Shown: positions 1 to 64,000 of the stretch, piece after piece
How the letters are laid out: each line of letters starts with the position of its first letter
How positions within the stretch are numbered: the stretch's first letter is position 1
DNA from: Heliocybe sulcata
Lineage: Eukaryota > Basidiomycota > Agaricomycetes > Gloeophyllales > Gloeophyllaceae
Assembly (NCBI GenBank): GCA_004369045.1
Contig: ML213529.1
Span: 272,841-336,840 of the forward strand
Direction of reading: 5' to 3'
DNA length: 64,000 bases
Program-made: the position numbers and the translations under genes
The notes under the pieces: model-generated
The model's input: the letters and a program-made list of their open reading frames with translations, nothing else
The model's database searches: none
What the model was told of the DNA's origin: nothing

Positions 1-450
1 CGGCGACCGGCCACGGGAGGATGTGGAGTGTGAGAGCGAGTTGGAGCGATGGGGCGAGGACGAGGAGGACGTCGAGTGGGACTGCGGTGGGTGCTGCGTC
101 TGCGTCAGCGAGTACGTCTTTGCGCGCACGGGCTGCGTTGGCCTGTACTCGCGCGGCTGCGCGTACCCGTGTGTGTTGGTGCTGGCGCTCCTCCTGCCGG
201 CGGTGAGCTCCCTTCCTCTCCGTCGTTGCTCGAGGTCCCTTGCGAACAAACCAGGGGAGCCTGGGAACTCGGAGGGCGGGGAGGCGTACATGGGTGAGGC
301 CGTGCGGACGGCGGCCTCGGAGCGGGTGAGCTGGAAGGGGTTGTTGTACTGGGGTCGGGACTGGGCTTGAGAGACGACCCAGTGCTTGATGCGGTTGTGC
401 GTCGCCATCGCGCGCTGGTAGGCTTCTGGAGAGTAGTCGTATTCAGTCAT
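1..450 (-). CDS. Low-complexity protein, 5' part only (cut by window edge)
   Basis: An ATG at 450 on the minus strand opens a frame of 150 codons that runs off the window without a stop. The protein starts MTEYDYSPEAYQRAMATHN, then becomes rich in Ser, Pro, Thr, Gln and Arg, with a run of Ser near the window edge. This start (an acidic/aromatic 'YDYSPEAY' motif, then disorder) resembles N-termini of uncharacterised agaricomycete proteins, some of which end in a DUF6699 domain. The C-terminal half lies outside the window, so no domain can be assigned. Codon third positions are strongly GC-biased, as in real genes here. A TATA box lies 41 nt upstream of the ATG. Plus-strand frames over the same bases are shadows. 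Confidence 0.7.
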   Translation of the reverse strand, partial: MTEYDYSPEAYQRAMATHNRIKHWVVSQAQSRPQYNNPFQLTRSEAAVRTASPMYASPPSEFPGSPGLFARDLEQRRRGRELTAGRRSASTNTHGYAQPREYRPTQPVRAKTYSLTQTQHPPQSHSTSSSSSPHRSNSLSHSTSSRGRSP

Positions 451-490
451 GGCGGGGAAGGGGGTAGAGAGTCGGTGTGGCGCGGGGATC

Positions 491-496
491 TATATA
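491..496 (-). promoter_or_regulatory. TATA box of the left-edge gene
   Basis: TATATA on the minus strand, 41-46 nt upstream of the ATG at 450. The spacing suits a TATA element with a short 5' UTR. A second TATATA lies at 696-701. Confidence 0.5.
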
Positions 497-548
497 CTGC
501 CCAGAGTGTGGCGGTCTGCGCCGGGTCAAGAAACCGCGAGGACTCAGT

Positions 549-600
549 ACGGATCGTGTCGGACAGCCTGGGATACGGATCGTGTCGGACAGCCTGGGAC
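549..600. repeat. Two-copy 26-bp tandem repeat in promoter
   Basis: ACGGATCGTGTCGGACAGCC begins both units. They cover 549-574 and 575-600 and differ only in the last base. The repeat sits between the two TATA-like sites upstream of the left-edge gene, where it could duplicate a factor-binding site (inference). Confidence 0.85.
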
Positions 601-709
601 AAGGCGTCGTCGGCAGTGCAGGACCCGAGAGGGGGTCCGTTGTGGCTGACGGAGCAGGACGAGTGAAAGGCGGGAAACGAGGCCTGGACGTCCTCTATAT
701 ACTTAGCGC

Positions 710-3700
710 GAAGTCTAATAATCCGGCACCCTGAACCTACGGTGCCCAGTCCAGAAACAACAAGGATGGCCGGCGAGATCGACGCGGGAGCAGCAGCACC
801 GCCAGTACCGCTATAATCCTTTTGTCCTTCCGCAGAAGGCTGATGCGAGTTCTAGCAGGGGGCCTGGTATCGATAGAAGAGGGGGTTATATAAGGAATTA
901 TGGTATGCAAGCAGCTCACAGCAGATGACCAAACTTAACGCCTCGAGGCCACAAGCACTCTCTCGGTCCTCCGGTCCGCATATGGAAATGAGCCCTCCCG
1001 CGCCGGCCGAAACGGAGGTTTGCCTGCCTCCGTTTTGCCCCCGCATGCCTCATCTGTTTGTTCGATTCCCCTTCCCACCGCCTCTGTTCAGTCTCCCGGT
1101 TCTATTGTTCTGCGCAGTCCTAGTCAGGTGTTCTTTTCTGTTCGTATAGGCTTGTACGCCCGGTGTCTGATGTCGTCAAGCCACGCTCTGAATGTGCGAG
1201 TATGCATAGCGCCGAACCCTTGTCCTCGGAACAAATTTTCATTTGTCTATTCCTTGCTATTTCTATACAATCAGCTGTGGCCGTATCCCCGACAAGTCAG
1301 CATATAACTTCAGCTCCTGTGTAACTACCGCTCTGGACTTTGGCGCTCTCCACTATTTCCATCTCGCTATGTCACTCTCGCTCACTCAGACTCGGGTTGC
1401 AGTTGAAACACTCCTCGGCGCCACTTCATCTCGACCCTTCATGAAGTCACCCAGGCCCTTCACAACCCAACGCCAAACTGCAGGCGCAGTGCCTCTCTCG
1501 GGACCCTTATGACGTATGCCTGCCCACAACTCCCTTAGGCTCTTGTCGTGGCTTGCTCAGGTGACCCTTGTGTATATTCATCGCACTCAGTATTCGATCA
1601 CTCGGTCTCGGGTTATTCGCTGAATTGTCTACTGCGATCACACGATGCAGTTTTCTTTTCACTTAATGACGCTCCACGGTATCTTGAAATCTCTTCTCTG
1701 CCAGCGTCATTGGCTCTACCTCCAATCTATCACGAAAATTTCTGCGTCATCTGCTAGTGCCGTAAATCTTCTGTTCGCTGGCTCGCTGTGAAAGTTAAGA
1801 CAAATGCTGTCTTGACTCTTGACGGCGCCAACTCGCATGCCTTCGAGAACGGAACACGAAATGTCCACCCTTCTGCGCACAAGGTCTCGGGTTCTTCCAG
1901 CACTGAGCACTACATGCCAACTCGGAGTGTTTCCGCACCACTATCACACTGCTCTCTAGGCTCTAGACTGGCCTCCCACTATACCCACTCGGGCGACACT
2001 AAAACAGCAGCATCCTTGTGGCGACGCTATACCCGTCCTCGTCGATCCCGAAGAGATACCGGCCGAACTCTTCCCTCCGCCATAGGTTGCCCTCTGCGAC
2101 CAAGGTGTATCAGTAGATCGACGATCTAACACCAGCATCATTGATAATATCAGCTACGTCTGTCTATCGGCACCAATATCTTGGGCTGAACTTTGCCGTC
2201 GAAGTCGAAGTCGGGGCTACGTCTATCAGCACCAATATCTGCATCCCGCCCTACTATATTTGTCGTATGTCGCCGAGATTGCATTGCTCAGTAGTCAGGC
2301 TGCATCTATTAACGCCAAATCGGCGAGCCGCTGAGACTCGAGGCTATCTATATCGCCCCTCATCCCGAAGGCTTGTATCTGGGGTGCGCTATATCTTCCC
2401 CAGTGAACATAGTCTGCACCGGTGACTTGCGCTAGATTCATCTGCCAATGGACTTCTGCCGCGCACCTGGACTGCTCATTGTCTTCTGGCTTCATACACC
2501 CCGCCATCCCGGGCAAGTGAGCGACCTCCGTCTTCGATTGCCTTCCGCCCTTGGGCGGTCTCTTAATCTCGCGCCACCACGCTGGGCACACGCTTTGTTT
2601 GATGTGAACTGACTTGACACGTTATCTCATCCCGGGCTGACTATGAGTATACGATATCCTGTCCTGACGCTCCTTCGATCCCGGCTTGACTCGTGCATGG
2701 TGATCTTTGATCTTGATCTGCCTTCTCCTCTCATGCATACTTATTGACTCCAAAGCCGTCCACCTTCCTTGCTCTCACTGACACCCTTCCGCGTACAAAG
2801 ACCAAGTTCCCGAAGCTGGACAGCCTTCTCACTCCGGGCTCTCGAACTCACTCAACCGCGTAACCTGCTCGCGGAACCCTTCCTATTGTGACCAAACAGG
2901 GACGAAGATCGGAAGGGTTACACGGCTTGACCCTCGCCGGAAGAGGACTGCGTGCTAACCCTGAAAGGCTATCCCCACGACCACGATCCCGCCGTGCTAA
3001 GCTCTCCCTATGCTGCTACCTTATCCCGGGCCAATTGGGCTATGAAGCTCTGGAATCTCGGCTTCACACTGGATATGAACGTGCGGAAGGTGATTTTGAA
3101 TCAGTTGTCTGCCTCCAAGCACAATTCCGCGCCTTGCCTTTACACCTGTGATCAGAGTGCCGGACGAGTAGATGTGCATCAGAAGGATGATGCTTCGTGG
3201 CTGCGTGCCGTGGAGATCCTGTGCGTGCGCTTATAGAGAACAGTTTGAGCTCGAGTAATGCGTATAGGCATTGACCGTTCGGCGACGTTCTTAGGATTCT
3301 AATCTGGCCGCTGATGCCAGGTACTGGGCGTGGCTACGCTGCCTGTGGGGCGGCTGTGACAGCAGTCAATTCCAAGCCCACTCTGGCGCACCCATGTCGT
3401 CGAAGCTTCTGGGTGGCTGCTATTTCAGGATACTCAGGAAACATTGCAAGGACCGATCATGTTACAGCACTCATTCTGCGCAAAGGATCTCTGACATTCG
3501 GGGCCGCACTCTTGGGGTTGTTCATGAACTTCGGCGTCCCTGCTGCGAGTCATTCGGCTCTACGATCCTGGGTTTACATGAAACTGCGGATATCTGGGTG
3601 ACTGACGGAGCTCGTAACTTTGATCATTGACCGTACCTCGACTTGCGGGATGTTGTAATCCTACGGTCAAGTGGACCGCTCGGGCGTGGCCGTTTGGGCT

Positions 3701-6150
3701 TGGAGGACTCGCCTTTATTGGGACTTCGGGACGTGGGCCCGGGTTGCTTCCCACATCGCCACCAATACCGACGGATCATGTTGTTGCCCCGCTTTGATTA
3801 TCACTTGTGGGCGCTGGTCTAATGCCGTGTTGATCTAGTGGAGCGTCGACGGTGGTCCAGATCCAAGGAGTACCTTCAATAACTGGCTGACATGTGGTCA
3901 ACTCTAGGCGAAGATGGTTTGTTGAGGAATAGGTACGACTTCACGTTCTATGCATTTGCTAACTACCTTGCGTCGGCGAAAGCAACTCGGTCATTCCTCT
4001 AATTTTACTTGCCCCCGCTCGCTATTCGGCTTGGACGCCGAAACAGCACATGATGCATGGCCACTCAACAGACGGATCTTGCGAAGTCTGTCAACCTGTC
4101 AAGGTCAAAAGAAACTCGAATGGACCACACCGTGTCTCGTTATGCTCTCGCCGCGAGGATATCGCGCTGTGCTTCGGCATCTTGCCGCGGCCAGCTGGAA
4201 CTAAGCTTATCGCTTACCCGTATTTCTCGGTCACCGTCGACAGGACTCAAAAGTCCGCAATAGAGCACCTCCCATCTGCCCGAGCCCGGGCAACTATTTC
4301 AGTCTGTGGTTACTCCCTGGTCCACACAGAGTGCCCGCCTTTTCTCGCGTCTCTCATCCCACCGTCATATCTCTTCGTAGAGCAGGATCTACCGTCCACG
4401 CTCGGATATATATCCTTGGAAGCTGTCCACTGGCCGCAAGTCTTCTTGCCACGAGGGTACCGCACATCTCGCTTCGAACGGGTAAAGGAAGGGCATAGGC
4501 TGTCTAATAATTACCGGCGTCTATGTTATCGATGTATCGATTGGGCGCTACTGCCCATGGATGGTCAGGGACTCGCTTCGAACTGGTTACCGGTGGAAAA
4601 AGTTGGCAGGCCTTTGTATTGTTCGCAAACGCCGGTGGACTCCGTATGTGGCTGCCAATGCCCGCCTAAATTCCGCTGGTTTTCTGTTACTTGCGTGGGT
4701 CTTATGCGACAGCAAACGGCCGTTAACGAGTGGCGTCCTAGACTTCATGGTGTTCCCAAAGTTTCCTGCCATTGCCGCGTAAATCGCTTGGTATTCTGCG
4801 TCTATCTACGCTCCGCTGATTCAGGTCAGGCAGTGCCTCCATCTTCGCCACCTCTTGATACGTCTTCGCGACCGTGTGCGGCTCCCTAACTCCCCGTTCC
4901 TTCAGTGGGCGCCAAGTGGATCATCGGCGGACCTTCTGAATGTCCATAGCCTTTGTGGCGTTCCTTCTGTCTCGGAGATTGCTGCGAATCGGGTTTGAAG
5001 GAGTTGTGGTTAGATTGACCCGGATGGCCAAACATCCTGCTTTCGGCGGCCTGCCTGAACCGAAGCGTCTCTTAAATCTCACGGACGGCCTCTCCTCCTT
5101 CCTGTCCTGATGGTGATCGCGTCGTCAGCTGGGGTCAGGCTTCTATTCCTGGATCAATTGCCGTTCCATATCCTCTGGGCCTTTTGTGAACTTTCACGCA
5201 TCTCGCTCTTTTCCTCTAATCCCTGTGGTTTGCTGTCGGTTCTTGCTGTTATTTCGATTAGTCTCCAAATCTTTCTGAGTGACTATCGCCCTTCCTCACG
5301 TGTAGACGTTCCTTGGGATCTGCATCAGTCTTCATTTGTTTACAGCACTCTCACTGTGCGACGGCGATACACTGGGGTGCCTGAAGGTATGCGTGGACTC
5401 CCTCGGGCTTTGCCGCCCGTGGTATCGAAGTCAAGAAGACAGAAGCCCGATCATTCCACTGCACCTTCTCTTGAGCCACCACGCTCTGCATCTCTTGAGT
5501 AAGCTCTCAGACTTACGCATTCCTTCAGGTAGGTTACTGCAGTTCGGCTGCTGCGGGTCTTTCCGGCGTGCCACCGGTCGACGTGCGTCCGAGTTCAGCC
5601 ATTGTCTTCCGATACGTAGCTGCGTTTCACATAAAATCTGGGGGCAGGCGACTGGATTACGAGACAGTCGGACTCCCTCCTACTCTTCCAGTGACGAACC
5701 CATAAAGTGCATGCGAGTCTGCAGCCTTTGGTTCTACCTCTATCTCGCGCTCGTTGCATGCGCTCTGCTGAGGTGCTCTGTTTCGTCCTGAAGCTGCGCT
5801 CTCCATTTGTCCATCTATCGTTGGAAGGGGCATAGAGACTGCTATTTCTGATGATGAGCAATGGCATCCCTGCCGTACCAGCCATCAGCTTACGTTCAGG
5901 TCCGGTCGAGCTCGATACTATGGAATGTGGCGTCCGTGGCCCGAACGCCAAGCGCTCAGGTCACATATCGTGACCTCCCGTGACTGACGTGGATAATCAC
6001 ACGGTCTCTTTCAGAATGTTTTACACGTCTTCACGGATCCGAGGTTATCCCGTCCTTGGCGTGGTCGATTTCTTGAAACGCCTGCTGAATGTGTCTTGCT
6101 GCGAACTACACTTCCTCTCTGAATCAACAACACTACAAAGTTCAGCTCTA
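710..6150. other. About 5.4 kb without a supportable gene
   Basis: All frames are short and show no recognisable domain or splice-compatible continuation. The longest (4050-4889, +, 279 codons) begins with a CEVCQ...KVKR motif that faintly recalls the zinc-binding region of retroelement integrases, but nothing downstream follows such a protein. Base composition is mixed and short motifs such as ACTCGG and CTCGGG recur, as in an old, decayed mobile element. No flanking long terminal repeats were found by eye. Confidence 0.4.
2152..2240. repeat. Short diverged direct repeat
   Basis: A sequence of about 25 bp, GCTACGTCT...CACCAATATCT, occurs at 2152-2180 and again at 2216-2240, separated by a GTCGAAGTCGAAGTCGG stretch. 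It is local and lies inside the gene-free region; no function is evident. Confidence 0.6.
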
Positions 6151-6919
6151 ATGGCCGCGACGGTGAAGAATGAAGAGCAGCTGGCAGCTGCGAAGACCCT
6201 CAACAACGTTCCTCGGGGTGAGCAGTACGAGAGGATGATCTCGGGCATGCTGTACGCCAGTTCATGTTGGGATGCCAGCGCGTCTCCACCCAATACTACT
6301 TTTGAGACACTCGCTGAAGACTGTTTACAGTTATAACGCTCAAGACCCGGAGCTTGCATCTGCCCGCTTCAAAGCCCGCGCCTGGATGCACCGCTACAAT
6401 AGCTACTTCCCGCCGGAGCTCTCTGCCGACTTCGACATGCTCAAGAAGCAGCGCGCATCGATGCTCCGCGAGATACTAGGCAGCATGCAAGGCGACGAGA
6501 ACAACCTCGACGAAGTCCCCTTCATCGAGCCCCCCTTCTCCGTCGACTACGGCTGCAATATCCGCCTCGGCGCGCGTTTCTACTCAAATTTCAATCTCAC
6601 CATCCTTGACTGTGGACTCGTGACCATCGGTGATAGGGTCATGTTCGGGCCTAACGTGTCCATCTTCGCGGCGACGCACGAGACGGAGGTACAGAGCCGC
6701 AGGGATGACATCGAGTATGCGAAGCCCGTTGTGATTGGGAACGACTGTTGGATCGGCGGACACGTCGTCATTCTACCTGGCGTCACGATTGGGGACGGAT
6801 GCACGATCGCTGCGGGATCAGTCGTTTCCAGGAGCATACCGGCGTGGAGTGTGGCCATGGGATCGCCGGCAAAGGTCGTGAAGAAGGTGACCCCCCTTGA
6901 GGGCGACAGCAAACAGTAG
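6151..6919 (+). CDS. Maltose/galactoside-type O-acetyltransferase (hexapeptide family)
   Basis: Two exons, 6151-6251 and 6331-6919, with a 79-nt GT-AG intron, give 229 aa. Exon 1 and the start of exon 2 form the N-terminal maltose acetyltransferase cap (EQYERMISGMLY joined to NAQDPELASARFKAR). This is followed by the left-handed beta-helix of hexapeptide repeats: GCNIRLGARFYSNFN, VTIGDRVMFGPNVSI, VVIGNDCWIGGHVVILPGV, TIGDGCTIAAGSVV. The conserved active-site histidine is in FAATHETE. Bacterial NodL, LacA and Maa and yeast homologues transfer acetyl from acetyl-CoA to a sugar hydroxyl, so a cytosolic sugar or thiogalactoside acetyltransferase is likely; the true substrate cannot be read from sequence. 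The start is the first in-frame ATG of exon 1. No target signal is seen. Confidence 0.9.
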
Positions 6920-7289
6920 AACAGACTTTGTTTCACCTAGGAGATTGGTATTTTAGGTCTCTGACTGAACTCGTTGTCAACTTGCTGGACGCGTTGCCCG
7001 ATAAGTTTCCGTCGCTGTTCATGACGATGCGCAAGATCATAGTAAACATTCCCCGCTGTGATTGTACCACCTCTTCATTATCACAGCCCAGACGTTTGGC
7101 ATAAGTGTGTCGTCCTTATTACGCCAATGTCTTTTCAAGATGACGCAGCCTTTGGACCCGGGGGCAAGCAGTTAACCACAACAGAGTCGTATCACAAGTC
7201 ATCACCACCATACAATGATCATAAGAGTAAAAACATGACAGAACAGCTACCCCCAATCTACACTCTCCCAAGGCGCACCTGACAACCTT

Positions 7290-10200
7290 CTAATTGGCTG
7301 GAGCTTTGCACCTATCCGCGGATAACCCTGGAGGTGAACGATAAGCGCAAGCGGACATCCATCTTCAGTTTACGTTACGTTCACCAAGCGTATCACGTAC
7401 CTTGATCAAGCGACGGGTTACCCCACTGCGAAATGCCAAGAAGAAGGAGGAACGATCGATTAGCGACTGTAGTCACTCGGAAGAGCCGCGAGCGGGACGT
7501 ACCCAGGTCGGGAAATCGTGCGATGAGCCAGCGGCTCCGAAGACCGCGAAGGACTGCGGGAGATGCGTTAACATGGGTATTCTGACGCAGTGCGCGGCGC
7601 GGACTTACCAGGATGAAGATCATGACTGGCAGTTAATGACGGCGTGAATAATGATGTGAGGAGCTTAATTCGTGTAAGACATACCTTGCGTGCCGCCGTC
7701 CTTGTTGCGAAGCGAAATGAAGTTAGCGTCATACGAAGACAACGAGGTAAGAACGCACCAATGCGCCGGAGAGGATATAGCTTTGAAGAACCGATCTATC
7801 AGCGCCGTACGATAGCCGCACAATGTGTAACACTCACTTGTACTGGGACATAAGAAATGATCAGCAGCGTGACATTGCACTAGGATATAAAAACTCACTT
7901 TGCTGAACCATCTGGGATAGCGCCCTCTGATGTAGCTACAAACCGCGGGGGTCAGGTCTGTCATTAATATTCACCAAGCCCATCCAAAGACGTACTATTG
8001 CGTAAAGATCCCGATGAGGACAGAGAACATAATAGACGTGTTGACCCCAACAGTCAGCCACGCCGAGTACTGCGCCGCGTTAATCTCGGTTAGCGCGAGA
8101 TGAAGAACGCTCGACGGGTACGTACTTGGGTGACAATCGGCACGATGATATAATTGAAGCCGGCCTTGGGGAACTTTCTGTGGAGGAACCAGAAGGGGAG
8201 AGGACCGACCAGTCCGATGGCGAGGGCGACGGGGACCATGAAGTAAGTACCGCCGCTGCCGAACATTTGGGGGCCTGGGTGAACTCTTAGTCTCATCATG
8301 GCGCTGCGGGGTATGGAGATTGGACTGACCGAGCGCTCCCCAGCTTATCGCACTGGATGATTAAGGAAGAGATTAGAGATATTTCCGCCATCAGAATGGG
8401 ACACGCACTTGCTGTTATACGACTGCGGGTTCTGACCACTCCACAGACGCGTCCCGGAGATAGTGAGCAGCGCAGGTCGGTTATCTAGCAGCGCTCAGTC
8501 TGATGTCCCTGCGAGGTCGCAAGAGTGGCTTACTATCGATAATGTCTGGATCGTGTTGCTCTTCAGTGATGCTTCAAGGAAAGATAATAGCAGTGTTCTT
8601 ACTGAGCAACATGACGTAGTTCAAAATTGCACCGACGAGAGAGCCGCCGACCTGCGCGCAGAACGTAACTACGAGGACCGTCAGCTCAAACCAAGCCATC
8701 AGCCAGCGTTCATCGTGACTCACCCCTACCGCCACGAACACGCAGGAGACGTTATTCCACTTGAAAAGGAGATGGACAAAACTGCTGACCTATGTGGGAG
8801 CTTCGTATATTGTCCCAGCTTAAAGTCCGACATAAGGGACAACGCCTAGGGTACAGCTCAGATTTCGTGAACATCGAACTCAAGCGAATGGGCGTACCTG
8901 GTTCATGGTATGTTGGCCGTACACCGTGCCATACCTGTGAACCGAGTGTCAGGAGAAGTGCTGATGCAAAAGCGCTAGTCCTTACATATTCGCGACTGGT
9001 TTTCCGGGCAGCATGAAACCCACAATCATCTGCGCCCGTCATCAGAGCATGCATCAATATGCCTCCTAAGCGGACATACCTGGAAGAAGCCCGAACCGAA
9101 CCAAGAGAGGGAGAAGCCAGTGACAGAGGATAAATACCTGCATGCATGCGTGTGTCAGGTATATATCCCAATGACGGGATAGAGCAAGCAATTTACCCGT
9201 AAATGACAGTGAGGATGAAAGACATGATCAAAAGCACGATCAAGGCCCACCACGGCAGACCGCTATTTCCCTTATAATTCGTAGCCTACACAACCACCCC
9301 ATCAGCGCACGAAACTACACGAGCCATGTGATAGTTACCTGCGCAGTAGCAAACGCCGCAACGAAAATCGCGATGAACCACCAATGCGGCACCGGTTTGT
9401 ATTTCTTCATGACGTTGTGATGCGGGTCGTCGACTTCGTATCCGCGGCGGAAGCCTGAGAACTTGAATGCACCGGCAATTTCTTTCCAGTGCCAGAGAAA
9501 GACCTGGGGTAGCGTGTTAGGAGGTATGGAGCAAAGTTAGGCTGAGCAGGCGTACGTGGGTGAGCTGTGAGTGCAAGAAGGTCAGTGTCGGGTACGGTGG
9601 TAGTTCTGGTCGAGACAGGTACTTACGCAGGAACTCAGAGCCAGGTTCGAGACGAGCAGGAACCATGCCTGCGCAGCCGATTTGAGCATGCTGTTGCTGG
9701 TGTAGTAGCGAAATACTCACGTTCGACGCTGTAAAGTACGCAGGGCCTTGTTCCGCGTACTTCTCTGGATCGCTGGGGAGAAGAGAGTTTAGTGACGAAC
9801 CATGGCGGCATCAGAAGCCAGAACATACAACACGTTATTCGTCAAGATTAAAGTCTGATTGTATACTGTCCCGTCTTCGTTGAACAGTCCTTGGCCCATG
9901 AACGGGAAGTTCTAGTAGATACCATCAGAGAGCGTGCTGCTTCCGCCACAGAGGGTACGCACTTTGGCTTTCCATACGTTGCCTGGAGGAGCCGCGGTCT
10001 TAGCTCTATTGGGATAACGTATCACTGAGAAGCGAGCTTACCGTAGTACAAAGCCATCATGAAGACATCTGAAAAGCGATTTGAGTGGCTGCTCTGCGTG
10101 GAACGCCTCAACCACTCACAAGTCAATAACAACCCGACGTCCTGGTTGAGTTGCGTTTGCAAGGGCTGCCACAAGCACTATGGGGTGGGAGAGGGTTGGA

Positions 10201-11705
10201 GACGCCCGCAGAAGGAAAGCTGGGAGAACGTACGTCACTACCGATATAGTTCCAATCAAAGCATGCCGCGAAGAGACCGGTTCCTAGTACGCGTTCACAA
10301 CGGCATGGACTGACTAGAGGAAGGCTGCGCACCTTCGTTGTTTGAGGCACCACCGAAGAGGTTGCGTACCACGTCGCCTCGGCCGTTGGCGATGAGACAG
10401 ATGATGGAGAACCCACTACAGGTTATATTCAGTAAACCAGCGTAATAGGGTATTCATATGGGCGCGTACGAGAGTACCGGGAACATAAATTGCGGCACGA
10501 TCTCCCATATAGCAATTCCTCTGATCGATCGGTCTTAGCGCGGTGAGTAAATAGGAGGATGTACTGTCGCTTACACGAAGACCATCCAGAACATCTGGAC
10601 ACGCTTACTCACGATCGCGCGATCAAAGTGCAAGGCTTGCAAAACCTAGCGGGCAGTAGTATTAGCCGCGAGACAACAGATGCGATAAGGAAGGTACTGA
10701 CGTTGGCGGATGTAATACTCGTGGGCCACCATGTCTGTAGCGGAGATAAATCGCAGCTCTGGAAGTTCTGGCAAGGAATGACTGACCGCTGTTGGGAACA
10801 CAAGGAAGTCGCGCAGAATGCTAGGTGGGTTTTAGATCCATGTGATTAGGGATGCGAATAGAGGAACGTACCCTGCAAAGCCGTACCCGAGGAGCTGGGT
10901 CGCGAATAACATGAAGATCGCCAGGGCAGGGTTCAACTTATTATTGTAGTAAAGGTCATCCACCGCGATGATCTCGGATGCTGTAGCCGATACCGAGGCT
11001 GTAGAGCTCCTGTGCGAGAATGAGTACTGCCGGGTGCGTAAATCAGTGAGACTCACATGATGATAATCGCGGTATGCTGGTACATTAATTTCAGCATACG
11101 TCGCAAATGTTAATAAAACCAGTATCAGAAGCTGACCTCCTTGACTAAAGGAGGGGACAAAGGGGAGTCAGTCAACAACCCACGCTATAGTTCTGATCAC
11201 CATCGCGCAACTTACTGTTGAATGGACCAGGATTCAGATAGCGGAAGACGCCCTTCGTGGGAATTATCCATGCCATACCTTTGCCGAGGAAGTATGAGAT
11301 GAGCAGCAGGAAAAGCTTCGCTACTGTTACTGTCTGGGGCTTGAAGCTACACAATTTCAGCGGCTCTTTCGGGCAAGGAAGGATAAAAGACATACTAGTA
11401 TATCTGCGCCAATACACTGCCGAATGCGCTCAATCCCACACCCAGAAACAGGAAGCGGAATGTCAGGGCAGGCTGCGTCTCGTCATCTTGCGTAGAAAGA
11501 ACCTGTACGGAACCGTCAGAGCATTACGGTTTCGCTGGACAAATCTACCTACCTTGATTGCAACGTCTCGAGCGTAGTCCTCGACGAGGTACTCCTCCTT
11601 TTCGAAGTCGGAGACCTTCTCGGCGTCAACGGGCTCCTTGGTATCGAGGGAAGTCTCATCGACGGCGACGGACGAGGTCTTCTCCAATGCTCTGATCTCC
11701 TCCAT
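7290..11705 (-). CDS. Oligopeptide transporter, OPT family (about 35 exons)
   Basis: Minus-strand gene from the ATG at 11705 to the TAG at 7290-7292, broken into about 35 small exons by GT-AG introns of about 45-80 nt. Joined exons follow the OPT family from end to end: acidic N-tail and LVEDYARDVAIK; LTFRFLFLGVGLSAFGSVL; FKPQTVTVAKLFLLLISYFL; NPGPFNIKEHTAIIIMSSTA; GFSIICLIANGRGDVV; NLFGGASNNEGTGL; GNVWKAKNFPFMGQGLFNED; WGALGPQMFGSGG; VGPLPFWFLHRKFPKAG; GRYPRWFSK; GGTQVMIFIL; and the C-terminal LSADRCKAPAN. OPT proteins are proton-coupled plasma-membrane carriers of tetra/pentapeptides or glutathione with 12-16 membrane segments. Exon 4 is only 8 nt. One junction (about 8700-8830) was not resolved to the family consensus; a 30-nt exon there would keep frame. 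The many stop codons in each single frame come from introns, not decay. Confidence 0.9.
11139..11146 (-). other. 8-nt micro-exon of the OPT gene
   Basis: TCAAGGAG, flanked by TTTAG on its 5' side and GTCAGC on its 3' side, supplies the Ile-Lys-Glu of the conserved NPGPFNIKEH motif. Without it the flanking exons do not join in frame with the family consensus. Confidence 0.8.
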
Positions 11706-12867
11706 GTCTGCCTAGTTGATGGACGGACGGAAGAAGTTCAAGTCCCTCAAAGGCCGGTCAGCCTCGGTTCCGTAGATAACCAAGAGGCGGGCTGGCCGTT
11801 CAACGGATGGAGGCGGGCCGTCGAGATAACATACGTCCTTTCCAATGCAGACCGGGAGTCTATGGAGTCTATCGCCGCATGGAGGAGCCCTTGGCTATGG
11901 ACTATCAGCCACATGCACATGCAAAGATAATCAGACGTGGGCTTAAAGCTTAGCCGGCTGGCCTTTCATCATAGTGCAAGAAGCGCGATTGGCCACGTGA
12001 TGTGGAAAGCCATGAAAGAATGCAAAAGCACCATGATAAGCCCATGCCACAACACTCAGGCTAAAGACTGACCTCATAATAATTAGAACTCCTTGTGATA
12101 TTCCTTGTTTGCGTCTGCAAGATTGACCATCGCATAAGAGGGTCACACCCCTTGCGCACTGGAGCGATACGACCATCGTATCCGATGAAAAGGTTCGGGA
12201 ATGAATCGCGTCGCGTCGCAAAGTTTGATGCGCAGCTATGCAAACTCTTGATGCGCAGCTAGCAAGATTTCATCAATTTCATGTTTGCCCGTATTTGACT
12301 GTGGCTGACCTTTTTCTATGATAAGTGAATCGCATAGCAGTCTCCGCATGCAATTACAGGCACCGTCGCCGCATTCCCATACTGTACGAGGACGACATAC
12401 TACTCCTCTTGGCAGGGCAGATCGTGAACGAAGCTGGTCGAGGCTAGCACTCCTTCATGATCATAACCCAGCCCTGAGGTCTGCCTCCCTTGCGGTTGAA
12501 TGGTGGCAAGATGAATTCGGAGAGTCGGTTGCAAGACCGTGATCCTACGATAGTTCCTGGAGACTGTACTACCGGCACAATGGGAATAACCCAGGAAACT
12601 CGCCTTCAGTCATGGAGCTCTAGAGTCTGGAGACTTGGACGATCAATATCAATATCAGTGGCTGCGGCGCCGCGGACGCGTCGGATCATGCCACTCAGCA
12701 ACGTCAAGCTCACTGGACGTTCTTCTCCCTACCATTGTCTATGCCTCCCTTCGACTTCCCTCACGCAGGCATTTCTGCGCAGTAAGGTCTCCGCTTCTCC
12801 AGGTTCTGGGTCAATATTACTGGTTACCCGTTGATCATAAGTCTAACCTGGTCCATACTACCGCATC
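11706..12867. other. Intergenic region upstream of the OPT gene
   Basis: No frame with domain or splice support. It should contain the OPT promoter, since that gene reads leftward from 11705. No TATA box is obvious near 11705. ORFs on the minus strand at 11943-12243 show no homology that I recognise. Confidence 0.5.
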
Positions 12868-13080
12868 ATGTCTACGTCGCGCCTCTCCTAAGCCTATCTC
12901 TTCTGTTCTCAGCCAATTCTCAGCTCAAACTGCGGCGACAGACATTTGGGCTTCCGGGTTAATTGAGGAATTCTCCGTTGGAACAACAGCTTCAGTACAC
13001 ACCAACGACGTGCACAACTCCTTTGGAACTGATATCTGACGCTGAGCACAATCGAATCACATTCTGCCTGGGCTTGCGAC
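12868..13080 (+). pseudogene. Decayed third copy of the secreted-protein gene
   Basis: ATGTCTACGTCGCGCCTCTC... matches the 5' end of the gene at 15927 base for base over long stretches (CTAAGCCT.TCTCTT.TGTTCTC), but a stop (CTCCTAAGCC in frame) and indels interrupt it. Further along, GTACACACCAACGACG and ATATCTGACGCTGAGCAC match the VHVTNQND and ISDAEHDGSTFC parts of the intact gene. Later exons are not recognisable. It lies outside the palindrome, 3 kb from the left-arm copy and in the same orientation, so an older tandem duplication is likely. Confidence 0.65.
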
Positions 13081-13531
13081 CATACTCAGGCCCATTTCCC
13101 CGATCTCGTTCAATCTGTGCCGATCTCAGTATCCTCCGCCTCCAATACCCTTGAGTTATCCTGCTATTGGCGATGGCTCCAATATGCGGTATCAGATGCT
13201 TCACGACTTCGTCGGTCTGTAACCGGGGCTTGTTTCTTAGAGTGACGCCCGGCGAAGGTTCAGTCACCTTCGGATCTGTGAATGGACCAGCAGTTTATGA
13301 CCCTCATGCATTCCGCAAGCATAAGTATTCGATAACTCGGCCCGTGCAAGGCTGTGGATTCAGACAGCCTGATGTTATGTTATACATAGGAGATCGTAAT
13401 AAGTTAATGAGGGAATGTCGTTCTCCAGCAGTAATCCCAGTTTACCCATAACTCAAAGTCCCAAGGCCATCCCCAACTCGTGTGATAAGGGCGACAAACG
13501 AAGTTCGCGGGGCACGGGGCATGACTGCGCC

Positions 13532-15441
13532 TCAGCCGAGCAGATGTGACGGAATGATGCCTAGTAATTCTTCGTGCGCGCGGCCTATAGGTGTCCGGCT
13601 ACCTGGATGTTGCTGCCAGCAGCCCTTGATAATCGTCCATATATCATCCGCCACTCTATGACCTTGATACGTAGGTCTTCTTGGACGTTTTCCCCTGATT
13701 ACAGATAACACGACAGCGCCGTCGCTCGGAGTGTCCGCGAAAGGAGGACGTTGGGTGTATATCTGCCGACTGCGTTGGATAACTCCGGAAACAGCAAAGC
13801 ACGGTCCTTACCTCGATGCACAACATTGCGAAGGAGAAGACATCGGCCTCCTGGCTCCGGGACGAGGTAGTAAGGCCAAAAAATTCAGGATCAAGCAGCT
13901 CGGGCGCCATCCACCGGATCGACCCGCCCGATCTTGTGCTAGGCGTGCTCTCCGCGATGGCAGCTAGCCCAAAATCAGTGAGACGTACATGATGGCGTGT
14001 GCTGCTGGAGTCAATTAGTACGTTCGCCTGCAAACGTATGACAATGAACATCAGATCCAGACTCGCAGTCTCGGTTTTAATGACTCACTCCGCGCAGATC
14101 GCCGTGCACCACGCCCCGCTCGTGGACGTATTCCACTCCAGCGGCGACTTCGCAAATCTATCACTCACGCTAAATGTCAAGAGTCTTAATTGCCTCGATG
14201 CAGCAAGCACGCACCAGTCTCAAGATGGTTGAAGGCTGCGGCGTGCAGCGCTCGATATACTGGACGATATTGCCATGCTCCATCCAAGGAGATATCATAC
14301 AAACAAAGGGCGCGAAGACTTGGTCGTCGATGCCGTACAGCGGTAATATATTGGGATGGTCCAGAGCCCGCCATATCAGCGTCTCCCGGTATAAGATCTG
14401 AGAGGGTAGTTGCTTAGTAAGCCGACGTAGCGAGTAAAGTCTTACACACCCTAGTCGCTCGCATCTTGCGCTGATCGGAATCAGTCGGGAATATTCGAAG
14501 ACGCTTGACAGCGACCCTCCTGCCGAACCAGTGTCCACAGTAGATGTCGGCGAAGCCGCCTCCGGTGGTGAGATTAGCCTCGGCATGCACTCCATGGATG
14601 AACAGAGTGGATGGAAAGCATCCTGTGGAGAGGGCGACTTTGACCATCAACCCAAGAGCACGCGTGCTCAGATTCTCGCGGTTCGGTCGGAGAAGTTGAC
14701 GGTCTAGCACCTGGGTAGTCCGTGAGCCGACTCCCCCAAGCAGGCGGAGCTGGGATTACGCACACACAGCAAGATATCCAGGAACTGGCTGGCACGGTGA
14801 CCTTGCAGTTCTAGCGACAGCTCCCCGGCCTCTGGAGATGACAAGAAACGCCTTGATGTTATGTACAGAAGCGACTCGTTCATATCGAAAGCCAGGCCCG
14901 GTCGGCATGCGCATAACTTGGGCCATATATTGAGCATGGCATCCATGGCTAGTCTCGCTTCTCCAGGTGCCGATGCTCGCTCAGAAGTATGCACAAAGGA
15001 AGCTGTATGCGTGAACAGATTGCGTGGCATCTCCGTTAAAGTTGCAAGGGTAGGCGTGTGGTCTTCCTGTGCACTGGAAACAGAATCGGAGTCGTAGTCA
15101 CTGAATGCCTCAGAGTCCATTCTCGGTTCTAATTCAGGCAAGACCGACAACTTTTGTTGTTTGCCTCGCAATACGAGGGGACTGGGAGAACGTATCCACG
15201 AACATTCCTGCGCGCTGGAATGGAGACCGGTTGCGCTTGCATAATACTCGGGAGGTAAATTTGGAGTGCGTAGGTCCGTCAATGCATAGACAGAAGCAGA
15301 CGATCTACCAAAGTCGATGCTCGCCGCATCTGCAGAAACAAAGATCAGCTTCGTTCGCTCTCATTCTGCTATGTAGATCATGCCCGTACCTTCTGCGTCC
15401 GTGATCAGGCTTCGCCCGAAGGAAACTCGCTGCATATCCAT
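13532..15441 (-). CDS. Tyrosine-kinase-like (TKL) protein kinase
   Basis: Seven exons give 525 aa: 15441-15390, 15329-14764, 14710-14450, 14397-14215, 14157-14089, 14027-13812 and 13762-13532. Residues 1 to about 250 are a Ser/acid-rich region with no known domain. The kinase domain follows: Gly-rich loop TGGGFADIY (about 256), VAVK lysine 275, catalytic loop HGDLRGAN (Asp 374), DFGLA (Asp 395), WMAPEL, and the C-lobe IYTQRPPFAD...GKRPRRP...GCWQQHP. All catalytic residues are present, so it should be active on Ser/Thr (TKL kinases are usually dual-like in sequence but Ser/Thr-specific). The HGDLRGAN form of the catalytic loop is common in agaricomycete TKL expansions. It ends close to the C-terminal side of the kinase fold with no extra domain. 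Substrate and pathway are unknown. The start is the first ATG in frame with exon 2. Confidence 0.88.
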
Positions 15442-15926
15442 GGTCGTTGGTGTCGCTCGCCGAGACAAATCGTAAGGTCAAATCGATGAGGAAAGGCTGA
15501 GATCTGACACACTAATGCCTGTCAAAACCAGTGGAAGCCTTGGTCGAGACAAGCACGCTATGGCCAAGCTGTGTAATCACGCACCGCCGTCTATTGACGG
15601 CGTTGATAGTGGCTATGAATATCGTTCAAGAGTACTGCATCCATAGAGTTCGATAATCGGGAGTCATCGAACCTCTGAAAAGTCCTTCACAATGCTTGCG
15701 TCGCGTCCTCGGTGCCAGAAAGTAGCAGCATTAATCCATGTCGTGGTTTAATCCAGCTCGGCGTTAACTTGAAGAAAGGCTTGAAGAAAGGATTTCTAGC
15801 GTGACACGTGCATCGTGTGACCTTGGCAGTGGCACCTCTTGTTCATCCAGGCAACGCACCGAGCTTTCCTTGCGCTTTTCATAATTCCCTCCAGGCTAGC
15901 TTTAACATCCTTGAAACTCCTGTGTT

Positions 15927-16885
15927 ATGTCTACTGTGGCGTCTCTTCTTCTAAGCCTGTCTCTTGTGTTCTCGGTTCAAGCCGTTGCAATAGACAATCT
16001 GAGCTATCTGGACGACGGACGCATTCTCCCTCGGAACGACAGTACTACGAATGCATACTACTCCGGTATCTTCCGTCGAGAACTACTCTGCAATACTACC
16101 ATAGAAGACAGTGACTCCTTTGGCTCTTCTGGCATCGACGAGCTGTTCTTTGCCCGGACTCCTACAACCTCTGTGGATCTGCGTCCGACTCCGGCTCCTA
16201 CTGGCGACTCCTCGGGCCTGACTACGGTGCACGTCACTAACCAGAACGACTTCTCGCTTTTGATGCCCAAAGCTGGAGGTACGCTCGAAGCGGCAATACT
16301 GTTACGCTACTTATTCTTACCGAGGGCTTTTTCTTCGTTTGTAGAGATGATATCCGACGCTGAGCACGACGGATCGACATTCTGCACGCCGAGGAGCCAG
16401 GCACCTGGGTGTAACAAGAGACTTCCAGACGGTCTCATCCGTGCGGCTGCTGTTGAGCGGGCATCAGACGGGTCTTGGGTTCAGGTGCGTCTCCTCATGT
16501 CAAGCTCTACGACATCTGCTTGACATGCTCGAAGGTGACCGGATGCTTGGACTCCTCCAAGTACCCCTTCGCCTCTTCAGACGACGGCGGTCAATTCGAT
16601 GTCCGCTTCCCCAACGGCGCGCAATGTACCACGGGTGGATACGGTGCCAGTTTCATTGAACAGTTCGTCCCTCCTATACCTTCTTATTTTATCCTTAATG
16701 TCATTCGCTTTCCTATCTCTCCCTTTCTTCAAAGGATCGAGCCGACTGCGAACCGCTTCTGCTTGCGCTGCTGCTCCTCCAAGAATGACCAAGAGAACTG
16801 CAACTCCCATCAAGACAAGTCTGGCTGTCTCGTCGCTGTCCCTGGGCAATACGATTTCCGCGAGCTCGGTGTTCACTGCTCCTAG
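15927..16885 (+). CDS. Secreted cysteine-containing protein, copy 1
   Basis: Four exons (15927-16278, 16345-16484, 16535-16662, 16735-16885) give 256 aa. The first 20 residues are a classic signal peptide (MSTVASLLLSLSLVFSVQAV). After a Thr/Pro-rich stretch, the mature part carries HVTNQNDFSLLMP, ISDAEHDGSTFC, VTGCLDSSKYPF, DGGQFDVRFPNGAQC, GYGASFIEQIEPTANRFC and a terminal Cys-rich segment (RCCSSKNDQENCNSHQDKSGC). The layout matches a family of uncharacterised small secreted proteins of agaricomycetes. Even cysteine spacing suggests disulfides in the cell wall or medium. The apparent frameshift at 16485 is a 50-nt intron. Function unknown; I infer extracellular location only. Confidence 0.85.
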
Positions 16886-17465
16886 AGTCGACTTCTGTCT
16901 GGCGCCCGTTTTCCAACTGTCCAACTGTTTGGCCGTGGCCCGTTGCTCTCCGCTACTATCAACTTTTTGTGTCGTGTTTGCCTGCGTCCTCTTGTACTGT
17001 TTGTTTTGTCCTCTGTAATCACTATTACCTGCCTTTTGTGACCGCTATCGGGACTACGACGTGACTATGCGCCTATATTACAAGGTTTGATACTTTCCTC
17101 AGCTCCGCGTCTTCGCATCAGTTCGGCTGCCATGTTCATGCCCGCCTCCCCTCCGGGCATAAGCGACGACCTCCCTTTGTTGAAGACGAAGCGCACACCA
17201 CTAGGTTTAGGCACTCTACTTTGTCATCGGAGCTCCTCGGTCGGCTATATTGAAAGCATATACTTCCGAACTTGAGCGTCTTGTCGACCAATCGTGGTAA
17301 TGTCATGTGGCATTGGTCGGGCGGTAACGTCACGTGGCGTCCGTCGGGGTCACATCGACTTGTTATGTTGGCCACACGCTGGGTCAACGCCATCAGGAAA
17401 GAGGCATATGCGTGCCATCACTGTCGCCCAGTTCGTACCCTTTATTCAAGCCAACAGTCGCGCCG
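16886..17465. other. 3' flank of copy 1 and remnant of the FunK1 N-terminal exon
   Basis: The first 250 bases are the 3' UTR-like flank, about 95% matched by the right arm. From about 17370 to 17445 the sequence matches the segment upstream of the full-length kinase around CAGTTCGTACCCTT (right arm about 41.0 kb). The match then jumps to the middle of that gene near 17463, so roughly 0.8-1 kb has been lost here. Confidence 0.6.
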
Positions 17466-19344
17466 ATGGAGCCGATCCCTCTTGAGTTCAAGATGCCAGT
17501 GGAGGTTGTGGATGATTCTTGTACGACTACAATGCCTGAAGCTAGCAAGAATGACGTCCCTAGCAAGAGACGAAAGTCAGGTAGCGGCGCGGAAGTGCCC
17601 TCCAAGCAGTCAAAGGCAAACCCGAGACCGAAGACCAAGACGCAGACCAACTCACGTAACACCCAGTTTGGTACGGATGCCGGCGAGAGTGATCATGACC
17701 ATAATTCACGGCCGACAAAGTTCGCTCCCGATGCACAGGTCGTTGTCTACGCTTCTCAGCGTCTCTCCTCATCTGTCGCGTTCACACAGTCTTTCCGGCT
17801 CATCATACGCGGTGTGCATTTCTCTTTCTCTCGAGTAGTCCGTTTGTGGCTCTGACTGTTGACTGCGTACAGATAGTATCATCTCAGTACAGTGGTTTGA
17901 CCGGTGTTCGGCGATCGTGTCCGACGGCATCGATCTCGTCACTAACTTGCCTCATCTTGTAGTTCTGCTCGTCAACGCCCAGCACCTCGATGAGCACGCC
18001 TGTGTGGGACTCGCACTTCGCAAGAGAGCGCTGGACTTCTGGCTCGCCGCTGACTTTACTCAGCCAGGCATACCTTCCAGACTCAGGCTGACGCTCGACG
18101 AGACTGAGCATGCCCTGGATCTCTATCCTACTAGTCACAGCAGAGATGCCGGCCCTGCGACGAGCTCTGACCAGCACCCGATCGTGCCAGGCGCATCTCT
18201 TGGCTTCGTCACAAACCTTTCTCGCCTAGAGGAACACCATAACAGCGAGGCGCGAGTATTTGTCAAGGAGTATCAAGTCACTCGCCACGGTACCGAAGAC
18301 AGCAAACGTATTCACGGTTACTTCCCGATTTTACGCGCTTCCGACGTTCATAACAATGAAGGCACGGAGTGGAAGGTGAAGGTATCCAGTCCCAAGAAGG
18401 AACACCAATGTCGGCTCCTCCACGTGCTGTCTTTTGCAAGAATGGAGTACATCCATAAACTGTCTGGCGAAGAATTCATGAGCGCGTTCAACGATTGCTT
18501 CCGCTGTGCGTGTTTCCCGAACAGTTCACACGTTCCGTGCCGTGCTAATGTCACTTGCAGGCCATGGCCATTCCTGGCTGAACGGCATTCACCACCAAGA
18601 CATCTGCCCGAACAATCTACTGTTCACCTGCGTGGGCGGGTACGTGGTTGGCGTCTTAAATGACTTGGAGATGTGCATTGTCCGCAGAGACAGCAGTTCT
18701 CCTGAATATGAACGGACTGATACCGCCCTGTTTATGGCTTATGCCCTACTACGGGCGTTTGGAACGGGCGACTCGGTTGCGCACCTCTACGGTACGTCCC
18801 ATTTCGGATTTGATTCTGGCGGACTCAGGAGTAACTCTTTCTGCCAGAGCACGATGTAGAGTCGTTTGCATACGTGGGCCTGTGGATCTGTGCTCGCTAC
18901 AAGAAGGGCGAGGTTACAGTGCACGGTGCGTATTGGGACTGGACAGACACAATTGGTCCGGATTTCATAGCGGGAATGAAGCGCGGCTGTCTGGCGGATC
19001 CTGAACCTGCGACCGAGTCACACACTAGACATTTTGCAGCCATTAAAGCTCTCACCCGGGAGGCAGACTTTTCTATAGCCAGGAACATGTATCCGGGTGT
19101 GTTTGGACCTCCCGATACGCCGAAAGCGTACTTTGAGCGCCTGCGCGGACTCTTCGATACCGAAATCAAGTCTATGGACCCGGAGTATGACGCCTATATG
19201 CAAGCGGTGGAGCGCATTATGGATGACTATCGAGTACCTTATGTACTGGGCCTTTGGCGCAGTTGGCAAGGTATGTCCATAACCTTGTCGCCCTATTTAT
19301 CAATGCCGAACATCATCTGCATAGGTGACGGACAGGTTAATTGA
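17466..19344 (+). CDS. FunK1 fungal-type protein kinase, N-terminally truncated (copy A)
   Basis: Five exons (17466-17811, 17873-18505, 18561-18791, 18848-19270, 19325-19344) give 550 aa in one open frame. Seen: Lys/Ser-rich segment (KNDVPSKRRKSGSGAEVPSK), core entry YASQRLSSSVAFTQSF and QWFDRCSAI, FVKEYQV, catalytic loop HHQDICPNNLLF, metal-site region GVLNDLEMCIV, and C-lobe ESFAYVGLWICARY. FunK1 (PF17667) is an expanded basidiomycete kinase family of unknown substrate. Compared with copy D, about 250 N-terminal residues are missing because of an internal deletion, and HRD has become HQD and DFD has become DLE. The catalytic Asp is kept. It converges tail to tail with copy B. Activity is uncertain; expression would need a new promoter or the upstream remnant. 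Confidence 0.75.
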
Positions 19345-20037
19345 TAGTTCCCTCTTGTCAAGACGATTGCAGTAGTACCCGTTGTGTCCTCCTTGCTACA
19401 TTGCCCAGTATTCATTGCATTGGTACTCTTCGGACCCAGTCACGTGTAGCTATATGAAAGCAGGGGAGGTAGGCCACCGCAGAACATGGCGTTTTCACGC
19501 ACCCATTTGTTACTTCTCGGAAGTGGACTTCACGCGTCAACGGAGAGAGCACATCGACCGTTTCAGTCGCGCCAGTTCGGCCTGTCGTTTACTTGACTAA
19601 CAGTAGTGACTGGCTAGGGCAGATCCATCCACCATCCCCGGGATACCTACAAGAGCAATCTAATATTGTTCAATGCACCTCAGCCAAACTGCCAATTCTT
19701 CACGTGGGCCGTTACCCTCCCGAGGAGGAGTGCATTATGATGATTATAGACACAAGGGGCGCTCGAACATGCACCACCGCAAAACCCCAATCATTCGCCT
19801 CTGCATTATACTGCACACCGATAGCTTTGTCTCCCCTCATACCAAACCCCCGCTTCTGACACTCCACAGCCGTGTTCGCCCACCGCCTCGGTACGTCCGG
19901 GTCGTCTTTCCACATGACGGGTTGATAGAAGATCTATCACAAAGGCAGGAGAGGATGTGAGGACCGAACAACGAGGACAAGGAAGAGGAGGTAAAAGCAA
20001 CAAAACACATACCCCGTGAGTGAGGGCGTGTCGCGGG
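19345..20037. other. Spacer between converging FunK1 copies A and B
   Basis: The right arm carries the same segment in mirror image (38.29-37.59 kb). It contains two shared blocks: one beginning at the kinase stop (GATAGTTCCCTCTTGTC...), and a GC-rich block that holds the small conserved frame listed separately. Confidence 0.6.
19712..19927 (-). other. Small conserved frame beyond FunK1 copy B
   Basis: After an intron-like stretch ending GTGATAG, a frame reads IFYQPVMWKDDPDVPRRWAN...KAIGVQYNAEANDWGF. The right arm has the same frame on the plus strand at about 37.69-37.86 kb (IFYQPDMSKDDPDVPRRWAN...RAIGVQYNAEANDWGF). Differences are a mix of silent and replacement changes. It may be an extra exon, a separate small gene or a relic; no domain is recognised. 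Confidence 0.3.
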
Positions 20038-21793
20038 TCAGAGTAAATAGGGCGGCAAGGTTGTGGACATACCTTGCCAACTGCGCCAAAGGCCCAGTAC
20101 ATGAGGTGCTTGGTAGTCCTCCATAATACGCGCCACCGCCTGCAAATACTCGTCATACTTCGAGTCCATAGACTTGATTTCGGTATCAAGGAGCCCGCAC
20201 AGGCGCTCAAAGTACACTTGAGGAGGTTCAAGAGGTGCCTCCTGGCGGCTAGACTGTTCAACACCTCTCTCGTCAGCCCTGCTTATACAACGGCTTGCCT
20301 CCAGCGTGAGAGCCATAATGGCTGCAAAGTGTCCAGTGTGTGACTCGGTCGCAGGTGCGGGGCGCGTCAGATGGCCGCGTTTCAGTCCCGCTATAAAGGG
20401 TGGAGCGACTGTGGCCATCCAATCCCGGTATGCACCGTGCACTGTAAGCTTGCCTTCCTTGTAGCGAGCACAGATCCACAGGCCCACATACGCAAACGAC
20501 TCTACGTCGTGCTCTGGCAGGAAGAATTACTCCCGAGTCCGCCAGAATGCAATTCGAGATGGGACATACCGTAGAGGTGCGGGACCGAGTCGCCCTTCCC
20601 GAGCGCCAGTAGGAGGGCATAAGCCATGAACGGGATGGTACCAGTCAGTTCATATTCAGGAGAACTGCCGTCTCTACGGACAATGCACATGTCCAAGTCA
20701 TTCAAGACACCGACGACATGCCCGCCCACTCGAGTGAACAGTAGATTGTTCTCGCAGATGTCTCGGTGGTGGATGCCAATTAACCAGGAACGGCCATGGC
20801 CTGCAAGTGACATTAGTACGGCAGGCAAGGTCTGAGCCGTCGAGGAAACACGCACAGCGGAAACAATCGTAGAACGCGCTCATGAACTCCTCGTTGGACA
20901 GTTGATGGATGTACTCCATTCTTGCAAAAGACAGCAGGTGGAGGAGCCGACATCGATGTTCCTTCCTCCTAGGCCGATATACCTTCGCCATCTGCTCAGC
21001 GCCGTCATCGTTATAATCGTCGGGTGTGCGTAAAACCGTCGAATGACCAGGAAGACGTTCGGTATCATCGTCATCACCACGAGCGACTTGATACTCCCTT
21101 GTAAATGCTCGTGCCTCGTCGTTGTGGTGCTCCTCTTTGCGAGAGACCTTTGTGACGACGCCGAGAGACATGTCTGGCGCAATCGAGTGCTGGTCAGAGT
21201 TTGTCGTAGGCGCAACGTCCATGCTGTGGGTCAAAGAACCGAGGCCCAGCGGAGGCGGTGTTTCGTCGAGCCTCGCACTGGCTATGGGGGGCAAATCTGG
21301 CCGAGAAAGGTCGGTGTAGGGCTGGCGGTCCTGCCCTCTCTTATTCTCGCGGAGGCACTGAACGATATCGAGCAGAACCACAAGGTAGTCCGCGACGAGG
21401 TCGATGCTATCAGATGCGATGATGGAACACCTGTCAATCCACCACAGTGAGACGGCACTATCTGCATGCCGTGAACTGTCAGAACAAGAGTTCGAGTACT
21501 AGTCAGAGAAAAAATAATCGCGCACCGTGCATGATGAACTGGAAAGATTGATTGATCGCGAGAGACGATAAGAGACGGTGGGAAGCGTAGGAGACGACCT
21601 GCGCATTGGGACTAGGGTCGTGATCACTCTCGTCGACGCTCATTCCGAACTCAGCGGTACGCGAGTTGCTCTTCGATCCCGGGTATGTCTTTGACCTCTT
21701 GAAGGGCACGAACGCATCGCTACCGGCCTTATGTTTCGTACCATTTGCACCACTCTTGCGCTCTGCAGGCACCGTATTCCACGGCATGTTCAT
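20038..21793 (-). CDS. FunK1 fungal-type protein kinase, N-terminally truncated (copy B)
   Basis: Four exons (21793-21526, 21461-20856, 20800-20570, 20513-20038) give 526 aa. It starts MNMPWNTVPAERKSG, then has the FunK1 core: SYASHRLLSSLAINQSFQF, LWWIDRCSII, FTREYQV, FARMEYIHQLSNEEFMSAF, catalytic loop HHRDICENNLLF, metal-site NDLDMC, and C-lobe ESFAYVGLWICARYKEGK. Here HRD is intact. Intron positions and phases equal those of copies A and D. The last small exon (GDGQVN) is missing: the ancestral donor is read through to a new stop at 20038. Upstream, a frame containing VADTLYKLLLSLDTPAG and IPLELQ aligns with the middle of copy D but is cut off by a stop, so the N-terminal third is lost. 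Likely expressed only if the start at 21793 is used. Confidence 0.72.
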
Positions 21794-21879
21794 GACCCTT
21801 AATCAAGCCTGCAATTCGAGAGGGATCGTCTTCTCCTGCCTTCCTGCTGGCGTGTCCAGGCTAAGGAGTAACTTGTAGA

Positions 21880-24800
21880 GGGTATCAGCTACTTCTGGTT
21901 CCGTGAGCGCCGAGGCACCCTATACCAGCCAATCCGTACCCGACCAGGGAAACGTCTTCAAGTAATGAATGATACAAGCATAGCAGAGTGGGTTGACGGC
22001 GTTGACTGGACTGCGTTGAACGAGACAGTACTCTTGTCTGATTCGTTCTGATTCGTTGCAGAAGAGATTGAGAAGAGATGCGGAAATTGCCGGCAAAGAC
22101 CCGAACCTCAGTGCCTTCTCAGCTCAGTCGCAAGGAGTATAGACGGTATAAAGTGTCTACAGCTCGGTCACATCGACCATACTAGACAATACGATGCGTG
22201 GTAGGGAGGCGATGTACCAAGTGGCATGACACCGTTCAGTCTCTGGCATACTTATATATCGATCATACCCTTGCAAGTGCATCAAAGACACACCCTGCCA
22301 GGCCTCGTACTTCCCAAGGTAAACAGACACCTCCTGGCTCTTCGACTGTCCTCGTCATATGCACGGCGTTGGTGATAAAATGCGCCTGGTACACTCAAGA
22401 ATGCCATGGTCCCGCGCTGCATCTTCCCGCTCACGTCTATCGTCTGCTCGCCCTCCCTTCTACATGGCTCCCAAACACCGCGTACACACTTGCCCGTCTC
22501 CCAGTCCACTTTGTAGGTCAGGGACTGTCGACGGAGCAGACGTACCAGTGTATCCTGGCCATGAAGCTCAGGAATGTGCGGGACATACAAGAATAGGAGT
22601 CTGACTCTGCCAAACACTCCTCTTCTACGTTCCGAGCGATCCTAGGCCTCGCTTTAGACACTTAGCCCCACGGGATAGCTAGAAGAGCAGGTTGGATTGG
22701 GAGCGATGCAGGAGGAGTATCGTCTAGCTTACAATTCAGATACTAGTCAGCTGTCCCAGTGCGCTGAGGAAGGAGGGTACCGATAACCGACTGAACTTGG
22801 CGTCGCGCTCAAGAAAGGTCTGTAATCGAAACTGTGGGCCGGAACGGAGTTCTCCGACACACGTCCTCGAGATGCCCAAGACATTAAGCGCCGTTGGTAA
22901 ACGTCTTCGTATCAAGAAACTTGAAGAGATCTTGGGCCCGTACACGCGAAGAAGACGATAGATGTCGACCACGGGAGGGACAGGAAGGATAGATGATTGC
23001 TTGAGGCCCAAGGGCGCTGACATCGGGCAACACGTCGGGACACCTGATAGTCGGGAGAGTAGGGATGCGTATATGAATAGACAGGCCTAGAGGACGTAAA
23101 GTTACTGTGGAACAGGAGGTATGAAGGACGAGGGTGTCGGTGCCGAGCGTCGCTTCAGTGAAACAGTCTCCAATGTGGTCGGCCAACATGATTTGGAAAT
23201 GCGGTATTGATCTCCACCGGTGGAACCACCACCACGACTCGCCGGACAAGGACTGGGCCGTTCTCCAGGAGCGGGATTTACGGTAGAGAACAGCTCACTT
23301 AGTAAACCGGGGCATGATCGGCGGAAATGACTACCACAGCATGGCCATAGAAGAGATTGCGCACCAACGTGAACCTGTCAAAGAACGTCAGGACACCAAA
23401 TACGACGTTGACCTGACGCACGGTAGCTCATAATGCCGACTCTGAGTTAGGCCCCATCTCGTTCGAGTGAGGCCCAACAGCTGGGCATTTCGCATGGAAT
23501 AATACAGTCTGCCGCACGGCCCTCACTGATCCAATTGTGCGTGTTGCGCGAAGGGAGTGGTGTGAAAAGCGACCTAAGAATACCGCGTCGGCGGTCAATA
23601 AAGGCAGGGACGAAGAAGAACACGCAGCAGGCGGACCATATGAGGCTGAAGAGGCCGTCTGTGTACGGTCAGTACGCAGGGACGGGTGTCGCACGCATGA
23701 AAACTTACAGGGTGGGATAGAGGAGCGCATGTTCCTCTTGCGTTGTTCGTCGTATTACAGACCGCGCTCAAAAGCACTGCAGGGTGTACAATTAGTGACA
23801 CAGTCGCGTGTCTCAACATTCAAACACTCACCTGCAAGACGTTATTGACACCTACGATGCGCGCATGGTGAGAACAAAACACGGGCTGTAAGAGCGCAAA
23901 GGCCGAAGTTATCTCAGAGACAGAAGTCGAAGCACACGCCGCAGTCTGGATCCTGCTTCCTGATACGCGTCGACCCCGCCTTTCACGCTGCCTTGCATTC
24001 CGATAGCCTGGTGGAGGAAGGAGAACACGTTGAGCGGGACCGAGGTCGTTACCCGACCTTCTTCTTTTCCACGCATCCCCCATCCCGCTGCTAGCCGACC
24101 CGCACCGCTGGCCGAGCAGTACCGCACGCATAGCTAACGTCTCCAGAAACGCACTCAGAGATTCGTTTCCATGCGTCTGCCTGATGCAACCCTACTCCAT
24201 ACACCTTGGTAATCGCAGGGAAGGCCTTTCCATGACGAGAATACGTTCCATGTCCATAAAACACACTTCCATTCGAATAGAAATAGAAGGAAAGACAGCC
24301 TATAAGTATAATCATAAAAGCGACCTAGTGACTGCTCACGAAAAGAAGTCGATCCCGCCGGTGCCCCAGTATTTTGCTCACGAGGCGTACGGTGCCTACC
24401 CTGATGACCAGAGCAGTGATAGCCGACGCGCTTTACGTGATGAGTACTGGACAGCCTGGGCGACGTTGTTTCCCGATAACTTCCTGGCTGTTGAACGCTG
24501 CAGAAATCCCTGCATGCAAGAGTTAGGATCGACGTCAGAAGCGGAAGACTTTGAATGGATGTTAAGTGCTCTCACTCATGCTGGAAGGCATGCATGATAC
24601 TCCCCAGGCGATTTATTGGTGGCGGAACAAGAGCAAAACTCAAACGCACCCATCCCATTGTAGAGGCACCGACGATCGATCCCCATACTTCCCACAAACA
24701 TAGTGAAATGGAAAGGTACACTCTCTCGTCTACGTCACCCTGAGAGCGTGACTTTTAATCAACCAGGAGGTGTTAGACTAGGCCGTCTTCGTATGCAGGA

Positions 24801-25500
24801 AAGCCGGACTTACCGGATTCCAAGGCACCTACAACCGCACAGCTTGAGGCAGTGTACCCTCGGGAACTGCTTGCAGCGGGATTCGACGTCGCAAGGTCAT
24901 AGACTCTTACTTGCCTCGACAAATCAGATATTGCGACCGGAATTAGACTCACAACATGGTCGGCTAGGATAACCTCAGAATGCGAGAGCGGAACAGGTGA
25001 AGGTTTGGAAGACGTATCGCTTAGCTATCCCGGGATGCACAGCAACGGTATCACGACTTGACTTTGATCTCCAAGTTCCATTGTCCTCGGTCGTCACAGC
25101 TGTTCGTCAGGCATGGGGGACGCTGCTAGACATGGTCGGCTAGGATAACCTCAGAATACGAGAGCGGAATGGGTCAAGGTATCGCTTAGCTGCACAGCCT
25201 GTCCCGGGATGGTATCACGACTTGACTTTGATCTCGAAGTCCCATTGTCCTCGGTCGTCACAGCTTTTCGTCAGGCATGGAGGAGGCAGCGTGTTTCTTC
25301 TTCCACCGTCCGAACGGATGAGGCGATGCGTCGCTAGTTTTTTTCCCAGCGGGAGTACGCTGGAAACCGGGCGAATCGAGATGGTATGGTTAATGTATCT
25401 GCCGGGAAGACGAGACAAGGCAATGAGTCGTAGACCCGCTCTCTGCCGTGTTTACTCCAGAGCTCAGCGGGAAGCGGAACGGACGACTGATCACTTGACA
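21880..25500. other. Left-arm region with no intact gene
   Basis: It aligns in mirror image to about 36.3-32.6 kb. Several frames resemble each other between arms (22736-23023 on the minus strand and 35465-35875 on the plus strand, sharing LKQ.SILPV and a VLG.SRTCVG motif; 23595-23819 minus and 34646-34800 plus, sharing MLRHATVSLIVH). Stops and frame changes differ between arms, so these are probably dead genes or non-coding DNA. A block at about 22.28-22.60 kb has no clear partner on the right and may be an insertion. Confidence 0.45.
24955..25281. repeat. Tandem duplication of about 150-176 bp
   Basis: Unit 1 (24955-25130) and unit 2 (25131 to about 25281) both start CATGGTCGGCTAGGATAACC and contain TATCACGACTTGACTTTGAT and TCCTCGGTCGTCACAGCT. 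In the right arm the equivalent sequences occur twice but about 570 bp apart (32.74-32.88 and 33.31-33.50 kb), so the duplication predates the separation of the arms or arose twice. Confidence 0.7.
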
Positions 25501-25519
25501 AGAGTCCAAAGGTTCGGAC

Positions 25520-26236
25520 TAGTCTGACCTGTGCTGAGAAAGATTATCATTCCCTGACAGAGAAAGGTCCGTGCCGACGTGGATCGGACCAGCTTCGGCA
25601 ACTGGACACGATATGAGGTGGTCAGACTCGATTGAATGCAAGGCTGTCCCGTCCGCTCGGGAGCAGGAGAACATGTTGGAATATGAGGAGTGCTAGTGTA
25701 GCCTAGTTGATCGAGAACACTGTGAACGGACTCGGAGAAGGGCAACGTTCCAGGACTTTGGGATGCAAAGAATACAGGTCTCCATCGAATCCGAAATCTA
25801 GTGAGCACAACAAAGCGCAAAAGAATGAATGATCAGAGTTCGACATATGGATCGGTGCGCGTCGGAGAAGGTAGGGCTCTCGCCTACCATGGTTGGGCCA
25901 TTGCAATACGGACGTTATCCTGAGTAAGATCCAAGCCCGTTCACGCTTCATGCTGCTCGGCAAAAGTCAGGACTATTGTGCTGAACGATAGGTATAGATG
26001 TCTCTTACCTGTAAGTATCATACTAACTTACACGGCCTCTGGGGTATATCTGGCGTATTCAAGTGAGCCGTGGTCAATATGAACGTGCTGGTAGGAATTA
26101 CGGGGCGCTTGCCTTGGCGTTCTTCGAGCTCTACGACGGACAGCGGCGGACTCTTCAGTTCAGCAAGTGGCATGCCTCCCGCGATTTCGACAGGCGTCCC
26201 CACACACGCACGGAACGATCCTTTGCGACTACGCAC
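25520..26236 (-). pseudogene. Unrecognised decayed gene, left-arm copy
   Basis: Minus-strand segments keep the same reading frame as plus-strand segments of the right arm: PPLSVVELEERQGKRP and FILTTAHLNTPDIPQR (about 26.1-26.2 kb), then LCSLDFGFDGDLYSLHPKVL (about 25.75-25.80 kb) and an ADGTAL...ESDHL stretch. DGDLYSLHPKVLERC is weakly reminiscent of the start of a BTB fold. No continuous frame with good splice sites was found, so a pseudogene is the safest call. Confidence 0.35.
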
Positions 26237-27649
26237 TCTAGAAATCTAGGGTGCTTCAGACTAATCAGTAACCACAAATCCAAACCGTGGACCGTTGCCT
26301 GCCATCATTTCGTTGAGCCCAGATGACGATCTTCGCCGACACACAGCGTAAAGACCTTGCTGATATCGACATGTCTGCATCGGGTTCGCTAAAAGTGACG
26401 GGACGAAGCAACCGCCGCGCTTCTTTGACGGCTAGGCAGAAGGTGAGGATCCCAGCGATCTGCGCTGTCGAGCACCGTCACTCGTGGGGACTGGGGGATG
26501 CATTGCGAGTACCTGCACACAACGTACTGTGCGTCGCAAGACATGCTGCGACTCGGTTAGACGTGCGCATTCGCTTGGGTCGGATGGAGGTCGAGATTTA
26601 GAGGTAGTCCTGTTGTTCGGACTGGCATGGCGTCGGGTAGAGATGGACTGTTTGGAAGGAATAGTGAAGGAACGTCTGGGGTGACATCAACGTACGAGGG
26701 CCATTACATCCACGGCCACAGAGGCTGGCCTCAACATTCACGATAGCAAAACAACGACTCCGCAATGCGGCGGAAGCAGAGGCGCCCTATTTGTCCATAT
26801 TTGTCCCAAGTTCTAATCCCGATGCATGCCCGCATCCAATGTCCATCCTCCTGCTCAAGTGCTTCGTTCTGTTCTCCCTCATGATCATATCCAGCATAGG
26901 CCTCTATCTGGAGAACTCCTCTGCATCCGCTGTCATCGCGAGAAGTCTCAGAAGACTCGGGCTTAGTGCTCCACTGGACAGAATCATGATGTCGAATTCG
27001 TATGACGCCGGAAGGCAATGACCGCTGTAAACTCTCAAGATCTGAAGCTCAAGCTCAAGCCCGCAAATACCGATAGGAGCCTAGATCACTGCTGAGACTG
27101 CGCGCTCGATAACCCTGGCCAGCCTCACCTTCCCACACAATCTCACGCTTCTCTTGCGTGGAACGCCAACCTTGGCCGGTGAGTAATCTCCTCGTGCCAG
27201 CCCATTCCCTGATAAGTAACTCTCGGTTCCGCCCCTTCTTGATTCGAGAAACCCGCCATGAGGCTAATCTTACCTTATCCCAGTTCGCACTAACGACGTC
27301 ACGCATCGAAACTTGCCGCGCTATCTCTGGTTCATACCGACGAAGAACTGTGGCGATAGCCGCTGGTAATACCGCGAAACGTACGTACGCATCGCAATGC
27401 CTGGGTCCAGCGCTAGGCCGTTTCAAGTTCCCGGCGGTCCTTGTTGAACGTCGAACTCAGAGTGTGGCCAGCAAAAACATCACAGGCGATAGCGGAAGCA
27501 AGCTTGCCTGCTTGGCTGACTTCACAGGATTGATGGCCCGCGTCCTGCTCTGCATACGTCTAGGCTTGCAGGACGCTGCAACCTATTCCTGCCGCCTCAT
27601 CCAAGCCCTCGACGCGACGCAGCCGGCCATTGGTTGACGAACACGTCGA

Positions 27650-28147
27650 TATAGGACCACGGGATGGACTGGGAGGGGGGTGTGGTGGATGCGTGGAGAT
27701 TGTAGCTCCACGTCACTTGTTCAATGCGCCTAACTTTAGCTGGACTGAGAATCACAGAAAGAGTGGCCCACGGCATATGATCGTGGTCGTCCGATTTAAC
27801 CCAGCGCGCGACGTCTCTTCATGCCTAATGCAAATGCCTCGAGAACACAAGAAGGTAAAGGATGCATATTCATAACCGCATACACAGAGAGGAGAGGGGA
27901 GAAAATAATGCATACGCATAAGGCCTATAGTAACTTTTACGACCCCAAACCCGAAAGCAAGACATAGACGAGCGAATAAGAATGCCGGTACGTATAGTAC
28001 AATATGAGTAGTGAATGCGTGGTACTGTTACAATGCGAGAGATAAGTAACATCCTGTCCAATCCAAACCAAGCGCACAAAAGAACGCGAGGGGCACCCCG
28101 CCAGCGGCCGACCCACTCACCAAACCTCACCCTTCAACGTTACCGCT
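27650..28147. other. Centre of palindrome, 3' flank of the DUF6699 gene
   Basis: No gene. It contains the 3' side of the minus-strand gene that ends at 28148. Confidence 0.5.
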
Positions 28148-29329
28148 TCACGCCTTCTCAAACACAAGCCTCCCAACCGCCCCCCCTCGGCTCTTATCCA
28201 TCTCAACACCCACCAAGCGCGTCTTCTCTCCTAACCAATCCACCCGCCTCACACCCCCCTCCCACCCCCCGCCCATCCTCGCACACCGCTTCTCATACGC
28301 CCGCGTCACCCGCCTCTGCGCCCTGCTCCCCCGCCCCAGCGCCTCCCACTCCCCCGGCGTCACCCGCGTCAGCAGCGTCGCATGCAGCGCGTACAGCACG
28401 TCCAGGTTGCTAATCGCCCCGGACCCGGACCCGCACCTGGATTTGGAATTGGAGGCGCCCACGACGACCGCCCACGGGAACCGATCCGACGTGAGCACGA
28501 GCTGCGAAGCCGTCGACAAAGGCGGCTCCGTCGCGGGCTGCGTCAGCGTGTGCGTCGGCACAGCCTCGCGCGTCTTGCTGTCCACCACCGTCCGCGCCGA
28601 CGGGGTATACACCACGTCATACGAAATAGGCGCGTGGTGGAACCGCGTGTGCGCGAGGAGCGGGTGCATGTTCAACGGCGCGTGGATCGGGGCATCTGCA
28701 ATACATTTCGTGAGATTGTCAGGACGCGGGACTAGGTGGGATAGGGAGGAAGATGGAAAGGAAACGCACGGGCGGAGGCGGAGCCGGGGTGCCACGAGTG
28801 GTTCTGCTTCAGCGGCGGCCGCTCGTCGGCGTACCGCACGCGTTTCGCGGGCTTGGGCACCGGCGCGGCCGAGTGCGGGAACCCGGGGTGCAGCGACGTC
28901 GACGAGTTGGAGCGCGAGCTCGCAGGCGTCGAATACGCAGATCTACTCGTCGAACTCGCAAAGTAGGGGTAGTGCACGGCTGGAGCGAGCGAGCGAGAAT
29001 CAATATTCCAAATTCCGCACGGGAAAAGTTCAGAGTGGGGACGTACCACCGTGGCTTCCGTGTCTTTTGACCGACGGGCGGGGGTCGACGGGGATGGTCG
29101 GGTGGGGCTGGTGCGAGTCGTACCGGAGGGGCGAAGGGCGCGTCGACCGAGGGGCCGCGTACGAGTTGGCGCGCGGTCGCGCTGGTGCGGTACTCGGCCG
29201 TTGCTGGGCGTACGCATACGCAGGTGTAGTAGCGCTCTGGGATCGGCTATGTGTCGGCCGCCGAGGCTGAGGCTGGCCATGGTGGCCCGCGCCGAACATG
29301 TTGCGCAGATAGGAAAGGTAAGAGTCCAT
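28148..29329 (-). CDS. DUF6699 domain protein at the palindrome centre
   Basis: Three exons (29329-29047, 28979-28770, 28695-28148) give 346 aa. The N-terminal 190 residues are disordered and rich in Ser, Pro, Arg and Tyr (MDSYLSYLRNMFGAGHHGQP...). The C-terminal domain, from about residue 165, has the DUF6699 pattern: HAPLNMHPLLAH, PISYDVVY, a PLSTASQLVLTS strand, FPWAVVVG, SNLDVLYALHATLL, EWEALG, and a basic R..RRV..AYEKRC helix. DUF6699 is a basidiomycete domain of unknown function. The gene lies in the unpaired centre of the palindrome, with no second copy in either arm. Both introns are phase 1 with good GT-AG sites. Confidence 0.85.
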
Positions 29330-30404
29330 GGAAAGGTCGTAAGGCAGTCGTGCAGGGGTCGTAAGCGTAAACTTCGAGGTGGTGAGACCTCTGGTGTTTG
29401 TGGGTTGTGGCTCGAGGTTTTATGGATGTATGCGCGGGATCTGGATGGGCCTGTCGCGAGGTGGAGTGGTCGGGCTGGCGTTCTGGATCCCGCCTGGGAG
29501 GCACTGCAGCGAGAACGCCCCCCAAAAGCAGACCATCAGGAGAGTACGCAGAATGAGGGGCAAGTACGTGACGATTTGTCCGGGGCTTTGGTAATGACCA
29601 ATTGGCGAGCTGCTGGGGAAGTTGGCGGATGGCGTAAACCCTCGTCGATCGTCATTATAGCTCCCGGCGTTGGTTCGCGAAGATTGCTTACCTATTCAGG
29701 CTGACTCGTGTACACCACGTGTTTGCTCTGTCGCTCGTTCTTCCGCTCTCTCGCGCTATGAATACACGAAAGTCCGTCTAATAATGCTCGCAGTAGTTTC
29801 AGGCTGCCAGCAAATCATAATCCCGGTAATACCCGCCTTTCTCGCAGAGCTGATGGCAATGAGGCGCGAACCATTGGGGCCAGGAAATTTGGCAGGTGCG
29901 GGGGGCGGGTGTTCCATTTGGAAACACTGTGGGAGAAGCCTATCGGACTGCGAGCTGAGACGCCGGATGCCCGAAGTGACGGCATTTGGAGACGACGAGA
30001 TGCCACCACAGCAATCAGTACTTTCTTGTGAGACGGATCTGAGATATCGCTGCCCAAGATCGCATGCGATCGCTCCGCCTGCTACAAGGGACGCACAAAG
30101 GGAGTTACTCTGTCTCTTCCGGACACGACGGCATAGGAGGCCCAGACAGATGCGCGGATCGCGGGCCAACATTGTCCGCCAAAATAAGACAGAGAGTGTC
30201 CAAGTACGAGAATACTCATCAGAAAATAGGCATCAATCCAGGGCCATGACCGAGGGTGCAGCCAGAATAGTTTCGACACAACGGTTCGCCAGCACGCCTA
30301 GACCTAGAGCAGTTGCACGACAGATCGCGAGCTGTGGTATGCCAGCCATCACCGCACGCAGCCTGTGAGAGCTCTGCTGTGCCCAGCCATTGAGAGCATA
30401 AAGC
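29330..30404. other. Palindrome centre, right part; no supportable gene
   Basis: Upstream region of the DUF6699 gene. The frame at 29670-30368 (+) and its minus-strand shadow (30219-30479) show no domain. A hydrophobic minus-strand stretch at about 30.1-30.28 kb may be a relic. Confidence 0.45.
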
Positions 30405-31764
30405 ACGCAGGCCCGCTTCCCAAGGCGCAGCTCGCTTATCGCCTGCGAAGTATGCCACACGCTCAGCTGAGCTCAACAAGGACCACCGGCATGTTGAAAC
30501 GGCCTAGCGCGGACAATCTCCACGTCCAGCAGAGGGCAGGAAGTGTTCGCCAGCGACCCTTGCAGTGCTGAAGCGACAGCTCTGGACCCAGGCATTGCGA
30601 TGCGTACGTACGTTCCACGGTATTAGCAGTCCCTATCGCCACAGTTCTTCTTCTGCATGAACCAGAGATAGCGCAGCAAGTGTCGATGTGACGTCGTTAG
30701 GGTGAACTGGAATAAGGTAAGATTAGCCTCATGGCAAATGAAAGAAGGGGCGGAACCGAGAGTTACTTATCAGGGGAATGGGCTGGCACGAGGAGATTAC
30801 TCACCGACCGAGGTTGGCGTTCCACGCAAGACAGTCGTGGGATTGTGTGGGAAGGTGAGGCAGGCCAGGTTTATCGAGCACGCAGTCCCAGCAGTGATCT
30901 AGGCTCCTATCGGTATTTGCGGGCTTGAGCTTGAGCTTGGGATCTTGAGAGTTCACTGCTGTCATTGCCTTCCGGCGTCATACGGATTCGACCTGAGAAG
31001 ATATCATGGCGAAGCACTAAGCGGAGTCTTCTGAGACTTCTCGCGACGACAGCGGATGCGGAGTTGTTCTCCAGATAGAGAGGCCTATGCTGGATATGAT
31101 CATGAGGGAGAACAGAACGAAGCACTTGAGCAGGAGGATGGACATTGACCATCGGGATTAGATTGGCACAAACATGGACAAATAGGGCGCCTCTGCTTCT
31201 GCCACATTACGCAGTCGTTGTTTTGCTATCGTGATTCGTGAATGTTGAGGCCAGCCTCTGTGGACGTGGATGTAATGGTCCTCGTTGACGTCACCACAGC
31301 CATTTCCTCATTACTCCTTCAAGACAGTCCTGGCAGTCCATCTCTACCCGACGCCATGCCAGTCCGAACAACAGGACTACCTCGACTTCGCATGAGCTCC
31401 GTCCGAGGTACCCAGGTGAATGCGCACGTCTAACCGAGTCGCAGCAAGTACGTCGTGTGCAGCTATCCATCTCATCTCCCCAACAGGAATACTCGCAATG
31501 TATCATCCAGTGCCCACGAGTGATGGTGCTCGACAGCGCAGATCGCTGGGATCCTCACCGGTCACCTTCTGCCTAGCTAGCTGTCAAAGAAGCGCGGCGC
31601 TTGCTTCGTCCCGCCGCTTCTTTGAGGAGCTAACGCTTCTCGAACTTATGTCGATAGCGGAAGGTCTTTACGCTGTGTGTAGGCGAAGATCGTCGCCTGC
31701 GCTCGTATCTGCGTAAACGAGATGATGGCAGTCAACGGTGCACGGTTTGGATCTCTGACTGCCC

Positions 31765-32530
31765 ATGGCTCTAACGTACCCTCGATTTATGGACTGCGTG
31801 GGCTCGAGTTTGCGCGAAGGATCGTTCTGTGCGTGCGTGGGGACGCCTGTCGAAAATCTGAGGAGATGGGAAGAAGGCATGCGTCCTGCCTCATTCGGGA
31901 GCCCGCCGCTGTCCGTCGTAGAGCTCGAAAAACGGCAAGGCAAGCCTCCCGTTGTTTCTACAAGCACATTCGTATTGACGACGGCTCGCTTGAATACGCC
32001 AGATATACCCGAGAGGCGGTGTAAGCTTACAGGTAAGAGACATCTAAATTCTTCGTTCAGCGCGATAGTCTGAACTTGCCGAGCATCATGAAACGTGAAC
32101 GCGCCTAGATTCTACTCAGGATACGTCCGTATTGGAATGGCCCAATCATGGTAGGCGAGAGTCCTATCTTCTCCGACGCGCACCATCAAGGCAGCCGATT
32201 CCGTGTCAGCAGAGAAGTGAACGTCGAACTCTGCCCTTTGTTGTGCTCACTGGATTTCCGATTAGATGGAGACGTGTATTCTTTGCATCCCCAAGTCCTG
32301 GAACGTTGCCCTTCTCCACGTCTGTTCACAGGCTTCTCGATCGACTGCTGCTCTTCCGAGTTTTGAGTACGTGTTCTGCGCCCGAGCGGACGGGACAGCC
32401 TTAAACTCGACACTCGAGTCTGACCACCTCGCATCGTGTCTAGCTGATCCGGTCCCCGTCGGCACGAATCTTTCTCTACCAGGGAAACTAATCTTCTTCA
32501 GCACAGGTCAGTATAGAAGCTTTCGACTCT
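31765..32530 (+). pseudogene. Unrecognised decayed gene, right-arm copy
   Basis: Partner of 25520-26236. Shared frames: GSFCACVGTPVE, SPPLSVVELEKRQGKPP and FVLTTARLNTPDIPERR (31.82-32.02 kb), a splice-like GCTTACAG/GTAAGAG site at about 32.03 kb, LCSLDFRLDGDVYSLHPQVL (about 32.24-32.30 kb), and ADGTALNSTLESDHLASC (about 32.39 kb). Conservation of frame between arms that differ by about 20% suggests this was coding when the arms split. Confidence 0.35.
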
Positions 32531-33699
32531 AACCAAATCATCAGCGCTCAGCGCTCAGCACGCAGTTGAAGCCTTCGCCCGTTCCGCATCCCGGTGAGGG
32601 CAGGTCTACCACTCATCGCCTTGTGTCGTCTTCCTAACCGTAGTGCCTCGATTCGCCCGGTTTCCAGCGTACTCCAGCTGGGTGAAAAGCTAGCGAAGCA
32701 TCGCCTCATCCGTTCGGACGGTGGAAGAAGGAACACGCTGTCTCCTCCATACCTGACGAAAAGCTGTGACGACCGAGGACAATGGAACCTGGAGATCGAG
32801 TTCAAGTGGTGGTACCAGTGCTGTGCATCCCGGGATAGCTAAGCGATACGTCTTCCGAACCTTCACCTGTTCCGCTCTCGTAGGTCTTTCCGTCAACTAG
32901 GCCATATTCCAGTGACCGCATGTCGAGCCCTGGAGCCTTTTTCGCGCTCGAGTCTCGCATTCAGGACTAGTCGATCCAAGCCACCTATCGTGTCGACGTG
33001 CGAGGAAGTGCTGAGAAGCTGGTCCCCTCCACGCCGGCACGAACCTTGGTCTACCGTGGGTCGCAGCGAGCACCATCCATTCCACTCAACTTGCCAGTCC
33101 CCGGTGTCTCCCGTGCGTTCAGCAGGAGTAACTCGGAGGAGGCGGCTCTACCTTGCTTCCTAGCTGATGGGCAAACCGCTTGTCTAGCTTCGCACTGTCT
33201 CTTCCATAGTCATGCTAGGCGTATAGAGTTCGCTGTCGCCTCCCAGCTGGCTAGGAAGCTAGCGACGCATTGCCTCGTCCACGACTCTATCAGAAGGACC
33301 GCTCGGCTTCCTCCATGCCTGACGAAGAGCTGTGATGACCGGGAACCATGGACTGGAGATCGGATTCAAGTGGTGGAACACGCGCGCGTCGTATTAATTC
33401 GACCCTCCATTGCTGTGCATCCCGGGACAGGCTGTGCAGCTAAGCGATACCCTTCACCTGTTCCGCTCTCGTATTCTGAGGTTATCCTAGCCGAGCATGT
33501 CTAGCAGCCTGGTCGTGAGCCTAATTCCGGTCGCAATATCTGATTTGTCGAGGCAAGTAGGAGTCTATGACCTCGCGACGCCGAATCCCGCTGCAAGCTG
33601 GTCCCGAGGATACACCGCCTCGAGCTGTGCGGTTGCATGGTGCCTTGGAACCCGGTAAGTACGGCTTTCCTGCATACGAAGACGGCCTTGGTTGAACGC

Positions 33700-36330
33700 G
33701 AAATCACGCTCTCAGGGTGACCTCGACAGGAGAAAGTATACCCTTCTATTTCACTATGTTTGTGGAAAGTACGGGATCGATCGTCGGTGGCTCTACAACG
33801 GCATGGGTGGGTTTGAGTTTTGCTCTTGTTCCGTCACCGATACAACACATGGGGAGTATCATGTATGCCTCCCAGTAGGATTGAGAGCAATTAACACGTT
33901 GGCGTCCATTCGAAGTCTTCAGCTTCGGGCGTTGATTCTAACTCTGGTATGCAGGGATTTCTGCAGTCAGGAAGAACAACGCTGGCGGTCGCTCAGACTT
34001 CCGAGTATTCATCACGTAAAGCGCGTCGGCTATCACTCTTAAACACTGTGCCTCGTGAGCAAAATACTGGGGCACCGGCGGGATCGACTTTTTTGCGTAA
34101 GTGGCGACGACACCAGGACGCTGTTATAACTTACATTTCTAGGCTGTTTTACCTTCTATTCGAATGGAAGAGCATTTCATGGACTTGGAACGCATTCCAG
34201 TCATTTTCAGATCGTGAGGCTTTCATGCCTGCTATTGATGATTACCAAGGTGTAGTATATAGTGGCATTGCTCTCCGCGTCTCTGGAGACATAGCGAACC
34301 CGTTAGCTATGTACATTTGCGTGCGGGACGCTCGGCAACCGATGGCCTAGGCAAGGGGAGCAGTGCAGGTCGGCTAGCAGCGGGATGGAGGAAGCGTGGA
34401 AAAGAAGAGGTCGGGTAACGACTCGGTCCCGCTCAACGTGTTCTCCCTCCTCCACCAGGCTATCGGAATGCAAGGCAGCGTGAAAGGCGGGGTGGACGCT
34501 TATCAGGAAGCAGGATCCAGACTGCGGCGTGTGCTTCGACTTCGTCTCTGAGATAACTTCGGCCTTTGCGCTCTTACAGCCCGTGTTGTGTTTTTTCACT
34601 TACGCGCATCGTAGGTGTCAATAACGCCCCGCAGGTGAGTGTTTGCATGTTGAGACACGCGACTGTGTCACTAATTGTACACTCTGCAGTGCTTTTGAGC
34701 GCGGTCTGTAATACGACGAACGACGCAAGAGGAACACGCGCTCCTCTGTCCCACCCTGTAAGTTTTCATGCGTGCGACGGTCGCGACCGTCCCGTCCCTG
34801 CGTACTGGCCGTACACAGACGGCCTCTTCAACCTCATCCGGACATGATCAGTCCGCCTGTTGCGTGTTCTTCCTCGTCCCTGCCTGCATTCACCGCGGAC
34901 GCGGTATTCTTAGGTCGCTTTTCACACCACTCCCTTCGCGCAACGCGCACAATTGAGTCAGTAAAGCCCGTGCGGCAGGCTGGTGATTCCACGTGAGTGC
35001 GTAGCTGTTGGGCTCACGTCTATCGACTTGGCATGTTGCACAAATGAGATGGGGCCGCATTATGAGCCAAGGTGCGTCAGGTCAACATCGTATTTGGTGT
35101 CTTGACGTCCTTTGACAGGTTCACGTTCGTGCACAATCTCCTCTATGGCCATGCTGTGGTGGTCATTCTCGCCGATCATGCCCCGGTTTACTGAGTGAGT
35201 TGTTCTCTACCGTAAATCCTACTCCTGGAGAACGGCCCAGTCGTAGCCCGGCGAGTCGTGGTGATGGCTCCACCGGTGGAGATTATACCCGCCTTCCAGG
35301 TCGGAATGCTTGCCGACCACACTGGAGGCTCCCGTCCACCCAAGCGACACTCGGCACCGACAGCATCGTCCCTCATGTTGCGCGGTAACGTCCTACTCTA
35401 GGACTGTTTCTTCGTATGCGCATCACTACCCTCCCGACTATCAGGTGTCTCGACGTGCCGCCTGATGTCAGTGCCCCTGGCCCTCAAGCAGTTATCTATC
35501 CTTCCTGTCACTCCCTTGGTCGACATCTGTCGTCTTCTTCGCGCGTACGGGCACAAAGTCTCTTCAAGTCTCTTGATATGCAGAAGGTTACGAACGGTAC
35601 TTGATGTCTTGGGCGTCTCGAGGACGTGTGTCGGAGGACTCTGTGCCGGCTCACACTTTCGATTACAAACCTTTCTTGAGCACGACGCCAAGTTCAGTCG
35701 GTTATTGGTACTCTCCTTTCTCAGCGCACTTGGGCAGCTGAGCATCTCAAAATGCGAGTTACACGCGGATCCTGCTCCTGTATCGTGTCTGACTCAACCT
35801 GCTCTCCTAGCTATCCCGCAAGGCTACATGACACGGCGAAGACTGGGATTTCTCGAGGGCGGAGTGTGTCTCTGATGCATTTGCAAGGGTATGATTGATA
35901 TCCGTGGCCCTATAAGTATGCCAGAGATTGAAAGTTGTCATGCCACCTTAATCCCCGTCGCCTGGCCTCGCCAACATACATTGTATCGTCTAGTGTGGTC
36001 GCTGTCTCCGAGCTCTGTATACTTTTGTGTCGTCTCCGCTCCTTGCGATCCTGCTTGAGCTGAGAACGTGAGCGAGAAGACGACACCGAACGAATGCTGA
36101 ATGCCGCAGAGGAGAGGGGCACGACTACCCAAGAGTAGTGTCTCGTTCAACCCAGTGCAGTCAACGCCGTCAACCCACCCTGCTATGTTTGTATCGTTCA
36201 TTGCTTGAAGAAGGTTCCCAGGTTGGGTAAGGATTCGCTAGTATAGGGGTGCCTCGGCGCTCATGGATCTAGAAGTAGCTGATACCCTCTACAAGTAACT
36301 CCTTAGCCTGGACACGCCAACAGGTAGGCA
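33700..36330. other. Right-arm region with no intact gene
   Basis: Mirror of about 21.8-24.7 kb. It contains frames 33949-34350 and 35465-35875 (+) that have partial counterparts in the left arm but no recognised domain and no consistent exon structure in both arms. Confidence 0.45.
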
Positions 36331-36337
36331 GATAAAG

Positions 36338-37589
36338 ATGATCCACTCGAATTGCAGGTTTCATAAGGTCATGAACATGCCATGGAATACGAGGCCTGCA
36401 GAGCGCAAGAGGGCTGCGAATGGTACGCAGCACATGGCCGGTAGCGACGCGTACGTGCCCGTGAAGAGGCCAAAGACAAACCCGGGATCGAAGACCAACT
36501 TCTGTACCGCCGAGGCTGACATGGACGTCGACAGCAGTGACCATGGTCCTAATTTACAGCCGATCAACTCGTCTCCCAATGCGCAGGTCGTCTCCTACGC
36601 TTCCCAGCGTCTCTCATCGTCTCCCGCGATCAAACACTCTTTTCAGTTCGTCATACACGGTGTGCACTTATTTTTCTTTGAGTAGTACTCGAACTGTTGT
36701 ACTGACAGTTCGCGGCATGTAGTTAGTGACGTCTCACTATGGTGGCTTGACCGGTGTTCGGCGATCGTGTCCGGCAGCATCTATCTCGTCACCGACTTGC
36801 CGCACCTTGTACTTCTGCTCGTCATGTCCCAGCGGGGTGTAAACCGCTTGTTTGGCAACAGAGCTCTTCTCCGCTGGCCAGGCGTCGACCTTACTCAGCC
36901 AGGCATACCTTCCTTACTCAGAGCGACGCTCGACGAGACTGAGCATACCCTGGACATCCTTCCTTCTAGTCACGGAACAGATGCTGGTCCTGCGACATGT
37001 CCCGACGAGCACCCGATCGCGCCAGGCATGTCTCTCGGCGTCGTCGCAAACATCCCTCGCACAGAGGAGCACCACAACGACGATGTGCAAGCATTTGCAA
37101 GGGAGTATCAAGTCGCTCGTGGTGATGACGATGATACCAAATGTCTTCCTGGTCATTCACCGGTTTTACGCACATCCGAGGATCATAACGATGAGGGCGC
37201 TGAGCAGATGGCGAAGGTATCTCGGCCTAGGAAGGAACACCGATGTCGGCTCCTCCACGTGCTGTCTTTTACAAAGATGGACTACATCCATAAACTGTCC
37301 AACGAGGAGTTCATGAGCGCGTTCTACGATTGTTTCCGCTGTGCGCATTTCCTGGACGGTTCAGACCTGCCCTGCCGTACTAATGGCATTTGCAGGCCAT
37401 GGCCGTGCCTGGTTAATTGGCATCCACCACCGAGACATCTGCCCGAACAATCTACTGTTCACCCGCGTGCGCGGGTATGCGATCGGCATCTTGTACGACT
37501 CGGAAATGAGCCTTGTCCGTAGACACGCCAGTTCTCCTGAATATGAACGGACTGGTACCATTGGAGGAAGCGAAGGAGCAGAGAGCTGA
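36338..37589 (+). pseudogene. FunK1 kinase fragment truncated at both ends (copy C)
   Basis: Three exons (36338-36659, 36723-37340, 37396-37589) join in one frame of 377 aa with the same intron phases as the other copies. It has VMNMPWNTRPAERKR, SYASQRLSSSPAIKHSFQF, WWLDRCSAI, FAREYQV, YIHKLSNEEFMSAF and the catalytic loop HHRDICPNNLLF. The metal-site motif is altered (GILYDSEMS in place of NDFD). The frame leaves FunK1 homology right after YERTGT, so the entire C-lobe is missing. The junction is followed by the GC-rich block that also lies beyond copy B. A stop upstream (AAGTAACTCC) separates it from the lost N-terminal region. It is probably inactive as a kinase. Confidence 0.7.
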
Positions 37590-38286
37590 CCCGCGGTACG
37601 TCCTCACTGACGGGGTATGTGTCTCGTTGCTTTTACTTCCTCTTCCTTGTCCTCGTTGTTCGGTCCTCACAACCTCTCCTGCCTTTGTGATAGATCTTCT
37701 ATCAACCCGACATGTCGAAAGACGACCCGGATGTACCGAGGAGGTGGGCGAACACGGCTGTGGAGAATCAGAAGCGGGGGTCGGGTATGAGGCGAGACAG
37801 AGCCATCGGTGTGCAATATAATGCGGAGGCGAATGATTGGGGTTTTGCGGGGGTGCATTTGGGCGGTCCTTGCGTCTATAATCATCCATAATGCACTCCT
37901 CGTCGGGAGGGTAACGGCCCATGTGAAGAATTGGCAGGTTGGCTGAGGTGCATTGAGCAATATTAGATTGCTCTCGTAGGTATCCCGGGGATGGTGGATG
38001 GATCTGCCCTGGCCGGTCACTACCGTTGGTCAAGTAAACGACAGGCCGAGAATGGCGCCACTGAAACGGTCGGTGTCCTCTCTCCGTTGATGCGTGAAGT
38101 CCACTTCCGAGACGTAACAAATGGGCGCGTGAAAACGCCATGTTCGGCGGTGGCCTACCTCCCCTGCTTGCATATAGCTATAGGTGACTGCGTCCGAAGA
38201 GAGCCAGTGCAATGAATTCTGGGCAATGTAGCAAGGAGGACACAACGGGTAACTACTGCAATCGTCTCGACAAGAAGAGGGAACTA

Positions 38287-40949
38287 TCAATTAACCTGTC
38301 CATCACCTATGCAGATGATGTTCGGCATTTGTAAATAGGGCGACAAGGTTGTGGACATACCATGGCAACTGCGCCAGATGTGCAGTACATGAGGTACTTC
38401 GTAGTCCTCCATAGTACGCTCCACCGCTTGCATATACACATCATACTCTGGGTTCATAGACTTGATTTCGGTATCGAAGAGTCCGCGCAGGCGCTCAAAG
38501 TACGCTTTCGGCGTATCAGGAGGTCCCGCCACGCCCGGATGCATGTTCTTGACTATAGAAACGCTTGCCGCCTCGGCGAGAGCTTTAGTGGCTGTAAAGT
38601 GTCCAGTGTGTGACTCGGTCGCAGGTTCGGGGCGCGTCAGACAGCCGAACTTCATTCCCGCTATGAAATCCGGATCGATCGTGTCTGTCCACTTCCGGTA
38701 CGCACCGTGCACCGTGACCTCGCCGTTCTTGTAGCGAGCACAGATCCACAGGCCCACATACGCAAACGACTCTACGTCGTGCTCTGGCGGAAAGATTAAC
38801 TCCTGACTCCGCCAGAATAAACTTCGAGATGGGACGCACCGTAGAGGTGCGCGACTGAGTCACCCGTTCCGAACGCCCATAGGAGAGCAGAGGCCATAAA
38901 CGGGATGGTACCAGTCCGCTCGTTTGCGAGAGAACGGCCTTCGGCATGAATGACCGACAAGTCGAAGTCATTCAAGACGCCAACGACGTGCCCACCCCTC
39001 CTAGTGAACATCAGATTGTCCTCACTGATGTCACGATGGTGGATATCGTTTTGCCAGAGAACACCATGGCCTACAGGAGTCATTAGCAAGCCAAGGAAGG
39101 TCTGAACCGGCCCGATACACTCACAGCGGAAACAATCGTAAAATGCGCTCATGAACTCTGCGCCAGAGAGTTTATAAATGTGTTCCAAATGTTCAAATAA
39201 GAGTACGCGGAGGCGGCGAAAACAGCGCCTTTTCCCATCCCTGGATATGCCCAGGATCTTCGTCATCCGTTCAGCATATTCGTCGTCAAAATCGGCCGAA
39301 GCGCATAAAATCGGTAAATGACCGCGAACATGTTTTGCGTCTTTGTCACCGCTGCACGCTACACCATACGCCCTTGCAAGTACCCGCACCTCACTTTCCC
39401 GTCGTTCATCCGGGTGATAGATCTTGGCGACGAACTTGGAAGAGGAGTCTGGCAGGGTCGGGTGCACATCAGAGCTTTCCACATCGATAACGTCCGTGGC
39501 ACGACCAAAGAGATGGAGTGCCCTGGCATGCTTAGCTTCCTTCAGTGTTACTGTGATTGAACGTGCGTCTGGCGTGGCAAGGTCGATCTCGAGCTCGCCG
39601 TCAGGCGTTTTGCGAAATACGCGATTAGAACCCCAAGCGTGCTCGTCGAAGCGTCGGAGGATATCTAGAACGACCACCAGGTACGGTAGATTGGTGATGA
39701 AATCGAACCCGCCGGATCTGATCGCCGAACACCGGTCAAACCACCACAGCGAGATGACGCTATCTGCTCGTGGTCAACCGTCAGAAACACAGGTGGCCAA
39801 CTGAAAAGAACCCGAAGTGCGCACTGTTTATGATGAACTGGAAAGAATGGTTGATCGCGACCGATGATGAGAGGCGCTCGGAAGCGTAGATGGCGACCTG
39901 GACGTCGGGAGACACCTTCGTCGGCTGTTGATCAGGGTCCCTCTCGTGGACGCCTATCTCGTACTGAGCAGTGCGCAATTCGCTCTTGCTCTTGCTCTTG
40001 CTCTTGCTCTTCGTCTCCGGTCCCTCTCTCGACTTTGACTTCTTGGAAGGCACATCCGCGCCGCTACCTGACTTTCGTTTCTTGCCAGGAACGTCATTGT
40101 TGCTAACTCCAGGCATCGTAGTAGTCCCAGATACATCCACGTCCCCCTCTGCTATGTTGAACTCGAGAGGGATCTGCTCCATCGGCGTGTCTGTTCGCTT
40201 GAATTCCAGACTAACTAGCGTTTTGTCGAAGGCAGGGGCTTTTTCCGATTTCTTGAGCGCCGGGCCAATCCTATGCTTCTCCCAGAGATCATCCCAATTC
40301 TCACCGGGCGCCAGCTGCAGTTCAGCAGCTTCTTTGACAGTAAGAAGAGCATCACGGAGCATTAATCCCACTACATCAGGCTTGCGTTTGGTGGTCTCCG
40401 CGAGGAGGCAGCCATCGGCGCCTACGTGTTCTGAAAGGATTTCCGTCGGGTCATTGCACTGGAAGACCAATTGGTTCTCTTGCCCAGAGGCGGGGGGAAG
40501 ACAGGCCACTGACGTCGGATCACGCCTCGTCTTCTTGATAGCCAGAATGGTGTTAGCCAATTTGCAGAAGGGAGCGTATTCTTGTTGTTCCGTCTTCGTT
40601 TGACGACTGGAAGAATTAGACCAAGGATAATGAATCAAAGAGAGATGACGTACAATTCGGCCAGTAACTCCTGGAGCCCGTGTATCTTTCCTCCGATACT
40701 GTCCTCAGGGGAGGCACTTCTGGCCTGGTTGGCGATGGGAAGCGTTTTGTGTTCATTGCACATTATAACAGCATCCAGGAGTAACTCGTCGAGGATGGAC
40801 TCGAGTTCCACCTTGTCCTTTTCTTTCGTTTCCGTGAAGAGGCTCAGGAGGAAAAGGAGGAAGGTTCGGACAGACACGTCCTCAACGTGTTTCTTCATCT
40901 GCTCTTCATAGTATGGTCTTACCTGTTTAACCCTATATTTCGGAGGCAT
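38287..40949 (-). CDS. FunK1 fungal-type protein kinase, full length (copy D)
   Basis: Six exons (40949-40654, 40606-39825, 39763-39125, 39070-38840, 38783-38361, 38306-38287) give 796 aa. N-terminal part: MPPKYRVKQVRPYYEEQM and a helical region, then a linker with Lys/Ser dipeptides (SKSKSKSK). Kinase core: SERLSSSVAINHSFQFIIN, WWFDRCSAIRSGG, VLARAYGVAC, YKLSGAEFMSAFYDC, catalytic loop HHRDISEDNLMF, metal-site GVLNDFDLSVI, and C-lobe ESFAYVGLWICARYKNGE. Catalytic HRD and DFD are both intact, unlike the other three copies. FunK1 (PF17667) kinases are expanded in multicellular basidiomycetes; substrates are unknown. An upstream frame from 41104 (MEPPTTPPGSAASLNPSN) aligns with the left arm and might be an additional first exon, but no good splice was found, so 40949 is preferred. 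Confidence 0.85.
39984..40013. repeat. Hexanucleotide repeat GCTCTT inside copy D
   Basis: About five GCTCTT units code for a Ser-Lys dipeptide run on the minus strand. Copies A, B and C lack it, so it expanded after duplication. Confidence 0.8.
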
Positions 40950-41199
40950 GAGGTTTATGACGAATCGTCCTCCAAGCGATGAAGGGTACGAACTGGCCAG
41001 TAGTGAAGGTGCGCGTATTTCGTTTGCCCGGTGGCGTTGACTGGATCGGGTTCGACGGGTTCAACGAGGCTGCAGACCCGGGGGGCGTGGTGGGCGGTTC
41101 CATCTGTACTCGAAGAGCGTGTGGGCAACGTCGAAGCGTGTGGGCAACGTCGAACGAATGGGCGCCCCCTGAGCGCGCGCGACAACGCCACATGAGATT

Positions 41200-42055
41200 C
41201 CCACGATTGGTGGTGTGAACTTTTGAAGGTCCGACACGACGGTCCTACATTAGCTAGCTATTTTCCCATTCATCCACCCCATTCATCCACCGACGAGAGT
41301 TGGAATAAGCGTCGAAAGGATCGCGAGACCAAACGACGATGAGGACGGGCACCGGGTGAAAAGCAGGGGGGCTCCGATAGAATTCTGACCACTTCAGTGG
41401 CGTGGCGCACTGCGCACTGCGCAGCCTTCGAGCGACACTCATCCCCGGACATGCTCTTAGCCGGGGTGCCAGCTGAGCGCTGAAGTGTCAAGAGGTGCGC
41501 AGGAAGCGGTGCCAGCTTGACACGCAATGGGTGTAGAGCTATAGGGATATTCAATGTCGCTTCATGAATAAGTGGCTCTCTGTCAGCAACGGAATAGGGA
41601 TGCATGTTAGTGTATGTACCAACCCTATGAATCTCAACTCGATGACGAATGCAAGAAAATCATTCAAGCTCAGAAGCGTATGCTCTTCAATGTAGCTAGC
41701 TGCCTATCAAGCTCCGTCGGCAAAGTAAAGTACCTAAACCTAGTTGTGCACTTCGTCTTCAATAGAGGGCAGACCATTGCTGATGCATGATGACCGGAGG
41801 GGAGGCGTGCAATTAATGGCAGCCGAACTGATGCGAAGACGCGGAGCTGAGGAAAATATCAGACCTTGTAATATAGGCGCGAAGTCACGTCGTAGTCCTG
41901 ATAGCGGTCACAAACGGCAGGTAATAGTGATTATAGAGGACAGAACGGACAGTACAAGAGGAGGCAGGCAAACACGACACCAAAAAGTTGATAGTAGCGG
42001 AGGGCAACGGGCCACGCCCAAACAGCTGTTGGAAAACGGGCGCCAGAAGTCGACT
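41200..42055. other. Spacer between FunK1 copy D and secreted-protein copy 2
   Basis: 41.74-42.05 kb mirrors the 3' flank of copy 1 (for example CTATTGAAGACGAAGTGCAC). 41.2-41.65 kb has no clear left-arm partner and no gene. Confidence 0.5.
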
Positions 42056-43014
42056 CTAGGAGCAGTGAACACCGAGCTCGCGGAAATCGTATTGCCCAGG
42101 GACAGCGACGAGACAGCCAGACTTGTCTTGATGGGAGTTGCAGTTCTCTTGATCATTCTTGGAGGAGCAGCAGCGCAAGCAGAAGCGGTTCGCAGTCGGC
42201 TCGATCCTTTTAGGAAAGGGAGAGATAGGAAAGCGAACGACATTAAGGATAAAATAAGAAGGTATAGGAGGGACGTACTGTTCAATGAAACTGGCACCGT
42301 ATCCACCCGTAGTACATTGCGCGCCGTTGGGGAAGCGGACATCGAATTGGCCGCCGTCGTCTGAAGAGGCGAAGGGGTATTTAGAGGAGTCCAAGCATCC
42401 GGTCACCTTCAACTGTCTCAAGCAGATGTCGTAGAGCTTGACATGAACAGACGCACCTGAACCCAAGACCCGTCTGATGCCCGCTCAACGGCAGCTGCGC
42501 GAATAAGACCGTCTGGAAGTCTCTTGTTACACCCAGGTGCCTGGCTCCTCGGCGTGCAGAATGCCGATCCGTCGTGCTCAGCGTCGGATATCATCTCTAC
42601 AAACGAAGAAAAAGCCCTCGGTAAGAATAAGTAGCGTAACAGTATTGCCGCTTCGAGCGTACCTCCAGCTTTGGGCATCAAAAGCGAGAAGTCGTTCTGG
42701 TTAGTGACGTGCACCGTAGTCAGGCCCGAGGAGTCGCCAGTAGGAGCCGGAGTCGGACGCAGATCCACAGAGGTTGTAGGAGTCCGGGCAAAGAACAGCT
42801 CGTCGACGCCAGAAGAGCCAGAGGAGTCACTGTCTTCCATGGTAGTATTGTAGACTACTTCTCGAGGGAAGATACCAGAGTAGTATGCATTCGTAGTACT
42901 GTTGTTCCGAGGGAGAATGCGTCCGTCGTCCAGATAGCTCAGATTGTCTATTGCAACGGCTTGAACCGAGAACACGAGAGACAGGCTTAGAAGAAGAGAC
43001 GCCACAGTAGACAT
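42056..43014 (-). CDS. Secreted cysteine-containing protein, copy 2
   Basis: Inverted paralogue of 15927-16885, with the same four-exon structure, signal peptide and length. Intron 1 looks identical to that of copy 1. Differences are few and clustered around residues 50-65 (PREVVYNTTMEDSDSSGSSG here). All cysteines are kept. In intron 2 the 3' end differs (GACAGTTGAAG in place of GACATGCTCGAAG) but the acceptor AAG/GTGACC is the same. The high identity, including introns and 3' flank, contrasts with the weaker similarity of the inner palindrome. Confidence 0.85.
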
Positions 43015-43626
43015 AGCACAGGAGTTTCAAAGATGTTAAAGCTAGCCTGGAGGGAATTATGAAAAGCGTAAGCAAAGCTCGGTGCGTTGGCTGGATGAAC
43101 GAGAGGTGTCACTGCCAAGGTCACACGATGCACGTGTCACGCTGGAATTCTTTCTTTTAACAACGCCTCTGAGACCGAGCTGGATTGAAAACCACGACAT
43201 GGATTAATGCTGCTACTTGCTGGTAACGAGGACGAGACGCAAGCATTGTGAAGGATTTTCCAGAGGTTCGGTGACTCCCAATTATCGAACTCTATGCATG
43301 CAGTACTCTTGAACGATATTGAGAGCCACTATCAATATTCCGTTAACAGACGGCGATGCATGATTACACAGCTTGGCCATAGCGTGCTTGTCTCGACCAA
43401 GGCTTCCACTGTTTTCGACCAGGCATGGATGCCAGAGTTTTCGCCGCGTTAATACTGGAGAACCATCTTTATCCGAGAGGTGATGTTGTTTTGTGGAGCT
43501 CTATGTTAAGAGACACTGACTATGCTAACCTTATTCATGTCAACACAGCCTCATCATAGACGCCCCGCCATCATTCGCCAACCGTGTGCACATTTGCTAG
43601 TACACTCGGACATGGCTCTCTGAAGC

Positions 43627-45008
43627 ATGCATCCCGTCAGAGACTCGTCATTCATCGACATCCAGGGCCCTCTTACCGACTCTCTGCAACCTGGTGAACA
43701 CATCATCATCGGGAACACAGAGTTTGAATACGCAGAGAGCTCAGATGACGGTTCAGTCCTCGATCGTCCAGGAGTGGGGAGGACCATGGACAGAGTCCTC
43801 GACCGTGTCTCTGCCCCACTGAGTGTCTTCCTTGCACAGCGTCTGCCGCTGAGAACGCCGTCTCGACGCGGGCACGACACCACCCACGTAGACCTCACAA
43901 GTGCGAATCTCGAATGGCTTGGGCCCGGCAGCCTAATCACCGTCCGCGGTATTGACTATGAATACGCGGACTCTGATGCTTCTGACGACGACGCTCCAGG
44001 ACCGGGGCACACGCTAGGCAAGCTCGTCAAGCGTGTCTCTGCGCCGCTGGAGATGTTCCTCGGTCTCTGTTCTGACCTGCTGGGAAACGGACCCGACGCT
44101 ATCTTCTGCGGGTTAATGGATAGCGAATTCCCTCCTCCACGAAGGAAAGGGGAAGTGCTGAGAGTTAGAAGACGCAGGAATCTGGTGTTCTGGATTAGGA
44201 GTATTGAGGGTGATGATAATCCGCTCTGGTCAGGGTACGGCGTCGTTGATGGAGTGATTGCGAGACTCTTGCCGTTTATCATGTGAGTTTCCGGGACGAG
44301 TCCCATTTCATGCACCTAATCTTACGATTCTTCCTGCAGTGACAGACGCTACCACTTCTCTGTCCGCCTCACTGCAGCACACTACCTCCTCGTGTTGCTC
44401 GCGCGCTGTATTCACACCGGTCATATTTTACCATTCATATCGAACATCCTAGACGCCCTACTCCGCTTATGCCAAGAAGGCTCTCGGCGAGGGTACAGCG
44501 CGGAGACTCTGAAGCCACTTGTCCGGACGTTGGCGAGCAGGGATGACTTCCTGCGTATCTCTTACTGCGGAAAGAAGGAAGTTCCAGATGCTGTACTGTG
44601 CGTCACTCCGCAGTCTTTACCCGATCTTCTTATTTGACGCCGATATCCTTCGGAGAGTATAGGAGAACCACCGATACGAGCATGTCACCCGTAGTGCGAA
44701 TTGCGCAGCTGAGCCGTCTATACCTGACCTGGGACCTACGGACACAATCCAGCGTTGACATCACGACACGCGTGATGCGAACAATCCATCGCGATCTTCG
44801 CTGCCCTCCTCCCAGCGCTACCCGGTTCGAAGTCGCCCTGTGTGCAGTCGCCAGGCAGATGTATAGCATCCTGCTCCCGATGATCGAGTCTGCTAAGAAA
44901 GAGGTTGCGACGGCGGACCTCGCAAAGCGAATGGTATGTCCGCTGCAAGTGATACATTGCGACGCGGCCCTTACTATCCTATGCACAGCAATACGTCGTT
45001 CCTTGTGA
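43627..45008 (+). CDS. Uncharacterised protein with internal duplication
   Basis: Three exons (43627-44282, 44340-44597, 44663-45008) join in frame to 419 aa. If intron 2 is not spliced, translation stops at 44637. Residues 1-160 hold two related units: GEHIIIGNTEFEYAES...RVSAPLSVFL and GSLITVRGIDYEYADS...RVSAPLEMFL, each an EYA[ED]S acidic patch followed by RVSAPL..FL. The rest is mostly helical, with a hydrophobic stretch (AAHYLLVLLARCIHTGHILP). No known domain recognised. It is the first gene outside the right arm and has no partner at the left edge. Confidence 0.7.
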
Positions 45009-45240
45009 TACTGGATATGGAGGCCGATATGTGGCAGGATCGCGGTATCAGGGCAGCGGTGACTGGCATTGGAAAGATTTGGGGATCGTGGATAAGACGT
45101 AAGGCGAGAGAATAAAGCATGGCTATGTACGTACTCGTTTGGATATTCCAGTGCTATCATCGTTTCTTCGTACAAGAAGGCGACATCGACTGAAGGCGCA
45201 AATAAAAGAAAGAGAAGGACTATCACAAGGATGCATGTCC

Positions 45241-46818
45241 TCAGTCACTTATCCCCAGCTTGACAATGTCTCCGAGCTGCTCCAGCACGTCTGCGTCCAT
45301 ACGCTCGTAAAATTCATGCGGTATCGAGATCTCCGCTAGAGGATGCCCGTCTGCTTTCCGCCTCCGTGCCACATGCAGTGGGAAATCGCAGCTTTCAGGC
45401 CAATACCCGTCTCCAGATGTCCATATGAGGGTACGAAGTTGCGGACAAAGAACGTGGGATGCATTGACATTCCTTATGAGGACATGAAAGAGGGAGTAGC
45501 TGTCGACCGATAGACGTTTGATAGAGGGAAAGAAAGAGAGAATACCATGGACACCATAGTCTATCGGGTTCCCAAAGTAGTTCGGGTCATGCAGCTGCGC
45601 AGGATCGATCGGCCGGGCTGGAGAGAAACATGGCTCCGGGAAGGTTTCGATCGGAGACACAGTGAGGTATAATGTATGTAGGTTGGGCATTGACAGATAA
45701 TCGAATTCATATCGTCTTCGCATTATGTATGTCCAGGGATACGTAGCATCATCAGAAACCAGTGCTGAAAGGGACAGCGACACTACGGCCGGTAGTTCCA
45801 GCACAGGAAGAACATGCGCCGTTGAAGGGGCATGCACAGGCACACCTATCAGAGACAGGTGTGTTAGGCACGGACAGGAAGCCAGGATACGGTGAAAATC
45901 CGTTTCTAATAGCATTGTTCCCGTCTCGTGCAGCACAAGAAAAGTAACGCTCAGGAAGTTAGGGAGACCGATGTCGACAGTTCCAAATAGAGCGACAGTG
46001 GAGAGTGATGGGGTTCCTCCCCTGAAAATTGACTCATCGCCACGTCGACCCGCTCGTATGATGCGGAGGCTCTGGAGCGCTGGCGCGGTAGCCTTTCTGA
46101 GAGGGCGGAGGACAATATGATAATACTTCTTGTCGTACGAGGAGGGTTGTCCATTTTCGGTGTAACAGTTAATGGCAACATCCAGAGATCGCCATCGATA
46201 TAGCTGGCCGCGCAGGAGAGCCATGACCCGCTCTAGATACTGACTGAAGTCGCGGAAGTGATCTTCCTGCGTCCACTTGGGCAGCTCAAAGTCGAGGTCG
46301 ATGGTGATTGACAGAAGTGCATCCCTCGACCGCTCTAGCTGGGTCGTGATTAACCGCTCTCTCCATGCTTCGTACGAGATGTGTATGTTCGACCAGAGAG
46401 TCGGGGTACCAAGTGCAATGGCCCGCCATCGTCTCGACACCCACGCTACACTGAGACAGAAAGGTATGGATCGTGAGCGATCGCGGTGGAGGAAGTTGTA
46501 GGACCAGATATGCAGGATCAGTTCGTCCGGCAGCACATCGATGAGCGTCTGCGAGTTATCATTCGTATCGACATTCTAACACAATCGATGTTTCAGAGAG
46601 ATATATAAGAGCCAATAAAAGCAAAGGAAAAGACACGTACTTCCACATCGTCTACGCTACCCAAATCCTGTGTAAGCTCAAGCTTCGGACTCTCCGGGCT
46701 TGGAGGAAAACCATAGTCAGCCAAAGCGACGTCTGATCCAGCCTACGTGGGCGGCATGAGCTGTCACTGTATCCAAAGGCAGGACGGTCGACTGCTGAAT
46801 ACAACGAACCTCGGACAT
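45241..46818 (-). CDS. F-box / LRR-like protein
   Basis: Three exons (46818-46810, 46742-46641, 46575-45241) give 481 aa. The first exon has only three codons. An acidic N-tail (MSEAGSDVALADYGFPPS...) leads into an F-box: TLIDVLPDELILHIWSY...VSRRWRAIALGTPTLWSNI. The remainder shows irregular leucine-rich strands (LRIIRAGRRG, LSTVALFGTV, LTHLSLIGVPV, LHTLYLTVSP, LRTLIWTSGD). Such proteins act as substrate adaptors of SCF ubiquitin ligases. This type is greatly expanded in agaricomycetes, and individual targets are unknown. The annotation from the large exon alone would begin at a GTG; the two upstream exons restore an ATG and a normal F-box start. Confidence 0.85.
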
Positions 46819-47029
46819 GCTCTACAGCATAGGGTAAGGAGAGACGCGGAGGGATCGATCGCATGCTGTGTTGCTCTGCTATTTGTCCGTGTTGTCGATG
46901 TCGCTGTGGCACTAACAATCGTACAACATTAAGGACCGGAGACATATGTCAATTACATGTCAAATAAATAAGTAGCTGCTATACTCGTGAGTTGTAGTCG
47001 TAGAACCCATTAGATCGCTCATTAATAGC

Positions 47030-49600
47030 TTAAGCCAGACCAGCGCGCTTCGCCTTCATCTCCTCAGCATAGATAACATCTGGATCGCGTCCCTTCACCT
47101 CTGGAAGCAAAAGTGTAGCCACTGGGAGCACTTTCAGTCAGCCCCTCTATTTCCCACAGAATAATAGAATGACGCACCAGCACCCGCGAGACAACACCCA
47201 AAGAAGACTACATCCCCGGAATCAACGTGAGTACACCAAACCAACAGACGCAGGACCGGAACGTACTCCACAGCACAGCGGGTGTTCCAATGTCCTCTGC
47301 CAACGAGTTGAAGACGAGCGCGGAGATGATAGCACCTGCTTTTCCTGAGGCGGCGGAGATCCCGTGCGCGGAGGCGCGGAAGCGGGTCGGGAAGACTTCT
47401 GCTGGGTAACACTATAGGACAAAAAGGTCAAATAATGGCAGGCGCTGCGAAATAAAGGCGAGAGGAGACGTACGTAGGTCGTCCTGTATTCGTGGAGGAG
47501 AGGAAGACCGGTTATTGGTGTAAGACGGAAAGGTGGGAAGACTTTCACTCACGTGTTGGCCCCGAAGTTAAAGAAGAACTGCAGGCAAACGATCAGAAAG
47601 ACTTGCACGCAGACAAACTAAGTTCCCACGTACCTGCAGCAACGCAAAGCACACCACGAATGCGGCAGTGCTCAAGGAGTGGAACAAGCCTGCCATAATC
47701 CCGACTGCCCACCGCAGTCAGCGTCAGAATGGGGAGTACATTGAGGAATGACAGACGTACGGAAGAGAGCAGCCATTAGGAAGCCCTGGATTTGAATCCA
47801 CTTCCGGCCGAGCACCTCAATCGTCAGGACGGTCACGTAGTATCCTTCATCCCATCCCACACAGATATTCGAGTCAACGTGATATGTGACAGAGCACCGA
47901 ACGCACCTGGCACAAATCCCAGCGCCGTAATGATGAGATTCCCGATCCCAATTTTGAAGAGTCTCTCCCAATCCGAACCGGAGGAGCCATCGAACCCGAT
48001 CTGTTGGAGGACGACATTCTGGTTGAGGTTGATGCCATAGAATCTGCCACAGCGGAGCGTGAGTATGATGGAGGACAGGCAAAGTGAAGACCGAGGTGAA
48101 GCACATAAAAAGGTCTGATGCTCACGCGATATCGAGCAAGAACCAGCACAGACACGTCCCGAGCAACGTCCGCGCGTGTTTCCACTCTGAAAAGTAGACA
48201 AAGAAATCTATCCGGAGCAGCCGCGCCGAATCAGCACCGCGAGCACAAGCGGGCGGAGGCGGACAGACAAACACACCTCTCCAATGTGCCTTCTTCTCCG
48301 CTGCCAACGCCTTGCTCCTTCCCCTCTCCCCCTCCTCGACGTCGCTCCCCGACCCCGTCGTATTCACCGTCGCCATCTCCTTTGTGCCCGTCTTCTCGTG
48401 CAGCCGGTCGTCCCCCGCAGCCTCGAGCTGCTTAAACGCACTCTCGTCATCGGCACCCTCTCGCGCAGCCTCGAAGCGTTTGGCTTCCGGGAGGGTGAGG
48501 CGCTGGTAGAGTGTGCCAAACGCGGGGATGAGCGAGAGGCCGACTATGATGCGCCACACTGCGGACGATGGGTGAGAAGGAAGATAAGAGGCGGAGAAAG
48601 GCCGTACCTCCGTCAACTTTCGACACTTCGCCTTTGGTATCCATGACATTTTTGTAGCAGGCAAGGACAATGATTGTTGCGAGCGAGCCGACGAGGGAGC
48701 CCCAGCCCTTTGACCGTAATGTTAGTTGTGAAATGTCACTAATATGAAGTTGCCTACCTGGTTCGCAAAGATATACGCTAGCATCGTGCCTCTCTTCCTC
48801 AGCCGCGCGCGGTCTGTGGACACGGAGGCGCTCATCGGGTAGTCACCACCTGTGGAATATCAGGCCATAGGAATGGAATGGGCGAGAATCGGTACGAACC
48901 AATTCCAATGCCCAAGACAATCCGCCAGACACCAAGCCAGATCAGCGACCCCGCAGGGGAGAGGTCGCCGGTCGGATCCGAGATGGAGAAGATGGTGGCA
49001 ACTATGATGATCATGAGCTCTTTCCCGTCTACCGACGCCCCGTTTGTCAGCCTTCGTGGATAACGCAGGCACGATGCACGTACAGACGGCTTTGCGACCA
49101 AAGTAGTCCGCGGCGAAGCCAAACGTGAATTGGCCGATGACGCTGCCAATGTTTGCGGAGGCCTTGACGAAGCCTTGGAGCCCTGCAGGGAGGGCGTGCC
49201 CGCCGTAGAGGCGGTATTGGAGCATGGTCGCGACCGGCTGGGCGGGTCAAGGTCAGATAACTGAAAACGGACTCAAGAAATAGAAAGTACGTTTATAATA
49301 AATAGATCATATGCTGAGCCACACAAGGAATCTCAATATCCTGTGGATTCGGTCGCTACGGATTTCGCTTACCGTCTAGGAAAAATCCAACCTGAAGCAC
49401 AATCAGCGCAGCGTCAGAGGTGCAACGTTGATACACCAATAAGGTGCCCTCAAGATACGCACCCCAGCAATCCCCAACAGCTTCACCTCCGCGTAGGACA
49501 GCACAAACGGCGGCCTGTCCTCCCGCGCGCGCTCATACTCGTCCAGCCCGCCCTCTCTGCCCGGTTGTAGTGTCAAGTTCGAGTTTGTATGGGTTGCCAT
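47030..49600 (-). CDS. PHO84-type inorganic phosphate:H+ symporter (MFS)
   Basis: Minus-strand gene with about a dozen exons, ATG at 49600, TAA at 47030-47032. Joined exons match the phosphate:H+ symporter family: [122 protein letters not shown], a charged central loop, [68 protein letters not shown], and the tail [20 protein letters not shown]. Twelve membrane segments are expected. It takes up phosphate at the plasma membrane and in this family is usually induced by phosphate starvation. The GGDYPMSAS signature separates it from hexose carriers. Confidence 0.92.
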
Positions 49601-50888
49601 TGGCAAGTTTTGGAAACGCTACGGCCATCTTTCGTGCATTAATAACATCTCTTGAAACGCACGTTCGTAGAGGGCGCTCCACCTGTGACCTACCTCGCTT
49701 CTCAGTGTCGCCGCTGTGGAGGCTTGTCAAACCAAGACCACATAGTCTGTTGAACATTCTAGTCTTGAATAGAATAATGCAGCCATTGCGTTCGGAACTT
49801 CGGTGGAATATCTTGCTATGTAGTAGGATTTCTGGATGAGCGGGGAGCAGTTAAAAAAGAGTGCCAATGAGATAAGATCTTAAATGCACCCGGCCACGCG
49901 GGCGGCACAGCCACCGAGCGACGTCACGGGCTCGGTGCGATTGTGTCGAGGGTGGCGGACGGCCCTCAGGAACAGGAACAGCAAGATGACGGTACCGTAC
50001 GAGAATGTGCACTATCATTAACGCGGGGTTAACGCGGGGTAGTTGCAGAAGTCCACAAATCCGCATGTAAGCTTTACTACGCTGCGCCTATTGTGAGATG
50101 GTCTTCATGGCACTGCGTTGACATTATTAGTACATAACTATAGTTTTTCGGGATGTTCTTTGTCGTGGAAGGTGCAGGAGAGATGCAGGCTTGTGTACGA
50201 GCTTGCTCGCAGCTGGTCATGCGTGGCAGCTCAGCTTAATCCGTCATGTCAGAGTCGCGACTTCGGCCTCGGCCGTTTTCAGAGGCAAAACTTGGTCTGA
50301 ATGTCGACTGTCTGCTCTCTTGCTCCATGGGGCTTCAAATATGACATACTGGACAGTGTTCCATGTCAGAATCAATGGGTATATACAAGGCAGCGTAAAT
50401 AATCTGCGCAAATGCCATCAAAGTGCATGGATCCAGCGACTCTCTTCGCCACCTCTATCGACGACCGTCGCACATATCGGTACGCTTATTACTTCATAAA
50501 ACATCAGCTCTAACGTGTATTCACCTGGCTGAAGAGTCGCATAGCTTCTGGTTGAGTGCGAGCGATGGGCCAACGGGTCGGAAGGGGAGCCGCATATTTA
50601 CAGCCCCAGTGTAATAATAGTAGAGTTGGAGAAGGGCATATATTCATATCATACAACATGTCCGATTAATCTAGGTGGAACTACTAAGCTACTGATATAC
50701 AAGAGTGGCGAGATGGGAGAGTCGAGAGTCCGAGTAAGTACAACAACGCGGGAAACTATACAGAGAGATAAACACATAAAGTACATCGAACTAAGCGAGC
50801 ATCGTTCGGGTATCAGTAGCGTAGACACAAATGGCGATGCGTCCGTAGCGCTAGCGTCCATCGTCCGAGGAACGTTCGTGGCCCAGAT
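49601..50888. other. Intergenic region
   Basis: Shared upstream region of the phosphate transporter and 3' flank of the next DUF6699 gene. Small frames (49444-49839, 50191-50499, 50626-50892) have no homology or splice support. A short TTAACGCGGGG duplication lies at about 50020-50042. Confidence 0.5.
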
Positions 50889-51658
50889 CTAGCGCCTCTG
50901 CGCAACAAAATACACCTCCCACCGCCCACTCCCCGGACCCACCCCCGCAAACACCGCGCCCTCGCCCAGAAAATCAACCCTGCGCAGCCCACCGCGTCGC
51001 GCGTGCTCGTCCCCCGCCACCCGCTTAGTGAACGCGCCCGTCGCGCCCGCCCTCGCCTGCGCGGACTGCGCCTCCCACTCCACGCGGCCCACGCCCTGCT
51101 GCAGCGCGCGCTCGAGGTGCGCGAGGACGTCGTGCACGCTCACGCCGTGCGGGTTCTCGACGGTGAATGTCCACGCGGGGAACGCGGCGAGCGCGAGTGA
51201 GAGGCGGGCGGTGGACGGGTAGGTGGCGGCCTCGTGAAGTACGGCCGGTGCGTACGAACCCTGCAGACGGATGTGGGAGAGGGGGTAGGCGGGGTTGTAG
51301 AGGATCGGTGTCGGGGCGCGAAGTGCGGGATGGATTTGAATAGATGTCGACGTCGACGAGCATTCTAGGTACAGCTCAAGTCAGCATCTCGACAATCAGC
51401 AAAGACGGTAATAAACGCACGCGTGCTCGGCAGCGGGACCGTCCGCATATACGGCGCGCCCGGCGTGCCCGACACGGCCGTGTCGCTACTACTACTCGCA
51501 TACCCCGACCTCAAGGAAGATGAGGACGCGGAGCCATGAGATGAAGTAGAAGGTACCTGTGTAGAGTCGAGGGACGCTACAGACCACGCGGAGGCCTGGG
51601 GTGCCTTGGGGAGATTGCGGAGGTAGAGGCCCAGCGAGTCGGTGCTGTTGGGATTCAT
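50889..51658 (-). CDS. DUF6699 domain protein
   Basis: Two exons (51658-51421, 51364-50889) give 237 aa. N-terminal 80 residues: MNPNSTDSLGLYLRNLPKAP, then a Ser-rich linker. The C-terminal DUF6699 domain reads IQIHPALRAPTPILYNPAYP, SHIRLQGSYAPAVLHEAATY, LSLALAAFPAWTFTVENPHG, VSVHDVLAHLERALQQGVGR, VEWEAQSAQA, GLRRVDFLGEGAVFAGVGPG. The strand order HPLL-like / WTFTV / VSVHDVL...L equals that of the gene at 28148. Function unknown. The correct frame of exon 2 lies in the middle of very GC-rich sequence where two other frames are also open; splicing into CAA TGC TCG TCG gives the family pattern. Confidence 0.85.
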
Positions 51659-51729
51659 CTTGGCGGGCTGGTTAAGGAGTCGTGAACGAGGACGGGTTGG
51701 TGGTGTCCATCCCGCCGCCCGCCCCGCCC

Positions 51730-51735
51730 TTTATA
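51730..51735 (-). promoter_or_regulatory. TATA box of the DUF6699 gene
   Basis: TATAAA on the minus strand, about 75 nt upstream of the ATG at 51658, set in a GC-rich stretch. Confidence 0.6.
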
Positions 51736-52027
51736 GACCGACGCGGTGGGCGGGAGGGCGGGATGAGGAAACTCGAACAAGAGCGCCCACGAACAAGTCA
51801 AGTCACGGCATGCTCCCTAGGGTTGTGGGCTCGCGCCCCGCCCTATGTGGCGTAAGCGCCGTGTACAAGCTTCTGTTCAAGAACCCCGTCGGTAATTTCC
51901 AAATGTGGATGAAATCGAAGCCCGACGCGTCGTTGGGCGGTACGGCGCGTCGCCTCGTGCTCGGCAGATGATCGGGCCACAACGCCCCAAGCAAGATCAG
52001 ATAATAGTGTACATGTACGATAAGGTA

Positions 52028-55000
52028 TCACAGCTCGGTCTGGACTGCGCGCTTGCGAGAACGCCGTAGTTCATCCTGAATAACCGCCCACTCGTTGATT
52101 TGCATCACCGCCTCCGCGCCCCACGTCCCGCCCAAGACATTGCGAGCTTCCTCGTCCGCAACGCGCGACCAATCCACTTTTGTCGAATCCTCCAGCGCCC
52201 ACTTTTGTCTTCTCGCCTTCTTGCCCACGCCCGTCGAGCCCTTCTTCTCCTCGCCCGTCGAGCTCGTCTTCCCCCCGCCCATCCATCTCGTCTTCCCCCC
52301 GCCCGTTGGGCCCTTCTCCTCCTCGCCCGTCGAGCCCTTCTTCTCCTCGCCCGTCGAGCTCGTCTTTACCCCGCCCGTCCATTTCACCTTCCCTTCGCCC
52401 GTCGAGCTCGTCTTTCCCTCGCCCGTCCATTTCACCTTCCCGTCTCCAGTCGAGGTCGTCTTCCCCCCGCCCGTCGAGGTCGTCTTCCCCCCGCTCTTCC
52501 CCCCTTTCCTCGCCGCCTTTGCGAGCTGCTTGATCTCGGCAAACTCCTGCGTAGCTTGCGCACGGAGCCACCCCGCACTCGACCCCCGGTGCGCAACACA
52601 GTCCGGCTCAACATACCCCGCCAAGTCGCTCACAGAAGGCGTAGGGTTCGCGTCCACTTCCATCGCGCGTCCGTCGGGCCATAAGGATCCATTATTAGTC
52701 TTCTCTAGTACTTTTAGGATGTTGAGGCTCTCCCCTGGCGGGAGCTTCTCAGGCTGCGAGGGCGTGACGCACTCCATGTCCACCTCCTTGCGCAGTATCT
52801 TGTCCACGTCCACAGAGGAAAAGAACGCCACGCCTTGCGGCAGGTCGTCCATCCCCAGCCTGTACGCAAACTGACACCGCGTCCAAAGGTTCGCCACTTG
52901 CAGAGCCAGCGCGGCGCGGTACCGGTCCTCGTCCGCAACCAAGTACCGCAGCTCGTCGTGCACCGAGATCAGATACCGCGCGTTGATGCCATACGTCTTG
53001 ATGAGGTGCTCCATCGACACAATGAGCAGATGCAGATAATCCACCCCCGAGCTCTGCACCACCCAATTAATCCGGCTCGTCATATAATCTGACCCAAACC
53101 CTGGCTGCAAAAACTCCTTCGACAGCGCGTCCGTCACCCCACACCCCAGCGCAGGCGTCATCGGCCGTTGGCTCATGGCAATCTCCTCCAGCTTATTAAA
53201 CACGAAACTCTCCGTCCCGCCGTACCAGAACTTCCGCCCGAACCAGTGCCGCGAGTTCGTGTTCTTCCCCTTCGTCTGCGCATACAGCTGCTCCGCGAGC
53301 TTCTGCGCATCCTCGGGCAGCATCGCCGCGTTAGCCTGCATCAGCAGCAGCACCGCATGCTTGTTCCCCGCCCCGTAAATCCGCGAATAATTGAACACTT
53401 TCGCCTGGTCCCGCGAGATCCCTAGGATGCTCGCCGTTTTCGAGTGCAGATCCGTCCCGGCAGCCTTGGTCCCCTCGAGCGTCATCCACCCAATCGCCGT
53501 CGCGCCATGCAGCCCAAACTGCGCGTCGCCCATGACACTCGAGATCCACAGCTCCTCCGAGTCAACATCCGCACCGACGATCGAGTACCCCGGCGGCGCC
53601 CTTATCATCGACTTCAACTCCGACCCCACCCGGTTCTTCTTCGCATTACTCGCCGTCAACCACGTCTTCTCAATCGCCCGCCTCGTCACCGTCCCCATCG
53701 CCACCATCTGCGGCAAGATAACCCCCCACTTCCTCGGCCGGTCTGGTTTCGGAGGGAGCACCTCCTCACCCTTGCACCCCGCAAAACCCATCTTGAGCTG
53801 GTCGTCCTCCCAGACGACCATCTGGTTCATCACCCGGTCCCGCGCGCTGATCCAATAGCTGCACTGCGCGTTCATATCCAGCGCCTCCCGGGCCTCCTTG
53901 CCCGGGCTCGTCAGCGTCCCATTCAGCGCGTAAGGCATGAACGTCTTGCTCAGCGGGCTCCCCACGTTCGCCGCCTCCCCATTCTTATGCGGCAGCTTAT
54001 AAAAGTTGTACCCGCCCTTCTCCCTCTGCGCCATCTCATTCAACCGGTCGTCTGCGGGGTCGTAAAAGTCCAACTTTGTCGCGCGCGTCTGGAACTCGAC
54101 GTCCTTGGGTACTCGGAACGTCCACCCGTGTTCGCGTGAGTGAACGAGCGGCCATCCGAGCCACGACAAGCGCAGAAGAATAGGCGCGAGCCTGTTTCGC
54201 ACCGAGAGGTCGATGGTCCCAGGCGGCATCCCCTTCTTCGGCCTCGTGATCTCCCAGTACCAGTGCGGCCACATGACTTGCGGCTTCACCACCTTGGGTG
54301 GCTTCGGCTTCTTGAACGGCTTCAACTGGGTGGAACCTTCAACGAATTCGCGGGAGTACATCACTTCGTTCCAGTCCAACTGGCTGAGCCACGGATCCGT
54401 CTCCACGCCCTGCTGCCCGAGTGCTTCCTCAGCAAGCTTCATAAGCCTCGCCTCAAGCGCGGCAGAGCGCTCACCAGCAGCGATCGCCAACGGAAGGTCA
54501 TTATCCGCTTGCCTAGCCGTGCTCATCCCGCCGTTCTCACTAAAGACGGAAGGGGCGGACAACTTGTTAAACACGGTGCGCATTGTCACACCGGGCTTGG
54601 ACCCAGGCAGCCGTCGGAGCGCGCCATCCACGACGTAGTGCCAGCCGAGCTCTTTGTGAAAGCGGAGCGGGTAGCCCCTGAAGGAGATTTTGAGCAGGAG
54701 AGGGAAGATGTTGGCGATATTGGATGGGGAGAAAACGCCGAGTTGGAGGATTTTGCGGTACCAAGTGGGGACCATGGCTGGTGGGGCTGAGCGAGTCGGC
54801 TGAGATTCCGCCTTGACGTCGGTGATTTCTTCCGTGGTCTCAATAGCCTGTACCCACATATGATTAGCACTGGCAATACATTGCATTCACCTAATCACCT
54901 GAGGCTCAGGCGGGTCCACGCCCCGCGACTTCCCCGCCACTTTCGGCGTCCAATCCAACTGGCTCAACCACGGATCCTCCTTCCACTCGTCCCCCTCCGA

Positions 55001-56485
55001 TAGCGCCTTCGTCTGCACCGCGAGCTCCACCAGCCTCCGCTTCGCCCTGTCGTCCAGCTCCCTGTACACCTTCTCCGCGCTCTCCACATACCGCTCCCAC
55101 TCCTCGTTCACCGTCAAGATGCTGCTCCCCATCGTCATCATCCCCGCAAAGCTCACCGGGTGCGGGCACCGATGCAGGAACACGGGCAGGACCTTGGCGA
55201 AAACGGCGTGCGTAGTAGAGACGTCCGTCGCGCAGTACGCGAGGTAGTCGGCGATGTCGGCGAGGATCTCCTCGCGCGTGTGCGTCATGAAGTCGGAACG
55301 GATCTCCTTATCTATGGTAATACCACAGTGAAGCTTCGCGACGTCCGCGAGCGAGTTGGCAGAGGTCCGCTCCTCCCAACGCTGGTCTAACATCTTCTTG
55401 GCGTCCGACTCGTCGTCGTCATTGAGGTCGAAGTCGGAGAGAGCGCCGTCCTTGATGAGATCCTGGACCGCTTCGTACGCCTCCGTTTGCTGCTGGAGTT
55501 CCTCTTCCTTGGTCTTGCGGTACTTGGCCCACGCAGGCCGCTGGGGAGAGGAGATGCCCTTGATGGCAGAATGGAGGGACATGGTATCCAGAAAACGGTT
55601 CTTCGTTCCAGCGAGACTGTACTCTTCGAGTATCCGCCCGCGGTCGTACGAAACGTTGTGCCCGACGATGACACGCGGGACGGTCGGGTCGCCGAGGGGG
55701 ATCAATTGCTTGGTGGACTCGGAGAGGCCAAGGAGCCAGGGCGAGATCCAGGAGTACCAACCGTTCTTCGACACCGCGCAGGCGAGCACCGAGTAGGGGC
55801 TGTACGCCGGTAGCGTCTCCACGTCAAATACGAGCATCTCCTCCGGCTTTCCGTCATGCTCTGGGTAGTCGACGTGCATGAAGTAGGAAGAACCATCTGG
55901 ATGGTAACAGTATTTAGTCCAGCCAGGCTGGATCGCAAACTCATCCGGCTGGGGCGGTAAGTCGATACCAGCGAGTTCCTTCGAGATGTCGAGCCACGGG
56001 CGGCTCGCTTGGGATCCAATAACGTGGAAGTGCTGGTCAAGGCTCTTGCCTTGAAGCGGAGGGAGAGTGAAGCCCGTGTCTGGGAGAACGGAGCCTTGCT
56101 TCGGGTCGAGCCCGTGCAGATCGAGGTGGTCGCGGGCGATGGTGACAAATGTCGAGTCTGGAGGAGGAAAGGACGCATTTTTGAAGATCTGGCCGTGGAG
56201 TTCGCGAGACAGTAGCTGCACGCCGAGCTCGTTTCGCGGCGCTGTACGGGTGTTAGCATTCGTGGTAGATGAGATGGTCGGCTGCGCACCGTGCTTGGCC
56301 GGACTCGGGGCTGCCTCCTTCCGTGCAGGCTGCTGCCGTACTGGCTCGACGTCCTTCTTTTGACTAGGATAGGTTTTCGATTGTTGCGCATGAGTGGGCA
56401 GTGGTTTCTGTTGGAGGGAAAGACGGAGTGCGGATGAATGAAGGCGGCGAGAGGGAGGGTAAGTTGAGTTGACTCGGCTGAGCAT
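52028..56485 (-). CDS. MIP1: Mitochondrial DNA polymerase gamma catalytic subunit
   Basis: Two exons (56485-54899 and 54847-52028) with a 51-nt intron give 1468 aa. A basic N-terminus (MLSRVNSTYPPSRRLHSSAL) fits mitochondrial import. 3'-5' exonuclease: Exo I VFDVETLP (Asp221, Glu223), Exo II VGHNVSYDR (Asp281), Exo III YCATDVSTTH. Family A polymerase: motif A VGADVDSEELW, motif B RDQAKVFNYSRIYGAG, motif C VHDELRYL. It replicates and repairs mitochondrial DNA. Two oddities: the spacer between exonuclease and polymerase contains two copies of a module of about 125 aa (DPWLSQLDW at 504 and 680), and the C-terminus has a Lys/Gly-rich tail of twelve 8-residue repeats. The two exons appear as separate long frames but neither is complete alone. 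Confidence 0.95.
52217..52505. repeat. 24-bp minisatellite in the polymerase gamma C-terminus
   Basis: About twelve units of 24 bp in frame, coding for an 8-residue consensus [SW]TG[GE][GE]K[TVK][SKG] (for example STGEEKKG, WTGEGKTS, STGGGKTT). It follows the polymerase domain and gives a basic, flexible tail. Unit number is likely to vary between strains. Confidence 0.9.
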
Positions 56486-57380
56486 TCGAGGATCAGCATT
56501 CGCAGTTCTCCATTAACTTGAATTGCTGCCCAGTCCACTAGCCGTATGGATTTGAACGTGCGGAAAGATACTAAACCGTCGTCAGTCGTCGATCGAATTT
56601 TGAAGTGTGAGAACCTTGATATAATCCCGTCGGTTAGACCCGAAGACTGTGCTTGGACCCACAAAGGCTCAAGACGCGACACAGAGCGAATATTTAGCTC
56701 ACCTGAAGTCCACGGATGAGATGCAAACCCACACAATATTTGGGATGGTCGTGGTCAGACCTCAATACGAACCGGCTGCGGGACTCCCTATAACATCGCC
56801 CGGAACGACCTATAATTTCGATGTCAAGTCGCTCAGCGCTCAGGTCGTGAAGACAGCGACCCAACTCAGAGCAGAAAAAGTATGGGCCAATGATGTATGG
56901 GTTTATGACATGGACATACCGAGAAAATCCAAGGATGCTTGACTGGAACAGGTAGGTATTCAGGAAATTTGTCTTCCAAAAGTAGGTGTGTGACCCCGGA
57001 CTGCGCAGGGAAGTCTGGGGGTCGAGGGCGCTTACTACTCTCCTGGAGATAAATGAGAGACAGGAAAAAGAGTAATAATACTTACACAGTTGAAAGTGGC
57101 TTTGTTCGAGGTAAAAGGACTGCTGATATAGGGTATCACGGGATATGGGAAGCGATTGCAGGTCGGAGGGAGGGGTTTGCGACGAAAGGAGAGGTTGGGG
57201 GAAAAGCCGTAGGTTGCAGACGACGAAAGTTAATGCAGCTTATATACCTCGACGATACAAAACCTGAGGCACGTGTCGATGAGCATCGGACGGGGAAGGA
57301 AAGGGAGATAGAAGCAGCGGAAGGAAGGAAGATCAGAAAGGGATATGACAACGCTATATTAGGCCAACTCGGTTTGTGGC
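56486..57380. other. Intergenic region upstream of polymerase gamma
   Basis: No supportable gene. Frames at 56649-56942 and from 57053 have no homology except that the latter runs into the transporter relic. Confidence 0.5.
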
Positions 57381-57479
57381 ACGCGTCGTACAAACCTACT
57401 GCCACGATGACCTCAAGCCACAATATTTGTGGCATGTCAACGCCGGCTCTCTCGACCGACCAAGTCCTGAACGTTGAAC

Positions 57480-57750
57480 TCGAAGGCGCGGCCACAACAT
57501 TTTACGCTACCAACATAAATACTGTCATCCTCCATCAGATCGGGTTCGATGGCTGCTCGGGCTCAGCTTGGGAGAGGCTCTTCAAAATTGGGATCGGGAA
57601 CCTCATCACTGCGGCGCTGGGATCCGTGCACAGTGTTTGGCTTTTTATTATATACCAGGTTCATTCCAACGTTTGGGACGGGGTGAAGGGTACTACGCGA
57701 TCATGCTGACAATTGAGGTGCTCGTTAACACAAATAAGGTGATCATATCT
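57480..57750 (+). pseudogene. Fragment of a PHO84-type phosphate transporter gene
   Basis: A frame reads FYATNINTVILHQIGFDG, then [20 protein letters not shown], matching [19 protein letters not shown]...[19 protein letters not shown] of the intact gene at 47030-49600. After an intron-like gap it continues GYYAIMLTIEVLV, matching [13 protein letters not shown]. The donor after AALG is altered (GGATCC..), and nothing before or after matches. It is in opposite orientation to the intact gene and lies 8 kb away, across polymerase gamma. Confidence 0.75.
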
Positions 57751-57759
57751 GGATAGTCA

Positions 57760-58205
57760 GCGTCTCCCAGCATAGACGTCGACAAGACAAGATTATGTCT
57801 TCGGGATGTGAGATAAGTGATCATTGTGAAATACCAATGCAATATTCCTCTTGTTCTGGTACCTTTAGCACATGTTGCTGATCGACCGGTCAGGGCTGCA
57901 ATTCACAGGCAGTCGCGCGATACTGAAATTGCTTACCCTATCGGCTACTTGGAAGTCCATTCAAAAATGTTTTGAGTAAAAGCGAGGAATTCTGACCTTA
58001 CTTTGCGAAGGCCGGTGAAGGCAGTGGACCGAACCCGACCGCGTGACTGAGCGTGACGGGCATGTGATGCATAAGATTTTCGGGTTCAGCTTTGCGCCAC
58101 TCGCAAGCGGTAAGTGGCTGCCCGTCATGTCAGCACTCATTCTGAATCACTTAGCGATATAGCTTAGGATCTGAACAGCACATGAAGTATTGATCAATTA
58201 GGCTC
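57760..58205. other. Intergenic region
   Basis: No gene seen; 5' flank of the gene at 58206. Confidence 0.5.
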
Positions 58206-59492
58206 ATGAATCGCATTGTCCGAGCATCGACGCCGCCCCTCCGCTGTTGGCACCACACTCTGCGTGTAACGTGTCCTGGCGTTGGGTTGCGCGGTCTGGA
58301 TAGAGTATTAGCCGATACCGTATACGGGCATGTTGCACAGGCGCGTAAGCGTACCATCTCTGGCACGGCTGCAGTTGCTGGTCCGGAGAGACGTACGGTC
58401 CTCGCGCCCAACATCCGTGCTACCGTGAAGCCCAAGTTGTATCGATCTGTACCGCTGGGAACCCTGGACCCAAGGCGGCTATACAGTAAAGACTTCCTTG
58501 TTTTAAGTGGACTATCAAGCAAACATCCACGTGTTATCGCGGCGGACGATATACCAGGCGTTGATCTGTCTTATTGCCGGCAAGGCCGTACCCGCTTGGC
58601 ATTTCCTTCCGGTACTCAAGGATTCCTCTATTGGCATCTTGAGGCAGATGCACCTGCTCTGGCGGGACAGGTCCGCTTTCGCATCACCACATCCTCCGAC
58701 CCGGCTACTTTTCCAGAAGGGCACGACTTGCAGCTACCCGATGGGCGGACATGGAATATCTCGATATTCCGCATAGCTCGCATGTCTTCGTATGCTGGGC
58801 TTCGTGCACAATTGCTTTCCGACAAGTTAGTGACGGTGCAGTTGCTGGACACAGCTCTGACCGTCTCTGGATCCAATGGGGTTAAGATTGAGCATCCGAG
58901 TTCCAGCAGCACATTCGTATGGAAGTTTCGGCAGACGTTTGCTGTCGAGCTGGAGAGCACGAGCATTAGGATCTGGTTGCTGGGGAGCTCAGGAGGGCAG
59001 TTACTCCGACTGGAATATCTCTTCTCATTGAAAGAGGCGACAGGCACCACGAGACTCTGCCATGCCCCATTTATAGGTTCGTTCCCGCATTAGTCGTTGT
59101 TTGAGGGACTCTTGCGCTGATACATTCTTCCATTTGCAGGGAAGGCACTTGTTCAGTTTGAGCGCTCGACGCTGCCCGAACACAAAGGAACGCGAACGGT
59201 CGTTCTCCGTGTCTCTAAAATCATCGAACTGACGAAAACAGGGAGCACTGGTCCTGTTAAATGGGTGCCGGAGCCGGAGGAAGGTGGTCTGGTCATGATG
59301 CGTAAAGTAAACGGCGAATGGATTCCGTGGTCAGTCAATGTCGACAAACCCTGGAGTGAATACCATATCAAGGGATCTACATCACTGGCTGTTCTCTTCG
59401 AGCACGACGATCAGCAAGCAGGAGGAGGCACTAAAATACGAGGAAATGAACCCGACCGGCTGCACATAAAGCGGATCGTGAGTAGTCGTTAG
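58206..59492 (+). CDS. Uncharacterised protein, two exons
   Basis: Exons 58206-59076 and 59140-59492 give 407 aa through a 63-nt phase-1 intron. The N-terminus MNRIVRASTPPLRCWHHTLR is basic and without acids, so mitochondrial import is possible. The rest is soluble and predicted beta-rich: LAFPSGTQGFLYWHLE, FRITTSSDPATFPEGHDLQL, PDGRTWNISIFRIARMSSYA, GLRAQLLSDKLVTVQLLDTA, VNGEWIPWSVNVDKPWSEYH. It resembles lineage-specific hypothetical proteins of agaricomycetes. No catalytic motif seen; no function assigned. Confidence 0.78.
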
Positions 59493-59880
59493 AAGCAGTA
59501 CGCGCTAGGTTATAGTAGACGAGCCGAATGCATCAGCGATAACGAGCGTATATACGTAGGACAGAATAGGTATACAAATAAAATGTCAATGGAATCGAAA
59601 TGAACTTTGACGGTGCACTCTTCATACAAGGTCTTTTGTCCGAGTAGCGAAAATTGTTCAACGGAGGTCAAAGGCGCGGGCTGTGACTGTAGAGACAATC
59701 GTACCTCCCTCCGCCTGTGGCACTGCTGCTTGATGCTTTTCAGACGGGCGGCTTCGTGCACATACTCCACCGGCGTGCTAAAATTCGCGTGATTGCCATA
59801 CATGGTCGTGTTCACGACCTGTCCAGATAGGCCGCATATGGCCCCGAGAAATCAGCCACCGACCACCATCGTGCAGCTAG

Positions 59881-60423
59881 CTAGAGAGGCTCTAACCCGA
59901 ACGCAGCGCCCGCCGAGACGTCTTCCACGGGCTCTCCTTCTCGTCGATCTCCAATGCCGCTGACAAACAACCTACTACAGAGGGGCGGTGCGGCACGCTC
60001 TGCGGAAGGTACACTTGCAGCACCAGATGAACCAAGCCATCCGGGCATGCGCAGCCATAGCAGCACTACCCGGCGCCCAACTGACCTGCGGCGAGAGCGA
60101 CTACGGGTCTCCTTGCCAGAGTGCAGAGCAGGGAGGACGAGCGATGTCAGCGACGAGAGCCTGAACAGCGCGAAGAGATGACTTAAAAATTGCTCTCCTT
60201 CCCCGAAGGAAGTTGTCAAAGTGTTCCGCGTGTTGGGACTGGCGAAACTCGTACGAAGTCGCTGAACCGATTGGTTTCGTTCGCCAGGCAAGACGGAACA
60301 AGCCCGAAGAAGCAAACTGCATGCGTACAGAAACTGAGATGGAAGCGGACGGCACTCGCGATGGACAGCCGCCACCTTCGGATTCGGGGCATGACAGAGT
60401 CTGGAGATGGATTCAGAGCGCAA
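59881..60423 (-). CDS. Doubtful short gene
   Basis: Open frame of 180 codons starting MRSESISRLCHAPNPKVAAV and ending AGAAFGLEPL. An internal GT-AG pair (about 60060-59953) would shorten it while keeping frame. GC content is higher than the surroundings. There is no domain, and an overlapping frame (60355-60101) is equally open. Could be spurious. Confidence 0.25.
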   Translation of the reverse strand: MRSESISRLCHAPNPKVAAVHRECRPLPSQFLYACSLLLRACSVLPGERNQSVQRLRTSFASPNTRNTLTTSFGEGEQFLSHLFALFRLSSLTSLVLPALHSGKETRSRSRRRSVGRRVVLLWLRMPGWLGSSGAASVPSAERAAPPLCSRLFVSGIGDRREGEPVEDVSAGAAFGLEPL

Positions 60424-60859
60424 GGAGCTCAGCGGAGGAGGTTCAGCTTAGATCGTCCATTTGGGTAATGGGCAAGGTGCTTGGGAGTTGAGACGAGCGG
60501 CGACAGTCGATGCACTTCTCCCGACCCTTCGCGCTCTAGAATGTCGAAATGCAATCCTCCCAACAAAGTGACGCCGCGGAAAGATCCGGCATACGTAAGC
60601 GAGTTACCTCGCGGCTCCGCCGCGACTTCGAGTTCGCATGGCGGCGTCTAGCCGCTAGCAGCACCACCGAAAATCCGCGACGCTGCACGCGCATACCTAA
60701 GATGCCCGGTGTATGTAGATCCTGGAAACTTACATAGATGGGCTTCTAATTACTGTATGAGAGTTTTTACGGATGTCTTATATTAGAATCGCCCGCTCAG
60801 GGGCCCTGCATGCTTACTGGGATGGATATTATATGTATTTAGAATATCCATCATCCAAA

Positions 60860-60970
60860 GCCCTGGTGGTGTAGCGGTTGGGCTCTCCTTTAGCCTCGGA
60901 GACCTCCTCTTTGCTGGTCGTTGGTTCGATTCGTGCTCGGAGCATCTTGTGTCCCAGTATCTTTTTTTTC
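60860..60970 (+). repeat. tRNA-derived SINE-like element
   Basis: Box A-like TGGTGTAGCGG (60867-60877) and box B-like GGTTCGATTCG (60923-60933) are 45 nt apart, as in internal RNA polymerase III promoters. The seven bases before box A (GCCCTGG) pair imperfectly with TCGGAGC after box B, as in a tRNA acceptor stem, but the T-stem is broken. A run of eight T at 60962-60969 would stop Pol III. The minus-strand frame here (RARIEPTTS...) is the usual artefact of translating tRNA-like SINEs. A decayed tRNA pseudogene is the alternative. Confidence 0.6.
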
Positions 60971-61039
60971 AGCCACGCCATTACGAACCGTAAGTCGTAA
61001 ATATTCCAAGTCCACAATACCCTAACTAGCATTATGCCC

Positions 61040-62265
61040 GTGCGGAAACCATCAATGCCTTGAACTTCACTCTTTGCTAATCAAAGTCTGACTTATAACG
61101 AAATTGCGACTTGTGACTCGAAGCCTCCATATTACTTAACAGCTTCTGCTACGGAGTACTGTGCCGTGCACCCTGAAGTTACTGCGCAAATGGCCACAAC
61201 CTTCCATTTTGGGTATACCGGTGATTTCCGCGGCGTCATTTTGTTGGGAGGATTGCACGTTCTTCTAGAATGCGACCAGAGAGACAGTGCTGAGACCGCA
61301 CGACTGGGAGTACGCGGTATTCGAGAGAGCAGTGGGCGGCATCTGAGGGCGAGAAGATGATATATGAGAGTCAGAGGATACGGCGCGGGAGAGCATTCGC
61401 CTCCGGATCATATATAGTAGGCCCCCATGCATATGAAGAGGATCGAAGAGTTGTCACGCAAGAACGAGGAGGGTATCGTTGAACTTGGCAGGAGGTATGC
61501 ACCTCTGACATACTTGCATGGCTATAATCCATAGCTCCTCAACCATGTCAGATACTTAAAGGCGCCATGCCAATTGCCTCTATGCTTATATGACCTCTCC
61601 GGTCCCTGCCACCCTATCCATGAGATGAGAATGCGAGCGAGAAGATGACTGCAGCAGCTTCAATCGCAGAGCCAGAGACTAGCGAAGCAAGTCACCCGCG
61701 GACTCAGACATCGACGCCGTTTCTCTTTGCTCGACGAAGACACGAAGACAACGACGCAAAGGATTGAATATTCAATATTTCAGCCATGAGTTTCGTATTT
61801 GTCAATATTTGGCTGTGGCTCTCCTTTTCCTCGGTAACACTCAAGTAATGCTTCACCTTAGGCCTTTTACTCATCCGTCTCATGATGAACTGCCTGATTC
61901 TCACCTAGACGTCCCAGACTATGAGCCTTATTAGGCTTACCGTTGCAACTGTCCCTGGGGCCTAGCTAGGCTCAAAATCGCTCTGGGCTGACACCAGCGG
62001 TGGTACCGGGGCAGGGGTTCCCTTAGCTGTAGAGTACTATAGTGTAGACATACTATATATTTATAACACACTACCCATCGACGTCAGTCGCCAACGGTGC
62101 CAGGCGCTGTTGCCTAATTAGGCCACCCGCACCTCGCGCACGACGTCGACTGTGTAGACTGTCCTTTGGACAGACAAAATACGGGAAAATGCCTGTAAAC
62201 ATTTATAATGGTGCCTTTATGTGCTCCACGGTTGCTCCCGCCCAGCGCGTCTGCAATGCCGACAT
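61040..62265. other. Gene-free, increasingly AT-rich stretch
   Basis: No frame with support. Contains GTGTAGAC twice (about 62042 and 62151) and a TATA-rich block at 62052-62068. Confidence 0.5.
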
Positions 62266-62944
62266 AAAGTGCATTGTTGCTTCAGTGGCGGTGCTACCGT
62301 AACCTGAAATGGGTATGTGGGAAAAACATATGGACATGGAAAAATGCGCTACAATGGCTCCTAGAAAGTCGAAAAAAAGCGCAATAAATGCAGAAAAAAT
62401 GGTATATACTGAAACTAAATGCTATTGTATATCCCTAGCTTTATATTGAAACATGTATCCTATATCTTCCAGAACGAATTTATCTTTGTCCACTAGCTGC
62501 AGGTACAGTACATGGGTATTTGTGAGCCTTGTAAGTATCCAGAACCTTTAAGCTCTGGTATTTATACTACCCTAGTATACTCCTTTATGTTTACTCAGTA
62601 CCCCAGAATATTCTGTCCACTGCATCGCCAGGTATCACTTCTGTCTGCTACCCCTCCTGCTACTGATACACACATAATGAGGCAATATTATAATGGTATA
62701 GCATCTTTTACAATCATTTTCAATGTATAATAGCCTATTCCAGCCATCCCAATACCTCTGAGCAGTCCCCAGGTTTCGATCTAGTATATGCCACTCATAG
62801 TGGCTATCACAGGTGTACCTCCTGCCATAGGAGAAGAGACACTGGTCTAAATAGGCCATAAATATGGTAGAACACTTTCATTTCCATCATAGTATATTAT
62901 TATCACTTGTCCTAAACGATACCATCCATTTATTGTTCTGCTAT
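62266..62944 (+). repeat. Fold-back element, left arm
   Basis: Inverted copy of 63009-63675, about 90% identical by eye over about 670 bp. It begins AGTGC...TTCAGTGGCGGTG and ends CCATCCATTTATTGTTCTGC. The loop between arms is 64 bp. Strong TATA-rich composition. Confidence 0.92.
62354..62449 (+). other. Short frame at the outer end of the fold-back arm
   Basis: ATGGCTCCTAGAAAGTCG starts a frame MAPRKSKKSAINAEKMVY... that stops after about 31 codons. The right arm holds the mirrored version at 63597 (minus), MAPRKSKESAINAEKN. The start resembles N-termini of fungal DNA-transposase-like proteins with a helix-turn-helix, but no further exon was found. Confidence 0.25.
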
Positions 62945-63008
62945 GCGCCGGTAGTCCGTTACAGACAGCTGCATTTAAGCTCTATCCCATAAGGGCACTC
63001 GGTCGTTC

Positions 63009-63675
63009 TAGCGGAACAATAAATGGATGATATCCTTTAGGACAAGTTATGACTATATACTATAATGAAATCGAAAGTATTCTACCATATTTATAGGCTA
63101 CTGAGGCCAGTGCCTCTTCTCCTATGGCAGGAGGTGCACCTGTGATAGGCACTGTGAGTGGCATACACTAGATCGAAGCCTGGGGACTGTTTAGAGGTAC
63201 TGGGATGGCTGGAATAGCCTAGTATACATCAAACATGATTGTAAAAGGTGCTATACCATTATAATATTGCCTCATTATGTGTGTATCAGTATAAGGGGGG
63301 GTACCAGACAGAAGTGATACCTGGAGATGCAGTGGACAAAATATTCTGGGGTACTAAGTAAACATAAAGGAGTATACTAGGGTAGTATAAATACCAGAGC
63401 TTAAAGGTTCTGGATACTTACAAGGCTCACAAATACCCATGTACTCTACCTGCAGCTAGTGGACAAAGATAAACTCGTTCTGGAGTATATAGGATACATG
63501 TTTCAATATAAAGCTAGGTATATACAATAGAATCTATCCTCGGTATATATCATTTTTCTGCATTTATTGCGCTTTCTTTCGACTTTCTAGGAGCCATTGT
63601 AGCGCATTTTTCCATATCCATATGTTTTTCCCACATACCCATTTCAGGTTATGGTAACACCGCTGAAAGGCACTA
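63009..63675 (-). repeat. Fold-back element, right arm
   Basis: Starts TAGCGGAACAATAAATGGAT and ends CCATTTCAGGTTATGGTAAC...GAAAGGCACT. Differences from the left arm are scattered substitutions and small indels, which argues against a sequencing or assembly reflection. Confidence 0.92.
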
Positions 63676-64000
63676 ACACACGACGAAACCCGCACAGACC
63701 TAAAGGGGAACAACAACCACAAGGTGTAGCACCAATCCCTTGGTGCTAGATGGCTGCGAGGTCCGGGGCGACGAAGGGTATAATAGACGTTCGGAGGGAT
63801 AGGGTAGGGTAAGACGTATAGGTGGGGCTAAAGGAGTCGTGGGCCCTAAAAATATATATAATTTACCACAACTGTGGTGAAGTCATATACACTACTTTAG
63901 TAGTTCTTATATGATATGGGTTGCAGTCGGATTATATGTGATATAATGTGACCACATGTGTGATACATTTATATATGGTTGAGGTAGATTTATATAGGAT
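63676..64000. other. Terminal stretch, no gene
   Basis: Short G-rich part (GGGATAGGGTAGGGTAAG at about 63800) followed by AT-rich sequence with many TATATA motifs. No gene or perfect telomere repeat. Confidence 0.5.

Follow-up and report, generated by a model that had tools for sequence, protein, structure and literature searches.

A nested inverted duplication of FunK1 kinase copies near a chromosome end of Heliocybe sulcata, with patchwork identity between its arms

How does a block of fungal kinase copies come to lie in mirror image around one unique gene, and what has happened to the copies since? We address this in a stretch of 64,000 nucleotides from Heliocybe sulcata contig ML213529.1 (the window, whose positions are used below), in which a first-pass annotation had described a palindrome with mirrored gene order. 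Minus-strand self-BLASTN blocks and the arm alignment bear this description out. Arm A (15515-27491, plus strand), delimited from both sources and from a comparison of the outer edges, is matched to arm B (30437-43426, minus strand), delimited from the two alone, by blocks at 15515-17275/41664-43426 (92%), 17444-20041/37586-40204 (78%), 20635-22299/35858-37561 (78%), 22633-25123/33306-35855 (79%) and 25157-27414/30578-32882 (78%), all with E=0, and at 27405-27491/30437-30514 (77%, E=2.5e-8). The order is a secreted-protein gene (+), FunK1 copies F1 (+) and F2 (-), a decayed block, the unique centre, a second decayed block, F3 (+), F4 (-) and the secreted-protein gene again (-). Within each arm, the two FunK1 copies in turn form a convergent inverted pair (20044-21730 matches 17574-19299 at 74% in self-BLASTN), and the palindrome is thus nested. 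The decayed blocks, also defined by self-BLASTN, span 22300-27414 (+) in arm A and 30578-35857 (-) in arm B, and a genome search finds 22633-27414 of arm A solely in the two arms. The spacer between the arms (27492-30436, about 2.9 kb) is unique, with an identity of 0.34-0.46 between its halves and a GC content of 62% within 28001-30000. It holds one DUF6699 gene, single copy between the arms (28148-29332, minus strand; PF20415, E=2.9e-29 on ORF 28148-28795), the 5' end of which is our reading of the sequence. An Rfam scan of the window at gathering thresholds gave zero family matches.

Homology between the arms stops at about 15515/43426 on the outside and at 27491/30437 on the inside. Beyond the outer limit, tblastx of 10000-15514 against 43427-49500 yields zero matches at E<=0.01 (the same settings give 53 hits between F1 and F4, the positive control), and tblastn places 0 of 48 left-flank ORFs (at least 60 aa) in the right flank. 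In the arm-to-arm alignment (15515-27414), 1,795 of 10,797 aligned pairs differ (~83% identity) and indels are many, a degree of divergence that agrees with the earlier view that the structure is not a simple assembly reflection. Telomere-type repeats stand at the end of the same contig (C27), ~57 kb beyond the palindrome, which is thus subtelomeric and near a real chromosome end.

We consider it probable, from the sequence comparisons that follow, that the locus is an inverted segmental duplication in which conversion acts in patches. A subtelomeric stretch of ~12-13 kb, with the secreted-protein gene, the convergent FunK1 pair and the non-coding block, would have been copied in inverted orientation across the DUF6699 gene, in what we infer to be one event. 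The arms would then have diverged through point changes and indels, the secreted-gene part would have been overwritten through recombination between the arms, and the outer FunK1 of arm B would have recombined with a third FunK1 copy ~94 kb further in.

The gene copies differ in their state of preservation. The secreted-protein gene is intact in both arms, with four exons at 15927-16885 (+) in arm A and 42056-43014 (-) in arm B, and the positions and lengths of the arm A introns (16279-16344, 16485-16534 and 16663-16734) are matched in arm B. It is called secreted for a signal-peptide-like start, judged by eye; a Pfam scan of two of its pieces returned no family, and a genome search finds two copies only, one per arm. 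Between these, dS is 0.067 and dN 0.016, and by the resulting dN/dS of ~0.23 the gene looks constrained. For the kinases, frame breaks and the 5' coding block were scored by tblastn and alignment against a longer FunK1 on contig C9. By this comparison, F1 (17444-19344, +) has two frame breaks and an altered active-site motif, F2 (20044-21730, -) has an in-frame stop and two frame breaks, and F3 (36440-37561, +) has one frame break and lacks its 3' part. The earlier description of the kinases as duplicated holds for the FunK1 copies as such, but F1, F2 and F3 (3/4) are frame-broken relics in which the 5' block is unmatched, and only F4 (37586-41260, -), which is chimeric and matches 3/3 C9 pieces, is near full length. 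Relative to C9, the reading frame across the kinase domain is interrupted in all three relics, and also in F4 and the third copy, by one break each ~50 codons past the DFD motif, although splicing may bridge this one; an open frame bears on function more than on membership in the family.

Family assignment follows partly from profiles and partly from similarity among the copies. F4 matches Pkinase_fungal (PF17667) within 38880-39764, at 55.9 bits against a cut-off of 24.1, and F2 has an HMM match to the same profile at 20607-20837. Among the matches listed, F1 and F3 have none of their own and are assigned to FunK1 through their similarity to the other copies. Since the profile also matches control genomes (4/14, with 2 above the cut-off, among the matches listed), weak profile hits alone are no proof of FunK1. 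The active-site motif carries a serine (HRDIS) in F4, the third copy and the C9 copy, and a cysteine in F1, F2 and F3.

Along the arms, identity changes in sharp steps: the secreted gene stands at 96%, the initial part of the outer kinases at 69% and what follows at 90%. We resolve 13 segments in this mosaic, the first split giving a dlogL of 105 versus at most 8.2 in 100 shuffles. The longest identical run between the arms, 242 bases at 16135-16376, compares with at most 67 in 200 shuffles and covers the whole of the secreted-gene intron at 16279-16344. Within 17640-18800, shared sites among F1-F4 number 48 for F2 with F3, 26 for F1 with F3 and 12 for F1 with F2, and the F1/F3 sites are clustered rather than spread, the statistic being reached in 9 of 5000 shuffles. 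This interval replaced a wider test (111, 28 and 14 sites; 1/2000 shuffles) that took in a poorly aligned stretch before 17600. Because the shuffles assume equal rates everywhere, coding constraint inflates their significance; sharp steps under this equal-rates null are also found across non-coding sequence. Gene conversion at the palindrome, which the first-pass annotation had raised, gains support from the mosaic, the 242-base run and the F4 tract described below, and we infer that the steps probably stem from conversion and not from double crossover or replacement. RIP-like or CpG decay is not supported as what made the arms diverge: CpG observed/expected is 1.01 for arm A and 1.06 over 44001-62000. 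Transitions between the arms at CpG/TpG or CpG/CpA number 236 of 1,007 as a raw count.

The third FunK1 copy lies on the same contig, further in (C27:216.6-220.2 kb). The F4 tract at 38727-41258 (-) is 98.1% identical to C27:217620-220158 (49 differences in 2522), after which identity falls to 82.8% (159 in 925), with a step at 38727 (G=239 versus a maximum of 20.7 across 500 shuffles). F1 versus F4 rises from 68.4% to 90.2% at 38878, so that one gene contains two steps in opposite directions. The drop against the third copy falls near the arm-to-arm jump, the sharpest step of the mosaic, which suggests ectopic gene conversion or exchange as its source. The near-identical tract also extends beyond the first matched coding block on its upstream side (40950-41260); at 41165-40950, F4 is 98-99% identical to the third copy. 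We take the third copy as the presumed donor to F4, and either of the two may have been donor or recipient of the 2.5-kb tract. The same tract bears on what had been reported as a deletion of about 0.8-1 kb in copy A. A block is indeed absent from arm A, but it is larger than claimed (B 40205-41663 versus A 17276-17443 in self-BLASTN), and most of it, 40205-41260, is common to the third copy outside the palindrome, while 41261-41663 is absent there. The absence is better read as at least partly a result of putative exchange between arm B and the third copy, with loss within arm A a possible alternative. At 17494-17636, F1 is 80% identical to F4, 78% to the third copy and 62% to F2 or F3, and given this closeness to F4 and the third copy, F1 may earlier have resembled F4 before being overwritten in its turn.

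Could a single inverted duplication without conversion, with constrained coding parts and unconstrained relics, account for the varying identity? The intact and apparently constrained secreted gene does lie in the most similar part, and much of the decayed block shows lower identity. However, steps of opposite direction occur inside one gene at 38727 and 38878, the 242-base run includes an intron, and F4 is already nearly identical to the third copy before the first matched coding block begins; because of the F4/third-copy tract, we regard this account as unlikely. An assembly artefact, in which two haplotypes or repeat copies were wrongly joined, might be suspected from FunK1 matches of near-identical score on contigs C42 and C50, which are maybe unmerged haplotypes. 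Outer flanks that share no homology, a unique centre and numerous indels make a haplotype misjoin unlikely on sequence grounds, and with 1,795 of 10,797 aligned bases differing and the two arm blocks searched absent elsewhere in the genome, we hold an artefact to be very improbable.

The arms might instead matter as a natural hairpin: read-through from F1 into F2 would give double-stranded RNA, and this would silence the fuller FunK1 genes. In their convergent arrangement, F1 and F2 have 53 distinct 21-mers in common (longest exact match 39 bases). For F2, the number in common is also 53 against F4 and is 68 against the third copy; Piwi and RdRP matches occur in the genome. In wheat stripe rust, small RNAs arise from inverted gene pairs that lie tail to tail, and FunK1 is among the predicted targets (PMC4578785). 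F1 and F2 are only 74% identical, F3 and F4 share zero 21-mers, and 21-mer sharing, seen here at the DNA level, is expected for any paralogue pair, which leaves the hairpin with a small probability. Smaller still is the probability that the arms are copies, or ends, of a mobile element. They are inverted and flank another gene, and foldback-type elements occur in this genome, but neither of the two arm blocks searched occurs elsewhere, the 20 ORFs in the Pfam scan (most decayed-block ORFs lie outside it) include no transposase family, and a by-eye look at the outer edges revealed no target-site duplication. A more elaborate and unlikely idea is that chromosome-end FunK1 copies form a cassette-like system. 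Broken inverted copies would serve as stores, segments would be copied into fuller kinases by exchange that starts or ends in the conserved catalytic block, the variable parts of the kinases would be reshuffled, and hairpin RNA would perhaps silence them; F4 would then be a recent product.

Read as an inverted duplication with patchy conversion, the locus clearly adds a new case to a known route of gene-family evolution. Segmental duplications near telomeres that undergo ectopic gene conversion occur in fungi, Plasmodium and trypanosomes, and share with this locus a paralogue-rich block near a telomere, patchwork identity and apparent exchange with another, more distant copy of the contig. Unlike them, the two blocks here stand in inverted orientation on either side of one unique gene, and each is an inverted pair. 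Mammalian Y-chromosome palindromes, in which arm-to-arm conversion keeps company with arms above 99% identical, likewise have large inverted arms, a unique spacer and stretches of raised identity, whereas the arms here are ~83% identical with a few tracts near 95%. PMC3203195 describes a lineage-specific expansion of FunK1 in Coprinopsis and Paracoccidioides, located in non-syntenic regions, with a serine in the active-site region where other kinases have lysine. The copies here belong to the same family, and the serine in F4, the third copy and the C9 copy would correspond if, as we read that text, its lysine-to-serine feature falls on the HRDIS motif; its passages on the family do not describe an inverted or palindromic layout. 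The Puccinia striiformis inverted-repeat small-RNA loci (PMC4578785) are similar in their tail-to-tail paralogue pairs, but partners are less identical here, and the present comparison is at the DNA level. A literature search found no paper combining FunK1 with subtelomeric. What this one locus offers is a view of FunK1 copies arising, decaying and being overwritten, probably through inverted duplication near a telomere and ectopic exchange.

Other FunK1 loci share parts of this setting. On 14 contigs of 370 kb or more, a non-random sample, 16 of 35 FunK1 loci versus 6 of 47 P450 loci lie within 100 kb of contig ends; BTB matches are near ends as often as FunK1 (7/15), and the position is therefore not special to FunK1. 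Among the matches listed, neighbours on opposite versus same strands number 17 to 7 for FunK1 and 11 to 6 for P450 within 30 kb, and 11 to 4 and 5 to 5 within 10 kb, with F1 and F3 added by hand and loci merged by eye. On these counts, orientation alone does not stand out as a FunK1 signature. At the DNA level, inverted FunK1 copies are present at 7 of 10 loci examined (C6 27/35 kb, C35, C15, C29, C43, C6 143/146 kb and the present locus), a count that leaves out four further opposite-strand pairs. C6 125/128 kb has no inverted match, C26 329/333 kb a short one of 138 bases, and C26 252/272 kb matches of 309 and 80 bases in a comparison of 1.5-kb flanks only. An inverted copy occurs in one of four usable P450 controls (66%, gene length), which are weak controls: one is cut at its second gene and one has a gap in the retrieved sequence, and a fifth (C19) was dropped because its second gene lay outside the sequence retrieved. 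A Fisher test on earlier tallies (FunK1 7/9 versus P450 1/5) was not significant (p=0.09). If the recurrence survives proper controls, it would tie FunK1 family growth to palindrome-type recombination. A same-strand FunK1 pair on C24 gives direct matches.

Self-BLASTN of the window recovers a chain of minus-strand matches in which 15515-27491 (arm A) is mirrored onto 43426-30437 (arm B), confirming that the mirrored structure described in the first-pass annotation is real. Over 15515-27414, the arm-to-arm alignment contains 1,795 differences in 10,797 pairs (83.4% identity) and many indels. The middle 2.9 kb between the arms is unique and GC-rich (62% GC in 28001-30000) and includes a gene with a DUF6699 domain (Pfam, E=2.9e-29). 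A tblastx comparison of the outer flanks, 10000-15514 against 43427-49500, gives no hit at E<=0.01, with a positive control run. In the 31.63 Mb genome (51 contigs), where the window occupies positions 272841-336840 of contig C27, neither the secreted-gene block (15515-17275) nor the decayed block (22633-27414) has another copy at the search sensitivity used.

Segmentation of the arm alignment yields a mosaic of 13 pieces. Arm-to-arm identity is 96.0% at 15798-17135, 68.9% at 17136-18729, 89.5% at 18730-21109, 67.6% at 21110-21424 and 85.9% at 21425-22036, ranges from 74 to 95% in the decayed block, and stands at 90.3% in the innermost piece. The values of 25% and 54% in two short pieces probably represent misalignment rather than divergence. 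No identical run is longer than the 242 bases at 16135-16376 (at most 67 in 200 shuffles), a stretch that covers the entire first intron of the secreted-protein gene. This gene (15927-16885, plus strand; 42056-43014, minus strand) is intact in both arms, with four exons and GT-AG introns, and its copies differ by a dS of 0.067 and a dN of 0.016. Neither of two pieces of the protein matched a Pfam family, and a genome search with the 142-aa second piece found no copies beyond those in the two arms. CpG content bears no sign of RIP-like decay.

The four FunK1 kinase copies alternate in strand, F1(+) and F2(-) in arm A and F3(+) and F4(-) in arm B, so that each arm in turn consists of a convergent inverted pair. 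When 37560-41660 is used as the query, a third copy is recovered at C27:216.6-220.2 kb, approximately 94 kb inward and in the same orientation, with 92% identity across the main match, as well as a fourth, 70% identical, on contig C9; the third copy has no inverted partner within the surrounding 10 kb. Only F4 and the third copy match all three coding pieces of the longer C9 gene, the first of which is unmatched in F1, F2 and F3. These three also have in common a frame break upstream of the active site relative to C9 and a cysteine at the HRDIS position that is serine in F4, the third copy and C9. In addition, the frame of F2 is interrupted by a stop codon, and the 3' part of F3 is missing. 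A single frame break relative to C9, about 50 codons past the DFD motif, is common to F4 and the third copy, so that F4 is at most a candidate whole kinase.

F4 matches the third copy at 98.1% over 2,522 aligned bases (41258-38727) and at 82.8% over the next 925, whereas its identity to F1 is 68.4% up to 38878 and 90.2% beyond. These opposite steps make F4 a chimera: the 5' two thirds, together with upstream sequence, group with the third copy and the 3' third with the palindrome. Together with the intron-spanning identical run in the mosaic, this bears out the earlier suspicion of gene conversion. The first-pass annotation had also described a deletion in copy A; this reading is qualified in that the greater part (40205-41260) of the block concerned (arm B 40205-41663) lies inside the third-copy tract, with the remainder (41261-41663) outside it. 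The tract is most simply explained as sequence copied into arm B from the third copy. The opposite direction, from arm B to the third copy, combined with loss or overwriting on the arm A side, may also apply, because F1 at 17494-17636 resembles F4 and the third copy more closely than it does F2 and F3. At 17640-18800, informative sites among F1-F4 unite F2 with F3 in 48 cases, F1 with F3 in 26 and F1 with F2 in 12; the F1+F3 sites are clustered, the statistic being reached in 9 of 5000 shuffles.

The likeliest account of the palindrome is evolutionary, through duplication together with decay and conversion, the intact secreted-protein gene being kept as two near-identical copies; it is a further case of a process of known kind. 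It is also possible that the convergent FunK1 copies give rise to small RNAs: F1 and F2 are convergent, F2 has 21-mers in common with F1, F4 and the third copy, Piwi and RdRP matches exist in the genome, and small RNAs are described as arising from tail-to-tail pairs in a rust fungus (PMC4578785).

FunK1 copies in inverted orientation that resemble each other at the DNA level occur at 7 of 10 loci examined, the palindrome included: on C15 (5.9-kb arms, 93%), C6 at 27/35 kb (2.7 kb, 87%), C35 (several, 70-78%), C43 (1.5 kb, 75%), C29 (2.1 kb, 74%) and C6 at 143/146 kb (1.4 kb, 68%). The weaker of these barely exceed gene length, and at the remaining three loci inverted matches are short or absent. 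This recurrence is a lead rather than proof, because the P450 controls are few (of 4 that were usable, 1 has an inverted copy, at 66%) and do not differ significantly from the FunK1 loci. Both it and the chimeric F4 are for specialists to follow. Two inverted P450 genes, 66% identical over 2.2 kb, lie just left of the window (C27:261900-269593). A 2.5 kb self-inverted copy (69%) at C43:14750-17246 adjoins FunK1 matches, with more copies nearby, and a Piwi-domain match (C29:241680-242706) lies about 6 kb from the inverted FunK1 pair at C29:248-256 kb. FunK1 matches at C42:90161-91614 and C50:25779-27205 have near-identical scores, which may reflect either recent duplication or a haplotype left unmerged.

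C27 (373,661 bases) terminates in telomere-type repeats, TTAGGG and shorter variants, and the outer edge of the palindrome (C27:316266) is about 57 kb from this end. Among 14 contigs of established length (at least 370 kb), 16 of 35 FunK1 loci, 6 of 47 P450 loci and 7 of 15 BTB loci are located no more than 100 kb from a contig end, all locus counts being lower bounds. The FunK1 share exceeds that of P450 (p=0.001, overstated because the loci are clustered) and does not differ from that of BTB on these contigs.

Elsewhere in the window, a mitochondrial-type DNA polymerase gene (52031-56512, minus strand; DNApol_Exo and DNA_pol_A matches) has an ORF that overlaps a 24-base repeat array (52219-52494). 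A foldback-type element of about 1.38 kb (62288-63663) has halves that are inverted copies at 89.5% by self-BLASTN; a 713-base query from it has 36 genomic matches, one of which adjoins the C9 FunK1 gene, where there is an inverted pair of 782 bases, 99.5% identical.
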